A stretch of 64,000 nt of DNA. Source: Telopea speciosissima. Lineage: Eukaryota > Streptophyta > Magnoliopsida > Proteales > Proteaceae. Shown here one piece after another: positions 1 through 64,000 of the stretch. The DNA lies in assembly GCF_018873765.1 (NCBI RefSeq), contig NC_057924.1, positions 6,572,001 through 6,636,000 on the forward strand, written 5' to 3'. The position numbers and the translations under genes were made by a program. Each line of letters begins with the position of its first letter. Position 1 is the stretch's first letter. The notes below the pieces were generated by a model, which had not been told where the DNA came from, made no database searches, and saw nothing but the letters and a program-made list of their open reading frames with translations.

Positions 1-1
1 A

Positions 2-559
2 GCCAATTTCAAGGTAAACCCAAAAGCTGAAGCTTCAAAAATGAGAGACGAGGAACAGAGCAACTGTGACAACTGGGGTGATCATCCGCCGGGATTTACT
101 CCCAAGAAAGCCAATTTCAGAAGGGAGAAGCATTGTGATATTGACGAGGACAACGAAGATTATGATCCCATTGGGGCACTAAGGAAAAGAAGTGGATCAG
201 TAAAGACCCAGAAACCTGGTGATGGTGGGAGGAAGAGGATTGCCCTAACAAGTAGATTCTACAACTCCAAAGAATTGGTGCTGGTTGAAGAGGAAACACA
301 AAGCCAAAAAGAAGAACCAAAGGACCTTATGCCAATTTGGAATGATGATGATTATGAGGACAAGGAAGATTATGAGCCCATTGCGGCATTATGGAAAAGA
401 AGAAGTAGATCGGTTAAGACCCAGGAACCTGGTAATGGTAAATGGAAGATGACTTCCCAAACAAGTAGATTCAGCAACTCTAAAGGATTGGTGCCGGTTG
501 AAGAGGAAACACAGCCATGTGGAATGGTTCTAATTACCATTGATGACGATGACGATTAA
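2..559 (+). CDS. PMD protein, C-terminal end (copy A, 5' cut by window edge)
   Basis: The frame is open from base 2 to the TAA at 557-559 and is the C-terminal tail of a plant mobile domain protein; the PMD core lies outside the window. The assignment rests on close match to the tails of copies D and E, including the shared PPGFTPKKANF motif (PPGFSPK in E). The tail is acidic and basic in alternation. A 210-bp segment (about 151-360 and 361-516) is tandemly duplicated, so the module with DYDPIGALRKR and SRFYNSKELV is repeated as DYEPIAALWKR and SRFSNSKGLV. It ends in a run of Asp. Family members are nuclear and linked to silencing or developmental control, which is family knowledge only. Whether the complete gene is intact cannot be judged. 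Confidence 0.75.
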   Translation, partial: ANFKVNPKAEASKMRDEEQSNCDNWGDHPPGFTPKKANFRREKHCDIDEDNEDYDPIGALRKRSGSVKTQKPGDGGRKRIALTSRFYNSKELVLVEEETQSQKEEPKDLMPIWNDDDYEDKEDYEPIAALWKRRSRSVKTQEPGNGKWKMTSQTSRFSNSKGLVPVEEETQPCGMVLITIDDDDD

Positions 560-1478
560 CTAATGTTAGTGAACCAGTGTTATTTTGCAGGTTGAGCTTT
601 TGTGGCAAAATGAAAAAAACCACTGGATACTTGGAAGACGAAGATCGTTATAGCTTATTTTGTGCTGCTGTTTGTAATTAGTTCAGCTTGCTGTTTGCTT
701 ATTTTGTGCCACTGTCAATAGTGCCTTAAGCACATGTTTACTAACCATAAAAAAATTAAGGTTACTTAGAAGACCAAGTCTACATAAACCAGTAGGAGTA
801 TGATGACCAGAGGTATGAATGCTGATGCAGGTTCTATTTCCATTCACACAAAATTTGTCTCAATTCTGCTTGAAATTTCTTTTCTATATGAAATATGCTT
901 ACCTTGGTTGTTTCTTTTCCTGACTGTGAAGTGGCAGTAGATGGAGGGATAACCTGTGATTTAAGAACTGTTAACAGTACTGCTTCTTTAGGTGGAGCAA
1001 TGGAATGGTGTTGTACAAATATTCTATTTTTGTTTATTTGAGGGTTGAACCATGAAAACACTAGAAAGGAGAAATTGAAATCAAGTAAGACCAAACAATG
1101 AAATCTTCTTGAATCTACATAAGTTTGAACTATATTAATTTATTCCAACAGATTTAGTGCTTGAGGAGTTGTTACTGATCTGTAGCTTATAAGATGTGAA
1201 TGTATTTTTATTTTGGAATTGTATTCTAATCTTTGCTTAGTAATGCTTCCTTCAGTTTCATTTTTGGAAATAGCTGGTAAGGTTTGTATGTATTTTTAAG
1301 CTTTTTCATTCAAATAAGAATCTTCTTGCTAATTAATGGATTGGAAGTAGTTGGTAATGTTTCATTCAGTTTAGTTTTGTATTATTCATCTTCGATGTTG
1401 TGGATGTGTGTGATCACATTGTGAAAGATATTGCCATGTTTCCTGTATAATGCTGCATCAGTTTCTTTGGACATGTCT
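560..1478 (+). other. Shared PMD 3' flank, copy A
   Basis: This stretch has no coding frame. It matches the downstream flanks of copy B (8769-9635) and copy D (28923-30130), including a possible 3'-UTR acceptor (ttattttgcag before gttgagc), the string cttaccttggttgtttcttttcc and the string gatcacattgtgaaagat. It was duplicated together with the PMD gene. Copy A is uninterrupted where copy D carries a small solo LTR. Confidence 0.7.
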
Positions 1479-1832
1479 TAAACCGCTTAATAAACAGGTT
1501 GGGTCCGGTCTCCCAATGGTTTCAAACCCGAAAAATTAATTTAGAACTGGCTAGAATTGGAACCGCCAAGACCTATTTCTAACTTGCATTTAATCATATA
1601 TTTGGAGTTTTTTTTTTTTCGGTGGTAAAAATATATTTGGTGTTGATGATGTGGATTTTGGAATTTTTATTTATTGGTATGCTTAGTAATGGATATTTTC
1701 TTTGAAGCATTTAGGTTCATTTTTTTATTTGTATGCTTATTATAGATGGATATATTTGGTTATTTTTATGCTTCAAAATGAATATTTAATTATTTATATA
1801 TTTAGTAATTGAACCGATTGACATCCTAAGAC
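1479..1832 (+). repeat. hAT-like dispersed repeat R1, 5'-truncated
   Basis: The sequence from the aaacaggttgggtccggtctccc region to the end aaccgattgacatccta is one of four copies of a repeat here called R1; the others are at 9636-9945, 16728-21500 (interrupted) and 34296-36240 (interrupted). The last bases, ttgacatccta, are the reverse complement of a TAGGxTGTCAA type end, as in hAT miniature elements. The left end is missing. No coding capacity is seen. Confidence 0.5.
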
Positions 1833-3191
1833 ACTCACTCTTAGGGTTTTTCAAGTGCTGGGTGAGACCACTTCTTCTTTGTTGCAATAACACTATGGAT
1901 TATATTGAAGGAATCGAGAGGAACCATGCATGGCAAAGATGGTGGATCATTGACTACATCAGAAAACAGAATAATTTCCAAGTTTAAATGGCCAAGTACA
2001 CAAGACAGGAACCAACCAACAAGTACGTAGTAGTTGCGGGTTTGAGTCGAAAAACAACCTCTTCGTTAAGTGGGGATAAAATTGTATACATTATAAACTT
2101 TCACTGGTCTCGCAATGACGGAAATTTCGTGCACTAGGCACACCCTTGGCACAGGACTGGTTCTTAAGTTTAAACTTTGTTTCTTATTTTCCTTTGCATT
2201 TACTTATACAACAAAAGACAGTCCTAAAGGCTAAAAATATTGAACATTGGAGATATGAATTGCTCAATATTAGTTTAGGGCATTGGTTCATTGGATCACT
2301 CACAGGGCAGCTCTTCTAAGAAAACCACCATGTATAAGACTTTACCTTATATTTCAAGTTTGAGTATAAGAATCATTTTTCAAACAATTTTTAGATGATT
2401 ACTTTGATGCTTGATCTAGCTTAATTAAATTCAAATTAAACATATTATTTGAAGATTACATACATGGACAAAAAGATTTGGGGTGCTATACAAACTGTCA
2501 CGTGAGAATTATAGTGATGGAACGGAATAGATTATCATTGATGAAAATGCACTCCCACCCATGGATCAACTATATAATAGCAATACCTAGTCAATACTAG
2601 CTATATTTTTGAAATTAGGGGTCAAAATAGTCTGATTCAACTCATTATGTATAGATATCGGTTTTGGAATGGACCGTTATCGATATGGAGAACTAAAACA
2701 TTTTCTCAATTCCCTAATTAAAAAGCACCGACATCCAAATCAAAAAGGTCAAAAAAAAAATCAGAACACAAAGGAGTATGGGCCCATTTTCATGGTCCAA
2801 TACCAGAGGCTCAGAACATGGTTTTAGTGTATAATATCAAATTGGATATTAGTTGCTTTCAAAATCGATACGATATTGATATAATATTGACACGAATTAA
2901 TTCTATCAAACAAGATTATCCCTATTTTACCCTTTGTCCATAACGTTTCATCGATACACTATCGCCTTCAAAACCTTGCAATATTGGCTGTATCGGGCAA
3001 TCCGATACCTCAAGCCCAGTCTTGAGTTTAGACCCTAGAGACCCCGTTCCGCTTGAGAAAAAGTAATATTACCAAAAAACCAAAGCTTGAGAAAAAATAT
3101 TACCAAAAAACAAAGCTTGAGAAAAAGTGGTTCTTATAAATCTTAACATGCCGCCAAGTGTGAGATGGGACCACTCTCTACTTTTATAATT
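1833..3191. other. Intergenic, old repeat scraps
   Basis: No gene is seen. Bases 1880-1990 match 24550-24665, the middle of a foldback element, so a relative of that element once lay here. An old SINE is at 2025-2153. Bases 2640-3010 hold decayed sequence of the type tcgatatcg / gatacgatattg that recurs near 54100-54310 and 55440-55670. Confidence 0.5.
2025..2153 (-). repeat. Old Au-type SINE
   Basis: On the minus strand the sequence starts near caagggtgtgcctagtgcac and runs through a tcataatgta-like segment (gtttataatgtatac), a ttatccccacttaacg segment and gaggttgtttttcgactc to aacccgcaac. This order of blocks matches the Au SINE family and the fresher copy at 61805-61935. It is strongly diverged and no TSD was found. 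Confidence 0.55.
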
Positions 3192-4488
3192 GGGAAAATT
3201 TCACAGACACTCCCTAAAAGTATCTAATGTCTCATAAACTTATCAAACTTAGTCAAAATATCACAGACACCCCTGACGTTAAGCAGGATTAACCCCTAAG
3301 ATAAAATGTCGATTTTACCCTCTTAATTATTTAAATAAAAAATAGGTAAATGACACTTAAGGTACCATCTTCTTCCCTGTTCAGACCATTGGAGAGCTGC
3401 GGCATTGCGGCGACCATCACTCCATCTCCGGCGACCATCACTCCATCTCCGGCGACCATCATCATCCACCTGCAGAAAATGAAACAAAGAAAATGTAAGT
3501 GAACTGGGGTTCTGTAACCCATTTTTCTTGGATTTCCATGCTCCCAAAATTAAAGTGGACGGATGGGTTTTCAGGGAGAGAGAGAGAAGGGGATGGAGGG
3601 AGGAGGAGTGAAAGTGGAGCAGATGGGTTTTCACAGTGATTTATCGGAGGGATCATTACCATCTAAGTAAGCCGATGTAAGCAAAGGTCCGATCCCAATC
3701 AGATTAAGCTTATCAGAAATGGCTCCTAGAGCTTGGGGTTCCAGGGCATCGAACGTGTTCACCAGGACCCATGGCTTCTTGCCTGCCTCCGCCTCCGCTT
3801 TTTCTTGTTCCAACGTCTCAAACTGTTCTTGAAACGCTTCAAGAGCCGATTTGTTGTGGTCGTCGTTTGATTCGAGGAAGAATGAAGACGATGCAGGTGA
3901 TGGGGCGACCTTCCTCGGCGAGGTTGGCAGCAAGGTCGGTAAGGAACTTTGAACCACTGGTTCTGAGTTGGGACAAGAAATTGGAATGGGCGGCGTCATG
4001 GGGTTTGAAACCATCGTCAAATCCGTCAGAGAAAGGGGCAAAGGTTAGGCCGTCGGCGGCGGCAGAAGTATTTTGGAGCATGCGGCGGTGGGCGGATAAG
4101 CTTGTTGCGAAGGTGACACGAGCGCCAGTGAGAAGGAGGCGCTTAGCAAGGGGCGTACCCATACCCTCCACCTCCACTTGATTATCGGCCATGGTTTTGG
4201 GCCTAGGACGACGACGCTGCATTCTGTTCATCGACGGTGAAAATGATGAACAAAGAGAATGAAATCTGAATTTGGGGTTTTACCCTTAAGGGTATTATGG
4301 AGATTTCACATGTAAGGGTAATTTCGCCATTTAAAAAGAATTAACAGATACTTAACTGCAGAGACTAACAGAGCGGACTAAGTTGAAATAAATTCATAAA
4401 TATAGGGGGTGTCTGTGACATTTTGACCAAGTATGATAAATTTATAAGATATTGCACACTTTTAAGGGGGTGTCCGTGAAATTTTCCC
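3192..4488. mobile_element. Pack-MULE 1 (carries UGT fragment)
   Basis: A 1,297-bp element has long TIRs. The left end reads gggaaaatttcacagacac and the right end, reverse-complemented, gggaaaatttcacggacac; similarity extends for about 150 bp inward, through a second block with tcacagacacccc. The flanks tttataatt (left) and catataatt (right) match at 7 of 9 positions, as expected for an aged 9-bp MULE target duplication. No transposase frame is present, so it is non-autonomous. It contains part of a glycosyltransferase gene on the minus strand. Confidence 0.85.
3636..4231 (-). pseudogene. Captured UDP-glycosyltransferase N-terminal fragment (UGT75-like)
   Basis: Read on the minus strand, the first block contains PLAKRLLLTGARVTFATS, SAHRRML and LTFAPFSDGFDDGFK, the N-terminal acceptor-side sequence of plant family-1 UDP-glycosyltransferases of the UGT75 type. 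A second block in another frame has ALEAFQEQFETLEQE, VLVNTFDALEPQAL and LNLIGIGPLLTSAYLDGN, which is the linker ahead of the donor-binding domain in the same family. The catalytic C-terminal half with the PSPG motif is absent, so no active enzyme is encoded. The fragment lies wholly inside Pack-MULE 1, which indicates transposon capture. Confidence 0.85.
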
Positions 4489-6238
4489 CATATAATTTAC
4501 ATTTTTTCTTTTTTTGTTTGTTTGTGAAAATTTACATCTTTTCCTCACTAGAAGAAGCAGCAAACCTATTTTTAATCATCTCTTCTCTCCTGCAGGCTTT
4601 CAACAAACGTACACGATTTATTTAATTACATTGTTTTTTTTAGCGTAACCAAAACAAACAGAAACCGAATTTTTCAAACCAAACTTAGACGAACTTTGTA
4701 TCCGAACTTTTAAACCATAGACGAACTTTTCCCAAATTATACAAACATATTTAAATCATAATGTTTGCCGCGTAACAGAACTTTTTAAACCCAGGTGAAT
4801 GCTTTCCGTTTTGTGCAACGAAATGTAAAACCGAAGCCGAATTTTTAAACGATCCGAACTTTTCGGACCCACTTGGACGAATTTTAGATCCGAACTTTTT
4901 AGGCCATAAACGAAATTTTCTCCGACCTTTTCAAATTACAACCGAATTTTACAAGCATATACGACCTTTTTCATCTGGACTTTCCAAACCCTATACGAAC
5001 AAAATCGATCCCTCACGCTCACATTCATCTTTCCACTCTTTTGATATTTTCTCTCCTTCCCTGATTATCTCTTTCCTCTAACTTGCATTCTGCCATTCTT
5101 TATTGGTTCGGCTCGAGATTTTGGGCACAGGTAAAAAGAACTTTTTCATGCCTTTTCTCATTAAATTGTGTTAAATCAGGTGCTTATCGGTAGGGTTTGA
5201 TAGATCATTAAGATATTGAGAGAGATTTCTTTCTTTCAAAAGTTATGGTTTGACGCAAGGAAGAAGACTAGTCGTCCTTTCTCACGATTCCTTCTTTGTC
5301 TCTTACTTTCACTCTTCTTGTTTCATATATGCCATTCCCCTTCTATTGAACCGACTTCTGCATAACTGCATTAGGATAGGCTAGTAGTATTAATGGACTA
5401 GAATGGGTTGTGTTGTTCACGACAGAAAACTATCTCCATCTCCATGGCTAGAGTTGATAGTATAACTGATTGGCCTGATATAGGGTTGAGTGGAGCAGGA
5501 TATGGGGATGGCGTAGTGGTGAATTGATGAGGAACATCCCATTGGGATTTTGAGCCTTCGGGCTTTCAAAAAGATATCAGACTTTATATGAGAATTTGTC
5601 AATAGTTTGATTAGGTTTAGGGTTGGATTGTAATTTTGTTTATAGTTCCCCCCTCCACCCACCCTAGTGATGGGTTGAAATAGAAAACCCACTTGGTAGG
5701 TCAAGAATCCATCCAATTTTGTAATTTTTTTTTTCGTTTGTAATTAGAAGTCAAGAGGCAGAGTTCAAGCAGGTGATTTGAGGTGTGAAACTCCTAGTTC
5801 AAGCCACCAGATTCTTATTTCTAGCGGTAGTATGTACACTGTTCTTGCTTTGGTTTTAGTTCTGTTGTTGCTGTATGCTTCTTACAACTGTTGGTCTTGC
5901 TGCTGTGCTTGCCTATAACAATTTATTTATTTGCAATTCAGGTCACGTCATGCTTTTTGTTCTAGTTTAATTTCTACTTTCTGTTATAGCCAGGTTGAAT
6001 ATTGTGATTCTATTTTTAATTTGTGTCCATATTCAATTCTTCCTAGCATACCCATTTGCTCTGCACTTTATAGATATCATTGTCTTTCCATTAACAATCA
6101 TTCTATGGGCAACAATCGCAACAAATCAATCCATTTCCAAGGTTCTATTTTATAGACCAGACTATGCAATACCTTAACTGCACCATCCTAAACCCTAGAT
6201 ATCTCAATCTTTAAGTTGCCAGCCCTTCCAATCATGTG
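4489..6238 (+). other. Upstream segment duplicated at 9946-11990
   Basis: This stretch matches 9946-11990 in order. Shared strings include ctcctgcaggctt, acttgcattctgc, ggctcgagattttgggcacag, ttgacgcaaggaagaagac and ggcagagttcaagcaggtg. It looks like a promoter and leader rather than coding DNA: pyrimidine-rich blocks are followed by a possible donor (gggcacaggt). A stretch with many gaacttt and cgaactttt motifs (4640-4990) is an irregular AT-rich repeat. No convincing protein is encoded. Confidence 0.6.
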
Positions 6239-6465
6239 GATGGCCCATCCAAACTGTAAGAAAGTTATTGAAATGGCATGGCAAAGTTCTCATACTGTTC
6301 AGTCATGTTTAAGATTTGTCGGAAGCTGAAAGTTGTTCCACATTGCCTCAAATCTTGGAACAAGACTGAACTGAATTTGATTATATTGAGGACCACATAA
6401 AATGGAGCTTGAACTTATCCGAGGTAACCCCCCTTGATCTTTCTTCCATAGAGAAAGATAGAGAG
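6239..6465 (+). mobile_element. LINE ORF2 scrap (B copy)
   Basis: Translation gives HPNCKKVIEMAWQSSH, then RKLKVVPH and KSWNKTE, the arrangement H(P)..C..V...AW...KLK...LK.WNK seen between the endonuclease and reverse-transcriptase parts of plant L1-type LINE ORF2. A frame break lies near the middle. The same scrap is in the duplicated segment at 11991-12150, so it predates that duplication. It ends abruptly at PMD sequence near 6466. Confidence 0.6.
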
Positions 6466-6932
6466 GAATGATTCCCTCTTCTCAGACCCAATGGTTCTCC
6501 TTATCCACTGCACCCTGGGGAGCCCAGGATGGGTCAATGGCAAAAATGTAATTCAAACTCTAGATTCAAATTGAAGCTTCCACATGTGGAGCTCTATTCT
6601 GAAACAGATTGATAATTTCGAATGGCGGCCTTACGTATTTGGTGTTAACAATTGGCGATGCTCTTCCTTCTACAAGGAGAGGGAAGAGATACTACATGAT
6701 AGATGTTTGCTCGAAGATGATGAATTGCAATCCTTTGTTCGATGTATAACGAACTCTGAGCTCGTTGGTTTAAATCATATGGAACAGTATCAGCCACATT
6801 GGGTGGCGAGACAGTTTGGGATCGATCAAGATCTTCCAAGACATATTTCCCCAGCTAATTTGAACTGGAAAAATGCTTGGAGTAGCTATGATCGCCATGT
6901 GAGGAGCATTCACTGTCGATTCATAGGGGTAC

Positions 6933-8175
6933 AATGTGTTGCGTGTGAAAACCTCCGTCGCCCGGTTCGCCCACGGATGAGCCTACAAAAACCGAGTGAG
7001 CACAAGAGAGCCGGTGTGGCTCCGGCCTAGGACTCTCCGACGCTCAAGTCAGGTCTCCAATGCAACAGCGTAACAGCTTATAAAAAGTTAGATAAGCGTT
7101 TGAGCTCCATACCTGAGTATTTATAGAATGAGGTGAGGCGGTTGGAGGAGTCCTTGTATGGTAAGAGTCCTCTGTTGGTAGGGCTCTTCCGCGCGGGGCG
7201 GAGTGGAGAGTTATTTTCGGGGTCGGACTCTCACTAAGGTAAGAGTCCTTATTGGAGTGTAACTCCGTATCGCAGTGGGGATCGTAGCTCGATTCTTATC
7301 CCGTGATTGTCGGGGCATGCTGGCGTGGCTCCGTGATCCCCGGTGGGCCGTTATTGTTGCTTCTGGGGAGGGCTCGGCCTCGGACAACCGTGTCCTCAGT
7401 GCTCGGCCTCGTGCTCGGCACAATTGGCGTGGGAGCTGCGTCCAGGAGTATATGTGCTCGGCTAGGCCTCGTGCTCGGCCTATGGCTGACCTGGGCGGGC
7501 TCGGCTCATGGCTCGGCAGGCCTAGTGCTCGGCCACTGTGGTGCTCGGCCTCGGGCGGCCGTGGCCTCAGTGCTCAGCCTCGGGCAACCGTGTCCTCAGG
7601 GCTCGGCCTCGGCGCTCTCCTTAAGCGGTCCTCGGCCGTACTACCGATTAGGGAGGGCTCGGCTCAGAGCTCGGTGGAGTGAGTGTTCGGCCATGGTGCT
7701 CGGCTCGGCACTCTCCTTAGGCGGTCCTTGGCTGTATGGCCGATTAGGGAGGGCTCGGCTCAGAGCTCGATGGGCCTAGTGCTCGGCTGTGTTGGTGATT
7801 AGGGTGATGGCCTTCTCCTTCGGAGGTTGGTTTGATGCCGCACCGTTTGGCTCGGCTCGGTCCTCGGACTGGACTGGGGCTTGACTAGGCATTCGTGCTT
7901 AGCGACGATTGCCCTTTCGACCGTGCTTGGTACGCTCGGCTCAGTGCTCGGCGACTGCAATGCTCGCCCCTGGTGCTCGGTCGTATCTAGTGGGGTGATT
8001 ACCCCCTGGTGTTCAGTTTGGAGTCCCTTGGCTCGGTTTGGCCGGGTCGGTCTGATCCTCAAGTTTGGCTCGGTTTGGCACTGTACCATTTGTGCTCGGC
8101 TCGGCCCTTGGGTTCAGCCTCAAACCGTCCATGTGTCACTTTTTGTCAGATGGCGATTCTATGACTCATCACAGC
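6933..8175. mobile_element. GC-rich insertion of about 1.24 kb, class uncertain
   Basis: Copies C and D read straight through from the aatg to the cagagagatac of the PMD gene, while copy B has about 1,240 bp between these points. The insert is far richer in G and C than its surroundings. It could begin with TG (tgtgttgcgtgtg) and end with CA (gactcatcaca), like a solo LTR, but the flanking bases do not give a clean target duplication. No coding frame is supported. It could be an LTR fossil or a DNA element. Confidence 0.55.
7370..8112 (+). repeat. GC-rich ctcggc minisatellite
   Basis: Irregular repeats of gctcggcctcg, gctcggctc and gtgctcgg fill most of this stretch. They create long open frames on both strands (around 7275-7779 and 7799-8222) made of repetitive Ala, Arg, Gly, Leu and Ser. 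These are composition artefacts. The repeat lies inside the insertion in PMD copy B. Confidence 0.7.
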
Positions 8176-8768
8176 ACAGAGAGATACTCAGATTGGTGGA
8201 AGCAATCTATGTTAGTCCATAAAGAAGCGATAAAGGACATCTTGGAGAAAAGAAAGAATTCAAAGAAGAATTTCAAGGTAAACAAACCCGCAGGCTGAAG
8301 CTATGAAATTGAGAAACCAGGAACAGGAATAGAGCATTGAAGACCTGCTGGGATTTACTCCCAAGAAAGCCTCTTTCAGCAAGAGGAAGCATTGTGAAAC
8401 AGAGAGATATTCAAATTGGAGAAAGCAAACCATGTTTGGTGGAAGGAGGAACAGAGCAACCCGAACAGCTGGGGTGATATTCCGTCGCTGGGATTTGCTC
8501 CCAAGAAAGCTAATTTCAGCAAGGAGAGACATTGTGATATTGACGAGGACAAAGATTCTGAGCCCATTGTGGCACCAAGGATAAGAAAAAGAGGATCAGT
8601 TGAGGCCCAAAAACCTGTTAGTCTGTTACTGTTAGGAGGACTCCCCGAACAAGTAAGTTTGCTACTCCAAAGCATTGGTTCCGGCTGAAACGGAAGCAAA
8701 AAATGAAGAAGAAGAAGAAACAAAGGACCTTATGCCCATGTGGAATGATGCTGAGCCGCTGATGACAA

Positions 8769-9635
8769 TTAATTAATGACAGAGAACCAGTTGTTATTTT
8801 GCAGGTTGAGCATCTCTGGCATAATGAAGAAAACTAATCTACTTGGAAGATGAATCTCCCAAGGGTCCCAGCTTGTTTTTGCTTATTCTGTGCTGCTGTT
8901 TGTAATTAGTCCAGCTTGTTTTTTGCTTATTTTGTGCTACTGTATGTCATTAGTGCCTTAAGCATATGCTTACTAACCATCAAAAAATTAAGGTTACTGC
9001 AAGAGCAATTGTACAGAAACCAATAAAGAATATGATGACCAAGAGTTTTTGTTGTAAAGGATGTGGGCAGGGGCATGAATGCTGATGCAGTTTCTATTTC
9101 CATTCACACAGAATTTGTGTGAATTGGCCTTCAAATCTGCTCGAAATTTCTTTTCTATATGAAATATGCTTACCTTGGTTGTTTCTTTTCCTGACTGTGA
9201 AGTGGCAGTGGAGGAGAGGAAAACCTGTAATTTAAGATCTGTAGCTTATAAGATGTGAATGTATTTTTATTTTGGAATTGCACTCTAAACTTTGCTTGGT
9301 GCTTCATTTAGTTTCATTTTTGGAAACAGCTGGTAGGGCCTCTGGGCTGAACCATGTAACTCGTGTTCTTGGTGTTCGTAATAAATTGATACTTTAGAAG
9401 ATATATATCAATTGATGAGAGTTTGTTATACTCAATTTATCAAATTATAACAATAATCTATATATTCTGGATGTGTTTGATCACATTGTGAAAGATGAGG
9501 CATACAATAAGATATTGTCATGTTTGCTGTATCATGCTGGTATCAGTTTTTAGGCACATATTATAGTTCTTTTGACATGTCTTAACAATTCTGGAAGAAA
9601 GTAAATACATCCTCAGGATCTTACTCATTAGGATC
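8769..9635 (+). other. Shared PMD 3' flank, copy B
   Basis: This is the copy B version of the 3' flank seen at 560-1478 and 28923-30130. It has lost an internal segment near 9235 (the stretch around ggtggagcaatggaatggtg in copy A). No gene is seen. Confidence 0.7.
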
Positions 9636-9945
9636 AGATTTGGGAATCAGACCAGAACCGATCCAGTAAGAACCAGAATCACCCACACATTAATTTATTG
9701 ATTTGGTTTTGAATCTAAGAAACGGGTCGAGTTGTTTTGGGACCCTCCCAATGGTTTCAAGACTGATAGATCAATTTGGAACTGGCTAGAATTGGAATCA
9801 CCGAGACCTATTTCAAACTTGCATTTAATCATATATTTGGTTGTTTATTTTGGTGGTAAAAATATATTTGGTGTCGATGATGTTGATATTTTATTTTTTA
9901 TTTTTTGGTATAATTAGTAATGGATATTACTAATTATTTATCTTG
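9636..9945 (+). repeat. R1 repeat copy
   Basis: It runs from the gatcagatttgggaatcag block through ccagtaagaaccagaatcac, ggtttcaagactgatagatc and tttaatcatatatttgg. It is the same dispersed repeat as at 1479, 16728 and 34296. The copy D flank at about 30140 lacks it, which suggests insertion after the flank duplicated, or loss in D. Confidence 0.5.
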
Positions 9946-11990
9946 ACGACCAGACCTTTCGTTCCCAGAGTCTCAGGCGGAAGCAAACTCTTACCTATTT
10001 AAAATTTCCCTAATTTTTAATCGTCTCTTCCCTCCTGCAGGCTTCAGCAGATCCTTCCTTTTAACACTTCCTCTGCCTTCAGCGCTAATCATAGATAGAA
10101 TCCTCCCCTTAAAGCTTCTTCAAGTAACCCTAATTATTATCTGGATTGAAGGAAACAGATCCTGATTTCATATAATGGCGACAAGCATATTTGCAGTTTT
10201 TCTCAACGTCGTTGATTTTGTTCATCAAGATTCACCAAACCCCTAACCAAACTTTGTAAAACAATATCCGATTTATTCAAACCTTATCCTACCCGAATGT
10301 TTCAAACTACATTCGACCATTTTTAAACGCATCCAAACTTATCCAACCTGATTTTTTACAAATACACGAACTTTTTTCATCTGACTTTTTAACATTGGGC
10401 AAACTTTTCAAATCCAAACTTTAAAACGGACCGATTTTTTTAAACACGAACTTTTACGAATTTTCCCCAATTTTTCAAAACCACTGTTAACCTTGACCGA
10501 ACTGATTGTCCGAATTTTTAAATCATAGACAACTTTCCGTCCGAACTTTTGTAAGAGAATCCGAATTTTTCAAACCGTCACTGACGACTTATCACAAACA
10601 TTAAAATTTTGAACTTACGATCTCTCACATCCCTCCCTCCCTCTTCTGAGATTCTCTGTTTCCTCTATTACTTGCATTCTGCTATTCTTATCGGTTTGGC
10701 TCGAGATTTTGGGCACAGGTTCCCTCTTCTTCTATTACTAGAACTAAAACTTCCCCCTGTATCTATTTCTCATCAAATTATGTTAAATCAAGAGATACTA
10801 ATCGGTCGGGTTTGATAGATGATTAAGATCGCTGCTATCTAATCCCAAATTTCAGTTCGATTGGATCAGAATATTGAGAGAAATTTTGCAATGATTCTGG
10901 TTTTCCGTCATCATGGGTTATTGACGCAAGGAAGAAGACGACTCTTCCTTCCCCATGATTCCTTCTTTGTCTTTTAGTTTCACTCTTCTTGTTCCATATA
11001 TGCCCGTCCCTTTCTAGTTAACTGTACTGTGACCCGATTTCTGCATCAGATACGCTACTAGTATTAATGGACTGGAATGGGTTGTGTTGATGATGACAGA
11101 AAATAGAAAGAATGGAGAAAACTATCACTGTAGTTGTTCTTTTAAGTTCCTTTCTGAGTACAAATTATGAGTTTTAACCTGAACTCCTATCCTTCTTTCA
11201 TCTGTTGAATCAAATTATTTCATTTCAGTCCAGACATATCAATGTGAAGCAGGACCATCCCATAGGGTTTTTGAGACTTTGGCGTTTCATAATTATAAAA
11301 TTTATCAGGCTAAATATGAGAAGTTGTCAATAGTTTGATTAGGTTTTAGGGTTTGACTGTAATTTTGTTTAGGCCCCACCCTTATAATGGGCTGAAATAG
11401 AAATACCCACTAGGTAGGTCAAGAATCCACCCAAATTTTGTAATTTTTTTTTTCCCATTTATAATTAGAAGTCAAGAGGCAGAGTTCAAGCAGGTGATTT
11501 GAGGTGTGAAACTCCCTAGTTCAAGCCACTATATTCTTACTTCTAGTGGTAGTATAGGTCTAGAAAGCTGTTCTACGTATTCAGTGTTCTTGCCTTGGTT
11601 TTAGTTCTGTTGTTGTTGTATGCTTCTTACAACTGTTGGTCTTGCTGTTGTGCTTGACATTCACTATTTTTTTTGGGGGCAATTCAGGTCACTTCATGCC
11701 TTTTGTTCAAGTTTAATTTCTACTTTCTGTTATACCTAGATTGAATACTGTGATTCCATTTTTAATTTTTGCCCAAATTCAATTCTGCCTAGCATACTAT
11801 TGTTCATTTGCTCTGCACTTTATCGATATCATTGTCATTCTATTAACAATCATTCTATGGGCAACAATCGCAAGTAATCAATCCATTTCCCAGGTTCTAT
11901 TTTATAGACCAGACCATGCAATACCTTACTGCACTATCCTAAACAATTGATAATTCAATCTTTAAGTTGCCACCCCTTCCAATCACGTAG
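9946..11990 (+). other. Upstream segment, duplicate of 4489-6238
   Basis: This is the second copy of the leader-like segment, slightly longer than the first, and it again ends at the LINE scrap. Short open frames here are not conserved between the two copies and are not credible genes. A tract with gaacttt motifs at 10260-10600 mirrors 4640-4990. Confidence 0.6.
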
Positions 11991-12338
11991 ATGACTAATC
12001 CAAACTGTAAGAAAGTTATTGAAAAGGCATGGCAAAGTTCTCATACTGGTTCAGTCATGTTTAGGATTTGTCGGAAGCTGAAAGTTGTTCAACATGACAT
12101 CAAATCTTGGAACAAGACTGAATTTGATTATATTGAGGACCACATAAAATGGAGCTATGATCGCCATGTGAGGGACCCAGGGTTGTACATTCGCTGCCGA
12201 TTCATAGAGGCAGAATGCCCAGAGAGATACTTGGATTGGTGGAAGCAATCTATGTTGGGGTGTAAAGAAGCAATCAAGTACCTCTTGGAGAAAAGAGAGA
12301 ATCCAAAGAAGAATTTCAAGGTAAACCCGCAGGGCTGA
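11991..12338 (+). CDS. Chimeric LINE-PMD open reading frame (115 codons)
   Basis: One open frame starts in LINE sequence (NPNCKKVIEKAWQ, RKLKVVQHDIKSWNKTEFDY) and passes without a break into the PMD C-terminal region (SYDRHVRDPGLYIRCRFIEA, ERYLDWWKQSML, EAIKYLLEKRENPKKNFKV). The join lies at about 12150-12155 and has 4-bp microhomology (agct) between the two parents as seen in copy B. It looks like a deletion derivative of an arrangement like copy B. The upstream segment resembles a leader, so transcription is conceivable. The product would have neither an RT core nor a full PMD. A chance surviving frame is the more likely reading. Confidence 0.5.
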   Translation: MTNPNCKKVIEKAWQSSHTGSVMFRICRKLKVVQHDIKSWNKTEFDYIEDHIKWSYDRHVRDPGLYIRCRFIEAECPERYLDWWKQSMLGCKEAIKYLLEKRENPKKNFKVNPQG

Positions 12339-12414
12339 AGCTACTAAAATGAGAAACCAGGAACAGGAACAGAGCATTGAACACCTGCTTGGATTGGTGG
12401 AAGCAATCTATGTG
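12151..12414 (+). pseudogene. PMD remnant copy C
   Basis: Only the end of the PMD core and the first tail unit (rnqeqeqsiehll type) are kept. The sequence stops matching at about 12414, where a second tgattggtggaagcaatctatgt string occurs, suggesting a template switch between two PMD positions. It shows the uninterrupted version of the site that holds the GC-rich insertion in copy B. Confidence 0.8.
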
Positions 12415-12552
12415 TACATGATGATGTTTTAACCTTACATGATTTACCCTATGATTAATTCTAGATTGACCTCATGGTCAATTTAAAGGACTAACTTTAT
12501 CTCGTAAAGCTTATCAAGTTAGCAAGGATTGTGGTGAGGAGGGAATATTTAC

Positions 12553-12638
12553 ATACGTGAACGATTCACAGCCATTTAGATGGAATCCATTCTGTGGAAA
12601 TGTTCCATCTAAATGGCTGAGTCATCACGTACGTGAAC
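12553..12638. repeat. Inverted repeat / hairpin
   Basis: The arms cagccatttagatggaa (12569-12585) and ttccatctaaatggctg (12603-12619) are perfectly complementary over 17 bp around a loop of 17 bases. Complementarity continues imperfectly outward into tacgtga on both sides. It could be a miniature foldback element or a small-RNA precursor; nothing here decides between them. Confidence 0.7.
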
Positions 12639-14403
12639 ATTCCCCGCTCAGAGAAAATTACATGATTATCTACTATTGGGTTTCCCTTAACAAAACTGTC
12701 CACCTTAGGTTTGAGTTTACAAAACTACCCAATTTTGGGTTTAAGCTTACAAAAGTAACCAAAATAGTGATTCTCCTCCACTTTCTTACATATTTTGACC
12801 CTTTTGCCCCTAATTGCCTGTACCAGCCTTGTGTCACCAGTCCTATCGTCTTCTCCATGCCACTGCAGCTGCATCAGCAACCACCACCGCCACTTCCACC
12901 ACCCCACCCTGTCGTCTTCTCCGAACACCCACCCCTACTGCCCCGCTCCACCCTGGACTAGCCATGTCAAACCCATCCCTGTAACATCTCACAATCCAGT
13001 CCACCGCAAACCGCCCCTGTGCACCTCCATCGCACACACCGCCCCTGCCATTCACGCCCCCACCCCTATGCGACCACCATTCCTTTGCGTAGCCCCACAC
13101 CCCCACCTCCCTTCCCTGCAATCTCGCCACCCCGCCACGCCATTCCTTGCTACCCCCACCCCCTGTAATCCTGCCCCACGCTGCAACTACCCCTTTCCCC
13201 CACCCAGCCCAGCCCCTGCAACATCCCTACCCCTCTCCTTAATCTCAATAGCAGTTTCCTGGTTTTTGACGCATTCATGCGGACCAAATATACGAGGCCT
13301 CTACCTGTTATATGGCATGGACAATTTGGTTTATGATTTACTCTCTTTACACCTTTTCAACTTCAAATTAACTGACTATTTATTTATTTTTGTTATTAGT
13401 AAAGCTTGTTGTGGAAAGTCATGATATTTTGGGCGATTCACGACTTGAACAAGAAGAAAACCCACATGAGAGCCTTTGGGATAACCATCCTCCAGAGGAT
13501 CTTAGTAGGAACACGGAAAATAGGCCCATGAGAGGTCTTCGTGTTCATCCTTTTCTTGAGGAAACGAAGGTCCTTCATTATCCGCTGAACGAGACCACCG
13601 GAAAGGCAGATCTCCATGTCGCGGGTTACAGAAAAATTCCATCGCTAGGATCGAAGCGATGTGGACAAGCATGTGATGGTGTGCATCCACTACCATTCTT
13701 TGAGCGCAAATCCCTGACCCTGAAACCATCTTCCTCTATTGTTGTTCATGAGCGGGGCTGGCTGCAATGGCAGGGCGGTGACACACAGAGGCTGAGGATG
13801 GGGTCGTAATTTGCCGAGGCGGTGGGCACTGGGCGCTGGTGAAACCATAAAATGACAGCGACAAGGAGGGAGATAGGGGTGGCAACTGTTGGGGAGAGGT
13901 GTAGCAGGGGCGGGAGGACTTGAAAGAGATAGGGACGGAAAAATGGGGTTTGTGGGCTTGGGGTGGAGCCGTAGAGGTTATCGGAGAAGGGGAGGTAGGG
14001 GGTAAACTAGTAAAAAAATGTAGGATAATTTACACATATCACCCCTGAGGTTTGATGAAAGGATGATTTTACCCCTCAGTTTTGGAAAATTCTGCGTATC
14101 CCCCTGAGGTTTACAAACGGTAACAAATAAACCCATTCCGTCAGTTTATGACTAACACTGTTAAAATCAAAAGATAAAATGACAAAAACACCCTTCAAGA
14201 AAGAAAAAAACCTACAACTCATTTTCCCCAAATCGATTTGGGGAAGATAAGCTACATGTATCTCCATATATCTTTTTCCCTTTCTTCTTCCTCTTCTTCT
14301 TCTTCCTCCTGCAAGCCCACTTGCTCCCACCCCTCTACAATCCCATCCATGCAAGTCACAATCCCCACTCTCCTCCACCTGAGAAACATATTCGGAGAAC
14401 CCA

Positions 14404-14658
14404 TTGATCAAGCAGTATAGTGCGGAGTACTGGATCTTGGGTGATTTGATGACTACCGAGGAATTTAGAGAACGTTCTTTTGTGAGGAGGGTTTTAAATG
14501 TTGCGGAAGCTGATGTTATATTTGTGCCGTTCTTTGCGACCCTTGGTGTAGAAATGCAATTGGGTATGGCGAAGGGGGCGTTCAGAAAGAAAATTGGCAA
14601 TGACGATTATGAGAGGCAGAAGCAGGTGGTGGACTTGATTCATGGTACTGATGACTAG
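14404..14658 (+). pseudogene. Captured GT47 exostosin fragment, second part
   Basis: The frame includes QYSAEYWILGDLMTTEEF, EADVIFVPFFATLGVEMQLG and NDDYERQKQVVDLI. This is the early exostosin-domain sequence of plant GT47 glycosyltransferases of the arabinosyltransferase ARAD-like group. The family acts in the Golgi on cell-wall polysaccharides. The part lies downstream of the SLNYGLLDKYW segment in normal proteins, but here it points the opposite way from that segment (15061-15335). It ends soon after with a stop at 14656-14658. Confidence 0.8.
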
Positions 14659-15060
14659 AAATGGTATGGTGGCAGGGACTCCGTCTAGAAATATGATTTT
14701 GTTTGTTCATTTTGCTTTCATTTGTTAGTGATCTAGGATTTGGGTTTAGTTAGGGTTTTCTCTGGTGATGTGAGAGTGCAATTTGATAAGATTGTGGGTT
14801 TTATTTTTTCAGATCAAGGAAGGGCAGCAATAGCTCCCCAAGGAGATTTATTATGAAAACAAAGAGGGGGAGAGTGCAATTTGATAAGATCGTGGATTTG
14901 TTGCCCTAGATTTGTTCTGTAAGTGAATCTAGTTCGCTCTAGATCGTGGGTTCATTTGAAGTTCTGTGCAGTAACAACTGCTCCAATAATCATACTTAGC
15001 TTCCCTTTCAAAGAAAGCTCAGAGTGTAGTTCATTGTCGACATCACTGCCGAGTTTGGAA

Positions 15061-15335
15061 TCACCTTTCATGGTCCAATATTTGTCTAACAAACCGTAAT
15101 TGAGTGATCTGGGGAGCTCTGCAACGTAGACTTTGATGCATTGGTTGGGATTTTGGGGGATTTTGCTAGAGGAAATGAGAGGTGAAGGGGGAGTAAAGTA
15201 ATGTTTATGTGTTGTGAAGAAGAGGAAGAAGAGAGAGACTGATAGAACACAGAGAATGGAGAATGAGAGTAAGAGAGAAGGTATAGCACAGGGGAGAGTT
15301 GCTCTTTGCAGCCATGGTTCTCTGTATGCCTTCAA
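15061..15335 (-). pseudogene. Captured GT47 exostosin fragment, N-terminal part
   Basis: On the minus strand the frame encodes a hydrophobic signal-anchor (SLLLSFSILCVLSVSLFFLF) and then IKVYVAELPRSLNYGLLDKY, the start of the lumenal exostosin region of a type II Golgi GT47 enzyme. The frame continues into non-homologous sequence. Together with 14404-14658 it shows that one source gene, or two related ones, supplied both pieces, with one inverted. No ATG opens this frame at the expected place. Confidence 0.8.
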
Positions 15336-15748
15336 TGGCAGATTTTGGAACTAGAAGTATCAGGTCGAATGAAAGGGTTTTGAAACCTGCAATTCATCTT
15401 CCCCAATCGATCTGGGGAAGATGAGTTGCAGGTTTTTTTTTTTTTTTCCCCTTTTTTTGTAAGGGTAATTTTATCAGTTCACCTCTTATTTTTAACACTA
15501 AGTCATGAACTGACGGAATGGGCTTATTTGTTACTGTTTGCAAATCTCAGGGGGTTACGCAGAATGTTTCAAAACTAAGGGGTAAAATTATCCTTTCGTC
15601 AAACCTCAGGGGTGGTATGTGTAAATTACCCAAAAATGTAAACAATTGAGGGGTGGAATACTGAATTGGACAGTTTTGTAAACTCAAACCTAAGATAGAC
15701 AGTTTTGTAAAGGAAAACCCAATAGTAGATAATCATGTAATTTTCCCC

Positions 15749-16727
15749 ATTTTTTATCTACCATATAACATGTGTTACGATTGTACGGAAACACTTTGTA
15801 CAATTCCTATGTTTGGGAAAACTTAATATTTCGATAACCAAACACAAAGGTCTTCTAAAACTGGTTTTGAGAACATGCTCTACTTTTGCAATCTTCATTT
15901 TCATCTGCCCAACGTTAGAGGACTATCATCTTCGAAGCAGTTTAGCATTTCTTAACACATAATGGATGCAATTAGCGTGACGGCACACATTATCTGTGAA
16001 AAACAATGAATCAAGAAGTTTTGTATGAATATTAGTTGTTCATATATTTATACAACAAAAACTCAAGGGTCTCTTTAGAAGTAACTTGGATGCATTTGTT
16101 TGTGAATAATAACAATTTTTATATGATTTTTATTCTTGACGAGATATTGGAGTAAACTAACAGGGGATGACATTCTTCTTGTCAACATTTTCATTGATGG
16201 TGATGGTTGACAGCGGTCAAAATCTTTAGAGGAGATTAGCCTTGCCCATTTAAGATTGTCATGGTGGTTGGCCAAATGATGAAATTTGTTTTGGATCAAC
16301 TTTTGGTTACTCTCCTTTGAAGATCTCAATGGTATCACCTATTGTCCATCTAAGATCATCATTTGTGTGTGTGTGCACGCGTGCTTTAGAACAAACGTGG
16401 GGTAACAATGGACAACGAATGGTGCATGGCAAGAGCAGCTTGAAGAAGAAGAAGATAAAAGACAAGAGGCAGCATCTGTAGTGATCCTCCAAAGCTTCAA
16501 ATTTAATAGGCGGATTGAATGAGAGTGGATAGATGTGAACGTGAAGCTGTGAAATAATTCTTGAATGTTCATTCTGATATTTATTTTGTGATGTGTTTGA
16601 TCACATTGTGAAAGATGAGGCATACTATTAGATATTGCCATGTTTGTTGTATCATGCATATGTTATAGTACTTGACATGTCTTAATAATTCTGAAAGAAA
16701 GTAGTACTCCCTCAAGTTCTTACTCAT
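15749..16727. other. Intergenic with duplicated segments
   Basis: Bases 16020-16300 match 25750-26040 (ttcatatatttatacaacaaaaact, gatgcatttgttt, gagatattggagtaaactaac). Bases 16585-16727 match the end of the PMD 3' flank (gtttgatcacattgtgaaagatgagg in pieces), so a scrap of that flank also lies here. No gene is supported. Confidence 0.55.
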
Positions 16728-18789
16728 TATGACCAGATTTGGGAATCGGACCAGAACTGACCCAGTAAGAACCAGAATCACCCACACATTAATTATTGAT
16801 TTGATTTTGAATCTAAGTTATGAAACCACTTAGTAAATGGTTCAGGTCGTTTTGGGAAGGGTCTTCCAATGGTTTCAAAATCGAAAGATCAATTTGGAAC
16901 TAGCTAGAATTGGAATCGCCAAGACCTATTCAAAACCTACATTTTATCATATATTTGGTGTTGTTGATGTTAATAAATAAAAAAATGCCAAAATAATCAT
17001 CAACAACACTGTTCTTTGATAACATTTTTCAATTTTTTTTGAACTTAGGTTGGTTTCCTCTCAGTCCCACTGTTCTTTGGTTGTCCCACTTTGAAGGGTC
17101 TTATTCACTTACATATTTTGGATGTATATATGAGGCAAGGTCTTTCACGTAATGTAGGATTTCTTCCACTGATCTGTAAAAGGGTTGGAATCCTTTAAGC
17201 TTTACTGGGTTTTCTGATTTCTTTCCATTGGGCTTTGTTATTGCTGGTTCTTTTAATCTCTTCTTAGGAAAGGTCTGACCTATCACAATACTAAGCAGTA
17301 AGACTGTAAGAGAGATTATCTAGTTCACAAGATCAATTTTTCGTTTTAAGTTTGCTGATTCTCAAATTTTTATTGTAAGTTTGTTGATTCTCTGCGAATC
17401 GGACAACTCAGATCTGAATTTTAATTTTTGTTTGCAAATTAAGAAAGAGAAGGGAGGAGAGTTGCAGGAGAGAGAGAGGAGGGTTGGGTTGCCGTCTCCG
17501 AGAGTTGCAACAGAGAGAGAGAGAGAGGATGGTGACCAATACTCCACGACAATGGAAGATCAGTGGTGATGATCAGCCCTCCGTTTTGGGGTGCCGCCAG
17601 AGTGGGAGAGGGAGGTTAAAAGGCTTGAAGGACCATATCCAACTCAGATGTCAACGATAGCATGATCAGCCATTCGAAGCAGCAGTAGCAGCAGCGTTGA
17701 GCTTGAAATTGATCAACTTGAAATGTCATCGATAGAAGCATCAGCGCTGTTGGGGAATATGCATGGTACATGGGGATTTGAACCGATCCTCTTAGAAACG
17801 AATCCAATTTTGGATCACCTTCTCCACCATTAATTCCTTGTGCGCTCTGTATTCCTTCAATGAGATAGTCACCATATCAAATATTTGGTTTCGAGAGATA
17901 TAACATCGATATGGTAAATCAGAAATTTGGCATCGTTACATTCAGTAGTTTCCACAATCGGTAGATACGAGAGATGGTAGTAGATTATTTTGGGGAAAGG
18001 TCACTAAATCTTGTTTGAGTTTTTAGTTTTTTTCCGCTGGAAACAAGAGAGAAAGAGGTTGGGTTGGTTCATGTCCGAGGAGACGATAGATGTTGTGCAG
18101 ATGATTTTGGGGAAGATGTGTGATGCACAATTACATTTTAACCCCTGTTAACAAAATTTAGTTACAATTCTAGGGCTTTTTTGACTTTTCGGCAATGAAT
18201 GTGATTTCACTCAATTATTCTTATAAATCTATTTTCAATTGTGTCCTTAATTGTAGTTTTAAGAGGGTAGTAGGTGTCTTGTTATGTTTGGATAAATAAG
18301 ATACCCTTGTTACGTTAATAATTCTTTTTTTTTAATTTATTGGTATTATTAGTAATGAACATTTTCTTTTAAGCATTTAGGTTACTTTTTTATGGAAAAT
18401 TTATATGTATCTCTCCTGAGGTATCACATAATTACAAAAACATCCATCAATTTTAGATAATTACTCATGCCCCTTACTTAAAAAAAAAAGGAGTAAATTA
18501 CTCCCCCCTCCCCTCGAATATGCTCTAATGACAAACCCCTCCCCTGGGTATTGCGTAATGACTCTCCCCTCCCTTGCATTAACAAGATTCTATCAACTGT
18601 ACCCATTCCGTTAAAAATGACTGTTAAGTGTTCTGAAAAGACCATATTACCCTTTGAAAGTTAAGTTTTAGTAAGAAACCATATTACCCTCTGAGGATTA
18701 AGTCTTTCGAAAAGACCATATTACCCTAGTGTCTTAAAACATTCTACTCTTTCTCTTTTCCCTATCGTCTTCAAAGCTGGAAAAGAGAA

Positions 18790-19150
18790 ACTCGAATTGT
18801 GAAAACAGGAGAACAATCGGAAGACAATGTCCAATAATTTGCTTTTGTTCCCCTGTCATCTTCTTCTCCCCAACTTTCTTCTCCTGTTCCTTCTCCTTCT
18901 TCCTCTTGCTGGTGAGATCGACCGAACAATCGATGTCTTCGATGACGATGACGGACTTGCGGAGGTCTCATTAAGAGCTTTCGCAGCTCCGTATTGTTCT
19001 TCACGGTGGTGAGTTCGAGGTCATAGATGTTGTAGTTCAAGAGATTTGCCATGGTGGCGATCATGGTGGTCTTTCCGTCACTGGAGGGCCGTACAGCAAG
19101 TAACCCCTCTTCCAAGCTTTGTCGATCTTGGGGTAGTAACGCTCCAATTT
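18790..19150 (-). pseudogene. Captured AAA-ATPase core fragment (BCS1-like)
   Basis: The minus strand encodes GKTTMIATMANLLNYNIYD and LELTTVKNNTELRKLL, the Walker A end and following helix of plant mitochondrial BCS1-like AAA-ATPases. In the next frame it has VIVIEDIDCSVDLT (Walker B) and a Lys/Glu-rich loop. The usual GPPGTGK Walker A start is altered (VRPSSDGKTT), and a frame change separates the two motifs, so no active ATPase is possible. It continues from the N-terminal piece at 19657-20145. Confidence 0.85.
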
Positions 19151-19656
19151 TATGAGATTTTTTAATGAGAAGATAGTAAGTTAGGTTTATGTAGGTTCGA
19201 GTGGGAGTGTTAATCGCATATAATTCCCTCGAATAAGTTAGCTTCCTTCTTTTTTTCACATTTGAGATCAATGCGGGTGAGTTGGTTTTACTGTTTAGCT
19301 TTCATTATTTTAGAACACATCATCTTATGTTGAGTTAATGATATTACAATCTTCTTCAGGGAATGAAATTCGGGAAACATTGCGAGCCCTTCAACCGAGC
19401 AAAACAGAAGCACTCTCAAGCACGATCGCTTGCAAACTTTCATTGCCCAATGAGACATCATCTAATGCTCTTCCCAGTAGACGATGATTGCATCTCACTG
19501 TCTAAGTCTTTCCGAAGCACTTCTCAAAGAAAGTTTTGCCAAAATTATCGATGATATTCCCAAGCCTACCTTTGCCACCATCAAACCCTTGCCCCCAAAA
19601 AATTTCTTCCAATGAAGAAACTCTCACTCTTTGCTCCATCATCTCTTGGATGTTCT

Positions 19657-20145
19657 TCAAAATTGACCAATAAATTTTGGCGGAATTAATGTGAGATCTC
19701 TGTGGCGCTTGTGCAAGGAGAGCCTAAAAGAACGCTTTTTCTCGGAGTAATTATCGCCGTACAAAGGGTTTTGACGGTTGGTGGTGGAGACATGGGCTTT
19801 CCACCAGATCTTGACCCTTTCAAAATGATCGGTGACTTCCTCATGGTTATCAAGGTTGAGAACCAGTTTTGCAGAGTTGGTGGTGATATCGGCTTTGAGT
19901 CGCTTGGCTTGTGTGGAGGAATGGGTGCTTAGGTAGGCTTCGATGGAGGTGTAAGCCTTATTCCGGCTGAAAAACGACCGCCATTGTGCTCGTGGAAGCT
20001 GATTTACCATGTTCATAAGCTGGAAACCAGTTGGTGCTGTTTGATTGTTCATCTGGGTTGGAGGCAAATGGCGTTGCAGGTAGAAGAAGAAGAAGAAGAA
20101 GAAGAAGAAGGGCACTTTTTTTTCGGTAAATAAGAAGAAGGGCAT
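19657..20145 (-). pseudogene. Captured AAA-ATPase N-terminal fragment (BCS1-like)
   Basis: The minus-strand frame contains AYTSIEAYLSTHSSTQAKRL, KLVLNLDNHEEVTDHFERVK and SFRLSLHKRHRDLT. This is the N-terminal region (AAA-type ATPase N-terminal domain) of the same plant family as 18790-19150 (SAIEAYLS, QAKRLKA, DDHEEVTDEF, FHKRHRE). Orientation and order match a single captured gene with the middle removed. The first 40 codons are low-complexity (Phe run from a ttc repeat) and are not part of the source protein. Confidence 0.85.
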
Positions 20146-20797
20146 TAGGGAGGGTAATCTTGGGATATCATAATCATAAGGGTATTTGTGGGTTTAAATG
20201 AAAATATTTTGGGTGATGTCATCACTTAACAGTCATTTTTAACGGAATGGGTACGGTTGATAGAATCTTGTTAATGCAAGGGAGGGGAGAGTCATTACGC
20301 AATACCCAGGGGAGGGGTTTGTCATTAAAGCATAATCGAGGGGAGGGGGGAGTAATTTACTCAAAAAAAAGTTAACAAATGCACTCATGTCGTTAGTTGT
20401 TCCTGTTAGGATGGAATGACATCATTGTCCTCTTCTTCTTCTTCTTCTTGGCTCTCACCCTCCTTTTCTGATCCGCGTTGCCATCTAGAAACCCCCACCT
20501 TCTTCCCTGTCTTCTCCTAATTTTCTAAACCCTAACCTAGAGCCATGACCGTCAATCTGAAAGCTGGATTTATTTCCAGGAAACCTTGGCCAAATCATAT
20601 GATAATGTTTCCATGGCCTTCGACGACTCTTTCTCGTTGTCAGAGATAATTTGACGCATCAGAGGGTCATAGATTCCCGTAGCCTTTCTTTGATTTCTGT
20701 TATTTCATTTTTATTTTTTTTTTTCTTCCTTTTGCTCCCTCCTCTTAATTGTTAAAAGTAATAGTTGGGGATTTGGAGGCAGAATAAGGGCAAGAAA

Positions 20798-20899
20798 ATG
20801 TATGTGGTTCCTCCACCTCAGGGTTCCGATCCGAGCACCCCCGCCGGAGACGATGGCTCCAAGAACCTCAGGACTCACCAGGCCTGGAAAGGCAGCAAT
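20798..20899 (+). pseudogene. Captured first exon of DHHC protein S-acyltransferase
   Basis: The exon reads MYVVPPPQGSDPSTP and ends NLRTHQAWKGSN directly before a perfect donor gtaagt. Plant PAT proteins of the DHHC-CRD class begin MYVVPPPQ and continue ...VYQTWKGSN at their first exon border. The exon, its 5' leader (ccctaacctagagcc region) and part of the first intron are held inside Pack-MULE 4; the membrane segments and the DHHC catalytic domain are missing. The exon frame is still open, so a fusion transcript could use it. Confidence 0.8.
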
Positions 20900-21554
20900 G
20901 TAAGTGCCCAGATTTCTTTCCCTTTTATTTCTGCTTAGATTAACTCTAGGGCTTCCGGTTTTATTTCCAATTGAATTCGAGGTTTGGGGTTTATCGCCTC
21001 CCTGTAATTACAAAGCCGAAAGATCTTGCTTTTACGGTAGCAAAACTAATTCTATATTTTCTTTCTATTTGTTTGTTCTGGAACATGGCGTCAAAAGTTC
21101 TTGTTTTGGTTATTCTCTGCCTTTTCAAATTTGAAATAGGCGCCATTGAACTCATCGTGATTCCTTTCATTCCTTCATTTAGTTTTTGAATTTTTTGTGG
21201 AGCGGAAAGCAAGTTACAGGCACAACAGTGCTTATGATCTTCCACACCAACAGTTCATTTTAGTAGTTGGAAAGATGAGAATAGAGATGTCGGTTCAGTT
21301 TTTGTAGATACGTGACACCTCAGGAGAGGTATGTATAAATTTTCCTTCTTTTATTTGTTTGCCAGATGGATATTCGGTCATTTGTGTATGGTTGGATATT
21401 TGATTATTTTTATGTTTGAGAATGAATATTTAATTAGTTGTATCTATACTTATATAGAAATAGATATTTGTATATTTAGTTTTTGATCGATTGACATCCG
21501 AAGACAATCATTCTAACGGTTCTTCAAGTATTGGGTTGGATTGCTCTCAATATA

Positions 21555-22460
21555 GATGGATCGAAGAGATCAGATGGAGCTGGCTATGGAGTTATAGGTC
21601 GGGACTATAATACCCTCTTTCTTCCTTGGGTGGAGGTGCTGATCTTACCAAGTCGATTATTTGATCAGACTCTACTCAAAGAAGTGTGTATTTGAGGTGT
21701 TGTTTAGTTCTATTGTCTAATGAAGTAGTATAGAGGTAGATCCACATTAAGTCAAAACCATTTTAAATGTGAATTCTTTGCTAGCTCTGTTTGTTTCAAC
21801 GTAAAATTTTACCTGAAAATTTTTACTTCAAAAATTTCACTTCAAAAAATTTTAGATATAAAATTTTAAAAGTTTTTGAAAAGTGTTCCAATATTTGTTT
21901 TTTGATAGAATTAAACAATAGAACAAGTTTTCAACATGTAAATTTTTACATTTTTTTTTGGGTAGATGTAAACTTTTACATTCGCAAAGTAAAATTTGCT
22001 ACACAGGTAAACTCTTACGTCGAAACAAACGGTGCTTACGAAGAAAGTAGTCTTAAAGGCCTCTCTCACACCTCGTCTAATGGTGGTTGCTGAAATGGGG
22101 GTATATTAGAATCAAGGTTTACTCGAACTCAATGTGCTCTTCAATTTATTACTAAGAAAACACGAGATCCATGGGAAAGTTGGTGGCATTTGAATCTCAT
22201 TCCTATCTTTTTGGACATACAGTTTGTCTTTGTGTACAAATAAGCGATTTGGACCGCATATCTTATATCAAGGCTGTAATACTTCTCTTCCTAGCTATTT
22301 GTTGATTTCACTTCGCTCCTTCAAGATCTCAGCAATGCTATTGCTAGAGATGCTTTTGGGTTCTTGTATTTGAGAACGTAAATCTGTTGTAAATGTAATC
22401 TATTCTTTTTATTATTAATTCAAATCCTTTCCTTTCCTCAAAATAAAATAATAATAACAA
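21555..22460 (+). mobile_element. LINE 3' end, interrupted by a MITE
   Basis: Bases 21555-21690 encode INIDGSKRSDGAGYGVIGRD, the start of the RNase H domain found at the end of some plant L1-type LINE ORF2 proteins. After a miniature element (21788-22036), the match resumes with TKKTRDPWESWWHLNLIP and then, in shifting frames, LSNAIARDAFGFLYLRT before a stop and an A-rich tail (aaaataaaataataataac). The 5' part is absent, as usual for LINE copies. Frame breaks show it is dead. Confidence 0.6.
21788..22036. mobile_element. MITE, GTTTGTTTC family (copy 1)
   Basis: The left end is gtttgtttcaacgtaaaatt and the right end, reverse-complemented, gtttgtttcgacgtaagagt. The interior is AT-rich with repeated ttcaaaaattt and acattttt motifs and has no gene. 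A second copy is at 22490-22663 and a short relative at 54510-54580. Confidence 0.7.
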
Positions 22461-22489
22461 TACTGGGTTAGACCTATTTCTCCTATCTT

Positions 22490-22663
22490 TGTTTTGGCGT
22501 AACTTAAAAATTTTCACTTCAAAACATTTTAGACATAAAATTTTAAATGTTGAAAAGTGTTCTAATATTTGTTGCCATGAAAAAACATATATTAGAACAC
22601 TTTCAACATGTAAAATTTACCACGTAAAAATTTTCAGGTAAAATTTTACACCGAAACAAACGG
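22490..22663. mobile_element. MITE, GTTTGTTTC family (copy 2)
   Basis: The sequence folds back on itself: cacttcaaaacattttag...aagtgttctaatattt on the left pairs with atattagaacactttcaaca...gaaacaaac on the right. The ends are tttgttttggcgtaac and, reverse-complemented, gtttgtttcggtgtaaaatt. It is non-coding. Confidence 0.65.
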
Positions 22664-22815
22664 TGTAAAACACTTAATATGTGACAATCTAGGCGAAGTG
22701 GGAGAATATTAGTTGAAGTGGCCTTAGTTGCCACATAAGCCCGAGTGATTTGGTTAGTGTAACTCCCACAACTTCCTTGATGAGAGGAGTCGAAGAAGTT
22801 ACACATAAAGTGAAA

Positions 22816-24411
22816 GGGTGAGTCTGTTTGCAACCAATCAGGTTACAAACAGACTTTGTAACCGGACATTATATACCCTTAAATGTAGTTGATTCCAATT
22901 TCAATAGATAGGTAAATAAAGTAATTTCGTACTTTTTAAGTATCAGGTTGTTTAAATATGTTAAATCCATTTAGTTAAAGGGTAGAATAGGAACTCCGTA
23001 TACCTAGCCCCTAAATCCCAACTCAATATTGTTTGATCGAATAAACTTGCCGGAGCGATCCCTCCCCTTGGCCACCATGGATTCAGGTGAGAAGAATGGA
23101 TTCTACCAAAAAAAAAAAAAAAAGGGTAAGAAGAATTAGAAGAAACATTGCCCAAATTATCGTTTGTTTCGATCACCGATTGCCATTTCTTTTCATTCTC
23201 TGTTCCACTTTTTCAGAGCTTGTGGTCAAGTTTCTATCTTTGAAGGTCTTCAAATCTCACAATTTTTTTTTTTTTAAATTTATGTAGGCCATTGAGGAGA
23301 CTGAGTAGCAGCCTATTTTGCTAAAGTGAACAAACAAACAGTTGAGTTGCTAATGCAATGGAACCACCAGTGGACGTCTAAAATCCAAATCAGCAACAGC
23401 ATTGGCCCTCAAGACAGAAAGAAAATGATGATACCCAGTTTGAGGGTCTCGAAGAAATCGGCGGAGAGGGCCGAGAATGGGAGAGACCATTGATCTACCG
23501 TAGTGGTTGCGTTGTTACTACAGGTGAACCACCACTACCACTGCTAATTATGTTGAAAGCATGAGCAGAAGAAATATTTAAAATACTAAAATCTTGAGGT
23601 TGCTCGCTGTTAATTATGTAGGCTAGGTGAAATTGAGTGCTCGCATACTCAGGAATCTAAATCTTTCTAAATGCGAAACCTATTGGAATTTATTTCTTCT
23701 TTTTTTTCTGCTTCTCTGGAGGTACAGAAATTTTAAGCATGAAGAGAAAAGCAGATACATAAATGGGAAAAGGGGATTTCAGTCTATTGATTTCCCCATC
23801 TTCTTTTTATGACATATCTTCTCTGCAAGTTTCTGTAAACTTATAGGAAAAATCCATGAATTCATCGGTTGTGGAAGCTGTCTAAGTTTGAAATGGAGAG
23901 TAACAGGAAAAATTCTTACTGATATCATTCATTGGGTGCTCTCAACGGTTCCTTCTACAACAGACGCCGTCACGCGATCTCTCTTCAACACCACGGTTGT
24001 CAGGGAAGGGGGTAGTTGCAAATGGGGTTGGGGCAGGCAGCAAACAGAGGCAGGGGTTGGTGGAGTCAAGGAAAGGGTGGGAGACAGAGGAGGTAATGTG
24101 TAGAGTTGTACATGGATGGGATGGGAAGAGGGAGCCAACACCGGAGAGGGAGAGGAAGTTACAAGAAACCTGCATATTCCGGCTATTACCGGCGAGTCTA
24201 GCAAGTTACTTTCTTTCTATGCCATGTATATGACAATAAAATTACTTTAATGCCCATATAATAGAAACTTTTAACATTTTTTCCTACCATCTACCAAAAG
24301 AGAAATGACAATTTAATCCATAATGTGACAATATCAATAAATGTTTTGATGAGCATAAAAGAGAGGTTACATCTTATGTTGTAACCACCTTGGTTACAAA
24401 CAGCTTTTCCC
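22816..24411. mobile_element. MULE-like element 6 (nested in foldback)
   Basis: A 1,596-bp insertion is bounded by the exact 9-bp duplication aaagtgaaa (22807-22815 and 24412-24420). The ends are gggtgagtctgtttgcaacc and, reverse-complemented, gggaaaagctgtttgtaacc, with gttacaa blocks following; the TIRs are short (about 50 bp). The interior has frames such as MDSGEKNGFYQ (near 23078) and a Pro/Ser-rich minus frame at 23929-24204, neither recognised. Part of the inside may be captured host DNA. Confidence 0.85.
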
Positions 24412-25025
24412 AAAGTGAAATACTTAAAATCCCCTAATTCCACCGAAAATATTTAGTTTGCCCCATTGAAGACTCAAGATTGAGTGAAATTCGGTAAGTT
24501 TGAGAACTGAAACACTTAAGAATCCTCTAATTCCAAACAGTTAGGCATATGTTGCAATAATAGTATTGATTATATTGAAGGAATCAAGGGGAAACCATGC
24601 ATAGCGCGAAGATGGTGGATCATTAACTACATCGGAAAACAGCATAATTTCCATGTTTAAGGGTGCGATCCTCAACCATATTTTTTGTGAATCAAATCAA
24701 GTACAGGTATTTACTTATATATCTTTTCACCAAACAAAAAATTACCAACCAATGTTTACTTGCTTAGCAGAAATTGTTTGAAAAAACTGAATAATTTTAA
24801 TTTTTGGAATTATATTAAAGCAAAATGACTATCATTTAGATGGGCTGCCAAATTTTTACATCATGCCTATCAATTCCCCATCTATCAAATGGACAAACTA
24901 ACAAATCATCCTGACCATTTAGGGTTTCTATTCTTCTTAAAATTCCCCCATCTCTATAAAGATTTTCTCTCAAAGAAAAGCCAATAAACTAAAGGGTCAT
25001 CTAATGTGGAATTAAATAGATGGCC

Positions 25026-25215
25026 AGCTTTCAGTGGGGAAAATTATCTCCTCTAGTTTGCTGTCCGGTCCAGTTTCTCAGTTCCTCTAAAAGGGGGTGG
25101 TGGACCCCACCTGAGCAAAGTATTTGGGCAGGGGTAAGGTGGTCATTCTAGCACCCCCTTGTTAGAGGAACTGGGGAATTGGGTCAGACAGAGAACTGGA
25201 GGTGATAAAGATCCA
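25026..25215. mobile_element. Small MITE
   Basis: Loosely inverted ends (attatctcctctagttt and, reverse-complemented, ctttatcacctccagtt) enclose 190 bp with cagttcctctaa / ttagaggaactg and ggaccccacctg segments. It is non-coding and sits inside the foldback element. Confidence 0.5.
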
Positions 25216-25514
25216 GTTTTCTTCAATATGTGAATGAGGAACTGCTACAAGATAATAGATTTCACTTCTCAAACTTACCGAATTTCACTCAAGCTTGAGT
25301 CTTCAATGGGGCAAACTCAATATTTTCGGTGGAATTAGGGGATTCTTAAGTATTTCACTTTGTGTAACGTCTTCAACTCCTCTCATCAAGGAAGTTGTGA
25401 GAGTTACACTAACCGAATCACTTGTTAGCATTTGCGAACAGTTAGGCTTATGTGGCAACTAAGGCCACTTTAACTAATATTCTCTCACTTGGCTTAGATT
25501 GTCACGTATCAAGT

Positions 25515-26698
25515 AAATGATTAAACTCTAGCTTGATGTATGATTATACTGAACTTAATCCCTGAAGTAATTTACATTCAAGATGAAAATTCCAAAACAA
25601 ATCGTGGTCCAAGCTATCAATATATAACTTTTATTCTTCTATGTATCACGATGAGGTATCCTCCTTAAATGGACCGTAATGTGCATGATAAAGTTTTAAC
25701 CTTATAGAATTAAGGGATCCTATGAATCAAAGAAGATTTGTATAATCATTAATTTTTTTTTGATGAAACGATTTGTATAATCATTAGTTGTTCATATATT
25801 TATACAACAAAAACTAAAGGATCTCCTAAAAAGTAACCTGGATGCATTTGTTTTTAAATAATTAATAATAATTTTTTATATGATTTTTATTATCATATGT
25901 ATGATGAGATATTAGAGTAAACTAACAAGGAATGGTGTTCTTGCCAACATTTTCATCGTTGGTGATAGTTGACAGCTTGTCCCTGATCAAAATTCTTAGT
26001 GGAGATTGACTTGATTATAGATCCAGGTGATTAGCCTTGCTCATCTAAGAATCGGGATTTTGGATTGAAATCGGGCAAAATTAGTAGAAATCGAAGAAAA
26101 AAACAAACTTAGTTTTCATACAAAATCCTAGATCAACCGAAATCAAGATTAACCTTAGCCAATTCTGATCTGAATAGGCCATCTGACCCGACCGGATTTT
26201 TCAAACCCAGTGGTTTGCCATTTGGCCTATGAGTAGCGACTTAAATTGCTTTGACCAGGGTTTCAAAAATTGGTAATCAGATATTCAGATTGGGAATCGG
26301 CCGATTCGAATCGTAATTGATCGGGGTTGATTCCGATTTTTGCCGTTCTGAATCAACATATTCACCTCGAGATTTCTCGAATTTCTGTCCTTCCAAGCCG
26401 ATTCCGATTCGATCTGAATCGGAGTCGGCAGAGATCGATTCCTGAATTACACATCTTGACGTACAGTACGGCCAAAGTCAGTCCAGAACTCAGTACCACA
26501 ATGGCTTCTCTGCTATTACTATTAACCAAAGCAAACATCTTTAACCTGCAAAACTCCACAACTTTCGTTTCGTCCCCTCCAGTCTCTCCCTCTTCGTCTC
26601 ATTCTTACGCTATTCCCACCCCCTATTAGTTTTATTTCCAACTCCATCCTCCCTTCATTTCTTCTCCCTCTATCTCTTGCTCTCCATATTCTCCAAAC
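25515..26698. other. Intergenic and upstream region of PMD copy D
   Basis: Bases 25750-26040 duplicate 16020-16300. Bases 26260-26440 are a decayed repeat rich in gatcgg, gattcgaatc and ccgattc, a type also present near 53520-53620 and 53890-54090. Bases 26500-26698 are pyrimidine-rich and could be the leader of copy D. This leader is unlike the segment upstream of copies B and C. Confidence 0.45.
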
Positions 26699-28922
26699 AT
26701 GCCGATTGAAGATCTTCTTACAGAAGAGAGAGAGGAGAAGATGGTATCTTCAAGCAGTGGGAATCCAACATTCAGAATTGGAAGATTCCTCAGGCCTTGT
26801 GCTGATTGTCCTGAAAAAGCAGCGTCACTGCCTCTTGTTCCTCTATTATCTGAAACGATTTCTCAAAATCTTACAAAATGGCCTTCGGAGGTTCTGTTTA
26901 GGGGTTACAGACAGCCACAGAGAAAGTGGAAGCAATGGGTCGATCGTTTGGCGAAGCATCATGAACCTACATGGAAGAAAGCTGGTATTTACGATGCAAT
27001 AATTAGTTCCACTTATGAAATCCAAAAAGATTGAGAATTAGTTCTTGGGCTCTCAGAATTTTGGTGTTCAGAGACTAATACTTTCGTTTTTCCATGGGGT
27101 GAGGCCACTGTGACATTGGAGGATATTTTGATTCTTGGTAGGTTCTCTGTTCTTGGACAACCTGTCACTACTCCTCTCATAGAAGAAACTTTGAAGAAGA
27201 TAGAGGAGGAGTTGAGTGCAGAGCACAAACAGTTCAACGAAAACAGAGCTAAAAAGGCGAATCATTTGGCTTGGATCAACCGATTCATGGGTAGAAAGGC
27301 CGTGGGAGAGTCTGAGCTTGAGCATGTGGCTCTTCTAGCCTTTTGGTTGTCCACATACTCTTTTCCTTCTCACCCTGAATCAGTAATAGAGAAAAATGTC
27401 TTCTCTGTCGCCATTCATTTGTCGATGGGGACACGGATAGCTCTTGCACCCGCAGTTCTCGCCAGTCTTTACAAGGACCTTCGGTTCATATATGAGCAGG
27501 TACATGTTGCTAAATCTGCTTCTTTTACTGTTTGCTCTCCGTTTCAGTTGTTACATATGTGGGCTTGGGAACGATTTCCTCTTCTCAGACCGAGTGATTC
27601 TCCTCATCCCCTGCACCCTGGGGAGCCCAGGGTGGGTCGTTGGCAAAAATGCAACTCATACTCTAGATTCAAATTGAAGCTTCCACATGTGAGGTCTATT
27701 CTGAAACAGATTGATAATTTCGAATGGCGGCCTTACGTATCTGGTGTTAACAACTGGCGATTCCCTTCCTTCTACAAGGAGAGGGAAGAGCTACTAAATG
27801 ATGGATGTCTGCTCGATGATGATGAATTGCAATCCTTTGTTCGATGTTTAAGGAGCTCTGGGCTCGTTGGTTTAGATCATATAGAACAGTATCTACCACA
27901 TCGGGTGGCAAGACAGTTTGGGATCGATCAAGATCTTCCAGGACATATTTCCCCAGCCAATTCTAACTGGAAAAATGCATGGAGTAGCTATGATCTCCAT
28001 GTGAGGGACCCGAGGCTGTACATTCGCTGCCGATTCATAGAAGCAGAATGCAGAGAGAGATACTCGGATTGGTGGAAGCAATCTATGTTAGTCCGTAAAG
28101 AGGCGATCAAGGACCTTTTGGAGAAAAGGGAGAATTCATAGAAGGATTTCAAGGTAAACCCGCAGGCTGAAGCTTCGAAAATGAGAAACCAGGAACAGGA
28201 ACAGAGCATTGAACACCTGTTGGGATTTACTCCCAAGGAAGTCTCTTTCAGCAAGAGTAAGCCTTGTGAAATCAAGGTAAACCCACAGGCTGAAGCTGTG
28301 AAAATGAGAAACCAGGAACAGGAACAGAGCATTGAACACCTGCTAGGATTTACTCCCAAGAAAGCCTCTTTCAGCAAGAGGAAGCCTTGTGAAATCAAGG
28401 TAAACCAGCAGGCTGAAGCTGTGAAAATGAGAAACCAGGAACAGGAACAGAGCATTGAACACCAGGAACAGGATCAGAGCATTGAACACCTGCTGGGATT
28501 TACTCCCAATAAAGCATCTTTTAGCAAGAGGAAGCGTTGTGAAACAGAGAGATATTCACATTGGAGAAAGCAAACCTTGTTTGGTGGAAGGAGGACTGAG
28601 GAACAGAGTAAACCGAACAGCTGTGGTGATATTCCACCAGGATTTGCTCCTAAGAAAGCCAATTTCAGCAAGGGGAAGCGTTGTGATATTGAGGAGGACA
28701 AAGATCCTGAGCCCATTGCAGCATCAAGGAAAAGAAAAAGAGGATCAGTTGAGGCACAAAAACCTGTTACTGTTAGGACGAGGAGGACCCCGAACAAGTA
28801 GGTTTTCCCTTTCCAAAGCATTGGTGCCGGCTGAAATGGAACCAAAAAGTGAAGAAGAAGAAGAAACAAAGGACCTTATGCCCATGTGGAATGATGCTAA
28901 GCCGCTAATGATAATTGATTAA
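26699..28922 (+). pseudogene. PMD gene copy D, near-full-length with in-frame stops
   Basis: From ATG 26699 to 28801 a single frame covers a whole PMD protein, broken only by TGA at 27032-27034 and TAG at 28139-28141. The core has FRIGRFLRPC, LVPLLSETIS, KAGIYDAIISSTYE, FVFPWGEATVTLEDILILG, ELEHVALLAFWL, FQLLHMWAWERFPLLRP, FEWRPYVSGVNNW, DDELQSFVRCLR, RVARQFGIDQDLPGHIS and ERYSDWWKQSML. The TAG aligns with AAG in copies B and C, one base change. Near 28790 the tail shifts frame; the second frame continues to 28922 (TKDLMPMWND). The tail has a 123-bp repeat. Copy E suggests the same domain order. Most likely a recent pseudogene; assembly error or an expressed truncated protein are alternatives. 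Confidence 0.85.
28152..28480 (+). repeat. Coding minisatellite in PMD copy D tail (123-bp units)
   Basis: Units starting at 28152, 28275 and 28398 each encode about 41 residues: KVNPQAEA, then MRNQEQEQSIEH, LLGFTPKKASFSKRKPCE. The third is expanded by an inner EQ(D)QSIEH duplication before its LLGFTPNK end. The period is a multiple of three, so the frame is kept. Copies B and C have only one unit; copy A has one PPGFTPKK unit. Confidence 0.85.
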
Positions 28923-30130
28923 TGATAGAGAACCAGTCGTTATTTTGCAGGTTGAGCTTCTGTGACATAATGAAGAAAACTATCTACTTGGAAGATGAAT
29001 TCTCTCAAGGGTCCCAGCTTGTTTTTGCTTATTCTGTGCTGTTGTTTGTAATTAGTCCAGCTTTTTTTTTGTATTTTTTGCTACTGTTTGTCATTAGTGC
29101 CTTAAACATATGCTTACTAACCATCAAAAAATTAAGGTTACTACAAGGGCAATTGTACAGAAACTAGTAAGAGTAAGAATGTATGATGACCAAGAGTTTG
29201 TGTTGTACAGGATGTGGCCATGGGTGTGAATGCTGATGCAGTTTCTATTTCCCTTCACACAGGATTTGTGTCAATTCATTGCCTTAAAATTTGCTTGAAT
29301 TTTTTTTTTCTATATGAAATATGCTTACCTTGGTTGTTTCTTTTCCCGACTGTGAAGTAGAAGTGGAGGGAGGATAACCTGTAATTTAAGATCTGTTGGC
29401 AAAACTACTTCTTTAGGTAGGGCAATGGAATGGTGTTGTGCCTGTTATAAAATGTATTTTCCTCATTTTATTAATCAAGTGTTACAGTATATACAGGCTT
29501 GTACAATAACTGAATGTACATAGATCTAGAAGATTCTGGACTTATTGACAGTTACACATAACTAGTCTAGCTTATAGAACCCTTCTCCTTTACAGTACCA
29601 ATATTCTATTTAGTTTATTTGAAGTTTGAACCATGAAATACTGGAAATGAGAAATTGATATAAAGTGTGATTACAAAAAAATGATTTCTTCTTGAATCTA
29701 CGGAAGTTCGAACTTCATTGATTTATTCCAATAGATTTAGTGCTTGATGAATTGTACTGATCTGTAGCTTATTACATGTTAATGTATTATATTCTGGAAT
29801 TGAATTCTAAACTTTGCTTGGTAATGCTTCATTCAGTTTCATTTTTTGGAAAAACTGGTAAGGTTTGTATATATTTTATAAGTTTTTTCATTCAAACAAG
29901 AATCTTCTTGCTTATTAATGGGTTGAAAGTTGTTGTTAATGCTTCATTCATTTTCATTTTGTATTATTTCATCTCTGATGTTGTGGATGTGGTTGATAAC
30001 ATTGTGAAAGATGAGGCATACAATAAGATATTGCCATGTTTCCTGTATCATGTTGGCATCAGTTTTTAGGCACATATTACAGTTCTCTTGACATGTCGTA
30101 ATAATTCAGGAAGAAAGTAAATACTTCCTC
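28923..30130 (+). other. Shared PMD 3' flank, copy D
   Basis: This is the counterpart of 560-1478 and 8769-9635, with the same acceptor-like ttattttgcag followed by gttgagctt. It is interrupted by a 152-bp insertion at 29443-29594. No gene is seen. Confidence 0.7.
29443..29594. mobile_element. Short solo LTR (TRIM-size fossil)
   Basis: The insertion begins tgttataaaatg and ends cctttaca (TG...CA) and is flanked by gtgcc (29438-29442) and gtacc (29595-29599), a 5-bp duplication with one difference. Copy A of the same flank reads straight through (ggtgttgtacaaatattc near 1005-1025), giving the empty site. The family is unassigned. It is younger than the PMD flank duplication. Confidence 0.7.
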
Positions 30131-30176
30131 AGGATCTTACTTTGATTTTTCACTAATACTATGCATCTATCCTCTC

Positions 30177-30463
30177 AATCTGACTGCATATCCGGATCCT
30201 TACTATCAAAGTTTATGAATGCAGTAGCTAGCTTTTCCTACAGATTGAGTTGCAATTTTTAACTCAATTGTTTCTCTCCCTGTACTTTTTATGATCATCC
30301 TATGTGTTTATTGAAGAAACTAGATCATATCAATGAATCTACCCTGTCAATCTGACTGTCATTACTATTGAAGTTTATGGATACAGTAGCTAGCTTTTCC
30401 TCCATATTGATTTGCAATTTTTTCCTCAATTGTTTGTGTCTGCACTTTTTATGATCATCCACA
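30177..30463 (+). repeat. Tandem duplication, about 165-bp period
   Basis: Two diverged units start tcaatctgactg (30177 and 30348). Both contain gaagtttatg or caaagtttatg, cagtagctagcttttcct, ttgcaattttt and tttttatgatcatcc (ends 30300 and 30460). Non-coding. Confidence 0.75.
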
Positions 30464-30946
30464 TGTTAAGAAAACAACGTCCAGAATGGTAATTTGCAAA
30501 AGAAAAGCAAAAAACAGAGAAGAACAAGCACACACAAACACACAGGATTTACGTGGTTCACCCCCAAGATGGAAGCTACATCCACGGCGGAGCAACAGAA
30601 CGAATTTCACTATTCTCTGGAGATGTTACAAAACTTCTCTCTGACAGCCCTCTCAGAGATAAGAACATTATATAGAGAAGTCCTAACCTAAGGAAGTACA
30701 AGAATACCCTTGGACCCAGAAATTGCCAAACCGGACAGGGTCGGACCAAAACATAACGTATATCACATAATATACTGTTTCGAAAATCTCGACGAACCCA
30801 ACACAACACCCAGCCTTTGGTGGGGATGTACGCCATTTTTTGGCAATCCGAGATCGTTTCGAGGCTGAAATAGCCCTCCGAAGATCTCAACCGCACATTT
30901 TGAATCAAAATCAAGCTTCACCAATAACACCACATTGTTCTTTGCA
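30464..30946. mobile_element. Solo LTR (483 bp, fossil)
   Basis: The element runs from tgttaagaaaacaacg to gttctttgca and is bounded by tccaca on both sides (30458-30463 and 30947-30952). It contains the string gatttacgtggttcaccc and the block tccacggcggagc, widespread in plant LTR elements of Copia type. No internal region remains, so it is a recombined solo LTR. The family call is from memory of such sequences. Confidence 0.65.
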
Positions 30947-30952
30947 TCCACA

Positions 30953-31349
30953 TTGTCCTATTTACAAAGAGTATGTGATGGTTTCAATCGAGTGGAGAAG
31001 TAATGACTTGCTTTGATGGATGTAATGGAATTTTAATGAGTGTGAAACTGAATATATTCTTCACCCTAATTTGAATATTAGAAGATTGCAACATTTTGCC
31101 ATTTATATTTGGTCTATGATGCCTCACAAAATACTTCCAGCAAAATCAAAAATTGGTTAAAACTCAATTTATCTTTTCTGATCCTAAAAATTCTTGTCGA
31201 TCCTCTCTCCTCCAATCTTGCAATAAGTCAAAGAAGGATATCCACTCCAATACTAAACAGGAGAATGGGGAAAAAGGCTCATCCTGTTTATTCCTTTCCT
31301 AGCTGCCTGTTTGGGTGTGTGGGGGAGGACTGGAGGTGTACCCATGGAC
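30953..31349. other. Intergenic
   Basis: No gene, RNA or repeat was recognised in this stretch; open frames are short and not conserved elsewhere in the window. Confidence 0.4.
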
Positions 31350-31599
31350 TAGGAGTGTCAAAATGTGGACCGAGTCGGTGAAACCGAACCAAATTATCCG
31401 AATTAGCCTAAATCAAATCGAACGAACGGAACCAAGGTTTTATTGGATTGCCTTTGGATTGGAATATTGTGGAACCAATTGAAAATTGGACCCACTGAAA
31501 ACCGCATTGAACATGGAAAACTGAACTGAAACCAAAACCAAAATGATATAGAACTGATAAGAAATCAATTTTTTTTGCTAATGTTTGTTTCTTTTTATA

Positions 31600-33114
31600 G
31601 AGAAAATTACTTGGACACCCCCTATACTATGGCCATTTTGCTTACGATTACCAACGTATGAAACAATTACTTGACACCCCTCGAAACTTGACGGTGTTAG
31701 TCTGCTGTTAGTGTTTAAATGAAAATGTCTATTTTAACCTTATCACCTATTCAATAGAAAACAATAAAATTAAAATTACCAAATTACCCTTCTTCTTCTT
31801 CTTCTTCCTGCAACCTAAAAAAAAAAAAAGAGACAGCCATGACTGTGAGTGAAGATACTACGAGAGATTGAGACCTGAACTCTGCGGTTCCCTGATTTTG
31901 GATTCAATCTGAACCCAGAATAAATTGCACCAAACTCAACGGTCCCTTCCCACTTATATTGGAAACCACAAACGCCACTCGGTCTTAGCTTCCAAAACAT
32001 TTCAATCTCTCTCTCCCTCTATTGTTTTGTTTTCCATGTTCTACATTATATATACCTGTAGATTAAATGTTTGCACTGAACTCGTGCAATGGTTGCATTT
32101 GTTTATTCTGCCTTTTCTCTCTCACTTATAATGGGTGTAATTTTATGGTGTAAGATGTTTATTGAATATCTGATGGAATCTGCCTTTCTCAGTTGTTATT
32201 GCCCGAGTCCTTGAGTCTTGAATTGGGGTAAAACCAGGGTTTAAAACAAGAATCGGTATCTGAATAGGGTTCAGCCTATTCCAATATGATGCTAGAATTT
32301 GTTTAAATTGGCCAGATTCTTTTTGCCTGAACCCTAGAAAACCTGTATGGATCATTTGCTCTAGAACAACAAGAATCAGGATCAGGTTCGGCCGATTTTG
32401 ATTTGCCTTCTCGATTCTGATTTTATATCTATGGGTCAAACAGGAAAAAAACGGAATGAAGCTCCAACCCCTGGACATGGGTGTGGGACTGTGGGGGTTT
32501 AGTTTCATCCATTGCTTGATCCGTTAGTCTCCGAGTAGTTTAGATGGAATAATAGAAAATAGATTCAGAGGCGTACGAGATCTTCAATCGTTTATTGGTA
32601 GAACGATCTAAGCATGAATGCGAGGAAAGAGACAAGGAAAGCAGCGGTGACCGATGCGGAGACGGCACCGAGTCCGGCACTAGAAGTAGGACTTGGAGCC
32701 GGAGCATCAGCAGCGATAGCATCTCTAATGAAGGAGAAGACAGCGAGGACGACTGCCATGAGAGCCACAAACAAAGCTTTTATCTTTGATTCCGATTCGA
32801 CTTTTCAGGCTTAATCTTCGAGATGCCCTAATGGTTTATGAAACAGTAGCCATGGTTGCTGGTTTTTTTTTTTTGGGTTGCAGGAGGAAGGAGAAGAAGA
32901 AGAAAGAGAATGGGGGCAAATATGTCACTTCACTCACCTTAAGGGTAGTTTAGACATTTACAAAATATTTAACCCATGGTAACGTTGACTGACTAATGGA
33001 CAGGGCTACTTGAAAGAAATGGTAAACCGCAGGGGGTGTTCAAGTAATTGTTTCAAATGTTGGGAAGACTAAGTAATTAGGCCATAGTACAGGAGGTGTC
33101 CAAGTAATTTTCTC
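31600..33114. mobile_element. Pack-MULE 7 (carries arabinogalactan peptide gene)
   Basis: A 1,515-bp element has ends gagaaaattacttggacacc and, reverse-complemented, gagaaaattacttggacacc; further matching blocks are actatggcc and gaaacaattacttgacacc / gaaacaattacttgaacacc. The flanks ctttttata (31591-31599) and ttttttata (33115-33123) agree at 8 of 9. It lies inside a hAT-like element. The inner DNA includes a captured small cell-wall protein gene on the minus strand. Confidence 0.9.
32592..32774 (-). pseudogene. Captured arabinogalactan peptide (AG-peptide) gene
   Basis: The minus frame encodes a signal sequence (MAVVLAVFSFIRDAIA from the ATG at 32757-32759), a very short mature part ADAPAPSPTSSAGLG with the Ala-Pro/Ser-Pro pattern used for arabinogalactan glycans, and a hydrophobic end (TAAFLVSFLAFML) of the GPI-anchor type. 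This is the full plan of a plant AG-peptide. Codons upstream of that ATG (SKIKALFVAL) also fit the family, but the normal start codon is missing, so the signal peptide would be short. The coding part is otherwise whole. It lies inside Pack-MULE 7. Confidence 0.75.
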
Positions 33115-33675
33115 TTTTTTATAAGAAATCAATACCAACATGAAAATCATGTTAAAAAAAATTTGTTTCCTATAATTATGTATACATACATGGTAAACCG
33201 TACCGATCCCCGTATCAAACTGATAATCAATAAGAGGAAATTGAAATAAACTGAATCCAAACCGACCAACCGAAATCAAACACTCCCTTGTTAGTTTTGT
33301 TTTGGATTCACCCATACCCACAACGAAACCGATTCAACTGTATAGAAATCGGACCGAACAGGACCAATTGATACCCCTACCAAGGAGCTTAACTGATAAT
33401 CTCATGTCAATTTTCTCTAACCTTTTACAAATCTTTTTTTTTTTCTCCTTCCAAACATAATCAAAAACTTCCCTACATCCATGCTCATAAGATTTTTTTT
33501 GTCATTCTTGCCCACCACACATTTCTACCCTTGCTTCATTCCCTCAACACTTCCTAGAACTATTTATCAAAAATTTTCTTTCTCAAATGAAAGCTCTTAG
33601 GGGACATGTAGTTATCCCCATAAGTACATTATTCTTAGTCCAGTACTGTGATATGTGGTAATATCAATTTTTTAA

Positions 33676-33808
33676 GGGCTCGTGCTCTCTGTGCCGCAGT
33701 GTGGGCTGCGCCCAGACACATGGGTCTGCCACTCAGGGGGGTAGGATGATCATTGCACCCATCCCCATGTGTCAGCTACGCCCTCGACACAGAGAACATT
33801 TTCCCTTT
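33676..33808. mobile_element. Small MITE
   Basis: The end aagggctcgtgctctctgtg faces, in inverse orientation, cacagagaacattttcccttt. The GC-rich interior has cagacacatggg and cccatgtgtcagc as inverted blocks. It is non-coding. A related sequence with cacagagaaca is at 54793-54985. Confidence 0.6.
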
Positions 33809-34295
33809 AATTATAAATAGGTCTCTACATTAATTAAAAAATGTTTGCATTGGTGTATGATTTGTCCATCATGGATATCCTTTTGGTCATAGGCATGTCT
33901 ATCTACTCGTACTTCTTTTGCATATGATCATTTGTTTTTTTTAAATTATGGTCGTTAAATAAGGAAGATGTTACGGTGGCATTTTCATAATTATGCCTAT
34001 TGAAAATAACTAAATCAGTAAATATCGATTCGTGTTGGAAGTGATTCCATTAAAGTGCTGGCCAAATATCATTCTGTTTTTTTTTTTTCTGTCCTGGAAA
34101 CAATTTTTCGTCAGCTTACCAAGTGCCAATCTACTCCTTATAATTACAATCTATGAGTAGAATTAAGAAAAAGTACTTATGGATCAAAAGTATTTTTTGA
34201 GAGCAGAATTGTTATCAAACGACATGTTAGTGTTTGCGATTCGTAACAAAAAAATGACAAAGATGGTCACGGATTTTGCAAGCCTACCAACCATC
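33809..34295. other. Intergenic
   Basis: No gene is seen. Bases 34160-34280 resemble 36330-36405 (tagtgtttgcgattc and tagtgtttccaattc, then gattttgcaagc and gattttgtaagc), an old duplication or shared small repeat just upstream of two hAT-like ends. Confidence 0.4.
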
Positions 34296-36240
34296 TACGG
34301 GTGTCAATTTAAGACTAGATTTGGGAATCAAAAAAACCGACCCAATAAGAACCAAAATCACCCACTCATTAAGTTATCGATCTGTTTTTAAATCTAAGTT
34401 TTGAAACCACTTAGTAAACAGGTCGGGTCATTTTGGGACGGGTCTCCCTATGGTTTTGAAACCGAAAGATCAATCCGAACGGAAAAGACCTATTTCCAAC
34501 TTACATTTAATCATATATTTTTTCCCTCCTGAAAATGCCCATTTGTCCAAATGCTCGTTTACAATTTTTCTAATTGTAAATTCTCCCCTATTTTAAACAA
34601 ATTATAGCAGTTTGGTCTTGTCCGTTAATTTGGAACATTAAATGTTAGTTTTAGGAAATGTAATGACCAAAATACCCTTTTGACAAAAACCAACCAAAAT
34701 TAAAAAATAAAATGACCAAATTACCCTCATCTTCCCCAAATGGTTTAAGGGTTAAAACTGAAAATTGAAAAACACCTAGATCTATCCAAAAAACCATCTT
34801 TTGCAAAGACTCCCAAGGACGTGAAGATCCAGGGGATCTGGTATGCTCAACTCCAGTAGAGTGGGGTTTCTTTGATTTGGGATTTTTTAGAACTTCCCGT
34901 CTTCAATAGTTCAACCTCACCAACCCTCTTTCCTTTTCCTTTTTGTTGTAAAATCAAGAAAAACAGTGGATGTTCAATCGTTTTATAGAAGTCTAGCAGT
35001 CTCTTTCAATACACACTAGCAACACCATTGATGTTGCAACTACAACCTCAACCAAGCACTGTCTGTGTGTGGCTGGAAATGGGTAAAAAGAAAAAGATTA
35101 AAGACCATTATGAAATCAAAATGCATCAGCAGCATAATGCAATCCACGGAAAAGATAACCCATTAACAGATCTTCAAGAAATCAAAATCAGCCCATGATG
35201 CAGACTACACAAGAGGGATAACCCATTAATGGATGATTTAAGTAATTTAGTGATAGAAAAACAATTTCCAGCTAACCCTTCTACAGTAGGACGAAAGCTG
35301 AACTGGGTCACCATAAATTTTTCAAATTGGTCCCCAATTCAATAAATCGTGAGGAGCCCTTGGCTCTACAAATTTAAATAGAAAACAAATAAATCATGGA
35401 GCATACAAGCCCATCTTCCCCAATTTTGTCTGCTGCTGTTTTTCGATTATCTTACAAACTTTGAAACATTCAGTTTCCTGTTTCCCTCCAGAAAATTTCC
35501 CAGTGCTCTGAAGATCCCTTCTCCAGTACTTGGAACCCATTTCGTTGCTGAGGAATGAAATTCAAAATATTCAGTTTTGCTTTCGTTCGGGTATGTTAAA
35601 AGCTAGGAATCAATTGGATTATCAGGAATTTATTCTAATTTTCGTTCGGATTTTTTATTCGATTGTTCCATGATTGAGGAGAACCTTTGTTTATGGTCTT
35701 TCATATTTTTGTTTGTGGGGTTTTTCTCTTGCACTGTTGCTGTGTTAGCTTTCTCTATAAGAGTTCAAGTAATAAAATTTCCAGCAATGATCTCTTTGAG
35801 ATTGCACATGGTTTTTTGATAGATCTAGGGTTTTTTCAATTTTCAGTTTCAGACCCTAAACCATTTGGGGAAGATGAGGGCAATTTGATCAGTTTATTTT
35901 TTAATTTTGATTGATTTTTGTCACAAGGGCGTTTTGGTCATTACATTCCTTAAAACTAACGTCTATCATCCCAACTTAACGGACAATACCAAAATGCTAC
36001 AATTTGTTTAAAATAAGGTAGAGTTTACAATTACAAAAGTTGTAAGGGGGCATTTGGACAAATGGATATTTTCAGGGAGGCATTTGTAAAAAACCCTTAT
36101 AGTTATATGCTTATAGATGGATATTTGGTTATTTGTGTATATGGATGGATATTTGATTATTTTTATGGTTCAGAATGAATATTTAATTATTTATATATTT
36201 AAGAATAAATATTTGATTATTTGTATATAGAACAAGGGTA
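34296..36240 (+). repeat. R1 repeat copy with intact left end, host to MULE 8
   Basis: It starts tacgggtgtcaatttaagac, the left hAT-like end missing in the other copies, continues with gatttgggaatc and ggtttcaaa-type blocks to 34522, and resumes after MULE 8 with tatgcttatagatggatatttgg to about 36240. The right terminal bases (ttgacatccta) are absent. Confidence 0.55.
34523..36095. mobile_element. MULE-like element 8
   Basis: TIRs of about 300 bp are clear: left ctgaaaatgcccatttgtcc, right (reverse complement) ctgaaaatatccatttgtcc, then ttgtaaa, aacaaatt.tagca, gtccgttaa and a last block tcttccccaaatggtttaag / tcttccccaaatggtttagg. The outermost bases are unclear and no 9-bp duplication was found. 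The centre (34820-35800) looks like transcribed 5' leader DNA (aaattcagttttgctttcg) and includes a 75-codon frame at 35687-35914; the source gene is not recognised. Confidence 0.75.
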
Positions 36241-36410
36241 GGCACCCAAACTTAGGTTTTAACCAAAAAAATTAAACTTAGGGTGGATAGGATATTTCCA
36301 AAGAAATTTCCACTCAAGTAGCTATCATTTAGGACTATTTTTTAGTGTTTCCAATTCTATACCTGAAAAAAAAATAATGAAACTGTTTATAGATTTTGTA
36401 AGCTTGTTTG

Positions 36411-36779
36411 TAAGGGTGTCAAAGTTCAGCTAGAACCGATTAGACTGATTGAAATCAATCGATTCAGCTAGGACCGAACTAAACTCTTATCAGTTTGGAA
36501 GCTTAGGGTAGGTTTTATTAAACCGGCAGCAATCGAAACCAAGACTTGACCGACCAAGGTTGGACCAAACCCAATAATAATCGTTTCCTTATGTATACAA
36601 TGTAAATCCAAAATTGGACCAGACAAATCAAATCCGATAGTAATCCGATTACAAATCTATTAAATAAAATGATAAAAATAGACCAAAATGGATCAAAACC
36701 GAAAACTTTTCTAATAGTTTGGTTTCGGATTAATCTAATAACTGATCAAAACTAACCAAACCGACCAATTGATATCCTA
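36411..36779. mobile_element. hAT-like MITE
   Basis: The left end taagggtgtcaaagttc and the right end, reverse-complemented, taggatatcaattggtcgg are hAT-like and similar to those of 31350-33379. The inside has aaaccgaccaa and gaccgaac blocks. The flanks agree only in their first four bases (cttg), so the duplication is doubtful. Confidence 0.55.
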
Positions 36780-36786
36780 CTTGACC

Positions 36787-36920
36787 AAGTTGGCTCTCTT
36801 GGGATAACGCCTAAGTTAGAGAGAAAATTAGGAAGATTGAGATTATAAATGCAGCAAGAGCAAAATCTGCATGGAGTTTACCAAGTGGGTGAATTTCTCA
36901 GAAAGAAGCCGGAGAAGTTT
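36787..36920 (+). repeat. Segment repeated at 38697-38830
   Basis: The strings ctcttgggataac, gagagaaaattag, gcagcaagagcaaaatctgcatgg (in parts) and tcagaaagaagcc recur at 38697-38830, directly upstream of PMD gene E. The second copy reads ctcttgggataac, gcagcaagagcagaatctgc and tcagaaagatgcc. It is probably an upstream piece of a PMD gene duplicated about 1.9 kb apart. Confidence 0.65.
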
Positions 36921-37396
36921 TTTTTGTAGCTCATCAACTGCGCTAGGCAGCTGTGTTGTTGAGGTTCATATTTATTTATATACTTATAGACGGATATTTG
37001 GTTTTTACAAAAAACAAAATGACTATTTGGTTATTTGTGTGTTTATGGGATGAATATTTGATTATTTGTCTACTTAAGAATTGATATTTAATTATTTATA
37101 TATTAAAAAAATAAATATTTGGTTATTTTTATGTGTAGATAAAAAATTTTAGAATTTGAGACACTATAATAGTACTTAGAATCAAATAGGAACCAAAACC
37201 GGTCCAACTTTACCCCACCTATTATTAAATGGTTTTGGATCTCAATAATAGAACCAATTAGAAAAATGGACCGGTTCTATTCTTGATTTGTATTAGTATC
37301 AAGTGCAACCAATATCGATATGGGTACATATTGGCCAATACGAAATCGGATACCTCAATCCATGTAACCATCACTGTTTTTCAATGATTTTTTTTT

Positions 37397-38622
37397 GGTT
37401 TGTTTTTTCAAATGCCCCTTTCAAATTGCCCATGTGTATAAATGTACCTGTGAAACTTTATTATTTTCAATTACACCCCTATTTTTCAAATTTTGTAACA
37501 TTTTAGTCCAATCCAATAGTCTAAGACGTTAGCATTAATTTGAGAGAATCTAACGACCAAAATACTCTTATGATAAAAACCCACTAAAATTAAAGAGTAA
37601 AGTGACCAAATTGCTCCCGAGACTTCAAGGTTTAACCTCTTTTTTTTTAAACCATTATTTGCAGAAAATAAAACATGGGCTGATGGTGTAAACCTTTGCA
37701 GAAAAGTGGATCATTGGATCTATTATTAGTTTGAAACTGTGAAACAAATTCTAGATTATTAAGTTGAGGCTCCCAAATTTCCCGCTTTACCATCTCCTGA
37801 CATGGCGTCTTTTGGATCTGATTCTGTGAAATCGCCACCTCCCTCTCCCCTCGTTAGCTAACTGAGGCCATTTACTGTCAAAGTTCACTGCCGGGTTGTG
37901 GTTTGGAATGTCGATGTTACTAGCACTCTAAGCGTCGACAACAAAAAGTTTGTACCCTTGGCTGGTCTAACCTTGCCATGTGAGAAGAGAAATTTTATCT
38001 CATCCCTAATTTTATGTCTCAGAGTACCAATAAAATATCTTACCCTAAACATCTAGGGTTCCTTCAGCTACCAATCTTGAACCTTTGGATTCACCCTACC
38101 AAGCTTGGCTGCATAACTCAAACCACAGAAAATAAGCAAGTCCAACGTATAACAAACTCATGTTAGAGCTACAGAGAGAGGAGGAAAAAGAATGGGAAGG
38201 CAGAGATGAGATGGGTTTCATTGGTTTGTAGCTTTTATCTGCCTAGAGATTATCACAGCTATCAACAAGTCCATGAAAGCACTTCTTTGCACCATCATCT
38301 TAGTACTAACTAAGATGGGCATGACGGTAGCCATACTGTAAATTTTCCCCAAATCGATTTTCAGTTTTAAATCCTAAACGATTTGAGAAAGATGAGTGCA
38401 ATTTGATTATTTTACTCTTTAATTTTAAGAGATTTTTATCATAAGGGCATTTTAATCATTAGATTTCCTGAAATTAATATCAAACGTTCTAGACTAATGG
38501 ACTAGATTAAAATGTTAGAAAGTTTGAAAAATAATGGTGTAATTAAAAATAGTAAAGTTTCAGACGTACATCTGTACAAATGCGCAATTTGAGGAGAGGG
38601 CATTTAGAAAGAAAAAAACCCA
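37397..38622. mobile_element. MULE-like element 9
   Basis: The left end (ggtttgttttttcaaatgcc) and the reverse-complemented right end (gggtttttttctttctaaatgccc in pieces) lead into blocks tcaaattgc.cat, gaaactttattatttt / gaaactttactattttt, and caattacacc / taattacacc, about 230 bp in all. It is related to element 8 (gaccaaaata.tctt, cataagggcattttaatcat). No target duplication is clear in the T-rich flank. Near 37800 a frame starting MASFGSDSVKSPPPSPLVS runs into a stop; its source gene is unknown. Confidence 0.65.
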
Positions 38623-39130
38623 AGGGTTTTTTTTTTTAAATGAGACATTGTTTTTTAGTGATTACAAAGTACTAGCAGAAAAAAAAGATAAGCTTCACTC
38701 TCTTGGGATAACCGAAAATTTGTGAGAGAAAATTAGTTGAAGATTAGGATTAGAAGTGCAGCAAGAGCAGAATCTGCATGGAGTAGGCCAGGTGGGTGAA
38801 CTGGTCAGAAAGATGCCTGAGAAGTGGCTTTTCTCAGTCAAAGTGATTTCCTGTATTGTTTAGAGTACTTTTGTTAATTGGGGGAGAGAAAAAACCAGTT
38901 CTCTGGGCTGCGTGAGCAATGTAGCACAATTCCCACTACCCATCACCACCACCACTACCACTTCTCCTTATCCCCAAGCGGAGGATTTCCATAGGCCATT
39001 CTTTCCATTTTTTTTTTTCTTCTCTCTCCAAGCCAAACCCTAACCATTTTAAAATGGCGGAGTTTCCTATCTAAAAGTTCTGTGCTTTTGAAAAGACCAG
39101 GGGAGAGGAGAGAGTGACAAAGAGTTAAAA

Positions 39131-41296
39131 ATGGAATTACCAGTCTTTAGCCCTGTTCCTGAACATACTCAAGCTCAATTTGCAGTGCCAATGGTGGAAG
39201 GAAAAAATCATCATCTTACAATGGCAATGGTAGAAGACTATTTAAAAGAGGAATCAAGTTCCATGGTGGAGCGAAAAGAGGAACTGGTGTCACGGATTGG
39301 AGGAAAACCCACACTCAGAATCGGTAGATTTCTTAAACCTTGTGTTGATCATGTTAATGAAGCAGCTGGGATTCCTTTAGTTCCTCTTCTTTCTGAAATC
39401 ATCACTTTCAGACACTGCAAATGGCCTCCAAAAATCCTGTTTAAAGGATGGAGATGTCCCCAGAAGAAATGGAAGTACTGGATCGATCGTTTGCAGCCAT
39501 TGTACGGACCCATATGGGTGAAGGCTGGTATTTACAATGCGATCATGGCTTCTACTTACAGAGTTCGAAAGGACCAAGATTTGGTCCTTGCATTACTGGA
39601 GAAATGGTGCCCTCACACCAGTTCGTTCGTCTTTCCATGGGGAGAAGCAACAATTACTCTTGAAGATACCTTCATTCTTGGTGGATTCTCCTTTGTTGGA
39701 AAACCCATTACTGAACCTCTAACGAAAGAGCAAGAGAAGATGGAGAAGAAGATGGAAGAAGAACATGATGGGTTCTACAAACACCAATGGTGGAGCCCCT
39801 CTAACTCAGAATGGATTAATCATTTCATGGAGACCCAGATCGAATTGGAGCATGTAGCCTTCATCTCCTTGTGGCTGTTAAGGTATGTCTTTCCAACACC
39901 TTCTGAGAGAGCTGTGGGTCGGCATGTCTTCCCCATTGCCATCCGTTTGGCTCAAGGGACACCCATTGCTCTTGGACCTGCAGTGCTTGCAAGTCTCTAT
40001 CGTGATCTTAGGTTTCTTAAAGAACAATGTGTTCATAACCTTCTTGGATCAAAAAAGGAATATCTTGAAGATGATTTCCATCTCAGCGTTTGGGCGCCAT
40101 TTCAATTCATGCAGCTCTGGGCTTGGGAAAGGTTTCCATCTTTGAGACCAGAGAACCCCAATTCTCTCCGTCCTGGTGAACCCAGAGCAGCTCTGTGGAG
40201 CAAACTGACGACTAACATGAGTGTTGAGTTGGTGAGGTTGGTTATGAGCTCACCTGAAAACTATCAATGGCGTCCTTATGCTGCCAACTTGAGCAACTGG
40301 TGTCTCCCTTCCATCTACAGTGAAAGGGAAAAATGGGTTTCCCAAAGTCCAGATGGGGATGACGAGTCGCAGTCCTTTGCCCATTGCTTGTGGGCTTCTG
40401 AGTTAGTTGGGATAGACAGTAAAGAACACTATCTTCCACATCGAGTGGCTATGCAATTTGGATTAGATCAAGACATCCCTGGTTATCTTGGCCTTCCCAG
40501 GGGAACTTGCAGCGAGCCCTTTAAATTTGCTATGTTCTCTGTCCCACCTGGGCATTTCGAATCAGATGTAACGAGGAGATACTCAGAATGGTGGAAGCAA
40601 TCCATGCTGCTTCGTCGAGAAGCAATCAAGTATGCTTTAACTCAAGTTCAAATTCAGGAGAACCCAAGAAAATTAGCCAAACGTAAACGTTCAATGAAAG
40701 AAAAGGCAAGAGGTAACAATGGCTGGCCTCTTACATTGGTTTCTTCTGAGAATCACAAGCAGAGCTTTCGAGATTCTACTACTGATGAAAACGAGACACA
40801 GGAATTGAAAAACCTTCAACTGGCAAAAGTGAAGGAGGAAGACCCCTATGGTCCAGTTCCCCCTGGATTTTCACCAAAATGTAACAGGTTAAACTTGGAA
40901 GATTCAAGCCACAAAGATGAACATTCAGTCCTGCAAAAGTTTAAACTTCTGAAAGACCTCAATGAGTCTGCAATTGGAAGCATGCCAGCTAGTTCTGCCT
41001 CAACTATAGCAACAAACAGAGATTTGGAAGATTCACTACCTAGATCAATAGGTAGAACTGTAGAAACAGAAATTTTCTTGGGAGGAAATGAAGAAGCCCG
41101 TAAAGATCTCATGGAGAAGAACTCAATCGAAGAGAAGGGCAGCCATATACCCACGGAGGGAAACACAGCAAGGAAGGCAATTGAACTGGAAGCTCGGGTT
41201 TGGGAGCTTGAGAAAGAGATTTCTGGGCTTAAAGAGAAATTACGTTCTAAAGAAGCGGGTAAACCTACAAATCAGAGCCCATCGCAGGCTGATTAA
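39131..41296 (+). CDS. Plant mobile domain (PMD) protein, intact copy E
   Basis: A single-exon frame of 721 residues. The PMD core spans roughly residues 50-500: LRIGRFLKPCVDH, IPLVPLLSEIITF, KAGIYNAIMASTYR, FVFPWGEATITLEDTFILGG, IELEHVAFISLWLLRYVFP, MQLWAWERFPSLRP and RRYSEWWKQSMLLRREAI. A basic stretch near 515-530 (LAKRKRSMKEKARG) may be a nuclear signal. VPPGFSPK lies near 575 and a probable coiled coil at about 681-707 (IELEARVWELEKEISGLKEK). PMD proteins such as MAIN and MAIL1 of Arabidopsis are nuclear and act in transposon silencing and genome stability; this relative is closer to the long single-exon type and its own role is unknown. It is the only undamaged PMD frame here. ATG 39131 is the first in frame. 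Confidence 0.92.
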   Translation: MELPVFSPVPEHTQAQFAVPMVEGKNHHLTMAMVEDYLKEESSSMVERKEELVSRIGGKPTLRIGRFLKPCVDHVNEAAGIPLVPLLSEIITFRHCKWPPKILFKGWRCPQKKWKYWIDRLQPLYGPIWVKAGIYNAIMASTYRVRKDQDLVLALLEKWCPHTSSFVFPWGEATITLEDTFILGGFSFVGKPITEPLTKEQEKMEKKMEEEHDGFYKHQWWSPSNSEWINHFMETQIELEHVAFISLWLLRYVFPTPSERAVGRHVFPIAIRLAQGTPIALGPAVLASLYRDLRFLKEQCVHNLLGSKKEYLEDDFHLSVWAPFQFMQLWAWERFPSLRPENPNSLRPGEPRAALWSKLTTNMSVELVRLVMSSPENYQWRPYAANLSNWCLPSIYSEREKWVSQSPDGDDESQSFAHCLWASELVGIDSKEHYLPHRVAMQFGLDQDIPGYLGLPRGTCSEPFKFAMFSVPPGHFESDVTRRYSEWWKQSMLLRREAIKYALTQVQIQENPRKLAKRKRSMKEKARGNNGWPLTLVSSENHKQSFRDSTTDENETQELKNLQLAKVKEEDPYGPVPPGFSPKCNRLNLEDSSHKDEHSVLQKFKLLKDLNESAIGSMPASSASTIATNRDLEDSLPRSIGRTVETEIFLGGNEEARKDLMEKNSIEEKGSHIPTEGNTARKAIELEARVWELEKEISGLKEKLRSKEAGKPTNQSPSQAD

Positions 41297-44200
41297 ATCC
41301 ATGTTGTGCTTAGAATATATGTAAAATTGAAAGATGTGTTTGATTCTGCATAATCAAACTTGATTCGAGTCTTATTGTACAGATGCAACTTGAATTTCAG
41401 AACTACGATTTCAGAGTTGCTGATTTCGATTGATGCATCATCTATTAAAATCTGAAATTTAGATGTGGATTCCATACCCATTTGCTATCTTCAGTTTAGA
41501 TGGCTCCATAGGTGAAAGCATCAGCATCCTTTAATCTGATCTATTTAGACACCCCCACCAAAAAACAGGAAAAAAAAAATCCAGTTTGGACCTCAAAACT
41601 AACCAAATCCAAATGAAATCCGATCAATCTTTGCTAACTAAGAATTTTGTCGTCGAATTTTCTTTTGGGGGATAGTAATTTGGATGTGGAATTGGATTAT
41701 TATAAATTGAACCTGTTTGTGCCTTTGTTTAAATTCTGTTTATAACTTGCTCTGCCAAGGAGGAGCCCTTTTATTTTTATGTGAAGAATCGGTACTCTAG
41801 AGTAAGGCCTTCTTCTAAATAGGTTGTAATTGCTTCAACTTTGTTTTTTTCAAGTAAACGGATCTTTTCTTATAAAAACGTGTAGTACACATGATTCAGA
41901 ATTACAAGCATCTAGAAATCATGGAGTGAAAATAAGCTAAAGAGTCTTACACTTCAAGGATCAAGCCCTCTTGGCAAGGGAGCCAATTAAACTGTTTTCC
42001 TCCCTTGGAATAAACGCAAAAGTGCATAACTATAAAAACGATATCAAAAGAGTAATATCTTGAATAATAGGAGTCACTACAATTAGCAGGTCGGTGTGCT
42101 CGACGAAGAAGAGATCAGTACTTTGTTGTTAAATTCAATAATAAGACGGTCCCAACTATCTTCAATAGATTGAAGGATCCCTAAATAAATCGCCATTGCG
42201 TTTTGGTGAGCTAGAACTACCGAATTTATAGCATCATTACTTGTTGACAACTCCCATAACGGCTTTGGATAAGTTCGAATGTTACCCGAATATTCCCAAA
42301 CCGATAATGCTACTTGGTCACTATGACTCATAATATTAGAAAATGTAACCGCTCAGCATTTGTAGTGAATACTGAGCATTAATTCTACCAAAAAACAAAT
42401 TTGACCATTAAGTGGTGCAACGGCTTCATGGACCTAAAGAGTCATATATGGGTGAAATTGAAGACATTCATTGGTGCAGGAAGTTGCCTCAATTGAGAAG
42501 ATGAAACCGCTGTCCGTTTGAGGAATTTGAGGAGTAACCGTTGGATGATTAATAAGCGCCACCGATGAACCCGAGCCCACCCTAACTCGTCAACCCACAG
42601 GGCGGGTTTGGGTTTAATCTTTTCTTAGCCGTGGCCTGGGTTGAGGTCTCAGTCTGAGCCCGGTCCTGCTGAATCAAGGTCAGGCCGGGCTAGGGTAAAC
42701 CCTGACAAGGTTGGGCTTGGGTCGAAGGTTTGTAAAGCCGGCCAGGTTAGGCGTGGGCAGACTTTAAGACCCCTATGGTTGGGTTGGGATTTTAACATGT
42801 CCGGCCCAGCCCGGCATGTTGACACCCCTATTGATGAGGATTATTAGCATTTGCAGCCAAAATCAACCTTATGAAAAGATTGCCACATGAACTTTTAGAA
42901 ACTAAAGAGCCACCGTGACGACCATCATTTCCGGCATCGGTGGTTGTAGTCGATGGCGGCGTAGCAATCATATTCGAGGTTGTACTAATTGATGATGGTG
43001 AGATTTGGTCTTCATGGCCAAGCCGAACACACTAGCATCTAAGATACTAGATTCATATATCCGCTTGAAAACCTTGGACCAACATCACCTTTTTGGGGAA
43101 TGCTATTTTGAGTGCCCACAAGGAACTTCATGAAATTGTACCCATATATCAATGTATTTGAAATCCCAAGATCTATCAGCACCCACCTGCATCTTAGAAA
43201 CCTCCACCTCTCTCAAGCATTTCATGTTGCCACTAGAGCATTATTACAAGTTACTACAACGCCATCTTCAAACTCGTCCTCTGCCACAAGCTCGTCTTCG
43301 TCGTCTTCTTCATCTTCGTTTGGATGACTTCCAATGGTCATGATGATTGGCTCACAAGAAAGAGAGAAACAAACATTCATGAGGAGAGAAACAACAATCG
43401 TGAGGAGAGAAAAAAAACTCAAATACACACAAAAGGTCTTTTAGTCAGGTGTAATGCTATTGTGACAATTGAGGAATTTCTCCAAGCACATTAGTGGTCA
43501 CGACTTTGGAATTTTAACGGGCTGTCCTTAGAGTGAAAGGCACGTTCACATCTTCTTAACCCAAAATAGCTGAGGAAAGAAAGTTCCTTATGTAGCTGTT
43601 AGATCAGAGTCGGGTTGGGCTAAACTTTATAAAACCCTAGCCCAACCCTAAGTCCCCTTGACTCAGGGCCTGAAAAATACAACCTTGACCTGCCCTCAGG
43701 GTCGGGTTAGGCTGACCCTGATTGGCCCTGATTATGGGGAGGGAGAAGGAAATGCATGGACTAGAATGGGCGAAGGAGAAAACTATCGATTTTACTTAAA
43801 ATAATACTATAATAATAAAATGCATTATATCATTTATTATCTTCATATATAATAAATTATATAACAAAATATGAGTGAAGTTTAAAGTATATAATATATA
43901 TATATTATATCAACAGATATTTTATAGTATAACTTAAAATAGGGTCGGATCGGGCCGGGCTAGGCTTGGCAGAAGGCCTCAACCCTGACTCAAGGTCAGA
44001 AATTTCAAGCCCTGACCCGTCCTCAGGGCCAAATATCTCAGCCTAGACCCTATTCGGGCTCAGGGCGGGTTCAGGCCGACAGGGCCAAACTTGCACCCCT
44101 AGTTCAAATCCCCCCTCGCCCACAAAATTCCCCTGCAATAAAATTTTCAGCTAAAGTAAACCAGGTCAGAAGGGTTGCAATAGATCGGTTTCAGCAATAG

Positions 44201-44898
44201 TGGACCTGCAACAAAGGTAGGTAGGTGGCTCGACTGATAATTTTGTTTAGAACAATATGTTAGTAGACACTAATCCACATCCATAGCCAACTAAACTAAA
44301 GCAACTTACATTTACCCTTCTTTCTTATGCACCTCATCAGAAATGGACTACAACCAAAGCCTGTAGAAGAAAAGGTTGAAAATCACTGCCTTATAGTGGC
44401 AGTCGGGTCATCATTTTAGAGTTTGGATCGCTTGGGCTGAAAGAATTCATGTTATAATATGAAACAAAAGGTTCTTACAGATTGCCAAGAACTTTTGACA
44501 TCAAAATTTTCACAAGATACATGAGTAAATTTCAGTTTTACAAGTGTTCACCTTGTTCTGTGAGAATACTCAGATTATTGCCTGCCAATTCGGCTCCTAA
44601 CTTCCTTATTTGTGAGATTCAAGTTATAGCTCCCTTGAACATGGCTTTCTCCCATGGTCCAATCACAACCAATGATGAAGAGATTATAAACCACCCTGTA
44701 GTCATTGGGCTTGCAGCTTTCTTTGAGAAGCTCACATACTTCTAATCTCTCTCTCTCTCCCTCTGGTAAGTGTTTGTCAGTTAGTAGCAGCATAAATGCC
44801 AAATCCAAAATACCCCACTTTAGGTTCCTTGAACTCAAGAGTAGCATTTCAACTCCGGTGGTTTCTTTGTGAAGGTCAGTAGTAGACTGAATTTCATA
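41297..44898. other. Intergenic: LINE scrap, hAT remnants, AT-rich tract
   Basis: No gene is credited. Bases 42540-42830 and 43600-44102 are rich in ggtcgggttgggc and gggctcagg motifs; their right ends, cgttgacaccccta-like (ttgacacccctat) and acttgcacccctag, are hAT-type termini, but the left ends are lost. Bases 43790-43930 are an AT-rich tract. A Ser-rich frame at 43112-43327 comes from tcgtcttc repeats. Bases 44500-44898 probably include the 3'-UTR of the minus-strand cardiolipin synthase gene. Confidence 0.5.
42083..42331 (-). mobile_element. Possible RNase H scrap of a LINE
   Basis: The minus frame has SVVLAHQNAMAIYLGILQ and DSWDRLIIEFNNKVLI, which resembles the helix and strand of the RNase H domain at the end of plant LINE ORF2 (pattern EAxAxxxAL...W..LIIESDN..LI). 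The acidic catalytic residues are not evident. It is a weak call. Confidence 0.35.
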
Positions 44899-47800
44899 TT
44901 ACTGCGATTTGCTCAGGGAGGATCCTCTACCAGCTAATACTGACCCAGTTCTCAGGTGTTGTACTCCATATGCCACTGTGGATGCTACTGTAGTTGAAGC
45001 TACCAACCAACTGTTCACCATTTTAATAATCAAGGTGGTTATTTTCTTGAGGTTTTCATCATCTTGAACATGGTAAGAGCATAGTAAGATGAATGCGGAT
45101 CTGGAATTACCTCAGGTACACAATGTATGGCTGAGTTTCTTCGGTGCCAAATTCAGGTTGAAGAAGAGCAGCAGCTACCAAGACCAATTGGAATACTGTA
45201 TTTACCTGTCACAGAATACACTCTGATGAGAAACTGTACGCACTCACATTGCTTGCTAACAACCATAGTAATTGGCTGAGTCAACCCAGAGGTTCCAGTG
45301 CCTAGTCAACAGAAAAATTTCTACATGCCAGGGAATAGAGATGGCCACCAGAAATTAGTGAAGCCTGCCCCATACACATGACCATGGCCATTCCATTTAT
45401 AATCAGACAGGTTCGGGAGACCCACCTAAAAGGACACAATATAAATAAATAATGAATAAATTTTAAGGCAAAAAAGGTGGCGGAAAGGCTGTCATGGCTT
45501 GGCGCAACGATGAACGACACATCCAATTTGAGCCATGCGGCAGATGACAGGAATTTTCAACAGTGTGGAGAGGGTAAATCCTGGATTAGCCACATGTAAA
45601 TTATGGTGGTCAAATTCAATTGTACTGCCCTCTTGTATTGGACTTTTCCCCTTTTATAGCTCTTTCCTTTGATATTTTTCACCTTGTATAAAATTCAGAT
45701 TGGGAAAGGCAGATAGGAGACTGTTGGCCTACCTGTGCAAGAAATTTGGGTGCCATGTGGCAGTTATAAAGTGGGCCATTGTACCAAGCTGTTGCACTAC
45801 CCCTTATAACTCCAATTATTCTTATCTTATCATTATAACACTATGGTATCAGGCAATTGAGCATGTTCAAGCTAGAGCTGAAGGGGAACATAAGTCAATT
45901 AGTCAGGAGTTGATACCTGAGCCCAGCCATATAAAAATTGGGGTATCAGGCTGTGACAATATCAGAATCGAAAACCAATAACCTCAGTCAAGAGAAGAGA
46001 GAGAGAAATTAAGGAACAAGAGAGGAGACTGCTAGAGGCAATTAACAGTCAATGGTTGTAGTCTCCCCTCCATATCATTATATAAGAATCAGGTTACATA
46101 TAGTTTCCTAATTAAACTAGGAAAGTAAATCAGTAGCCCAATCTACAAACAAAGTATTCTAATTTAATAAGGAAACAACTAAAGAGATAATAAATCAACA
46201 CCTAAACAATCTAGGACACATCAATAACGATCCACGATAGAGGGACTCCCCCTATCGTGGTATACAATAACATAACCAATCCAACGGTAACACTCTCCCT
46301 CAAGCTGGAGTATACATATTAAAGGCTCCAGCTTGGACCAACAACAACAGATATTAAAGGCAGCACCAGTTTTGAATAACAGTTGTATACGCTAGTGAGC
46401 ATGGAGAGAACTTCATTCAGGTAACAATATCAACTCAAGCACACAAATCATCAGCAGCATCAGTTATATAATAATCTTTGGGTCGAACAAAAAACCAATC
46501 GGCAATGAGCAAAAAAGGCGATAGTGAACTGTGAACACAAACCACAATCCATAATATCATAGTTCACAAAGAAGGCCAGCAGTAGGTGGTGAACTTCTCA
46601 AAGAAAGATAAAAGTACAGCATCCAATGGCTACATCAAAAGCCCTTCTCAAGGAAGACAGGTAGTAAGTCGTATTCTACTCAAACAAAAGCAGATATTGA
46701 GCCCCAAACAGAGGTTTCAGATAAAAACTCCAATGATAAATAGGCAATATAGGTTAGTGCGAACCAGATAGGTAGTATACTAAGTAAAGGTTACTGCGGA
46801 CCAAATGGGCAATATAAGTTATCGCGAACCAGATAGGCAGTATAGGTTACTGGGGATCAAACAACATCAGGTTGCTATATACCAAATAAATATGAATTGT
46901 TGTTGAATAACATCTTCACAGATAAAATTGTTGTTGAGGATACGAACAAATAAATAATTATAATCTTTAGATAAAAGGGTCCTGAGTTAATGACTTAAGC
47001 AGATAAGAGAATAACAATCTTCAATGGCAGATAAGAGAGTAATAATCTTCAATCTCCCCATCATGTGTAGCATTACACGTGGACAAATAATGACCACCAA
47101 TAATCAAAATCTCAAAGGATGAGCATCACAAAAAATCCAATAATCAAGAGTAACGCTACAACAAAATCCCAATAAAATAATCTCCAATTCACCCCTTCAT
47201 GGTAGAAATAATCTCCATGCAAGTAAGATCCCGATAATTTCCAATCTCCAACCAGCACAAGTGCCAATCTTAAAAAATTGGAACCCCAAATTGATATGAT
47301 TAGGGTCCACCAAATAATCCATGCAATCCCAGTTTGAAACCCAATTATTAGCCACACTTCTAGAACCACTCAAGTAAATATGCCAAAGAATGCAATATGG
47401 GTTCCAAAACCTAGTTCAGATCGCTTATGGGCCCACTCAATCAACAAATTAGCTCAAACTTCAGAATCAATGGCAATATTTTAATAACTCAAATTTTTTC
47501 AAGGGTTAACAGTTAAGATAAGGAGGCAAGGATATGGAAAGGATTTATAATTATTGATCAGGGGCAGACTTGAAAGAAAATTAAAAGTTAGGAAATGAGT
47601 TGATTAGATGGAAAAGGAGGGTTAAAGATGGAAACTAAAGAAATAGTAAATTATGACACATGGGAATGCTACATATGATCGGTGTTGCAGGGGTAATTTA
47701 GGTAACAAAAAGAAAAATAAAGGAGGACCGTAACCTCGCTCGCAAATCAAGGCGGAAAACGAGTAGCAGCATATCACAGCAGACATTAGCAAGAGAAACC

Positions 47801-50800
47801 TTGACCAAGAGATTGCATAACAGGTACAATTGATATCCAGATCAGCAGTAGTAGCCATTGACCAATCCTTCGAACCAGGAAATAGCAGAACCATAGCAGC
47901 GGCAGACAGAGGCGTCCAGCATCTCCTCCTTGAGGTTGACTATAGCAACGATACCAGGGAAGGACTTGATAGAATAGTGGACCAAGGCAGGGCTTCAAAG
48001 TCGAAAAGAGACACCATCGATTTCAGCAATCAAAGATAAAAAATCACAGCAGTAGCACGGCAAGAGCCCTCAGCAGTAAATCGAACCAATTAAACAACAA
48101 ACGACAGTAAGCAGAAACCCTTCTTGTTTTTCTTCTTCATGGAAACAACAGAAACCCTTTTTTCAGATTTGCAGAGAACACGATGCAGTTTTTTTTTTTT
48201 TAACAGCAGCAGTAACTTCACAGGACACCCTATTTAATTTATTTTTTTTCCTTCTTCATCGCTCCGATACCATGTGACAATATCTGAATCGAAAACCAGT
48301 AACCTCAGTTAAGTGAAGGGAGAGAGAAATTAAGGAAGAAGAGAGGAGACTGCTAGAGGAAAGTAACAGTCGATGGTTGTAGTCTCCTCTCCCATATCAT
48401 TATATAAGAATCAGGTTACATATAGTTTCCTAATCAAACTAGGAAAGTAATCAGTAGCCTAATCTAGAAACAAAGTATTCTAATCTAATAAGGAAACAAA
48501 TAAAGAGATAATAAATCAACACCTACGCAATCTAGAATACTACCGCTGGGCCATATCAATAATGATCAACAATAGAAGGACTCCCCCTATCGTGGTATAA
48601 AATAACATAACCAATCCAACGGTTTAACACAGGCCACATGCAATAGCATCCCATTAATCAATTGAGCTATCTACAAGCAGGTTAGGTAGGCTAAGCTAAG
48701 AATTCCTACCATTTTCAAACAATGACCTAACAAGTTCTAGACTAGTTCACCCCAACTAAGCTTCCATGAAATAACTTCCATGCCTTACAGATTAAGATAC
48801 AAATGGTGAACCCTAAACATTTTTTAAACCATATATACAAGAAGATTTTCTCCTGATTTGTCCTCTCTTCCTTCTAGCTGTAACAACGCTTTTCTTTGGC
48901 CAGTTATCTCTTTATTATCATCTTTTATTTCATTCTCTTGCCATATTTAATTTCTGAACGGTTAGAACTTAGAGCATATTGCCAGGCAATAGGCCTTGGT
49001 AAGACTCATTTTTTACCCATCTTTGTCATAGAGCGTGTACGCATTTGGTACTTCTTATGAAGTCTTTTTTTATGCTCCCTTTTCTTTTCTTTAGAAGTTA
49101 GCAACTGTTGGTATAATCAGCATATATGTCACATACTAAGAATCTTAGTTTCTTTTATTTCTTCAATCTGTTGGATAGGCTGGGATTCTAACTGGAAGGA
49201 CACTGTAGAAGGGACCAAAAGTCAGTGCATTTCACATGCCAAAAAGGGAGGAAGAAATTTTTTAACTTCCAAAAGAGGCAGATTTGAATCCTGGAGCAAT
49301 TGGGTTATGGCATAGCAGAGTTGCAGGCTCATCGTGTGAAACTTAAACTCTGAATTGTCCAGTTACACCTTTTTGTATCCTTTTTCTTCTTTCTTTTTTC
49401 TTTGTGGAGGGGATTGTATCACCATTCTTGATGATTTATATTTTTTTCCCCTACGTTGGTAAAAATATACCATGACAATTTGTGGTGTTAATCTTAGTTA
49501 TAAAATCTGTTTTGACCTGGCCAAAAAAGCTTAGACAACTCACTTTGCCAGCCAAAACAAAGCATTTTACTCCCTGAAATTATGAGTTCCAAAGCTTCAC
49601 TGTTTTTGCCTGCTTTGGCCCATTTTCAATCGGTTTCGACCATTTCCTTTAATCCGGTGATCTCGACCGAAGTTTATACCCACCGCGGATCTGGAATCTT
49701 TAGATCTTGAAATCAAACCTCAGGAAATAGAGTTAGCGATTAAAGGAACAATCTTTGAAATTTTGCCCCAATCCATTCTCGTCTAGACAAAGGAGAGAAA
49801 AGGTGGTGTCTAGAATACGAAGGCGCCAATGGATCTGATATTTTTTGGAGAGCTCGATGAAGATGAGAAGATCTAGATGAAGAAAATGGGAGAACTAGAA
49901 GCCTAAGGAAGGAGGGGAGAGGATATCTTTGCAGAAGGGGTGTTGGATTGTAGTTGCAGATGTGAGGTGAAACGTGACAAAGGTAAAGCAAGCAAAAACA
50001 GTGGCAATAACATCTACATTGGTGACGCTTGCTCTGTTTGCCAAAATATATGGCAAAGTTCAGCGAGGAGATGTGAACCACTTGACAATGTTCGTTCATA
50101 AGTTTGCCAGAATGCTCTCTCCCACTCCCACTCCCTCTCAAGCCCTCTGTTTCTATTTCTTTCTTATCTCCTCAATGTGCTTGGCATGTCATGAACACTC
50201 CAAGAGAAACTAATAGTCAAGACAAAAGAAGTACGAGGTATTCCACCCCCCTCTTTTTGGGTTAAGATGTGGCATGTCCTGTTTCAAAGTGGGCTCCTAA
50301 TCACATGGAAAGGCTAATCACTCAGTTTGAATCATGATAACTTATTAGTTTTTTTTTCGATACTAAACTGTGGTCACTATCTTTAGCATGGAATGCTTTA
50401 ACTGTAATTTTTTTTTTTTAACTTTAACTGAAATGTCAACAATTTAAGGTGGTCATGTTATTTGAGATTTTTTATATCCTAAGTTAACTTTCTAAAGTTT
50501 TGATCCAAGTAATAATGCTATATTCAATATAAGGTCTAAACTTATCATAATTTTAATTATTATTATAAAAAAATTTCACCAAAAATTTCATCAAAGAAAC
50601 CAAAATGTGGAATAGTTTTATTTTTCCATCAAACTGAAGCAACCACAGAAAAAAATATATATATATATTTAACTAAGGTGTTAACACTTTATATCATGCC
50701 TTTTAGTGGTTAATCTTTTTAGGGGATGCACTATGAACCATCCCATGAAAAAATATTCTCATTAGGCCTAGACTTGTATTTCTGATGTTCGATACTCCTC

Positions 50801-53346
50801 TTTACTGTTTCTAAAAATCAAATCAGAGGACAGCTCAACCTTTTAGTCCACTAACCCTGTTATGGCCAAGACAAAGCCACAAACACACAATACACAGAAT
50901 GAACAACAAATGTAGTCTCATAATTTACATTCTGTGCTGAATGGCGAGGCTCTAATGAAAGAAAAGGCTGGAGGAAAGGAAGATTACCTTGCTGAGGAAG
51001 AGGGGTTCTACTTTCTCTCGATGGGTTCCATCAAGGTTGATGAAATCGGACCAACTTCTCCACTGATACAAGAAAAAGAACAGGAATAGATACATCAGAA
51101 AATTCTCTGGAATTCAGCCAAAATCAGGTCCTTACATGACCAATTAAGAGGAGGGGGGAGGGGAAAGAAGAAGAAAAAAACTAGATTCCATCATAATTAA
51201 CACTAGTCTACCTCCCAACCCAAGTTACTAGCTCTTTTATAAACTGCACCACTGATTAGTCCGACATCTCGAAGTACAACAAGTCCCACAAGTGCAGCTT
51301 TACAATAAAAGAAAACTATGTCAGATTGATCTCAATTACCTAGCATAGAGGAGACTGGGAGAGACAAATGAATAAATCAATAATACTTACAATGGAGAAG
51401 ATCGTTCTTCACCATGGCTAAAGCAACACAGCCAATAAGAACCTACACATGCAGGACACAAAATTTTAAGCCAAAATGAGTTATTGGTGATATTCGAAAG
51501 AAAAAGCAGCTCAACCTGTTGCTACATAAAATGGTCAATGCCACCAACTTCAGCAAGGAGTTTAAAATGTTACCTTGTCAGCAAGGGGATCAAGATATGA
51601 TCCAACCACTGAATTTATGCCCATCTTCCTAGCCACGTAGCCATCTAGCTACAAAAAAGATAAGAAACCTCAAAATTCAAAGTAAAATATGCTTTACCGA
51701 TCAAAAAACCATGGGGAGGGGGGAATCTCATGTATACTTTGAGTGAAGAACAAATGAGGAGTCTATACCCAGTCAGTTGCTCCAGATATCGCCAACCCCA
51801 CGAATGCAGAAAGATACCACTCATTTATGATCATCCTGCATCACAAACTAGTTAATAAGATTTCCACTACAAGGAGAGGAAATCCAACATCAAGTAAAAA
51901 TGCTACTCGTGTTATTTGTTTGTGTAGAGATTATATCTAGTTCCGGGAACTTCGAAAACCCTGGGTATTCTTCATAGAAAGCATTATATTAAAAACATAC
52001 ATCAGCATTTATTTATTCCTTTTTCCCGGATAATTATATATTTATAACTTTTGCTTTTTCAAAAACGCAACTGCTGTACGTATATGGACATATGACATGC
52101 TCCATACAAGATCAAACATCTATTAACTTATCCAAGATCACCATATAACCATACCTCTAAAAAAATTTACAACACGTCCGGTTATGGTAACATTACAATT
52201 GCCTTTAACTGCAAATAGATTACAACTTGTCCGGTTATGCTAACATTACAGTTTCGTTCAACTGCAAATCAAAGTGTTTCTAGAACCATGATCGTTTCAT
52301 CTTGCATGTTGCTCAGCAAGAAAGAACCTGCGATTGGGCAGAAACATTGGTATGCAAAAACTCAATAAAAAAAAAAAAAGGGAATGCAATGACTGATCAC
52401 AAATGGAAAGCAAAATTCATGAAGAATGACAAGATACTCTGGGAATGAAACGAAAATTAGTCAAGTGTCATAAAGTAGTGATTGGTGAAACTTATATTAA
52501 TAAGTAACTAGTAACTAATAAACTCCCAAATCAAGATAAGAAACTAAACGCCACGAGTTTTAATAAATTCCCATTTCTTATTACCTGCGCCATCTGATTA
52601 TTCTTTGCGACAATTATCAAAACAATATAGAAAACAGAACCATAATTGCCCCCTAATGATTTCATTACTATAGCTATTTCAGACATTCAAAGGGATATGA
52701 GCTTATATGTTGTAAGGAATAATCTCTTCTCTATTTTTTTTTTTAAAGGTAATAAGAACATACAAATTGAAATTTGCGCGCACGGAGAGAGAGCATACCA
52801 TCCAAGCAAAGGACCAGAAACTAATCGACTTAATGAAATCAAATTCGGCAAATTAACAAAATTCTCAGCAGAAGTGTCACGAACACCACCGATGTCATGT
52901 CCCTTGAACAATAACTTCTGATCAATCTCATTAACCAATCTTGGGAAGGATGCGGTCGAACCAAACCCTAGTTTAATAGGAAAACTCCTTCTTTCAAGCA
53001 GATTCAAAGAATCCGCTTTTGACATAACGATTTTTCCATGAAGATACAAGGGAGTGGCAGACTGCAAAAGCTTCCATGGGGGAGAAGATAGAAACAAAGG
53101 TCCCGGACACGGAATCCATTTGTAGAACGGTGAGAGAAACCTCGAGTGAGATGATGAAGTAAGACGAAAGGCAAGTGAAAAAGGATGCGCCGAAACAGTA
53201 AATGCTGGGGAGGAAGGAGGGCAAAAGAAGATCGACGACAGAGGAGGAAACGGAGAAGGAAATGGAGTAGAAGAGGCGCAGATATTCAAGAACGACCTAG
53301 ATTCCTTGTGTCTGAGGAGGGATTTCAGTGACCTGAAGAACGCCAT
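44899..53346 (-). CDS. CLS: Cardiolipin synthase (mitochondrial), 8 exons
   Basis: The enzyme joins CDP-diacylglycerol to phosphatidylglycerol to make cardiolipin in the mitochondrial inner membrane. Exons on the minus strand: 53346-52799, 51835-51769, 51648-51574, 51442-51391, 51297-51212, 51062-50988, 45205-45111 and 45010-44899, all with GT-AG borders and phases that join to 369 codons. An Arg/Ser-rich presequence opens the protein. [16 protein letters not shown] matches plant CLS closely. The CDP-alcohol phosphatidyltransferase motif D-x2-DG-x2-AR-x8-G-x3-D-x3-D is complete at residues 204-229 ([19 protein letters not shown]). Later exons give [58 protein letters not shown] and [18 protein letters not shown]. 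The last 20 residues differ from Arabidopsis. Intron 6 is about 5.8 kb and holds an LTR element. Confidence 0.93.
45952..48629 (-). mobile_element. Non-autonomous LTR retrotransposon in CLS intron 6 (fossil)
   Basis: Two direct LTRs, 45952-46292 (341 bp) and 48273-48629 (357 bp), surround about 2 kb. The 5-bp flanks caggc (45947-45951 and 48630-48634) are identical. Read on the minus strand the LTR is TG...CA; next to the right-hand LTR lies tggtatcggagc, a primer-binding site close to the initiator Met tRNA end, and a purine-rich tract (cttgagggagagtg) precedes the other LTR. No gag, protease, integrase or RT coding was seen, so it is a LARD/TRIM-like, non-autonomous element, probably Copia-related. 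The LTRs differ by several percent and a few small indels, so it is not recent. Same orientation as CLS. Confidence 0.9.
48635..50987. other. Rest of CLS intron 6
   Basis: This is intronic relative to CLS. No coding sequence is credited. Frames at 49740-50141 (minus) and 49974-50213 (plus) overlap and are not recognised. Bases 50640-50680 include a short ta repeat. Confidence 0.5.
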
Positions 53347-56300
53347 TAACGTTGCATTTTCTCGGAGCTGTAATAGTTACAAGGAAATCAGAAACGTCGC
53401 ATTAGGTTTTGCGGTGGTTTTAGTCGTCACAGTAAGAGAATTGTAGTCAGCGATGTAGCATCGACACGTGTGTTGAAAGTTGAGACTAAGAAATAGAGCT
53501 TAAGCCGCGGTTTTGGAAACCCGGATCCGAGTCAAATACCATTCGTTTGGATCAGGATCGGTCTCAGACGATTCGGATCCGGCCGATCCCAATTTGGAAA
53601 TCTGGGTCAAGAATTAAAGACGTCAAGTAGTATCTATTGGATCAGAATCTTTTTATCTTAGAGAACAAGAGAATGTAGATTCTTGGTAAGAACCATTGGA
53701 TTTGAATCTTTTAGTTTGGCATCTAGGGTCAAGTATTCACGCTAATGCACAATGACAACATAAGAGGTTAGTATTGTAATTTCCCCCCTATCCCAATTCC
53801 CAATTGGGCAGTCTTATCCTCTTTATTTTATTACATCTCACCAACTTTTGCCTTTTCTAAGGCTAAACATTCCCATGATCTATCTCTAGGTTTAAAGGTT
53901 TAGAATCGGGTTTCGGGATCCCGGCTCACGGATCACGGATCACGGATCAGTCCGGACGGATATGAATTGGTCAAGATCGTGAACGAATCGTCAAAATCAG
54001 CTCAAGGTTGCCTTAACTGCAGATTTTGAAACCATCAGAATTTGGATTGGCCTCCGCTGATTCGAAAATGACCGATCTGATCAGGGTTTGAGTTATTGGT
54101 ATTGAATTGCCTCCGATATTGTACGGTTTTGAAGGTGATCTATATTGATACTTAGTCAATACTATATTGAAATGATACGGACTAGGGTTAAAATAATAAA
54201 TTTAAAAAAAAAACATCTCATTTTTTAAGAAAAATCAAGGGTAATTTGTTCGACCGATCCATATCGATATCAATCAGTTTTGAAAAAGATCGATAACTAA
54301 TCCAATACCATGCACTAAAACCATGATGTCATCCCATACCCATTTTTACTACCCTGTCTATATTGACCTTTTGCCAAATCTCACATCCAAAATCAACCAT
54401 TTTTTATTTTGGGTAAAATCCAAAAATCAATGATTTTACAATGCAATTTCCCTTCCCAATCCATCATTTTACACCTTTTTGTGAAAAGGCTTCATGGTCA
54501 TATCTGTTTGTTTGTTTCGATATAAAATGGTGAAAATATAAAACTTAAATGTAAAATATAAACAAATACATTGAAACAAACGGGTTGATCTTGTAATTTG
54601 TAGTTTTGGTTCCATCTTGACCATATGGTCACTATGCTTGAACTTGCACTTGTATTTTAAATGACTATCCAACCATTATTCAAGTGTTAATATTACCATG
54701 TGTAAAAATGTGATTGGATATTCATAGAGGGATGAGGGGTGATATGGATGACAAATCCATGAATTTGAACACGGACAAAACTACCACCTGACAAATATGG
54801 AGAAAAGTTCTCTATTTGGGGGGGGGGGGGGGGGGGAGTGTCCTACCCACACCTAGACACATAGAGGGAACGAAGACACATAGAGGGAACGAAATGAGCC
54901 CCCACCCCCATAATGTCAATGCATGTATTCATTGGTCCTGCACGTGTAGGGGCTATGCTCTCCCACAGAGAACATCGACCCGACAAATTTTTAGGGTCAT
55001 GTAAGGAATCTTAAGTGTTTATGACATATGCAGTCCTTTGGAGTAAAAAAAGAGAAGGCAAAAGTTTTCATACACGGCTTGCATGGAGGCCAGTTAGATG
55101 GGCATAAATGCTCATTCAAAATGACCAAAAACACCCCCGCCCCCTATGGGACCATGTCAATAGGAGGAATCTCCCATGTACGAGTCTTGTCATCAAAAGA
55201 ATATAACTGGGGTTGAGAGGGAAGATTCCCTGAGCCTTACATTCTTTCTTCTCTCTTATCTTTCTCTTCCTTACATAATATGACCACCTTGCCTTCCTAT
55301 CAGCAAAACATTTTGTCGTGCACTCCTCTATGTTGTTTACTCAGAGAACCCTCCCCTTACAGATTGGCTTGATCGGGCCAATTCAGACTATTTTGCTCCT
55401 CAAAATACCAATACCTTGGTTTTCCTTGGATAATTTACTCTCCGTTGTAATGATACCACCGTTATAGTATCAATCATGGCTAATACCAATATGAATCGAC
55501 CACTACCTTTGATATCGATATAGATCAACCATATCAGGATGGATCAAACCATTTTTTCCTTCAAAGTACCAATGCCTTTTTTTTTGGGGGGGGGGACAAT
55601 TTTACTTTCCATTGGTCATGACCGATACCAATATTATCCTTCAATAACCATACCGATACCTAAAACGTGATGGTTTAGTGGGTTGAACTCGAACCCTAGA
55701 CTGGCCTTTGATCAATCATTGTGTCATCATGAATTTTCTTTTCTTTTCTTAACATTCAAACATAGCCTTAGTGTGTACGTAAGGAGGTTGAATTGCGTTG
55801 ACCACTAACCGCAATCCGCACTAGGAGAATGGAATAAAGGACAGTATAGAGTGGGAAGTTTGAAAATCTGTTAATCTTGAAAAGGGCGGGGAGGTAAAAG
55901 GAATAGTCAAGAAACAGGTAATTGAAACTTTGACTGTCGTCCGCGTCTGTTTTTTATTCTAGACCCGATTCTCTTGGTTCTCTCTGTCTTTCTGTCTTCT
56001 CCCTCACAACATAAGTCGAAACGATAACTAAATTTAGCAAAGACTAATCCGTCAAAGCCCTTTTCCCCTGATTCTATGGGGATTGGGGCTGAAGGGTTTG
56101 AGAAATTTGACTAAAAGGGTTACATATGGCTTATTGCTTTTCAGAAACCAGGAAACATTTTCTCTGCTCTGGAGTTGGAAGTTTTTTGGTTTCTCGGCAC
56201 TTTCAAGCCACATTACAGACAGTGATTAATTTTTCTGATCTATCTATCTCTTTCTTCTCTGGGTTTGTCTTGATTTATTCTATCCTCTCAGCATGGGTCT

Positions 56301-56422
56301 AGATTTCTCATGGTGATGCTTGTTCCCTTGTGGTAATGCATAAAAGAAATCTTAGTTTGCAAGAAAAAGAACAGGGGTTTCCAATGATTGTTCAAGCCCG
56401 AGAGTCATTGAAGTGGAGGACC
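53347..56422. other. Intergenic between CLS and the kinase gene
   Basis: Heads of two divergent genes face each other, so both promoters lie here; no TATA box could be assigned with confidence. Bases 53510-53620 and 53890-54310 are decayed gatcgg / cgatatcg repeats. Bases 54510-54580 are a short relative of the GTTTGTTTC MITEs. A run of about 20 G starts near 54818. Bases 55900-56422 are probably the leader of the kinase gene. Confidence 0.5.
54793..54985. repeat. MITE-like block with poly-G run
   Basis: The sequence starts near aaaagttctctatttgggg, has a long G run, a doubled acacatagagggaacga (about 54858 and 54878), and ends with ctctcccacagagaaca. It resembles the element at 33676-33808 in its ends. 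Non-coding. Confidence 0.45.
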
Positions 56423-59400
56423 ATGGGGCGGTGTGAGATGAGATGCCTTCCTTTTTGTAAGTCCGAATGCAAATGGAGCCCATTGAAGAAGGGCAGCAAG
56501 GAATTCAAAGATGGGGCTTCGTTAGCCTCATTTGTCAAACATATCACCCTCAAGTCTGGTAGGGTTCTGTTTCGACATCAATCTCTTTTGAGTTAATATA
56601 TTTTTATTTGAATTCAAAATGGGCGCTTTTTATACTATCTGAAAGCTCGATTTCCCTTTACCATCAAGATGGTATAATTTTTATTGTTTAAAGTCTTTAC
56701 AGTAGCAGCTGCACTCATATTGTTTGATGTTTTGATTGAGTAGGCCAAACTTCCATACCACTTAATCAGTGGTATGAGACTGGCTCCATTCCTCAAATCA
56801 TTCCTAAAGAAGAAAGTACAATGAAAACAAACTATGATTCTAGTTGTTCTTGAGATTGCTATTGATTTTTCTTGCTTCTTAGATGAGTTTCAAACTTAGA
56901 CCACCATTTGAAATTTGAGTTAAGAGCTTCTCGTATAAACATTTGCAGAAATTAGCCATTCATTTATGTCCTCAGTTGCTGTTCTTTGTGTCTTGACATT
57001 CGTAGTTTTTACATCTAAGTACTTAGCAGGGGCCCTTTATGAAACCCAGTTATAAGGCAGAATTGTTTGAATATCTCCATTATCTCAAGTTAATGTCAGT
57101 AGTGATTTTGTACACATTGTCCCATAGAGAAGTTTAAATTTTATTGCTTGGCTATACTGCTACCCATATTTCTTTTTTTTTTATGAGACACCTTATGCAT
57201 TAATAGCGCTTACGAGTAATTTTTCTGTGCAGAAAGCACGAGGGAAAAGATAGCTGAAGAGATACTGAAAATGGGAAAAGAGAATATTGCTGTTCAAACC
57301 TTCACATTTCGGGAGTTGTCAGTTGCAACTAAAAACTTCAAATCTGAATGTCTACTGGGAGAAGGTGGCTTCGGGAGAGTGTACAAGGGACTGATTGAGA
57401 GCACAAACCAAGTACTCTCTCTTCCTTTCTCTATCTCTCCTTTTCATTTCCTCCACATATAGAAAATCAAGGGCAATTATCTGGATTAGCTGAAGTAATG
57501 TTAACTTTGCTCAGGTTGTGGCTGTTAAGCAACTCGATCGGAATGGATTGCAAGGAACCAGAGAATTCCTAGTGGAAGTTTTGATGCTGGGTATTCTTCA
57601 CCACCCAAACCTTGTGAAACTTGTTGGCTATTGTGCAGATGGCGATCAAAGGATTTTAGTGTATGAATACATGCCACTGGGATCTTTAGAAGATCACCTT
57701 CTTGGTATGATATATTTGCTTTATGTAATTTTCTGCAAGATGAGGATATCCTTTGCAACTTTCAATTGTATGAAAATCACCATTTTCATATTCTGAAGAC
57801 ATTCTGTTCACTCCTGAGAGACCACAAAATGTTACATGTGATGTAGATGCAAGGGGAAGGACAAACCCTTTGAAGAATCTCACTTGGAGATCTCCTTAGC
57901 CAAGGAAAAGAGTGACTTAATTCCACCTTAACCATCTCTAACACATAATTTATGTGTGTCCATATCAATAGGGAAAGACCACCATGCATTCCCATGTGCC
58001 ATGTAGTTGGTTGGTCATCCTTTCTCTCAAAGACCCAATGGGCATATTGACTTTCCTCCTTTCTAGTATATCTCTTGGTGTAAGTTCTGAACAGTTATGA
58101 TTATGAAGTTACTCTGGTGTTGCAGATTTACCTCCAAATAAGAAACCTTTGGATTGGAATACTAGGATAAAAATTGCTGCGGGTGCAGCCAAAGGTCTTG
58201 AATACTTGCATGACACAGCCAACCCCCCAGTGATTTATCGTGATTTCAAAGCATCTAACATACTGTTGGACGAGGATTTCAATCCAAAGCTCTCTGATTT
58301 TGGGCTTGCCAAGCTGGGTCCGACTGATGATGAAAGTCACGTGTCTACAAGAGTAATGGGAACCTATGGCTATTGTGCACCTGAGTATGCAATGACAGGT
58401 CAGCTGACAACAAAGTCCGACGTGTACAGTTTTGGAGTCGTGTTTCTGGAGATGATCACAGGAAGGAGAGCTATTGACCATGCAAGGCCTAAACGTGAAC
58501 AGAATCTTGTTTCTTGGGTATGTCTCAACAATTTAATCCACAAACAATCATAACGGTCTTTTCTAAAACACCACTGCCAATAGTGATAATAACAATTCTA
58601 CAAACTAATAATTGAATTTAATCAAATACGCATACCTCCTTAAAGAAGTTTGTATACATCGATTCCACATGATGTTTATTTTTGAAGTTTCTCTTTATAG
58701 GCTATCATAATCCATTGTCTTGTGTGATTGCTAGATGGACTTGTTTTAGATTGTCAAATATCAGTACATTGCTTGTATTGCTGCAAAACTAATTTTTCTT
58801 ATGATAATGAATACTGCATTACATACGTACAATCACCAGTGTTTATGACATACTGTGTGGTGAAGCATTGTACTAATTGTTATTGGTGATCTAAGGTCCC
58901 TTGCTCCATAGAAATATATCACACTTCCCTCACGGACTTAGCTGAAAAACAGAAAACAAAAAAAAAGAGAAAGAAAATACAAGCTTACATTATGATCGTA
59001 GATCGTTAATGAGATTTACACCTGGCATGCTACTACAATTGGTGGATATGAATTGAGAGTGGTTGTTCATCTCCTATTATATACTGCATGTCATAATGCA
59101 AATGATATAGTTTTTAGCTACCATCCATATCTGAGAGTGCTGTTACCATAACATGGTTCAAAATCCAGCCATCACCATCCTGCTTACAGGTTACATGCCC
59201 TGGCTTTTGAATATAGGGTTTTTTTTCTTCTTTTATGCTTCTAGCCATCAAAATATATTGGATATATCAAATGTTACTGTCATGCTATGATGTTTTTTCT
59301 TGCAATCAATCTGTTTTGCAGAAGCCATCAGATTTGTTTCCCATTCAATTAGTTCTGCATTGACGAGTTCTCTCATTCCTTTTGATACTGAAGTGTCCTT

Positions 59401-59690
59401 ATGCATTATATATTTCATGGTACAATTTTTTGAATCTATCTTCCGAATCATGGCTTAATATCAACTCTCATTCCTGTTTGCAGGCACAACCACTGTTTAG
59501 GGATAAAACGAAATTTACATTTATGGCTGACCCACTGCTTGAAGGAAAGTACCCCTTAAAGGGTCTATACCAAGCTCTTGCGATTGCAGCAATGTGTCTC
59601 CAGGAGGAAGCTAGCACCCGGCCTCTGATCAGAGATGTCGTAACTGCTCTTGAGTATCTGTCTCTACCAAAAAATGAAGACAGGCAATAA
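56423..59690 (+). CDS. Receptor-like cytoplasmic kinase VII, PBL23-like, 5 exons
   Basis: A Ser/Thr kinase of the PBS1-like group, which relays signals from surface immune receptors. Exons 56423-56558, 57233-57411, 57515-57704, 58126-58517 and 59484-59690 join in phase to 367 codons. The start ATG 56423 is chosen because [12 protein letters not shown] gives Gly2 for myristoylation and nearby Cys for palmitoylation; an in-frame ATG at 56330 would bury it. The kinase domain has [11 protein letters not shown] (88-98), VAVKQ with Lys110, [10 protein letters not shown] with catalytic Asp208, DFGLAKLG from Asp226, [15 protein letters not shown] in the activation loop and [12 protein letters not shown]. 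It looks active (RD type). [19 protein letters not shown] resembles Arabidopsis PBL23 best. The C-tail stops soon after the domain ([10 protein letters not shown]), shorter than PBL23. Confidence 0.93.
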
Positions 59691-61077
59691 AAATACTCTG
59701 AATTCATTTTCTATTGATAGAGATAGAGTTTAAGATGCTAGATAGCATAGTGATGTGGACAGAGGAGAAGAAAGTATTAGTATAGTCCATGGACTGTATC
59801 TTTGTTGCACAATAACAAATGGAATTGCAGTTAAGCAGCAACATCAATCAAAACTCGTAAACCTTTTGGAGAGGATGATGCTCTTATCTCTCTCTCTCTC
59901 TCCATACATGAGTTCTGTACATAGTGAAGATACATGGTTTTGGAGGTCACATTTTGAAAACTAATGGAGCAACAGTTGATGTAAATATGCTTATATGCAG
60001 TTTAACATGTGACAGTTGGCTTAAAGCCGCTAAATTACATCATTATGTACTCAATGACGAACTACCATATTGGAGGACATATGATGGAACTGGGTTTCAT
60101 AGGCCTCTTATCTCACCTTTGGAATGAATGGAGAGGATGGGATGCAAAAAGTGCTTGTGATTGCCTTTTATTCGAAAATTCAGTTTGTATAGAGCCTTAT
60201 CTCTCCATCTGTTATGGTATGAATGAACTATAAAACCAATCAACCAGACCCAAAACTGCAGGTGATCATAAATATCCATTTTATGGACTTTGTTGGAGGT
60301 TTGTTGCTGGAAAGTTCAATGTGATTTAAATCCATGGACAAGATCTAAGGGCTAGGCTCCATCTACTTTTGTTCGGTGATCATTGGATGCAAATACCAAG
60401 ATTCATAATATATGGATATTGTTCCACAATAACATGGAAAGCTGGCATTGCCTTGGCAAAACATTATGATGATGATGTTGTTTATGATACAATCACTCAC
60501 AACCCTTTTTTAGTTTTATTTGGATAAGTAGGCCCTGAGGAGAATTGAACTCATGACCTCTTATTTGTGAGGTTTTGAGCTACCCTCACTTCCTTTTGGG
60601 GTCCAATTCAGTGAATTTTTCGGGTCTAAACCTTTTTAACCTGGCCGGAGAAGGGTGCCATTGATCAACTCTGTTCCAGACAATGCAAGCTTTGAAACCA
60701 GGCCACACAATATAAGGTCAGGCCATGCCTGTCCAGGCCAGTAACCAGTAACATCTTCCACATACAAACCCTAGAGTCCTCTCTTCTATGTTTGATATGC
60801 ATCTCTGAATATATTCTGGGTCTAAAATGTATTCTGAAGTGAGAAAATAGAGAAAAATCGGGTTTCATATACCTCTAGACCCATAAGCTATTCCAAGAAT
60901 GCATACCAAACGCAGCCCCAAGTCTCCCCCCTCCACCCCCCACTCTTTAATTCTAAGGTTGAAATATATCCTTCTTATTTGGAGAAAACTGCAAACTAAA
61001 CTTGGTACAGTTTACTGAGAAAACCCTTGCCAATTAGAAATTAATTAATTGTTTCAGTTTATAGTTGCAACTATGAG

Positions 61078-61143
61078 GAGGGCGGGCCTTGGTGCAATAG
61101 TACCCCGCAGTGACGGGAGCGTCGTGCAAGTGGGTACGCCCTT
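61078..61143 (-). mobile_element. Miniature Au SINE derivative, 66 bp, with perfect TSD
   Basis: On the minus strand it reads gggcgtacccacttgcac, ctcccgtcactgcggggt and then jumps to gcaccaaggcccgccctcct, which fits the 5' end and the 3' end of an Au SINE with the middle missing. The flank atagttgcaactatgag, extended by ttt to 20 bp, is identical on both sides (61058-61077 and 61144-61163), so this short form itself was retrotransposed and inserted. Confidence 0.85.
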
Positions 61144-61804
61144 TTTATAGTTGCAACTATGAGAGCCACCCTACAAAATTTAGAAACAGTAAAATAATGA
61201 CTACATGCCAACCACTATTAGAGCTCTAACAAATTAGATATTATGATAATGAAGGAAGCTCAATAAAAAAAACTGTATGTATCATATGATCTATAAGATA
61301 AGAGGGTACTCCATATAATCTTTGGCCTGCCTTCTGCATGACTCAAATGCATCCACGAAGTGACTTGGAAAAGATGATGCTTCTAATGGCCATTGTGGCT
61401 ATACTTCTAGGCGAAGTTACGGCTTAAGATTTGCCTCGTACTACCTTAGCTCCAACTAATGGGAAACTTAATCTGTGATTGACCATATCCCTTCCATGAT
61501 TTTGATGTATCATTCTTTGGAAGATTGTTCTCTTTTTTTTTGTTTGGATAAACTCCCACTACACATATTAGAGTATGGTAGTGTGTTTTACATGGAGGAG
61601 TGGACAAAAGGGGCAACTTTTGGGAGATCCCTAGGTCCTTTTAGGTAGCTGATCGACCACCCAAATGATGGACCCTATCTCTTTTCCTCGCATTTGCTAG
61701 TGAAGAGAACAAAAGGTAATTGTTGATAGGAAAAAAAATAAAAATCAGCAAAAGACTAAGTTTCCCTTCACCTACAGTGAAAAAGGTATTCCCCCTTCAT
61801 CAAA

Positions 61805-61935
61805 AAAAGGGTGTGCCCAGTGCATAAGGCTCCCGTCACTATGGGGTATGGGGAGGGTCATAATGTATGTAGTCTTACCCCTACTTTTGCAAAGAGGCTG
61901 TTTCCAAATTCGAACCCGTAATTAATTGGTCACAT
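61805..61935 (+). mobile_element. Au SINE
   Basis: The blocks agggtgtgcccagtgcataa, ggctcccgtcactatggggt, ggggagggtcataatgta, cttacccctacttttgc, gaggctgtttccaaattcga and acccgtaa follow the Au SINE consensus in order. The segment gttcgaaacccgt-like (attcgaacccgta) corresponds to the pol III B box. The 3' end is lost after about 61935. It is fresher than the copy at 2025. Confidence 0.8.
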
Positions 61936-62888
61936 TCACCAATATTCATTTTTATTGCACTTGGATATGGATTCATGGGTGTTTCCTTTACCCATGATGA
62001 AGGAAAATTTTCTCCATTAGCAAAAGTCCTTAACGATGAAAATTTTTCTTTTAGCCAGAGTCAAAAAATCTCATCAACCACAATAAAAAGGTGGGGGATG
62101 AAGAGATTATTAATTCACTCTTGGTGAAGACAAACTTGGGTCCGACACTCAAAACACAATTTTGTGAAAAAACTTTTGAGGCTCATTTAATGTGAAGGAG
62201 GAATTTCTTCTTTGATGGGTGTGGGTGCCTGGGGAATTAGGATGGGCATCAAAAACAATTGGGGGTAAAGGTATTAACCAATTCAAAATAATAGGAATGA
62301 AATAATAATGACCTAGATGAATGTATTTTCATTCACAACGGTGTATGAAAACTTTCCTCAAAGGATAAGGGTTAGAAAAACTAAAGTATCCAAGATGAGG
62401 AGAGCATCTCTTCATCTCCACTGTGATTGGACTCATAGGACGGTAGGGAGTTACTATTACAGGGAATGACTCTAGGCTTTTAGCCTTCTGGGACTTTTAC
62501 CACTGACCAAGACGGCTTCATCTCTATGGTGTCTGCAACATTCCAACGCGCAGTTTCATTCTCCTTCCCCCCTTTTCTTAAGTACCCATGAAGTGCTAGA
62601 AATAAAGGGAGTTAGCGCAGGTAAGTGGGGGTTTGATGGAGTTGTTCTTAAACTGTCTAAGCTGATAAAGAAAAGTGCATGGAAAGTATTGGAAAGGGAG
62701 TAATGAGGCAATATTGAATGAAATTTCAGGAAAAGATAATCTAATTTACGTCATAAAATATGTTTTATTGATTATGTGAAGTCTATGAGCTACGTTTCAA
62801 TCCCTTTGCTTACCAATTTTCTTCTTTCTATGTTTTCAGCTATAGTTTGTGAGGGATAACCTGTTCGTTCTTCCATATTTTCAGTGTT

Positions 62889-64000
62889 TTGGATGGTTGG
62901 CGGGAACCACACCATCTCCAGCATGCTAATGGTCCTCGTTGCAGTCTTGTTGGCTTTTGTAGTTTTCTTCAATTTAAACGAGGTTTAAGTCATTATACTG
63001 GTTCATCCACGGAAAAAGATGCTGTGGATATGTTTGATGAAAGAAAACCTCAATGGGCTCTTCAAGTGGAGATGGATAGAAGCAAGGCTTCAGGATTTTC
63101 AGGTCGGATGTTGCTTCATTACCCTGGTAGGAACAATTTCAGAGGAGAAAATTTGTCAGGGGGATTAGTCAACAGGAACAGTGCAGAGGAACAAAAGAAG
63201 CAGACTCCCAGACACCTTCATGATCGTCTAGCCAGGGAGGTGGAATTGACTAAACTTTCTAACCCAAGCAGCTGCAATGCTCTTGATACTGTGTGTCCGA
63301 GCATCGATGAGCTCAAGTCTATAAATCCATGGGTCATGGAAGCGGGAAGATTGAAAACAAATAGATTGGAAACTGGGCCATCCACGGAAAAAGATGCTGT
63401 GGATATGTTTGATGAAGGAAAACCTCAATGGGCTCTTCAAGTGGAGATGGATAGAAGCAAGGCTTCTGGTTTTTCAGCTCGGATGTTGCCTCATTACCCT
63501 GATAGGATCAATTTCAGAGGAGAAAAATTGTCAGGGGGATTAGTCAACAGGAAAAGTGTAGAGGAACAAAAGAAGCAGACTCGTAGACATCTTCATGAAC
63601 GTTTAGCCAGGGAGGTGGAATTGACTAAAGTTTCTAACCCAAGCAGCTGCAATGCTCTTGATACTGTGTGTCTGAGCACCGATGAGCTCATGCCTATAAA
63701 TCCATGGGTCACGGAAGTTGAAAGAGCAAAAACAAATAGATTGGAAGCTCATCAAAATATTGGTTATTGGAAGATGAAGCCAGAGCTTGAGATCCCAAAA
63801 GACCAAAGAGGTTTAAGAGATGAGAAGGTTGAGCATGACGAGTCAAATGATGGGATTTCCCATGATAAGTTAGAGTTGTAAGGAGGTCGTCCCTGTAGTT
63901 CAGGAGTAAATAATCTTAATGAAAAAGGGGATTTCCTTGGCTCATTCAACCAAGGGTCTGTCTCATATAACAGGCAAGCTCATGTACCCCTACCAAGATC
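62889..64000 (+). CDS. Unrecognised protein with 375-bp tandem duplication (partial)
   Basis: A frame is open from a splice acceptor-like ttccatattttcag (62884) to TAA at 63879-63881 and then, in the same frame, on to the window end (GGRPCSSGVNNLNEKGD, GSFNQGSVSYNRQAHVPLPR). Two units, 63005-63379 and 63380-63754, of 125 codons each, share STEKDAVDMFDE, KPQWALQVEMDRSKASGFS and LHDRLAREVELTK. The first true ATG in this frame is near 63030. In another frame the ATG at 62893 opens MVGGNHTISSMLMVLVAV LLAFVVFF, a membrane anchor like those of type II glycosyltransferases. No family was recognised. It may be an inner exon of a gene running past the window, or a pseudogene with one stop and a frame slip. 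Confidence 0.55.

Follow-up and report, generated by a model that had tools for sequence, protein, structure and literature searches.

Nine non-autonomous Mutator-type elements, five of them with gene pieces, in 35 kb beside a PMD gene cluster

The locus analysed here raises the question of why small non-autonomous Mutator-type elements (MULEs) should be crowded beside a cluster of PMD genes, the two being co-located in one window, by which the whole 64,000-nucleotide stretch of Telopea speciosissima DNA is meant. A preliminary description had listed nine elements with terminal inverted repeats (TIRs) in 36 kb of the window, and all nine were recovered near the starts that it gave (Table 1); they are ordinary non-autonomous MULEs, and five (A, B, C, E, and J) are Pack-MULEs or Pack-MULE-like. 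Three pairs are nested: C in B, E in D, and G in F. Two further TIR structures, Structure F and a short one at 21789-22661, were absent from the earlier list. The reading preferred here, with a probability of about 0.86, is that the nine elements belong to about eight or nine TIR families, that five hold captured gene pieces, and that the group would have arisen by independent insertions, some of them nested, with PMD genes playing no role.

Table 1. Positions of the elements and of Structure F in the window.
Feature	Description	Position	Strand
Element A	Pack-MULE with UGT (UDP-glycosyltransferase) pieces	3192..4488	.
Element B	MULE-like, split by C; ribosomal protein L13-like DNA	12653..15745	.
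Element C	Pack-MULE, two GT47 pieces; nested in B	14023..15631	.
Element D	MULE-like, split by E; body origin unassigned	18394..21345	.
Element E	Chimeric Pack-MULE, AAA-ATPase and CDT1 pieces; nested in D	18491..20362	.
Structure F	Long inverted arms, ends unlike MULEs; left arm hosts G	22672..25514	.
Element G	Short-TIR MULE, inserted in left arm of F	22816..24411	.
Element H	Non-autonomous MULE, no host gene identified	31600..33114	.
Element I	Non-autonomous MULE, truncated at its left end	34525..36096	.
Element J	Pack-MULE-like, phytocyanin AGP-like tail pieces	37394..38623	.

The TIR pairs, whose failure to align had been named as grounds for doubt, align far above shuffled sequence in eight of the nine elements: the end alignments of all but G score 61-357, against a top score of 32 among 2000 base-shuffled pairs. 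Among 2000 random pairs of real window sequence the 95th percentile was 29, the 99th 104, and the maximum 354, the high scores arising because some pairs fall on the nine elements themselves. TIR length and identity are 90 bp and 86% in A, 82 bp and 93% in B, 48 bp and 85% in D, 140 bp and 98% in E, 273 bp and 87% in I, and about 221 bp and 81% in J; the ends of H are GAGAAAATTACTTGGACACC. The ends of G match over only ~20 bp, as in short-TIR MULEs, and its target-site duplication (TSD) is perfect. TSDs of 9 bp with at most two mismatches, the criterion used in PMC3310237 and PMC3903597, flank six of the nine elements: A (TTTATAATT/CATATAATT, 7/9), C (AAAAATGTA, 9/9), D (CTTTTTTAT/TTCTTTTAT, 7/9), E (AAAAAAAAG, 9/9, nearly all A), G (AAAGTGAAA, 9/9), and H (8/9), three being perfect; the chance of such agreement at a fixed position pair is 0.002. 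That most ends are mutually unrelated, as had been claimed, holds for most elements and fails for C with D and for I with J, whose ends are similar (the TIRs of J are 74% like those of I); the presence of several MULE families in one region is supported. An apparent similarity between the ends of D and E was rejected as an artefact of the 120-bp stretch taken as the left end of D, which runs into E.

The gene pieces lie between the TIRs, and the matches to source genes end before the TIRs. The two UGT pieces of Element A (about 3638-3887 and 3888-4149) are 86-90% identical to C2:83909956-83910712, which sits in a 549-aa open frame (UDPGT, E=1.7e-27). The two GT47 pieces of Element C (about 14388-14678 and 14998-15373; GT47 match within the element, E=2.2e-5) lie in opposite orientation relative to their source gene, C5:69326752-69327432, to which they are 94-97% identical (GT47, E=2.8e-17). 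In Element E the AAA-ATPase pieces occupy about 18871-19139 and 19683-20026 (AAA_assoc, E=2.2e-17), and at about 19158-19674 there is a piece 83% identical to locus L036, which is flanked on one side by an open frame with a match to CDT1 (E=2.2e-4, short of the curated score) and on the other by one with a match to CDT1_C (E=1.8e-13); the element is an AAA-ATPase/CDT1 chimera. Its CDT1 piece was missing from the earlier list of genes. In Element B the stretch at ~13488-13736 is 76-77% identical to two loci, L043 and L044, each with an open frame that matches Ribosomal_L13 (E=3.3e-14 and 2.6e-14); the frame of the element itself gave no Pfam match at this place, and what B holds is DNA resembling the genes for ribosomal protein L13. 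The interior of Element J, with pieces at about 37770-38131 and 38195-38301, is 87-93% identical to C9:8241795-8242264, a locus with a Cu_bind_like match (E=6.1e-16) and a Pro/Ser-rich tail; the "AG-peptide" piece of the preliminary description comes from the AGP-like tail encoded by a phytocyanin gene. Source genes, for which a search had been proposed, were thus matched for UGT, GT47, L13, CDT1, and phytocyanin, the AAA-ATPase being recognised by domain match.

Of the five host-gene names first proposed, then, UGT, GT47, and AAA-ATPase stand, AG-peptide is refined to phytocyanin, and DHHC acyltransferase has no supporting domain. The names had been given with no element-by-element assignment, and DHHC was taken to refer to Element B because B is the gene-bearing element left over. 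The domain zf-DHHC is absent from the Pfam matches of the 93 element ORFs, and a rough motif search with DHHC-type patterns (window to position 39000 and 22 loci) gave no hit that, judged by eye, had a DHHC-domain context: DHHS hits at 3412, 3433, and 13072 in the window fall in frames that are repetitive or rich in His and Pro, and a few hits are scattered in L038, L039, L042, L058, L060, and L076.

The elements carry no recognisable transposase, as had been stated: transposase models gave no match at E<=0.01 among the 93 element ORFs of at least 55 aa (0/93). Four Pfam models matched these ORFs, namely AAA_assoc, GT47, Rhv, and Adcy_cons_dom, the last two being taken for chance matches. In the genome, 150 matches to the MULE transposase (PF10551) were scored of 827 candidates; none lies in the window, and the nearest scored match on the same contig is 1.9 Mb away. 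A by-eye comparison of family positions with the scored transposase matches identified no autonomous element sharing a TIR with any of the nine; one relative of J, at C3:35975712, lies ~4 kb from a transposase match, and chance alone is estimated to yield about one pairing within 10 kb.

Complete or nearly complete copies of five elements (C, E, G, H, and I) occur elsewhere in the genome at 89-96% identity, and these elements have therefore moved as units. Element C has three further full copies (94%), every one with its own 9/9 TSD, and 1749 TIR ends of its family were counted genome-wide (869 forward and 880 reverse; control, 0). Element E has four full copies (90-96%), of which three have perfect mixed-sequence 9-bp TSDs and one (L033) has none. 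For Element G, three near-full copies are 89-92% identical, and two further copies are interrupted, their pieces being 86-95% identical; TSDs are 9/9 in L066 and L070 and 8/9 in L067 and L068. Element H has four full copies (90-92%; TSDs 9/9 in L046 and L047, 8/9 in L049, 7/9 in L048), and Element I three near-full copies (91-92%). Searched with 12653-14022 only, Element B gave two long copies, which align at 82-85% identity along 1146 of the 1370 bases, and a third copy that is interrupted (92-93%). The genome search found the TIR families of A and J elsewhere, with paired ends in the case of J, and a full copy of neither; the right part of D has partial relatives (77-84%). Structure F has arms of 70, 62, and 85 bp (91-96%), and its ends have no relatives among 40 scored candidates, only its core at 25035-25223 being repeated. 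A comparison of 28 sequences flanking the copies of C, E, and H gave no more than two short matches shared by different loci (49 and 113 bp, 81-82%), and the sampled members of these families are spread over all eleven large contigs. The captured ORFs are broken in all sister copies compared (three of three for C, four of four for E), and a 121-aa frame of H, which has no Pfam match, is open in two of four.

Under the preferred reading, transposases encoded elsewhere in the genome would move the elements in trans, and the gene pieces would have been captured as DNA. Repair or template switching during capture is suggested by the inversion seen in the GT47 pieces and by the joining of AAA-ATPase and CDT1 pieces in Element E. 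Chance accumulation, the plain alternative of the preliminary description, stands as the probable account of the crowding. A MULE-rich hot spot unrelated to PMD, made for example by open AT-rich chromatin or by MULE ends serving as preferred targets, is possible, if unlikely. All 20 inverted-repeat pairs of at least 40 bp, some of them simple sequence, are confined to the first 38.6 kb of the window, with none in the last 25 kb, and the three nested insertions lie at most 144 bp from the ends of their host elements (post hoc probability 0.012, from entered lengths). However, where copies of B, E, and I elsewhere in the genome are interrupted, the break is internal, so that preferred nesting near element ends, seen in 3/3 cases in the window, is not claimed, and the sampled positions, which are the best-scored places of each family only, show no clustering between families (pairs within 36 kb, 2 observed and 2.6 expected; within 100 kb, 7 observed and 7.0 expected).

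It is improbable that some of B, I, and J are other TIR transposons rather than MULEs. The window copies of B and I have no TSD at their ends, that of J has no clean one (only T-runs match, and these were left uncounted), and none was found for J elsewhere; against this, the ends of all three recur in pairs elsewhere in the genome, and 8/9 TSDs flank one relative each of B (L038, with ends shifted 2 bp outward) and I (L056).

The co-location with PMD genes had been called suggestive, and in Arabidopsis two PMD proteins, MAIN and MAIL1, take part in silencing transposons (PMC7156037, PMC5418596). In tea plant, PMD genes are reported to be sources of phased siRNAs (PMC10673657). A general link, in which MULEs are drawn to or protected by the PMD cluster or its chromatin and the crowding is tied to a role of PMD in transposon control, is nevertheless very improbable: none of 254 sampled family members lies within 100 kb of the 108 PMD matches outside the cluster, where uniform placement predicts 6.7, a test with little power for genic PMD genes, since the majority of these matches look transposon-borne and sit mid-chromosome. 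MULE transposase matches near PMD are close to expectation (1/150 within 20 kb against 0.9; 6/150 within 100 kb against 3.9, reached in 20% of random draws), and a silencing protein acting in trans would give no reason for physical linkage. Hardly credible, too, is a scheme in which genic PMD clusters or their chromatin are landing or survival sites and MULEs favour the ends of other MULEs, making a workshop of gene-fragment chimeras.

The locus offers a well-bounded example of MULEs shuffling gene pieces in a plant genome, with an AAA-ATPase/CDT1 chimera in at least four further full copies; an open frame in DNA of this sort may be a captured fragment and not a gene, and what is known about PMD genes is unchanged. 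Two relatives of Element I (C1:65547943-65550112 and C6:45447649-45449224) carry additional TIR copies next to one another, as in tandem-TIR MULEs (PMC3310237), whereas none were seen in the window copy. Nine elements in 35 kb, and a gene-carrying share of 5/9, exceed the published averages for other plants (PMC3310237); the share compares with 1.6-9.4% of MULEs given for four genomes (PMC3310237, Table 4), although criteria differ and the window was picked after it had been read. Gene-carrying MULEs are a well-known kind of element, and the families described here, found across the genome, resemble the Pack-MULEs of rice, tomato, Arabidopsis, and maize in their long TIRs, 9-bp TSDs, lack of transposase, and rearranged gene pieces between the TIRs (PMC3310237, PMC8903248, PMC13317346).

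The nine MULE-like elements of the window (A–E and G–J) are real TIR elements of an already known kind; their gene content is corrected here, and their link to PMD is not supported. When the two ends of each element were aligned, eight of the nine (all except G) scored 61–357, as against at most 32 in 2000 base-shuffled control pairs; among 2000 random real pairs from the window the 95th percentile was 29, but the maximum was 354, because some of these pairs fall on the elements themselves. The ends of G match over only ~20 bp, but its target-site duplication (TSD) is perfect and its copies share the same bounds. Six of the nine elements have a 9-bp TSD with no more than two mismatches (chance probability at one fixed position pair, 0.002); element I has lost its left terminus. 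An inverted-repeat search of the window returned 20 arm pairs of at least 40 bp, some of which are simple sequence; all 20 lie within the first 38.6 kb, and the last 25 kb is free of such pairs.

Positions of features in the window, 9-bp TSDs (matching bases) and copies elsewhere in the genome (full or near-full unless stated); copy counts are lower bounds because no search scored more than 40 candidates
Feature	Position	TSD	Copies or remarks
A	3192-4488	7/9	no full copy found
B	12653-15745	none in window	two long, 82–85% over 1146 of 1370 bases, one interrupted (query, part left of C)
C (nested in B)	14023-15631	AAAAATGTA, perfect	three, 94%
D	18394-21345	7/9	partial relatives only (query, part right of E)
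Right part of D	20363-21345		84% to C8:3079996-3080657 (three frames, no Pfam match); 77% to C3:2053693-2054105
E (nested in D)	18491-20362	AAAAAAAAG, perfect	four, 90–96%
AT-rich inverted-repeat structure	21789-22661		arms 52 bp, 85%; ends 10 bp short of F
Inverted-repeat structure F	22672-25514		ends unlike MULEs
Repeated palindromic core of F	25035-25223
G (in left arm of F)	22816-24411	AAAGTGAAA, perfect	three, 89–92%, plus two interrupted
H	31600-33114	8/9	four, 90–92%
I	34525-36096	none in window	three, 91–92%
J	37394-38623	T-runs only	no full copy found
Partial PMD copy	6584-7027		among transposons; continues into GC-rich stretch (6–8 kb, 51% GC)
PMD copy, in-frame stop	~26984-28078		among transposons
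PMD ORF, 721 aa	39131-41293

Perfect TSDs of their own flank all three other full copies of C and three of the four of E, and the flanks of the C, E and H copies (n = 28) gave two short between-locus matches. Copies diverge from one another by 2–9%, so movement of the families was spread over time. The 823-Mb genome (eleven contigs, C1–C11, of 57–88 Mb each) contains 869 forward and 880 reverse matches to the 30-base end of family C, allowing up to three mismatches (control pattern, 0); at two ends per element, this would correspond to some 870 elements, a density of about one per megabase.

As the preliminary description had it, the elements lack a transposase: none of their 93 ORFs matches one. 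Scoring of 150 out of 827 candidates puts the number of MULE transposase matches in the genome at 150 or more; the window has none of these 150, and the closest of them on C9, the contig that carries the window at positions 6572001-6636000, is at 8.548 Mb. Transposase-free elements and transposases elsewhere would naturally suggest movement in trans; no specific partner for these elements was found.

Pieces of UGT, GT47, AAA-ATPase, DHHC and AG-peptide genes had been proposed, and the first three were confirmed. Two pieces of A match part of a UDPGT-domain open frame of 549 aa (C2:83.91 Mb) at 86–90% identity. C also holds two pieces, 94–97% identical to a GT47 gene (C5:69.33 Mb); relative to that gene, they lie in opposite orientations. 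E carries two AAA-ATPase pieces (92 and 87%; matches ~216 bp apart at C8:8755179-8756023), so labeled from an AAA_assoc domain in E and AAA and AAA_assoc domains in its family copy L034; the piece between them matches C10:52.518 Mb at 83% identity and a second place on C4 at 79%. Neighboring frames at the C10 locus match CDT1_C (E = 1.8e-13) and, narrowly missing the curated score, CDT1 (E = 2.2e-4). Pieces of J match, at 87–93% identity, the end of a phytocyanin gene (C9:8.242 Mb); the frame of that gene combines a plastocyanin-like domain with a Pro/Ser-rich tail. Two loci with frames matching Ribosomal_L13 share 76–77% identity with a piece of B, where the frame of B itself gave no Pfam match. 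The DHHC piece found no support in Pfam searches of element ORFs or a motif search. Captured ORFs are broken in all compared sister copies of C (3/3) and E (4/4). Two of four sister copies of H keep a 121-aa frame open.

The suggested association with PMD genes, high-scoring examples of which do cluster locally (C9:6.550-6.613 Mb holds 5 of 117 scored PMD matches), did not show up genome-wide among the sampled elements. None of 254 sampled family members lies within 100 kb of the 108 PMD matches outside the cluster (6.7 expected) and six lie within 250 kb (15.9 expected), under a uniform placement that is not a matched null because these PMD matches lie mid-chromosome and the elements tend to lie nearer the chromosome ends; the sampled family positions are those with the best scores and were picked by hand, and the majority of these PMD matches appear to be carried by transposons. 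Six of 150 MULE transposase matches lie within 100 kb of a PMD match (3.9 expected). This speaks against a strong general PMD–MULE link but leaves a link restricted to genic PMD clusters unaffected. Pairs from different families numbered two within 36 kb (2.6 expected) and seven within 100 kb (7.0 expected). One PMD match (C1:55137385) and one transposase match (C1:55148242) are separated by 11 kb; chance alone would yield about one pair like this.

How rare nine elements in 35 kb are depends on the assumed MULE number and on local enrichment: with 30,000 MULEs, the expected number of windows holding nine or more is ~0.2 under uniform placement, ~33 with twofold and ~420 with threefold local enrichment. 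Table 4 of PMC3310237 gives totals of 1,576 for Arabidopsis, 28,041 for tomato, 30,475 for rice and 12,900 for maize. The gene-carrying share of the window (5/9) exceeds the 1.6–9.4% tabulated there, under differing criteria and in a window chosen after being read. Two relatives of I (L054, C1:65546644-65551207, and C6:45447649-45449224) contain several adjacent TIR copies with spacers of ~15–20 bp, and in this they resemble the tandem-TIR MULEs described in PMC3310237.
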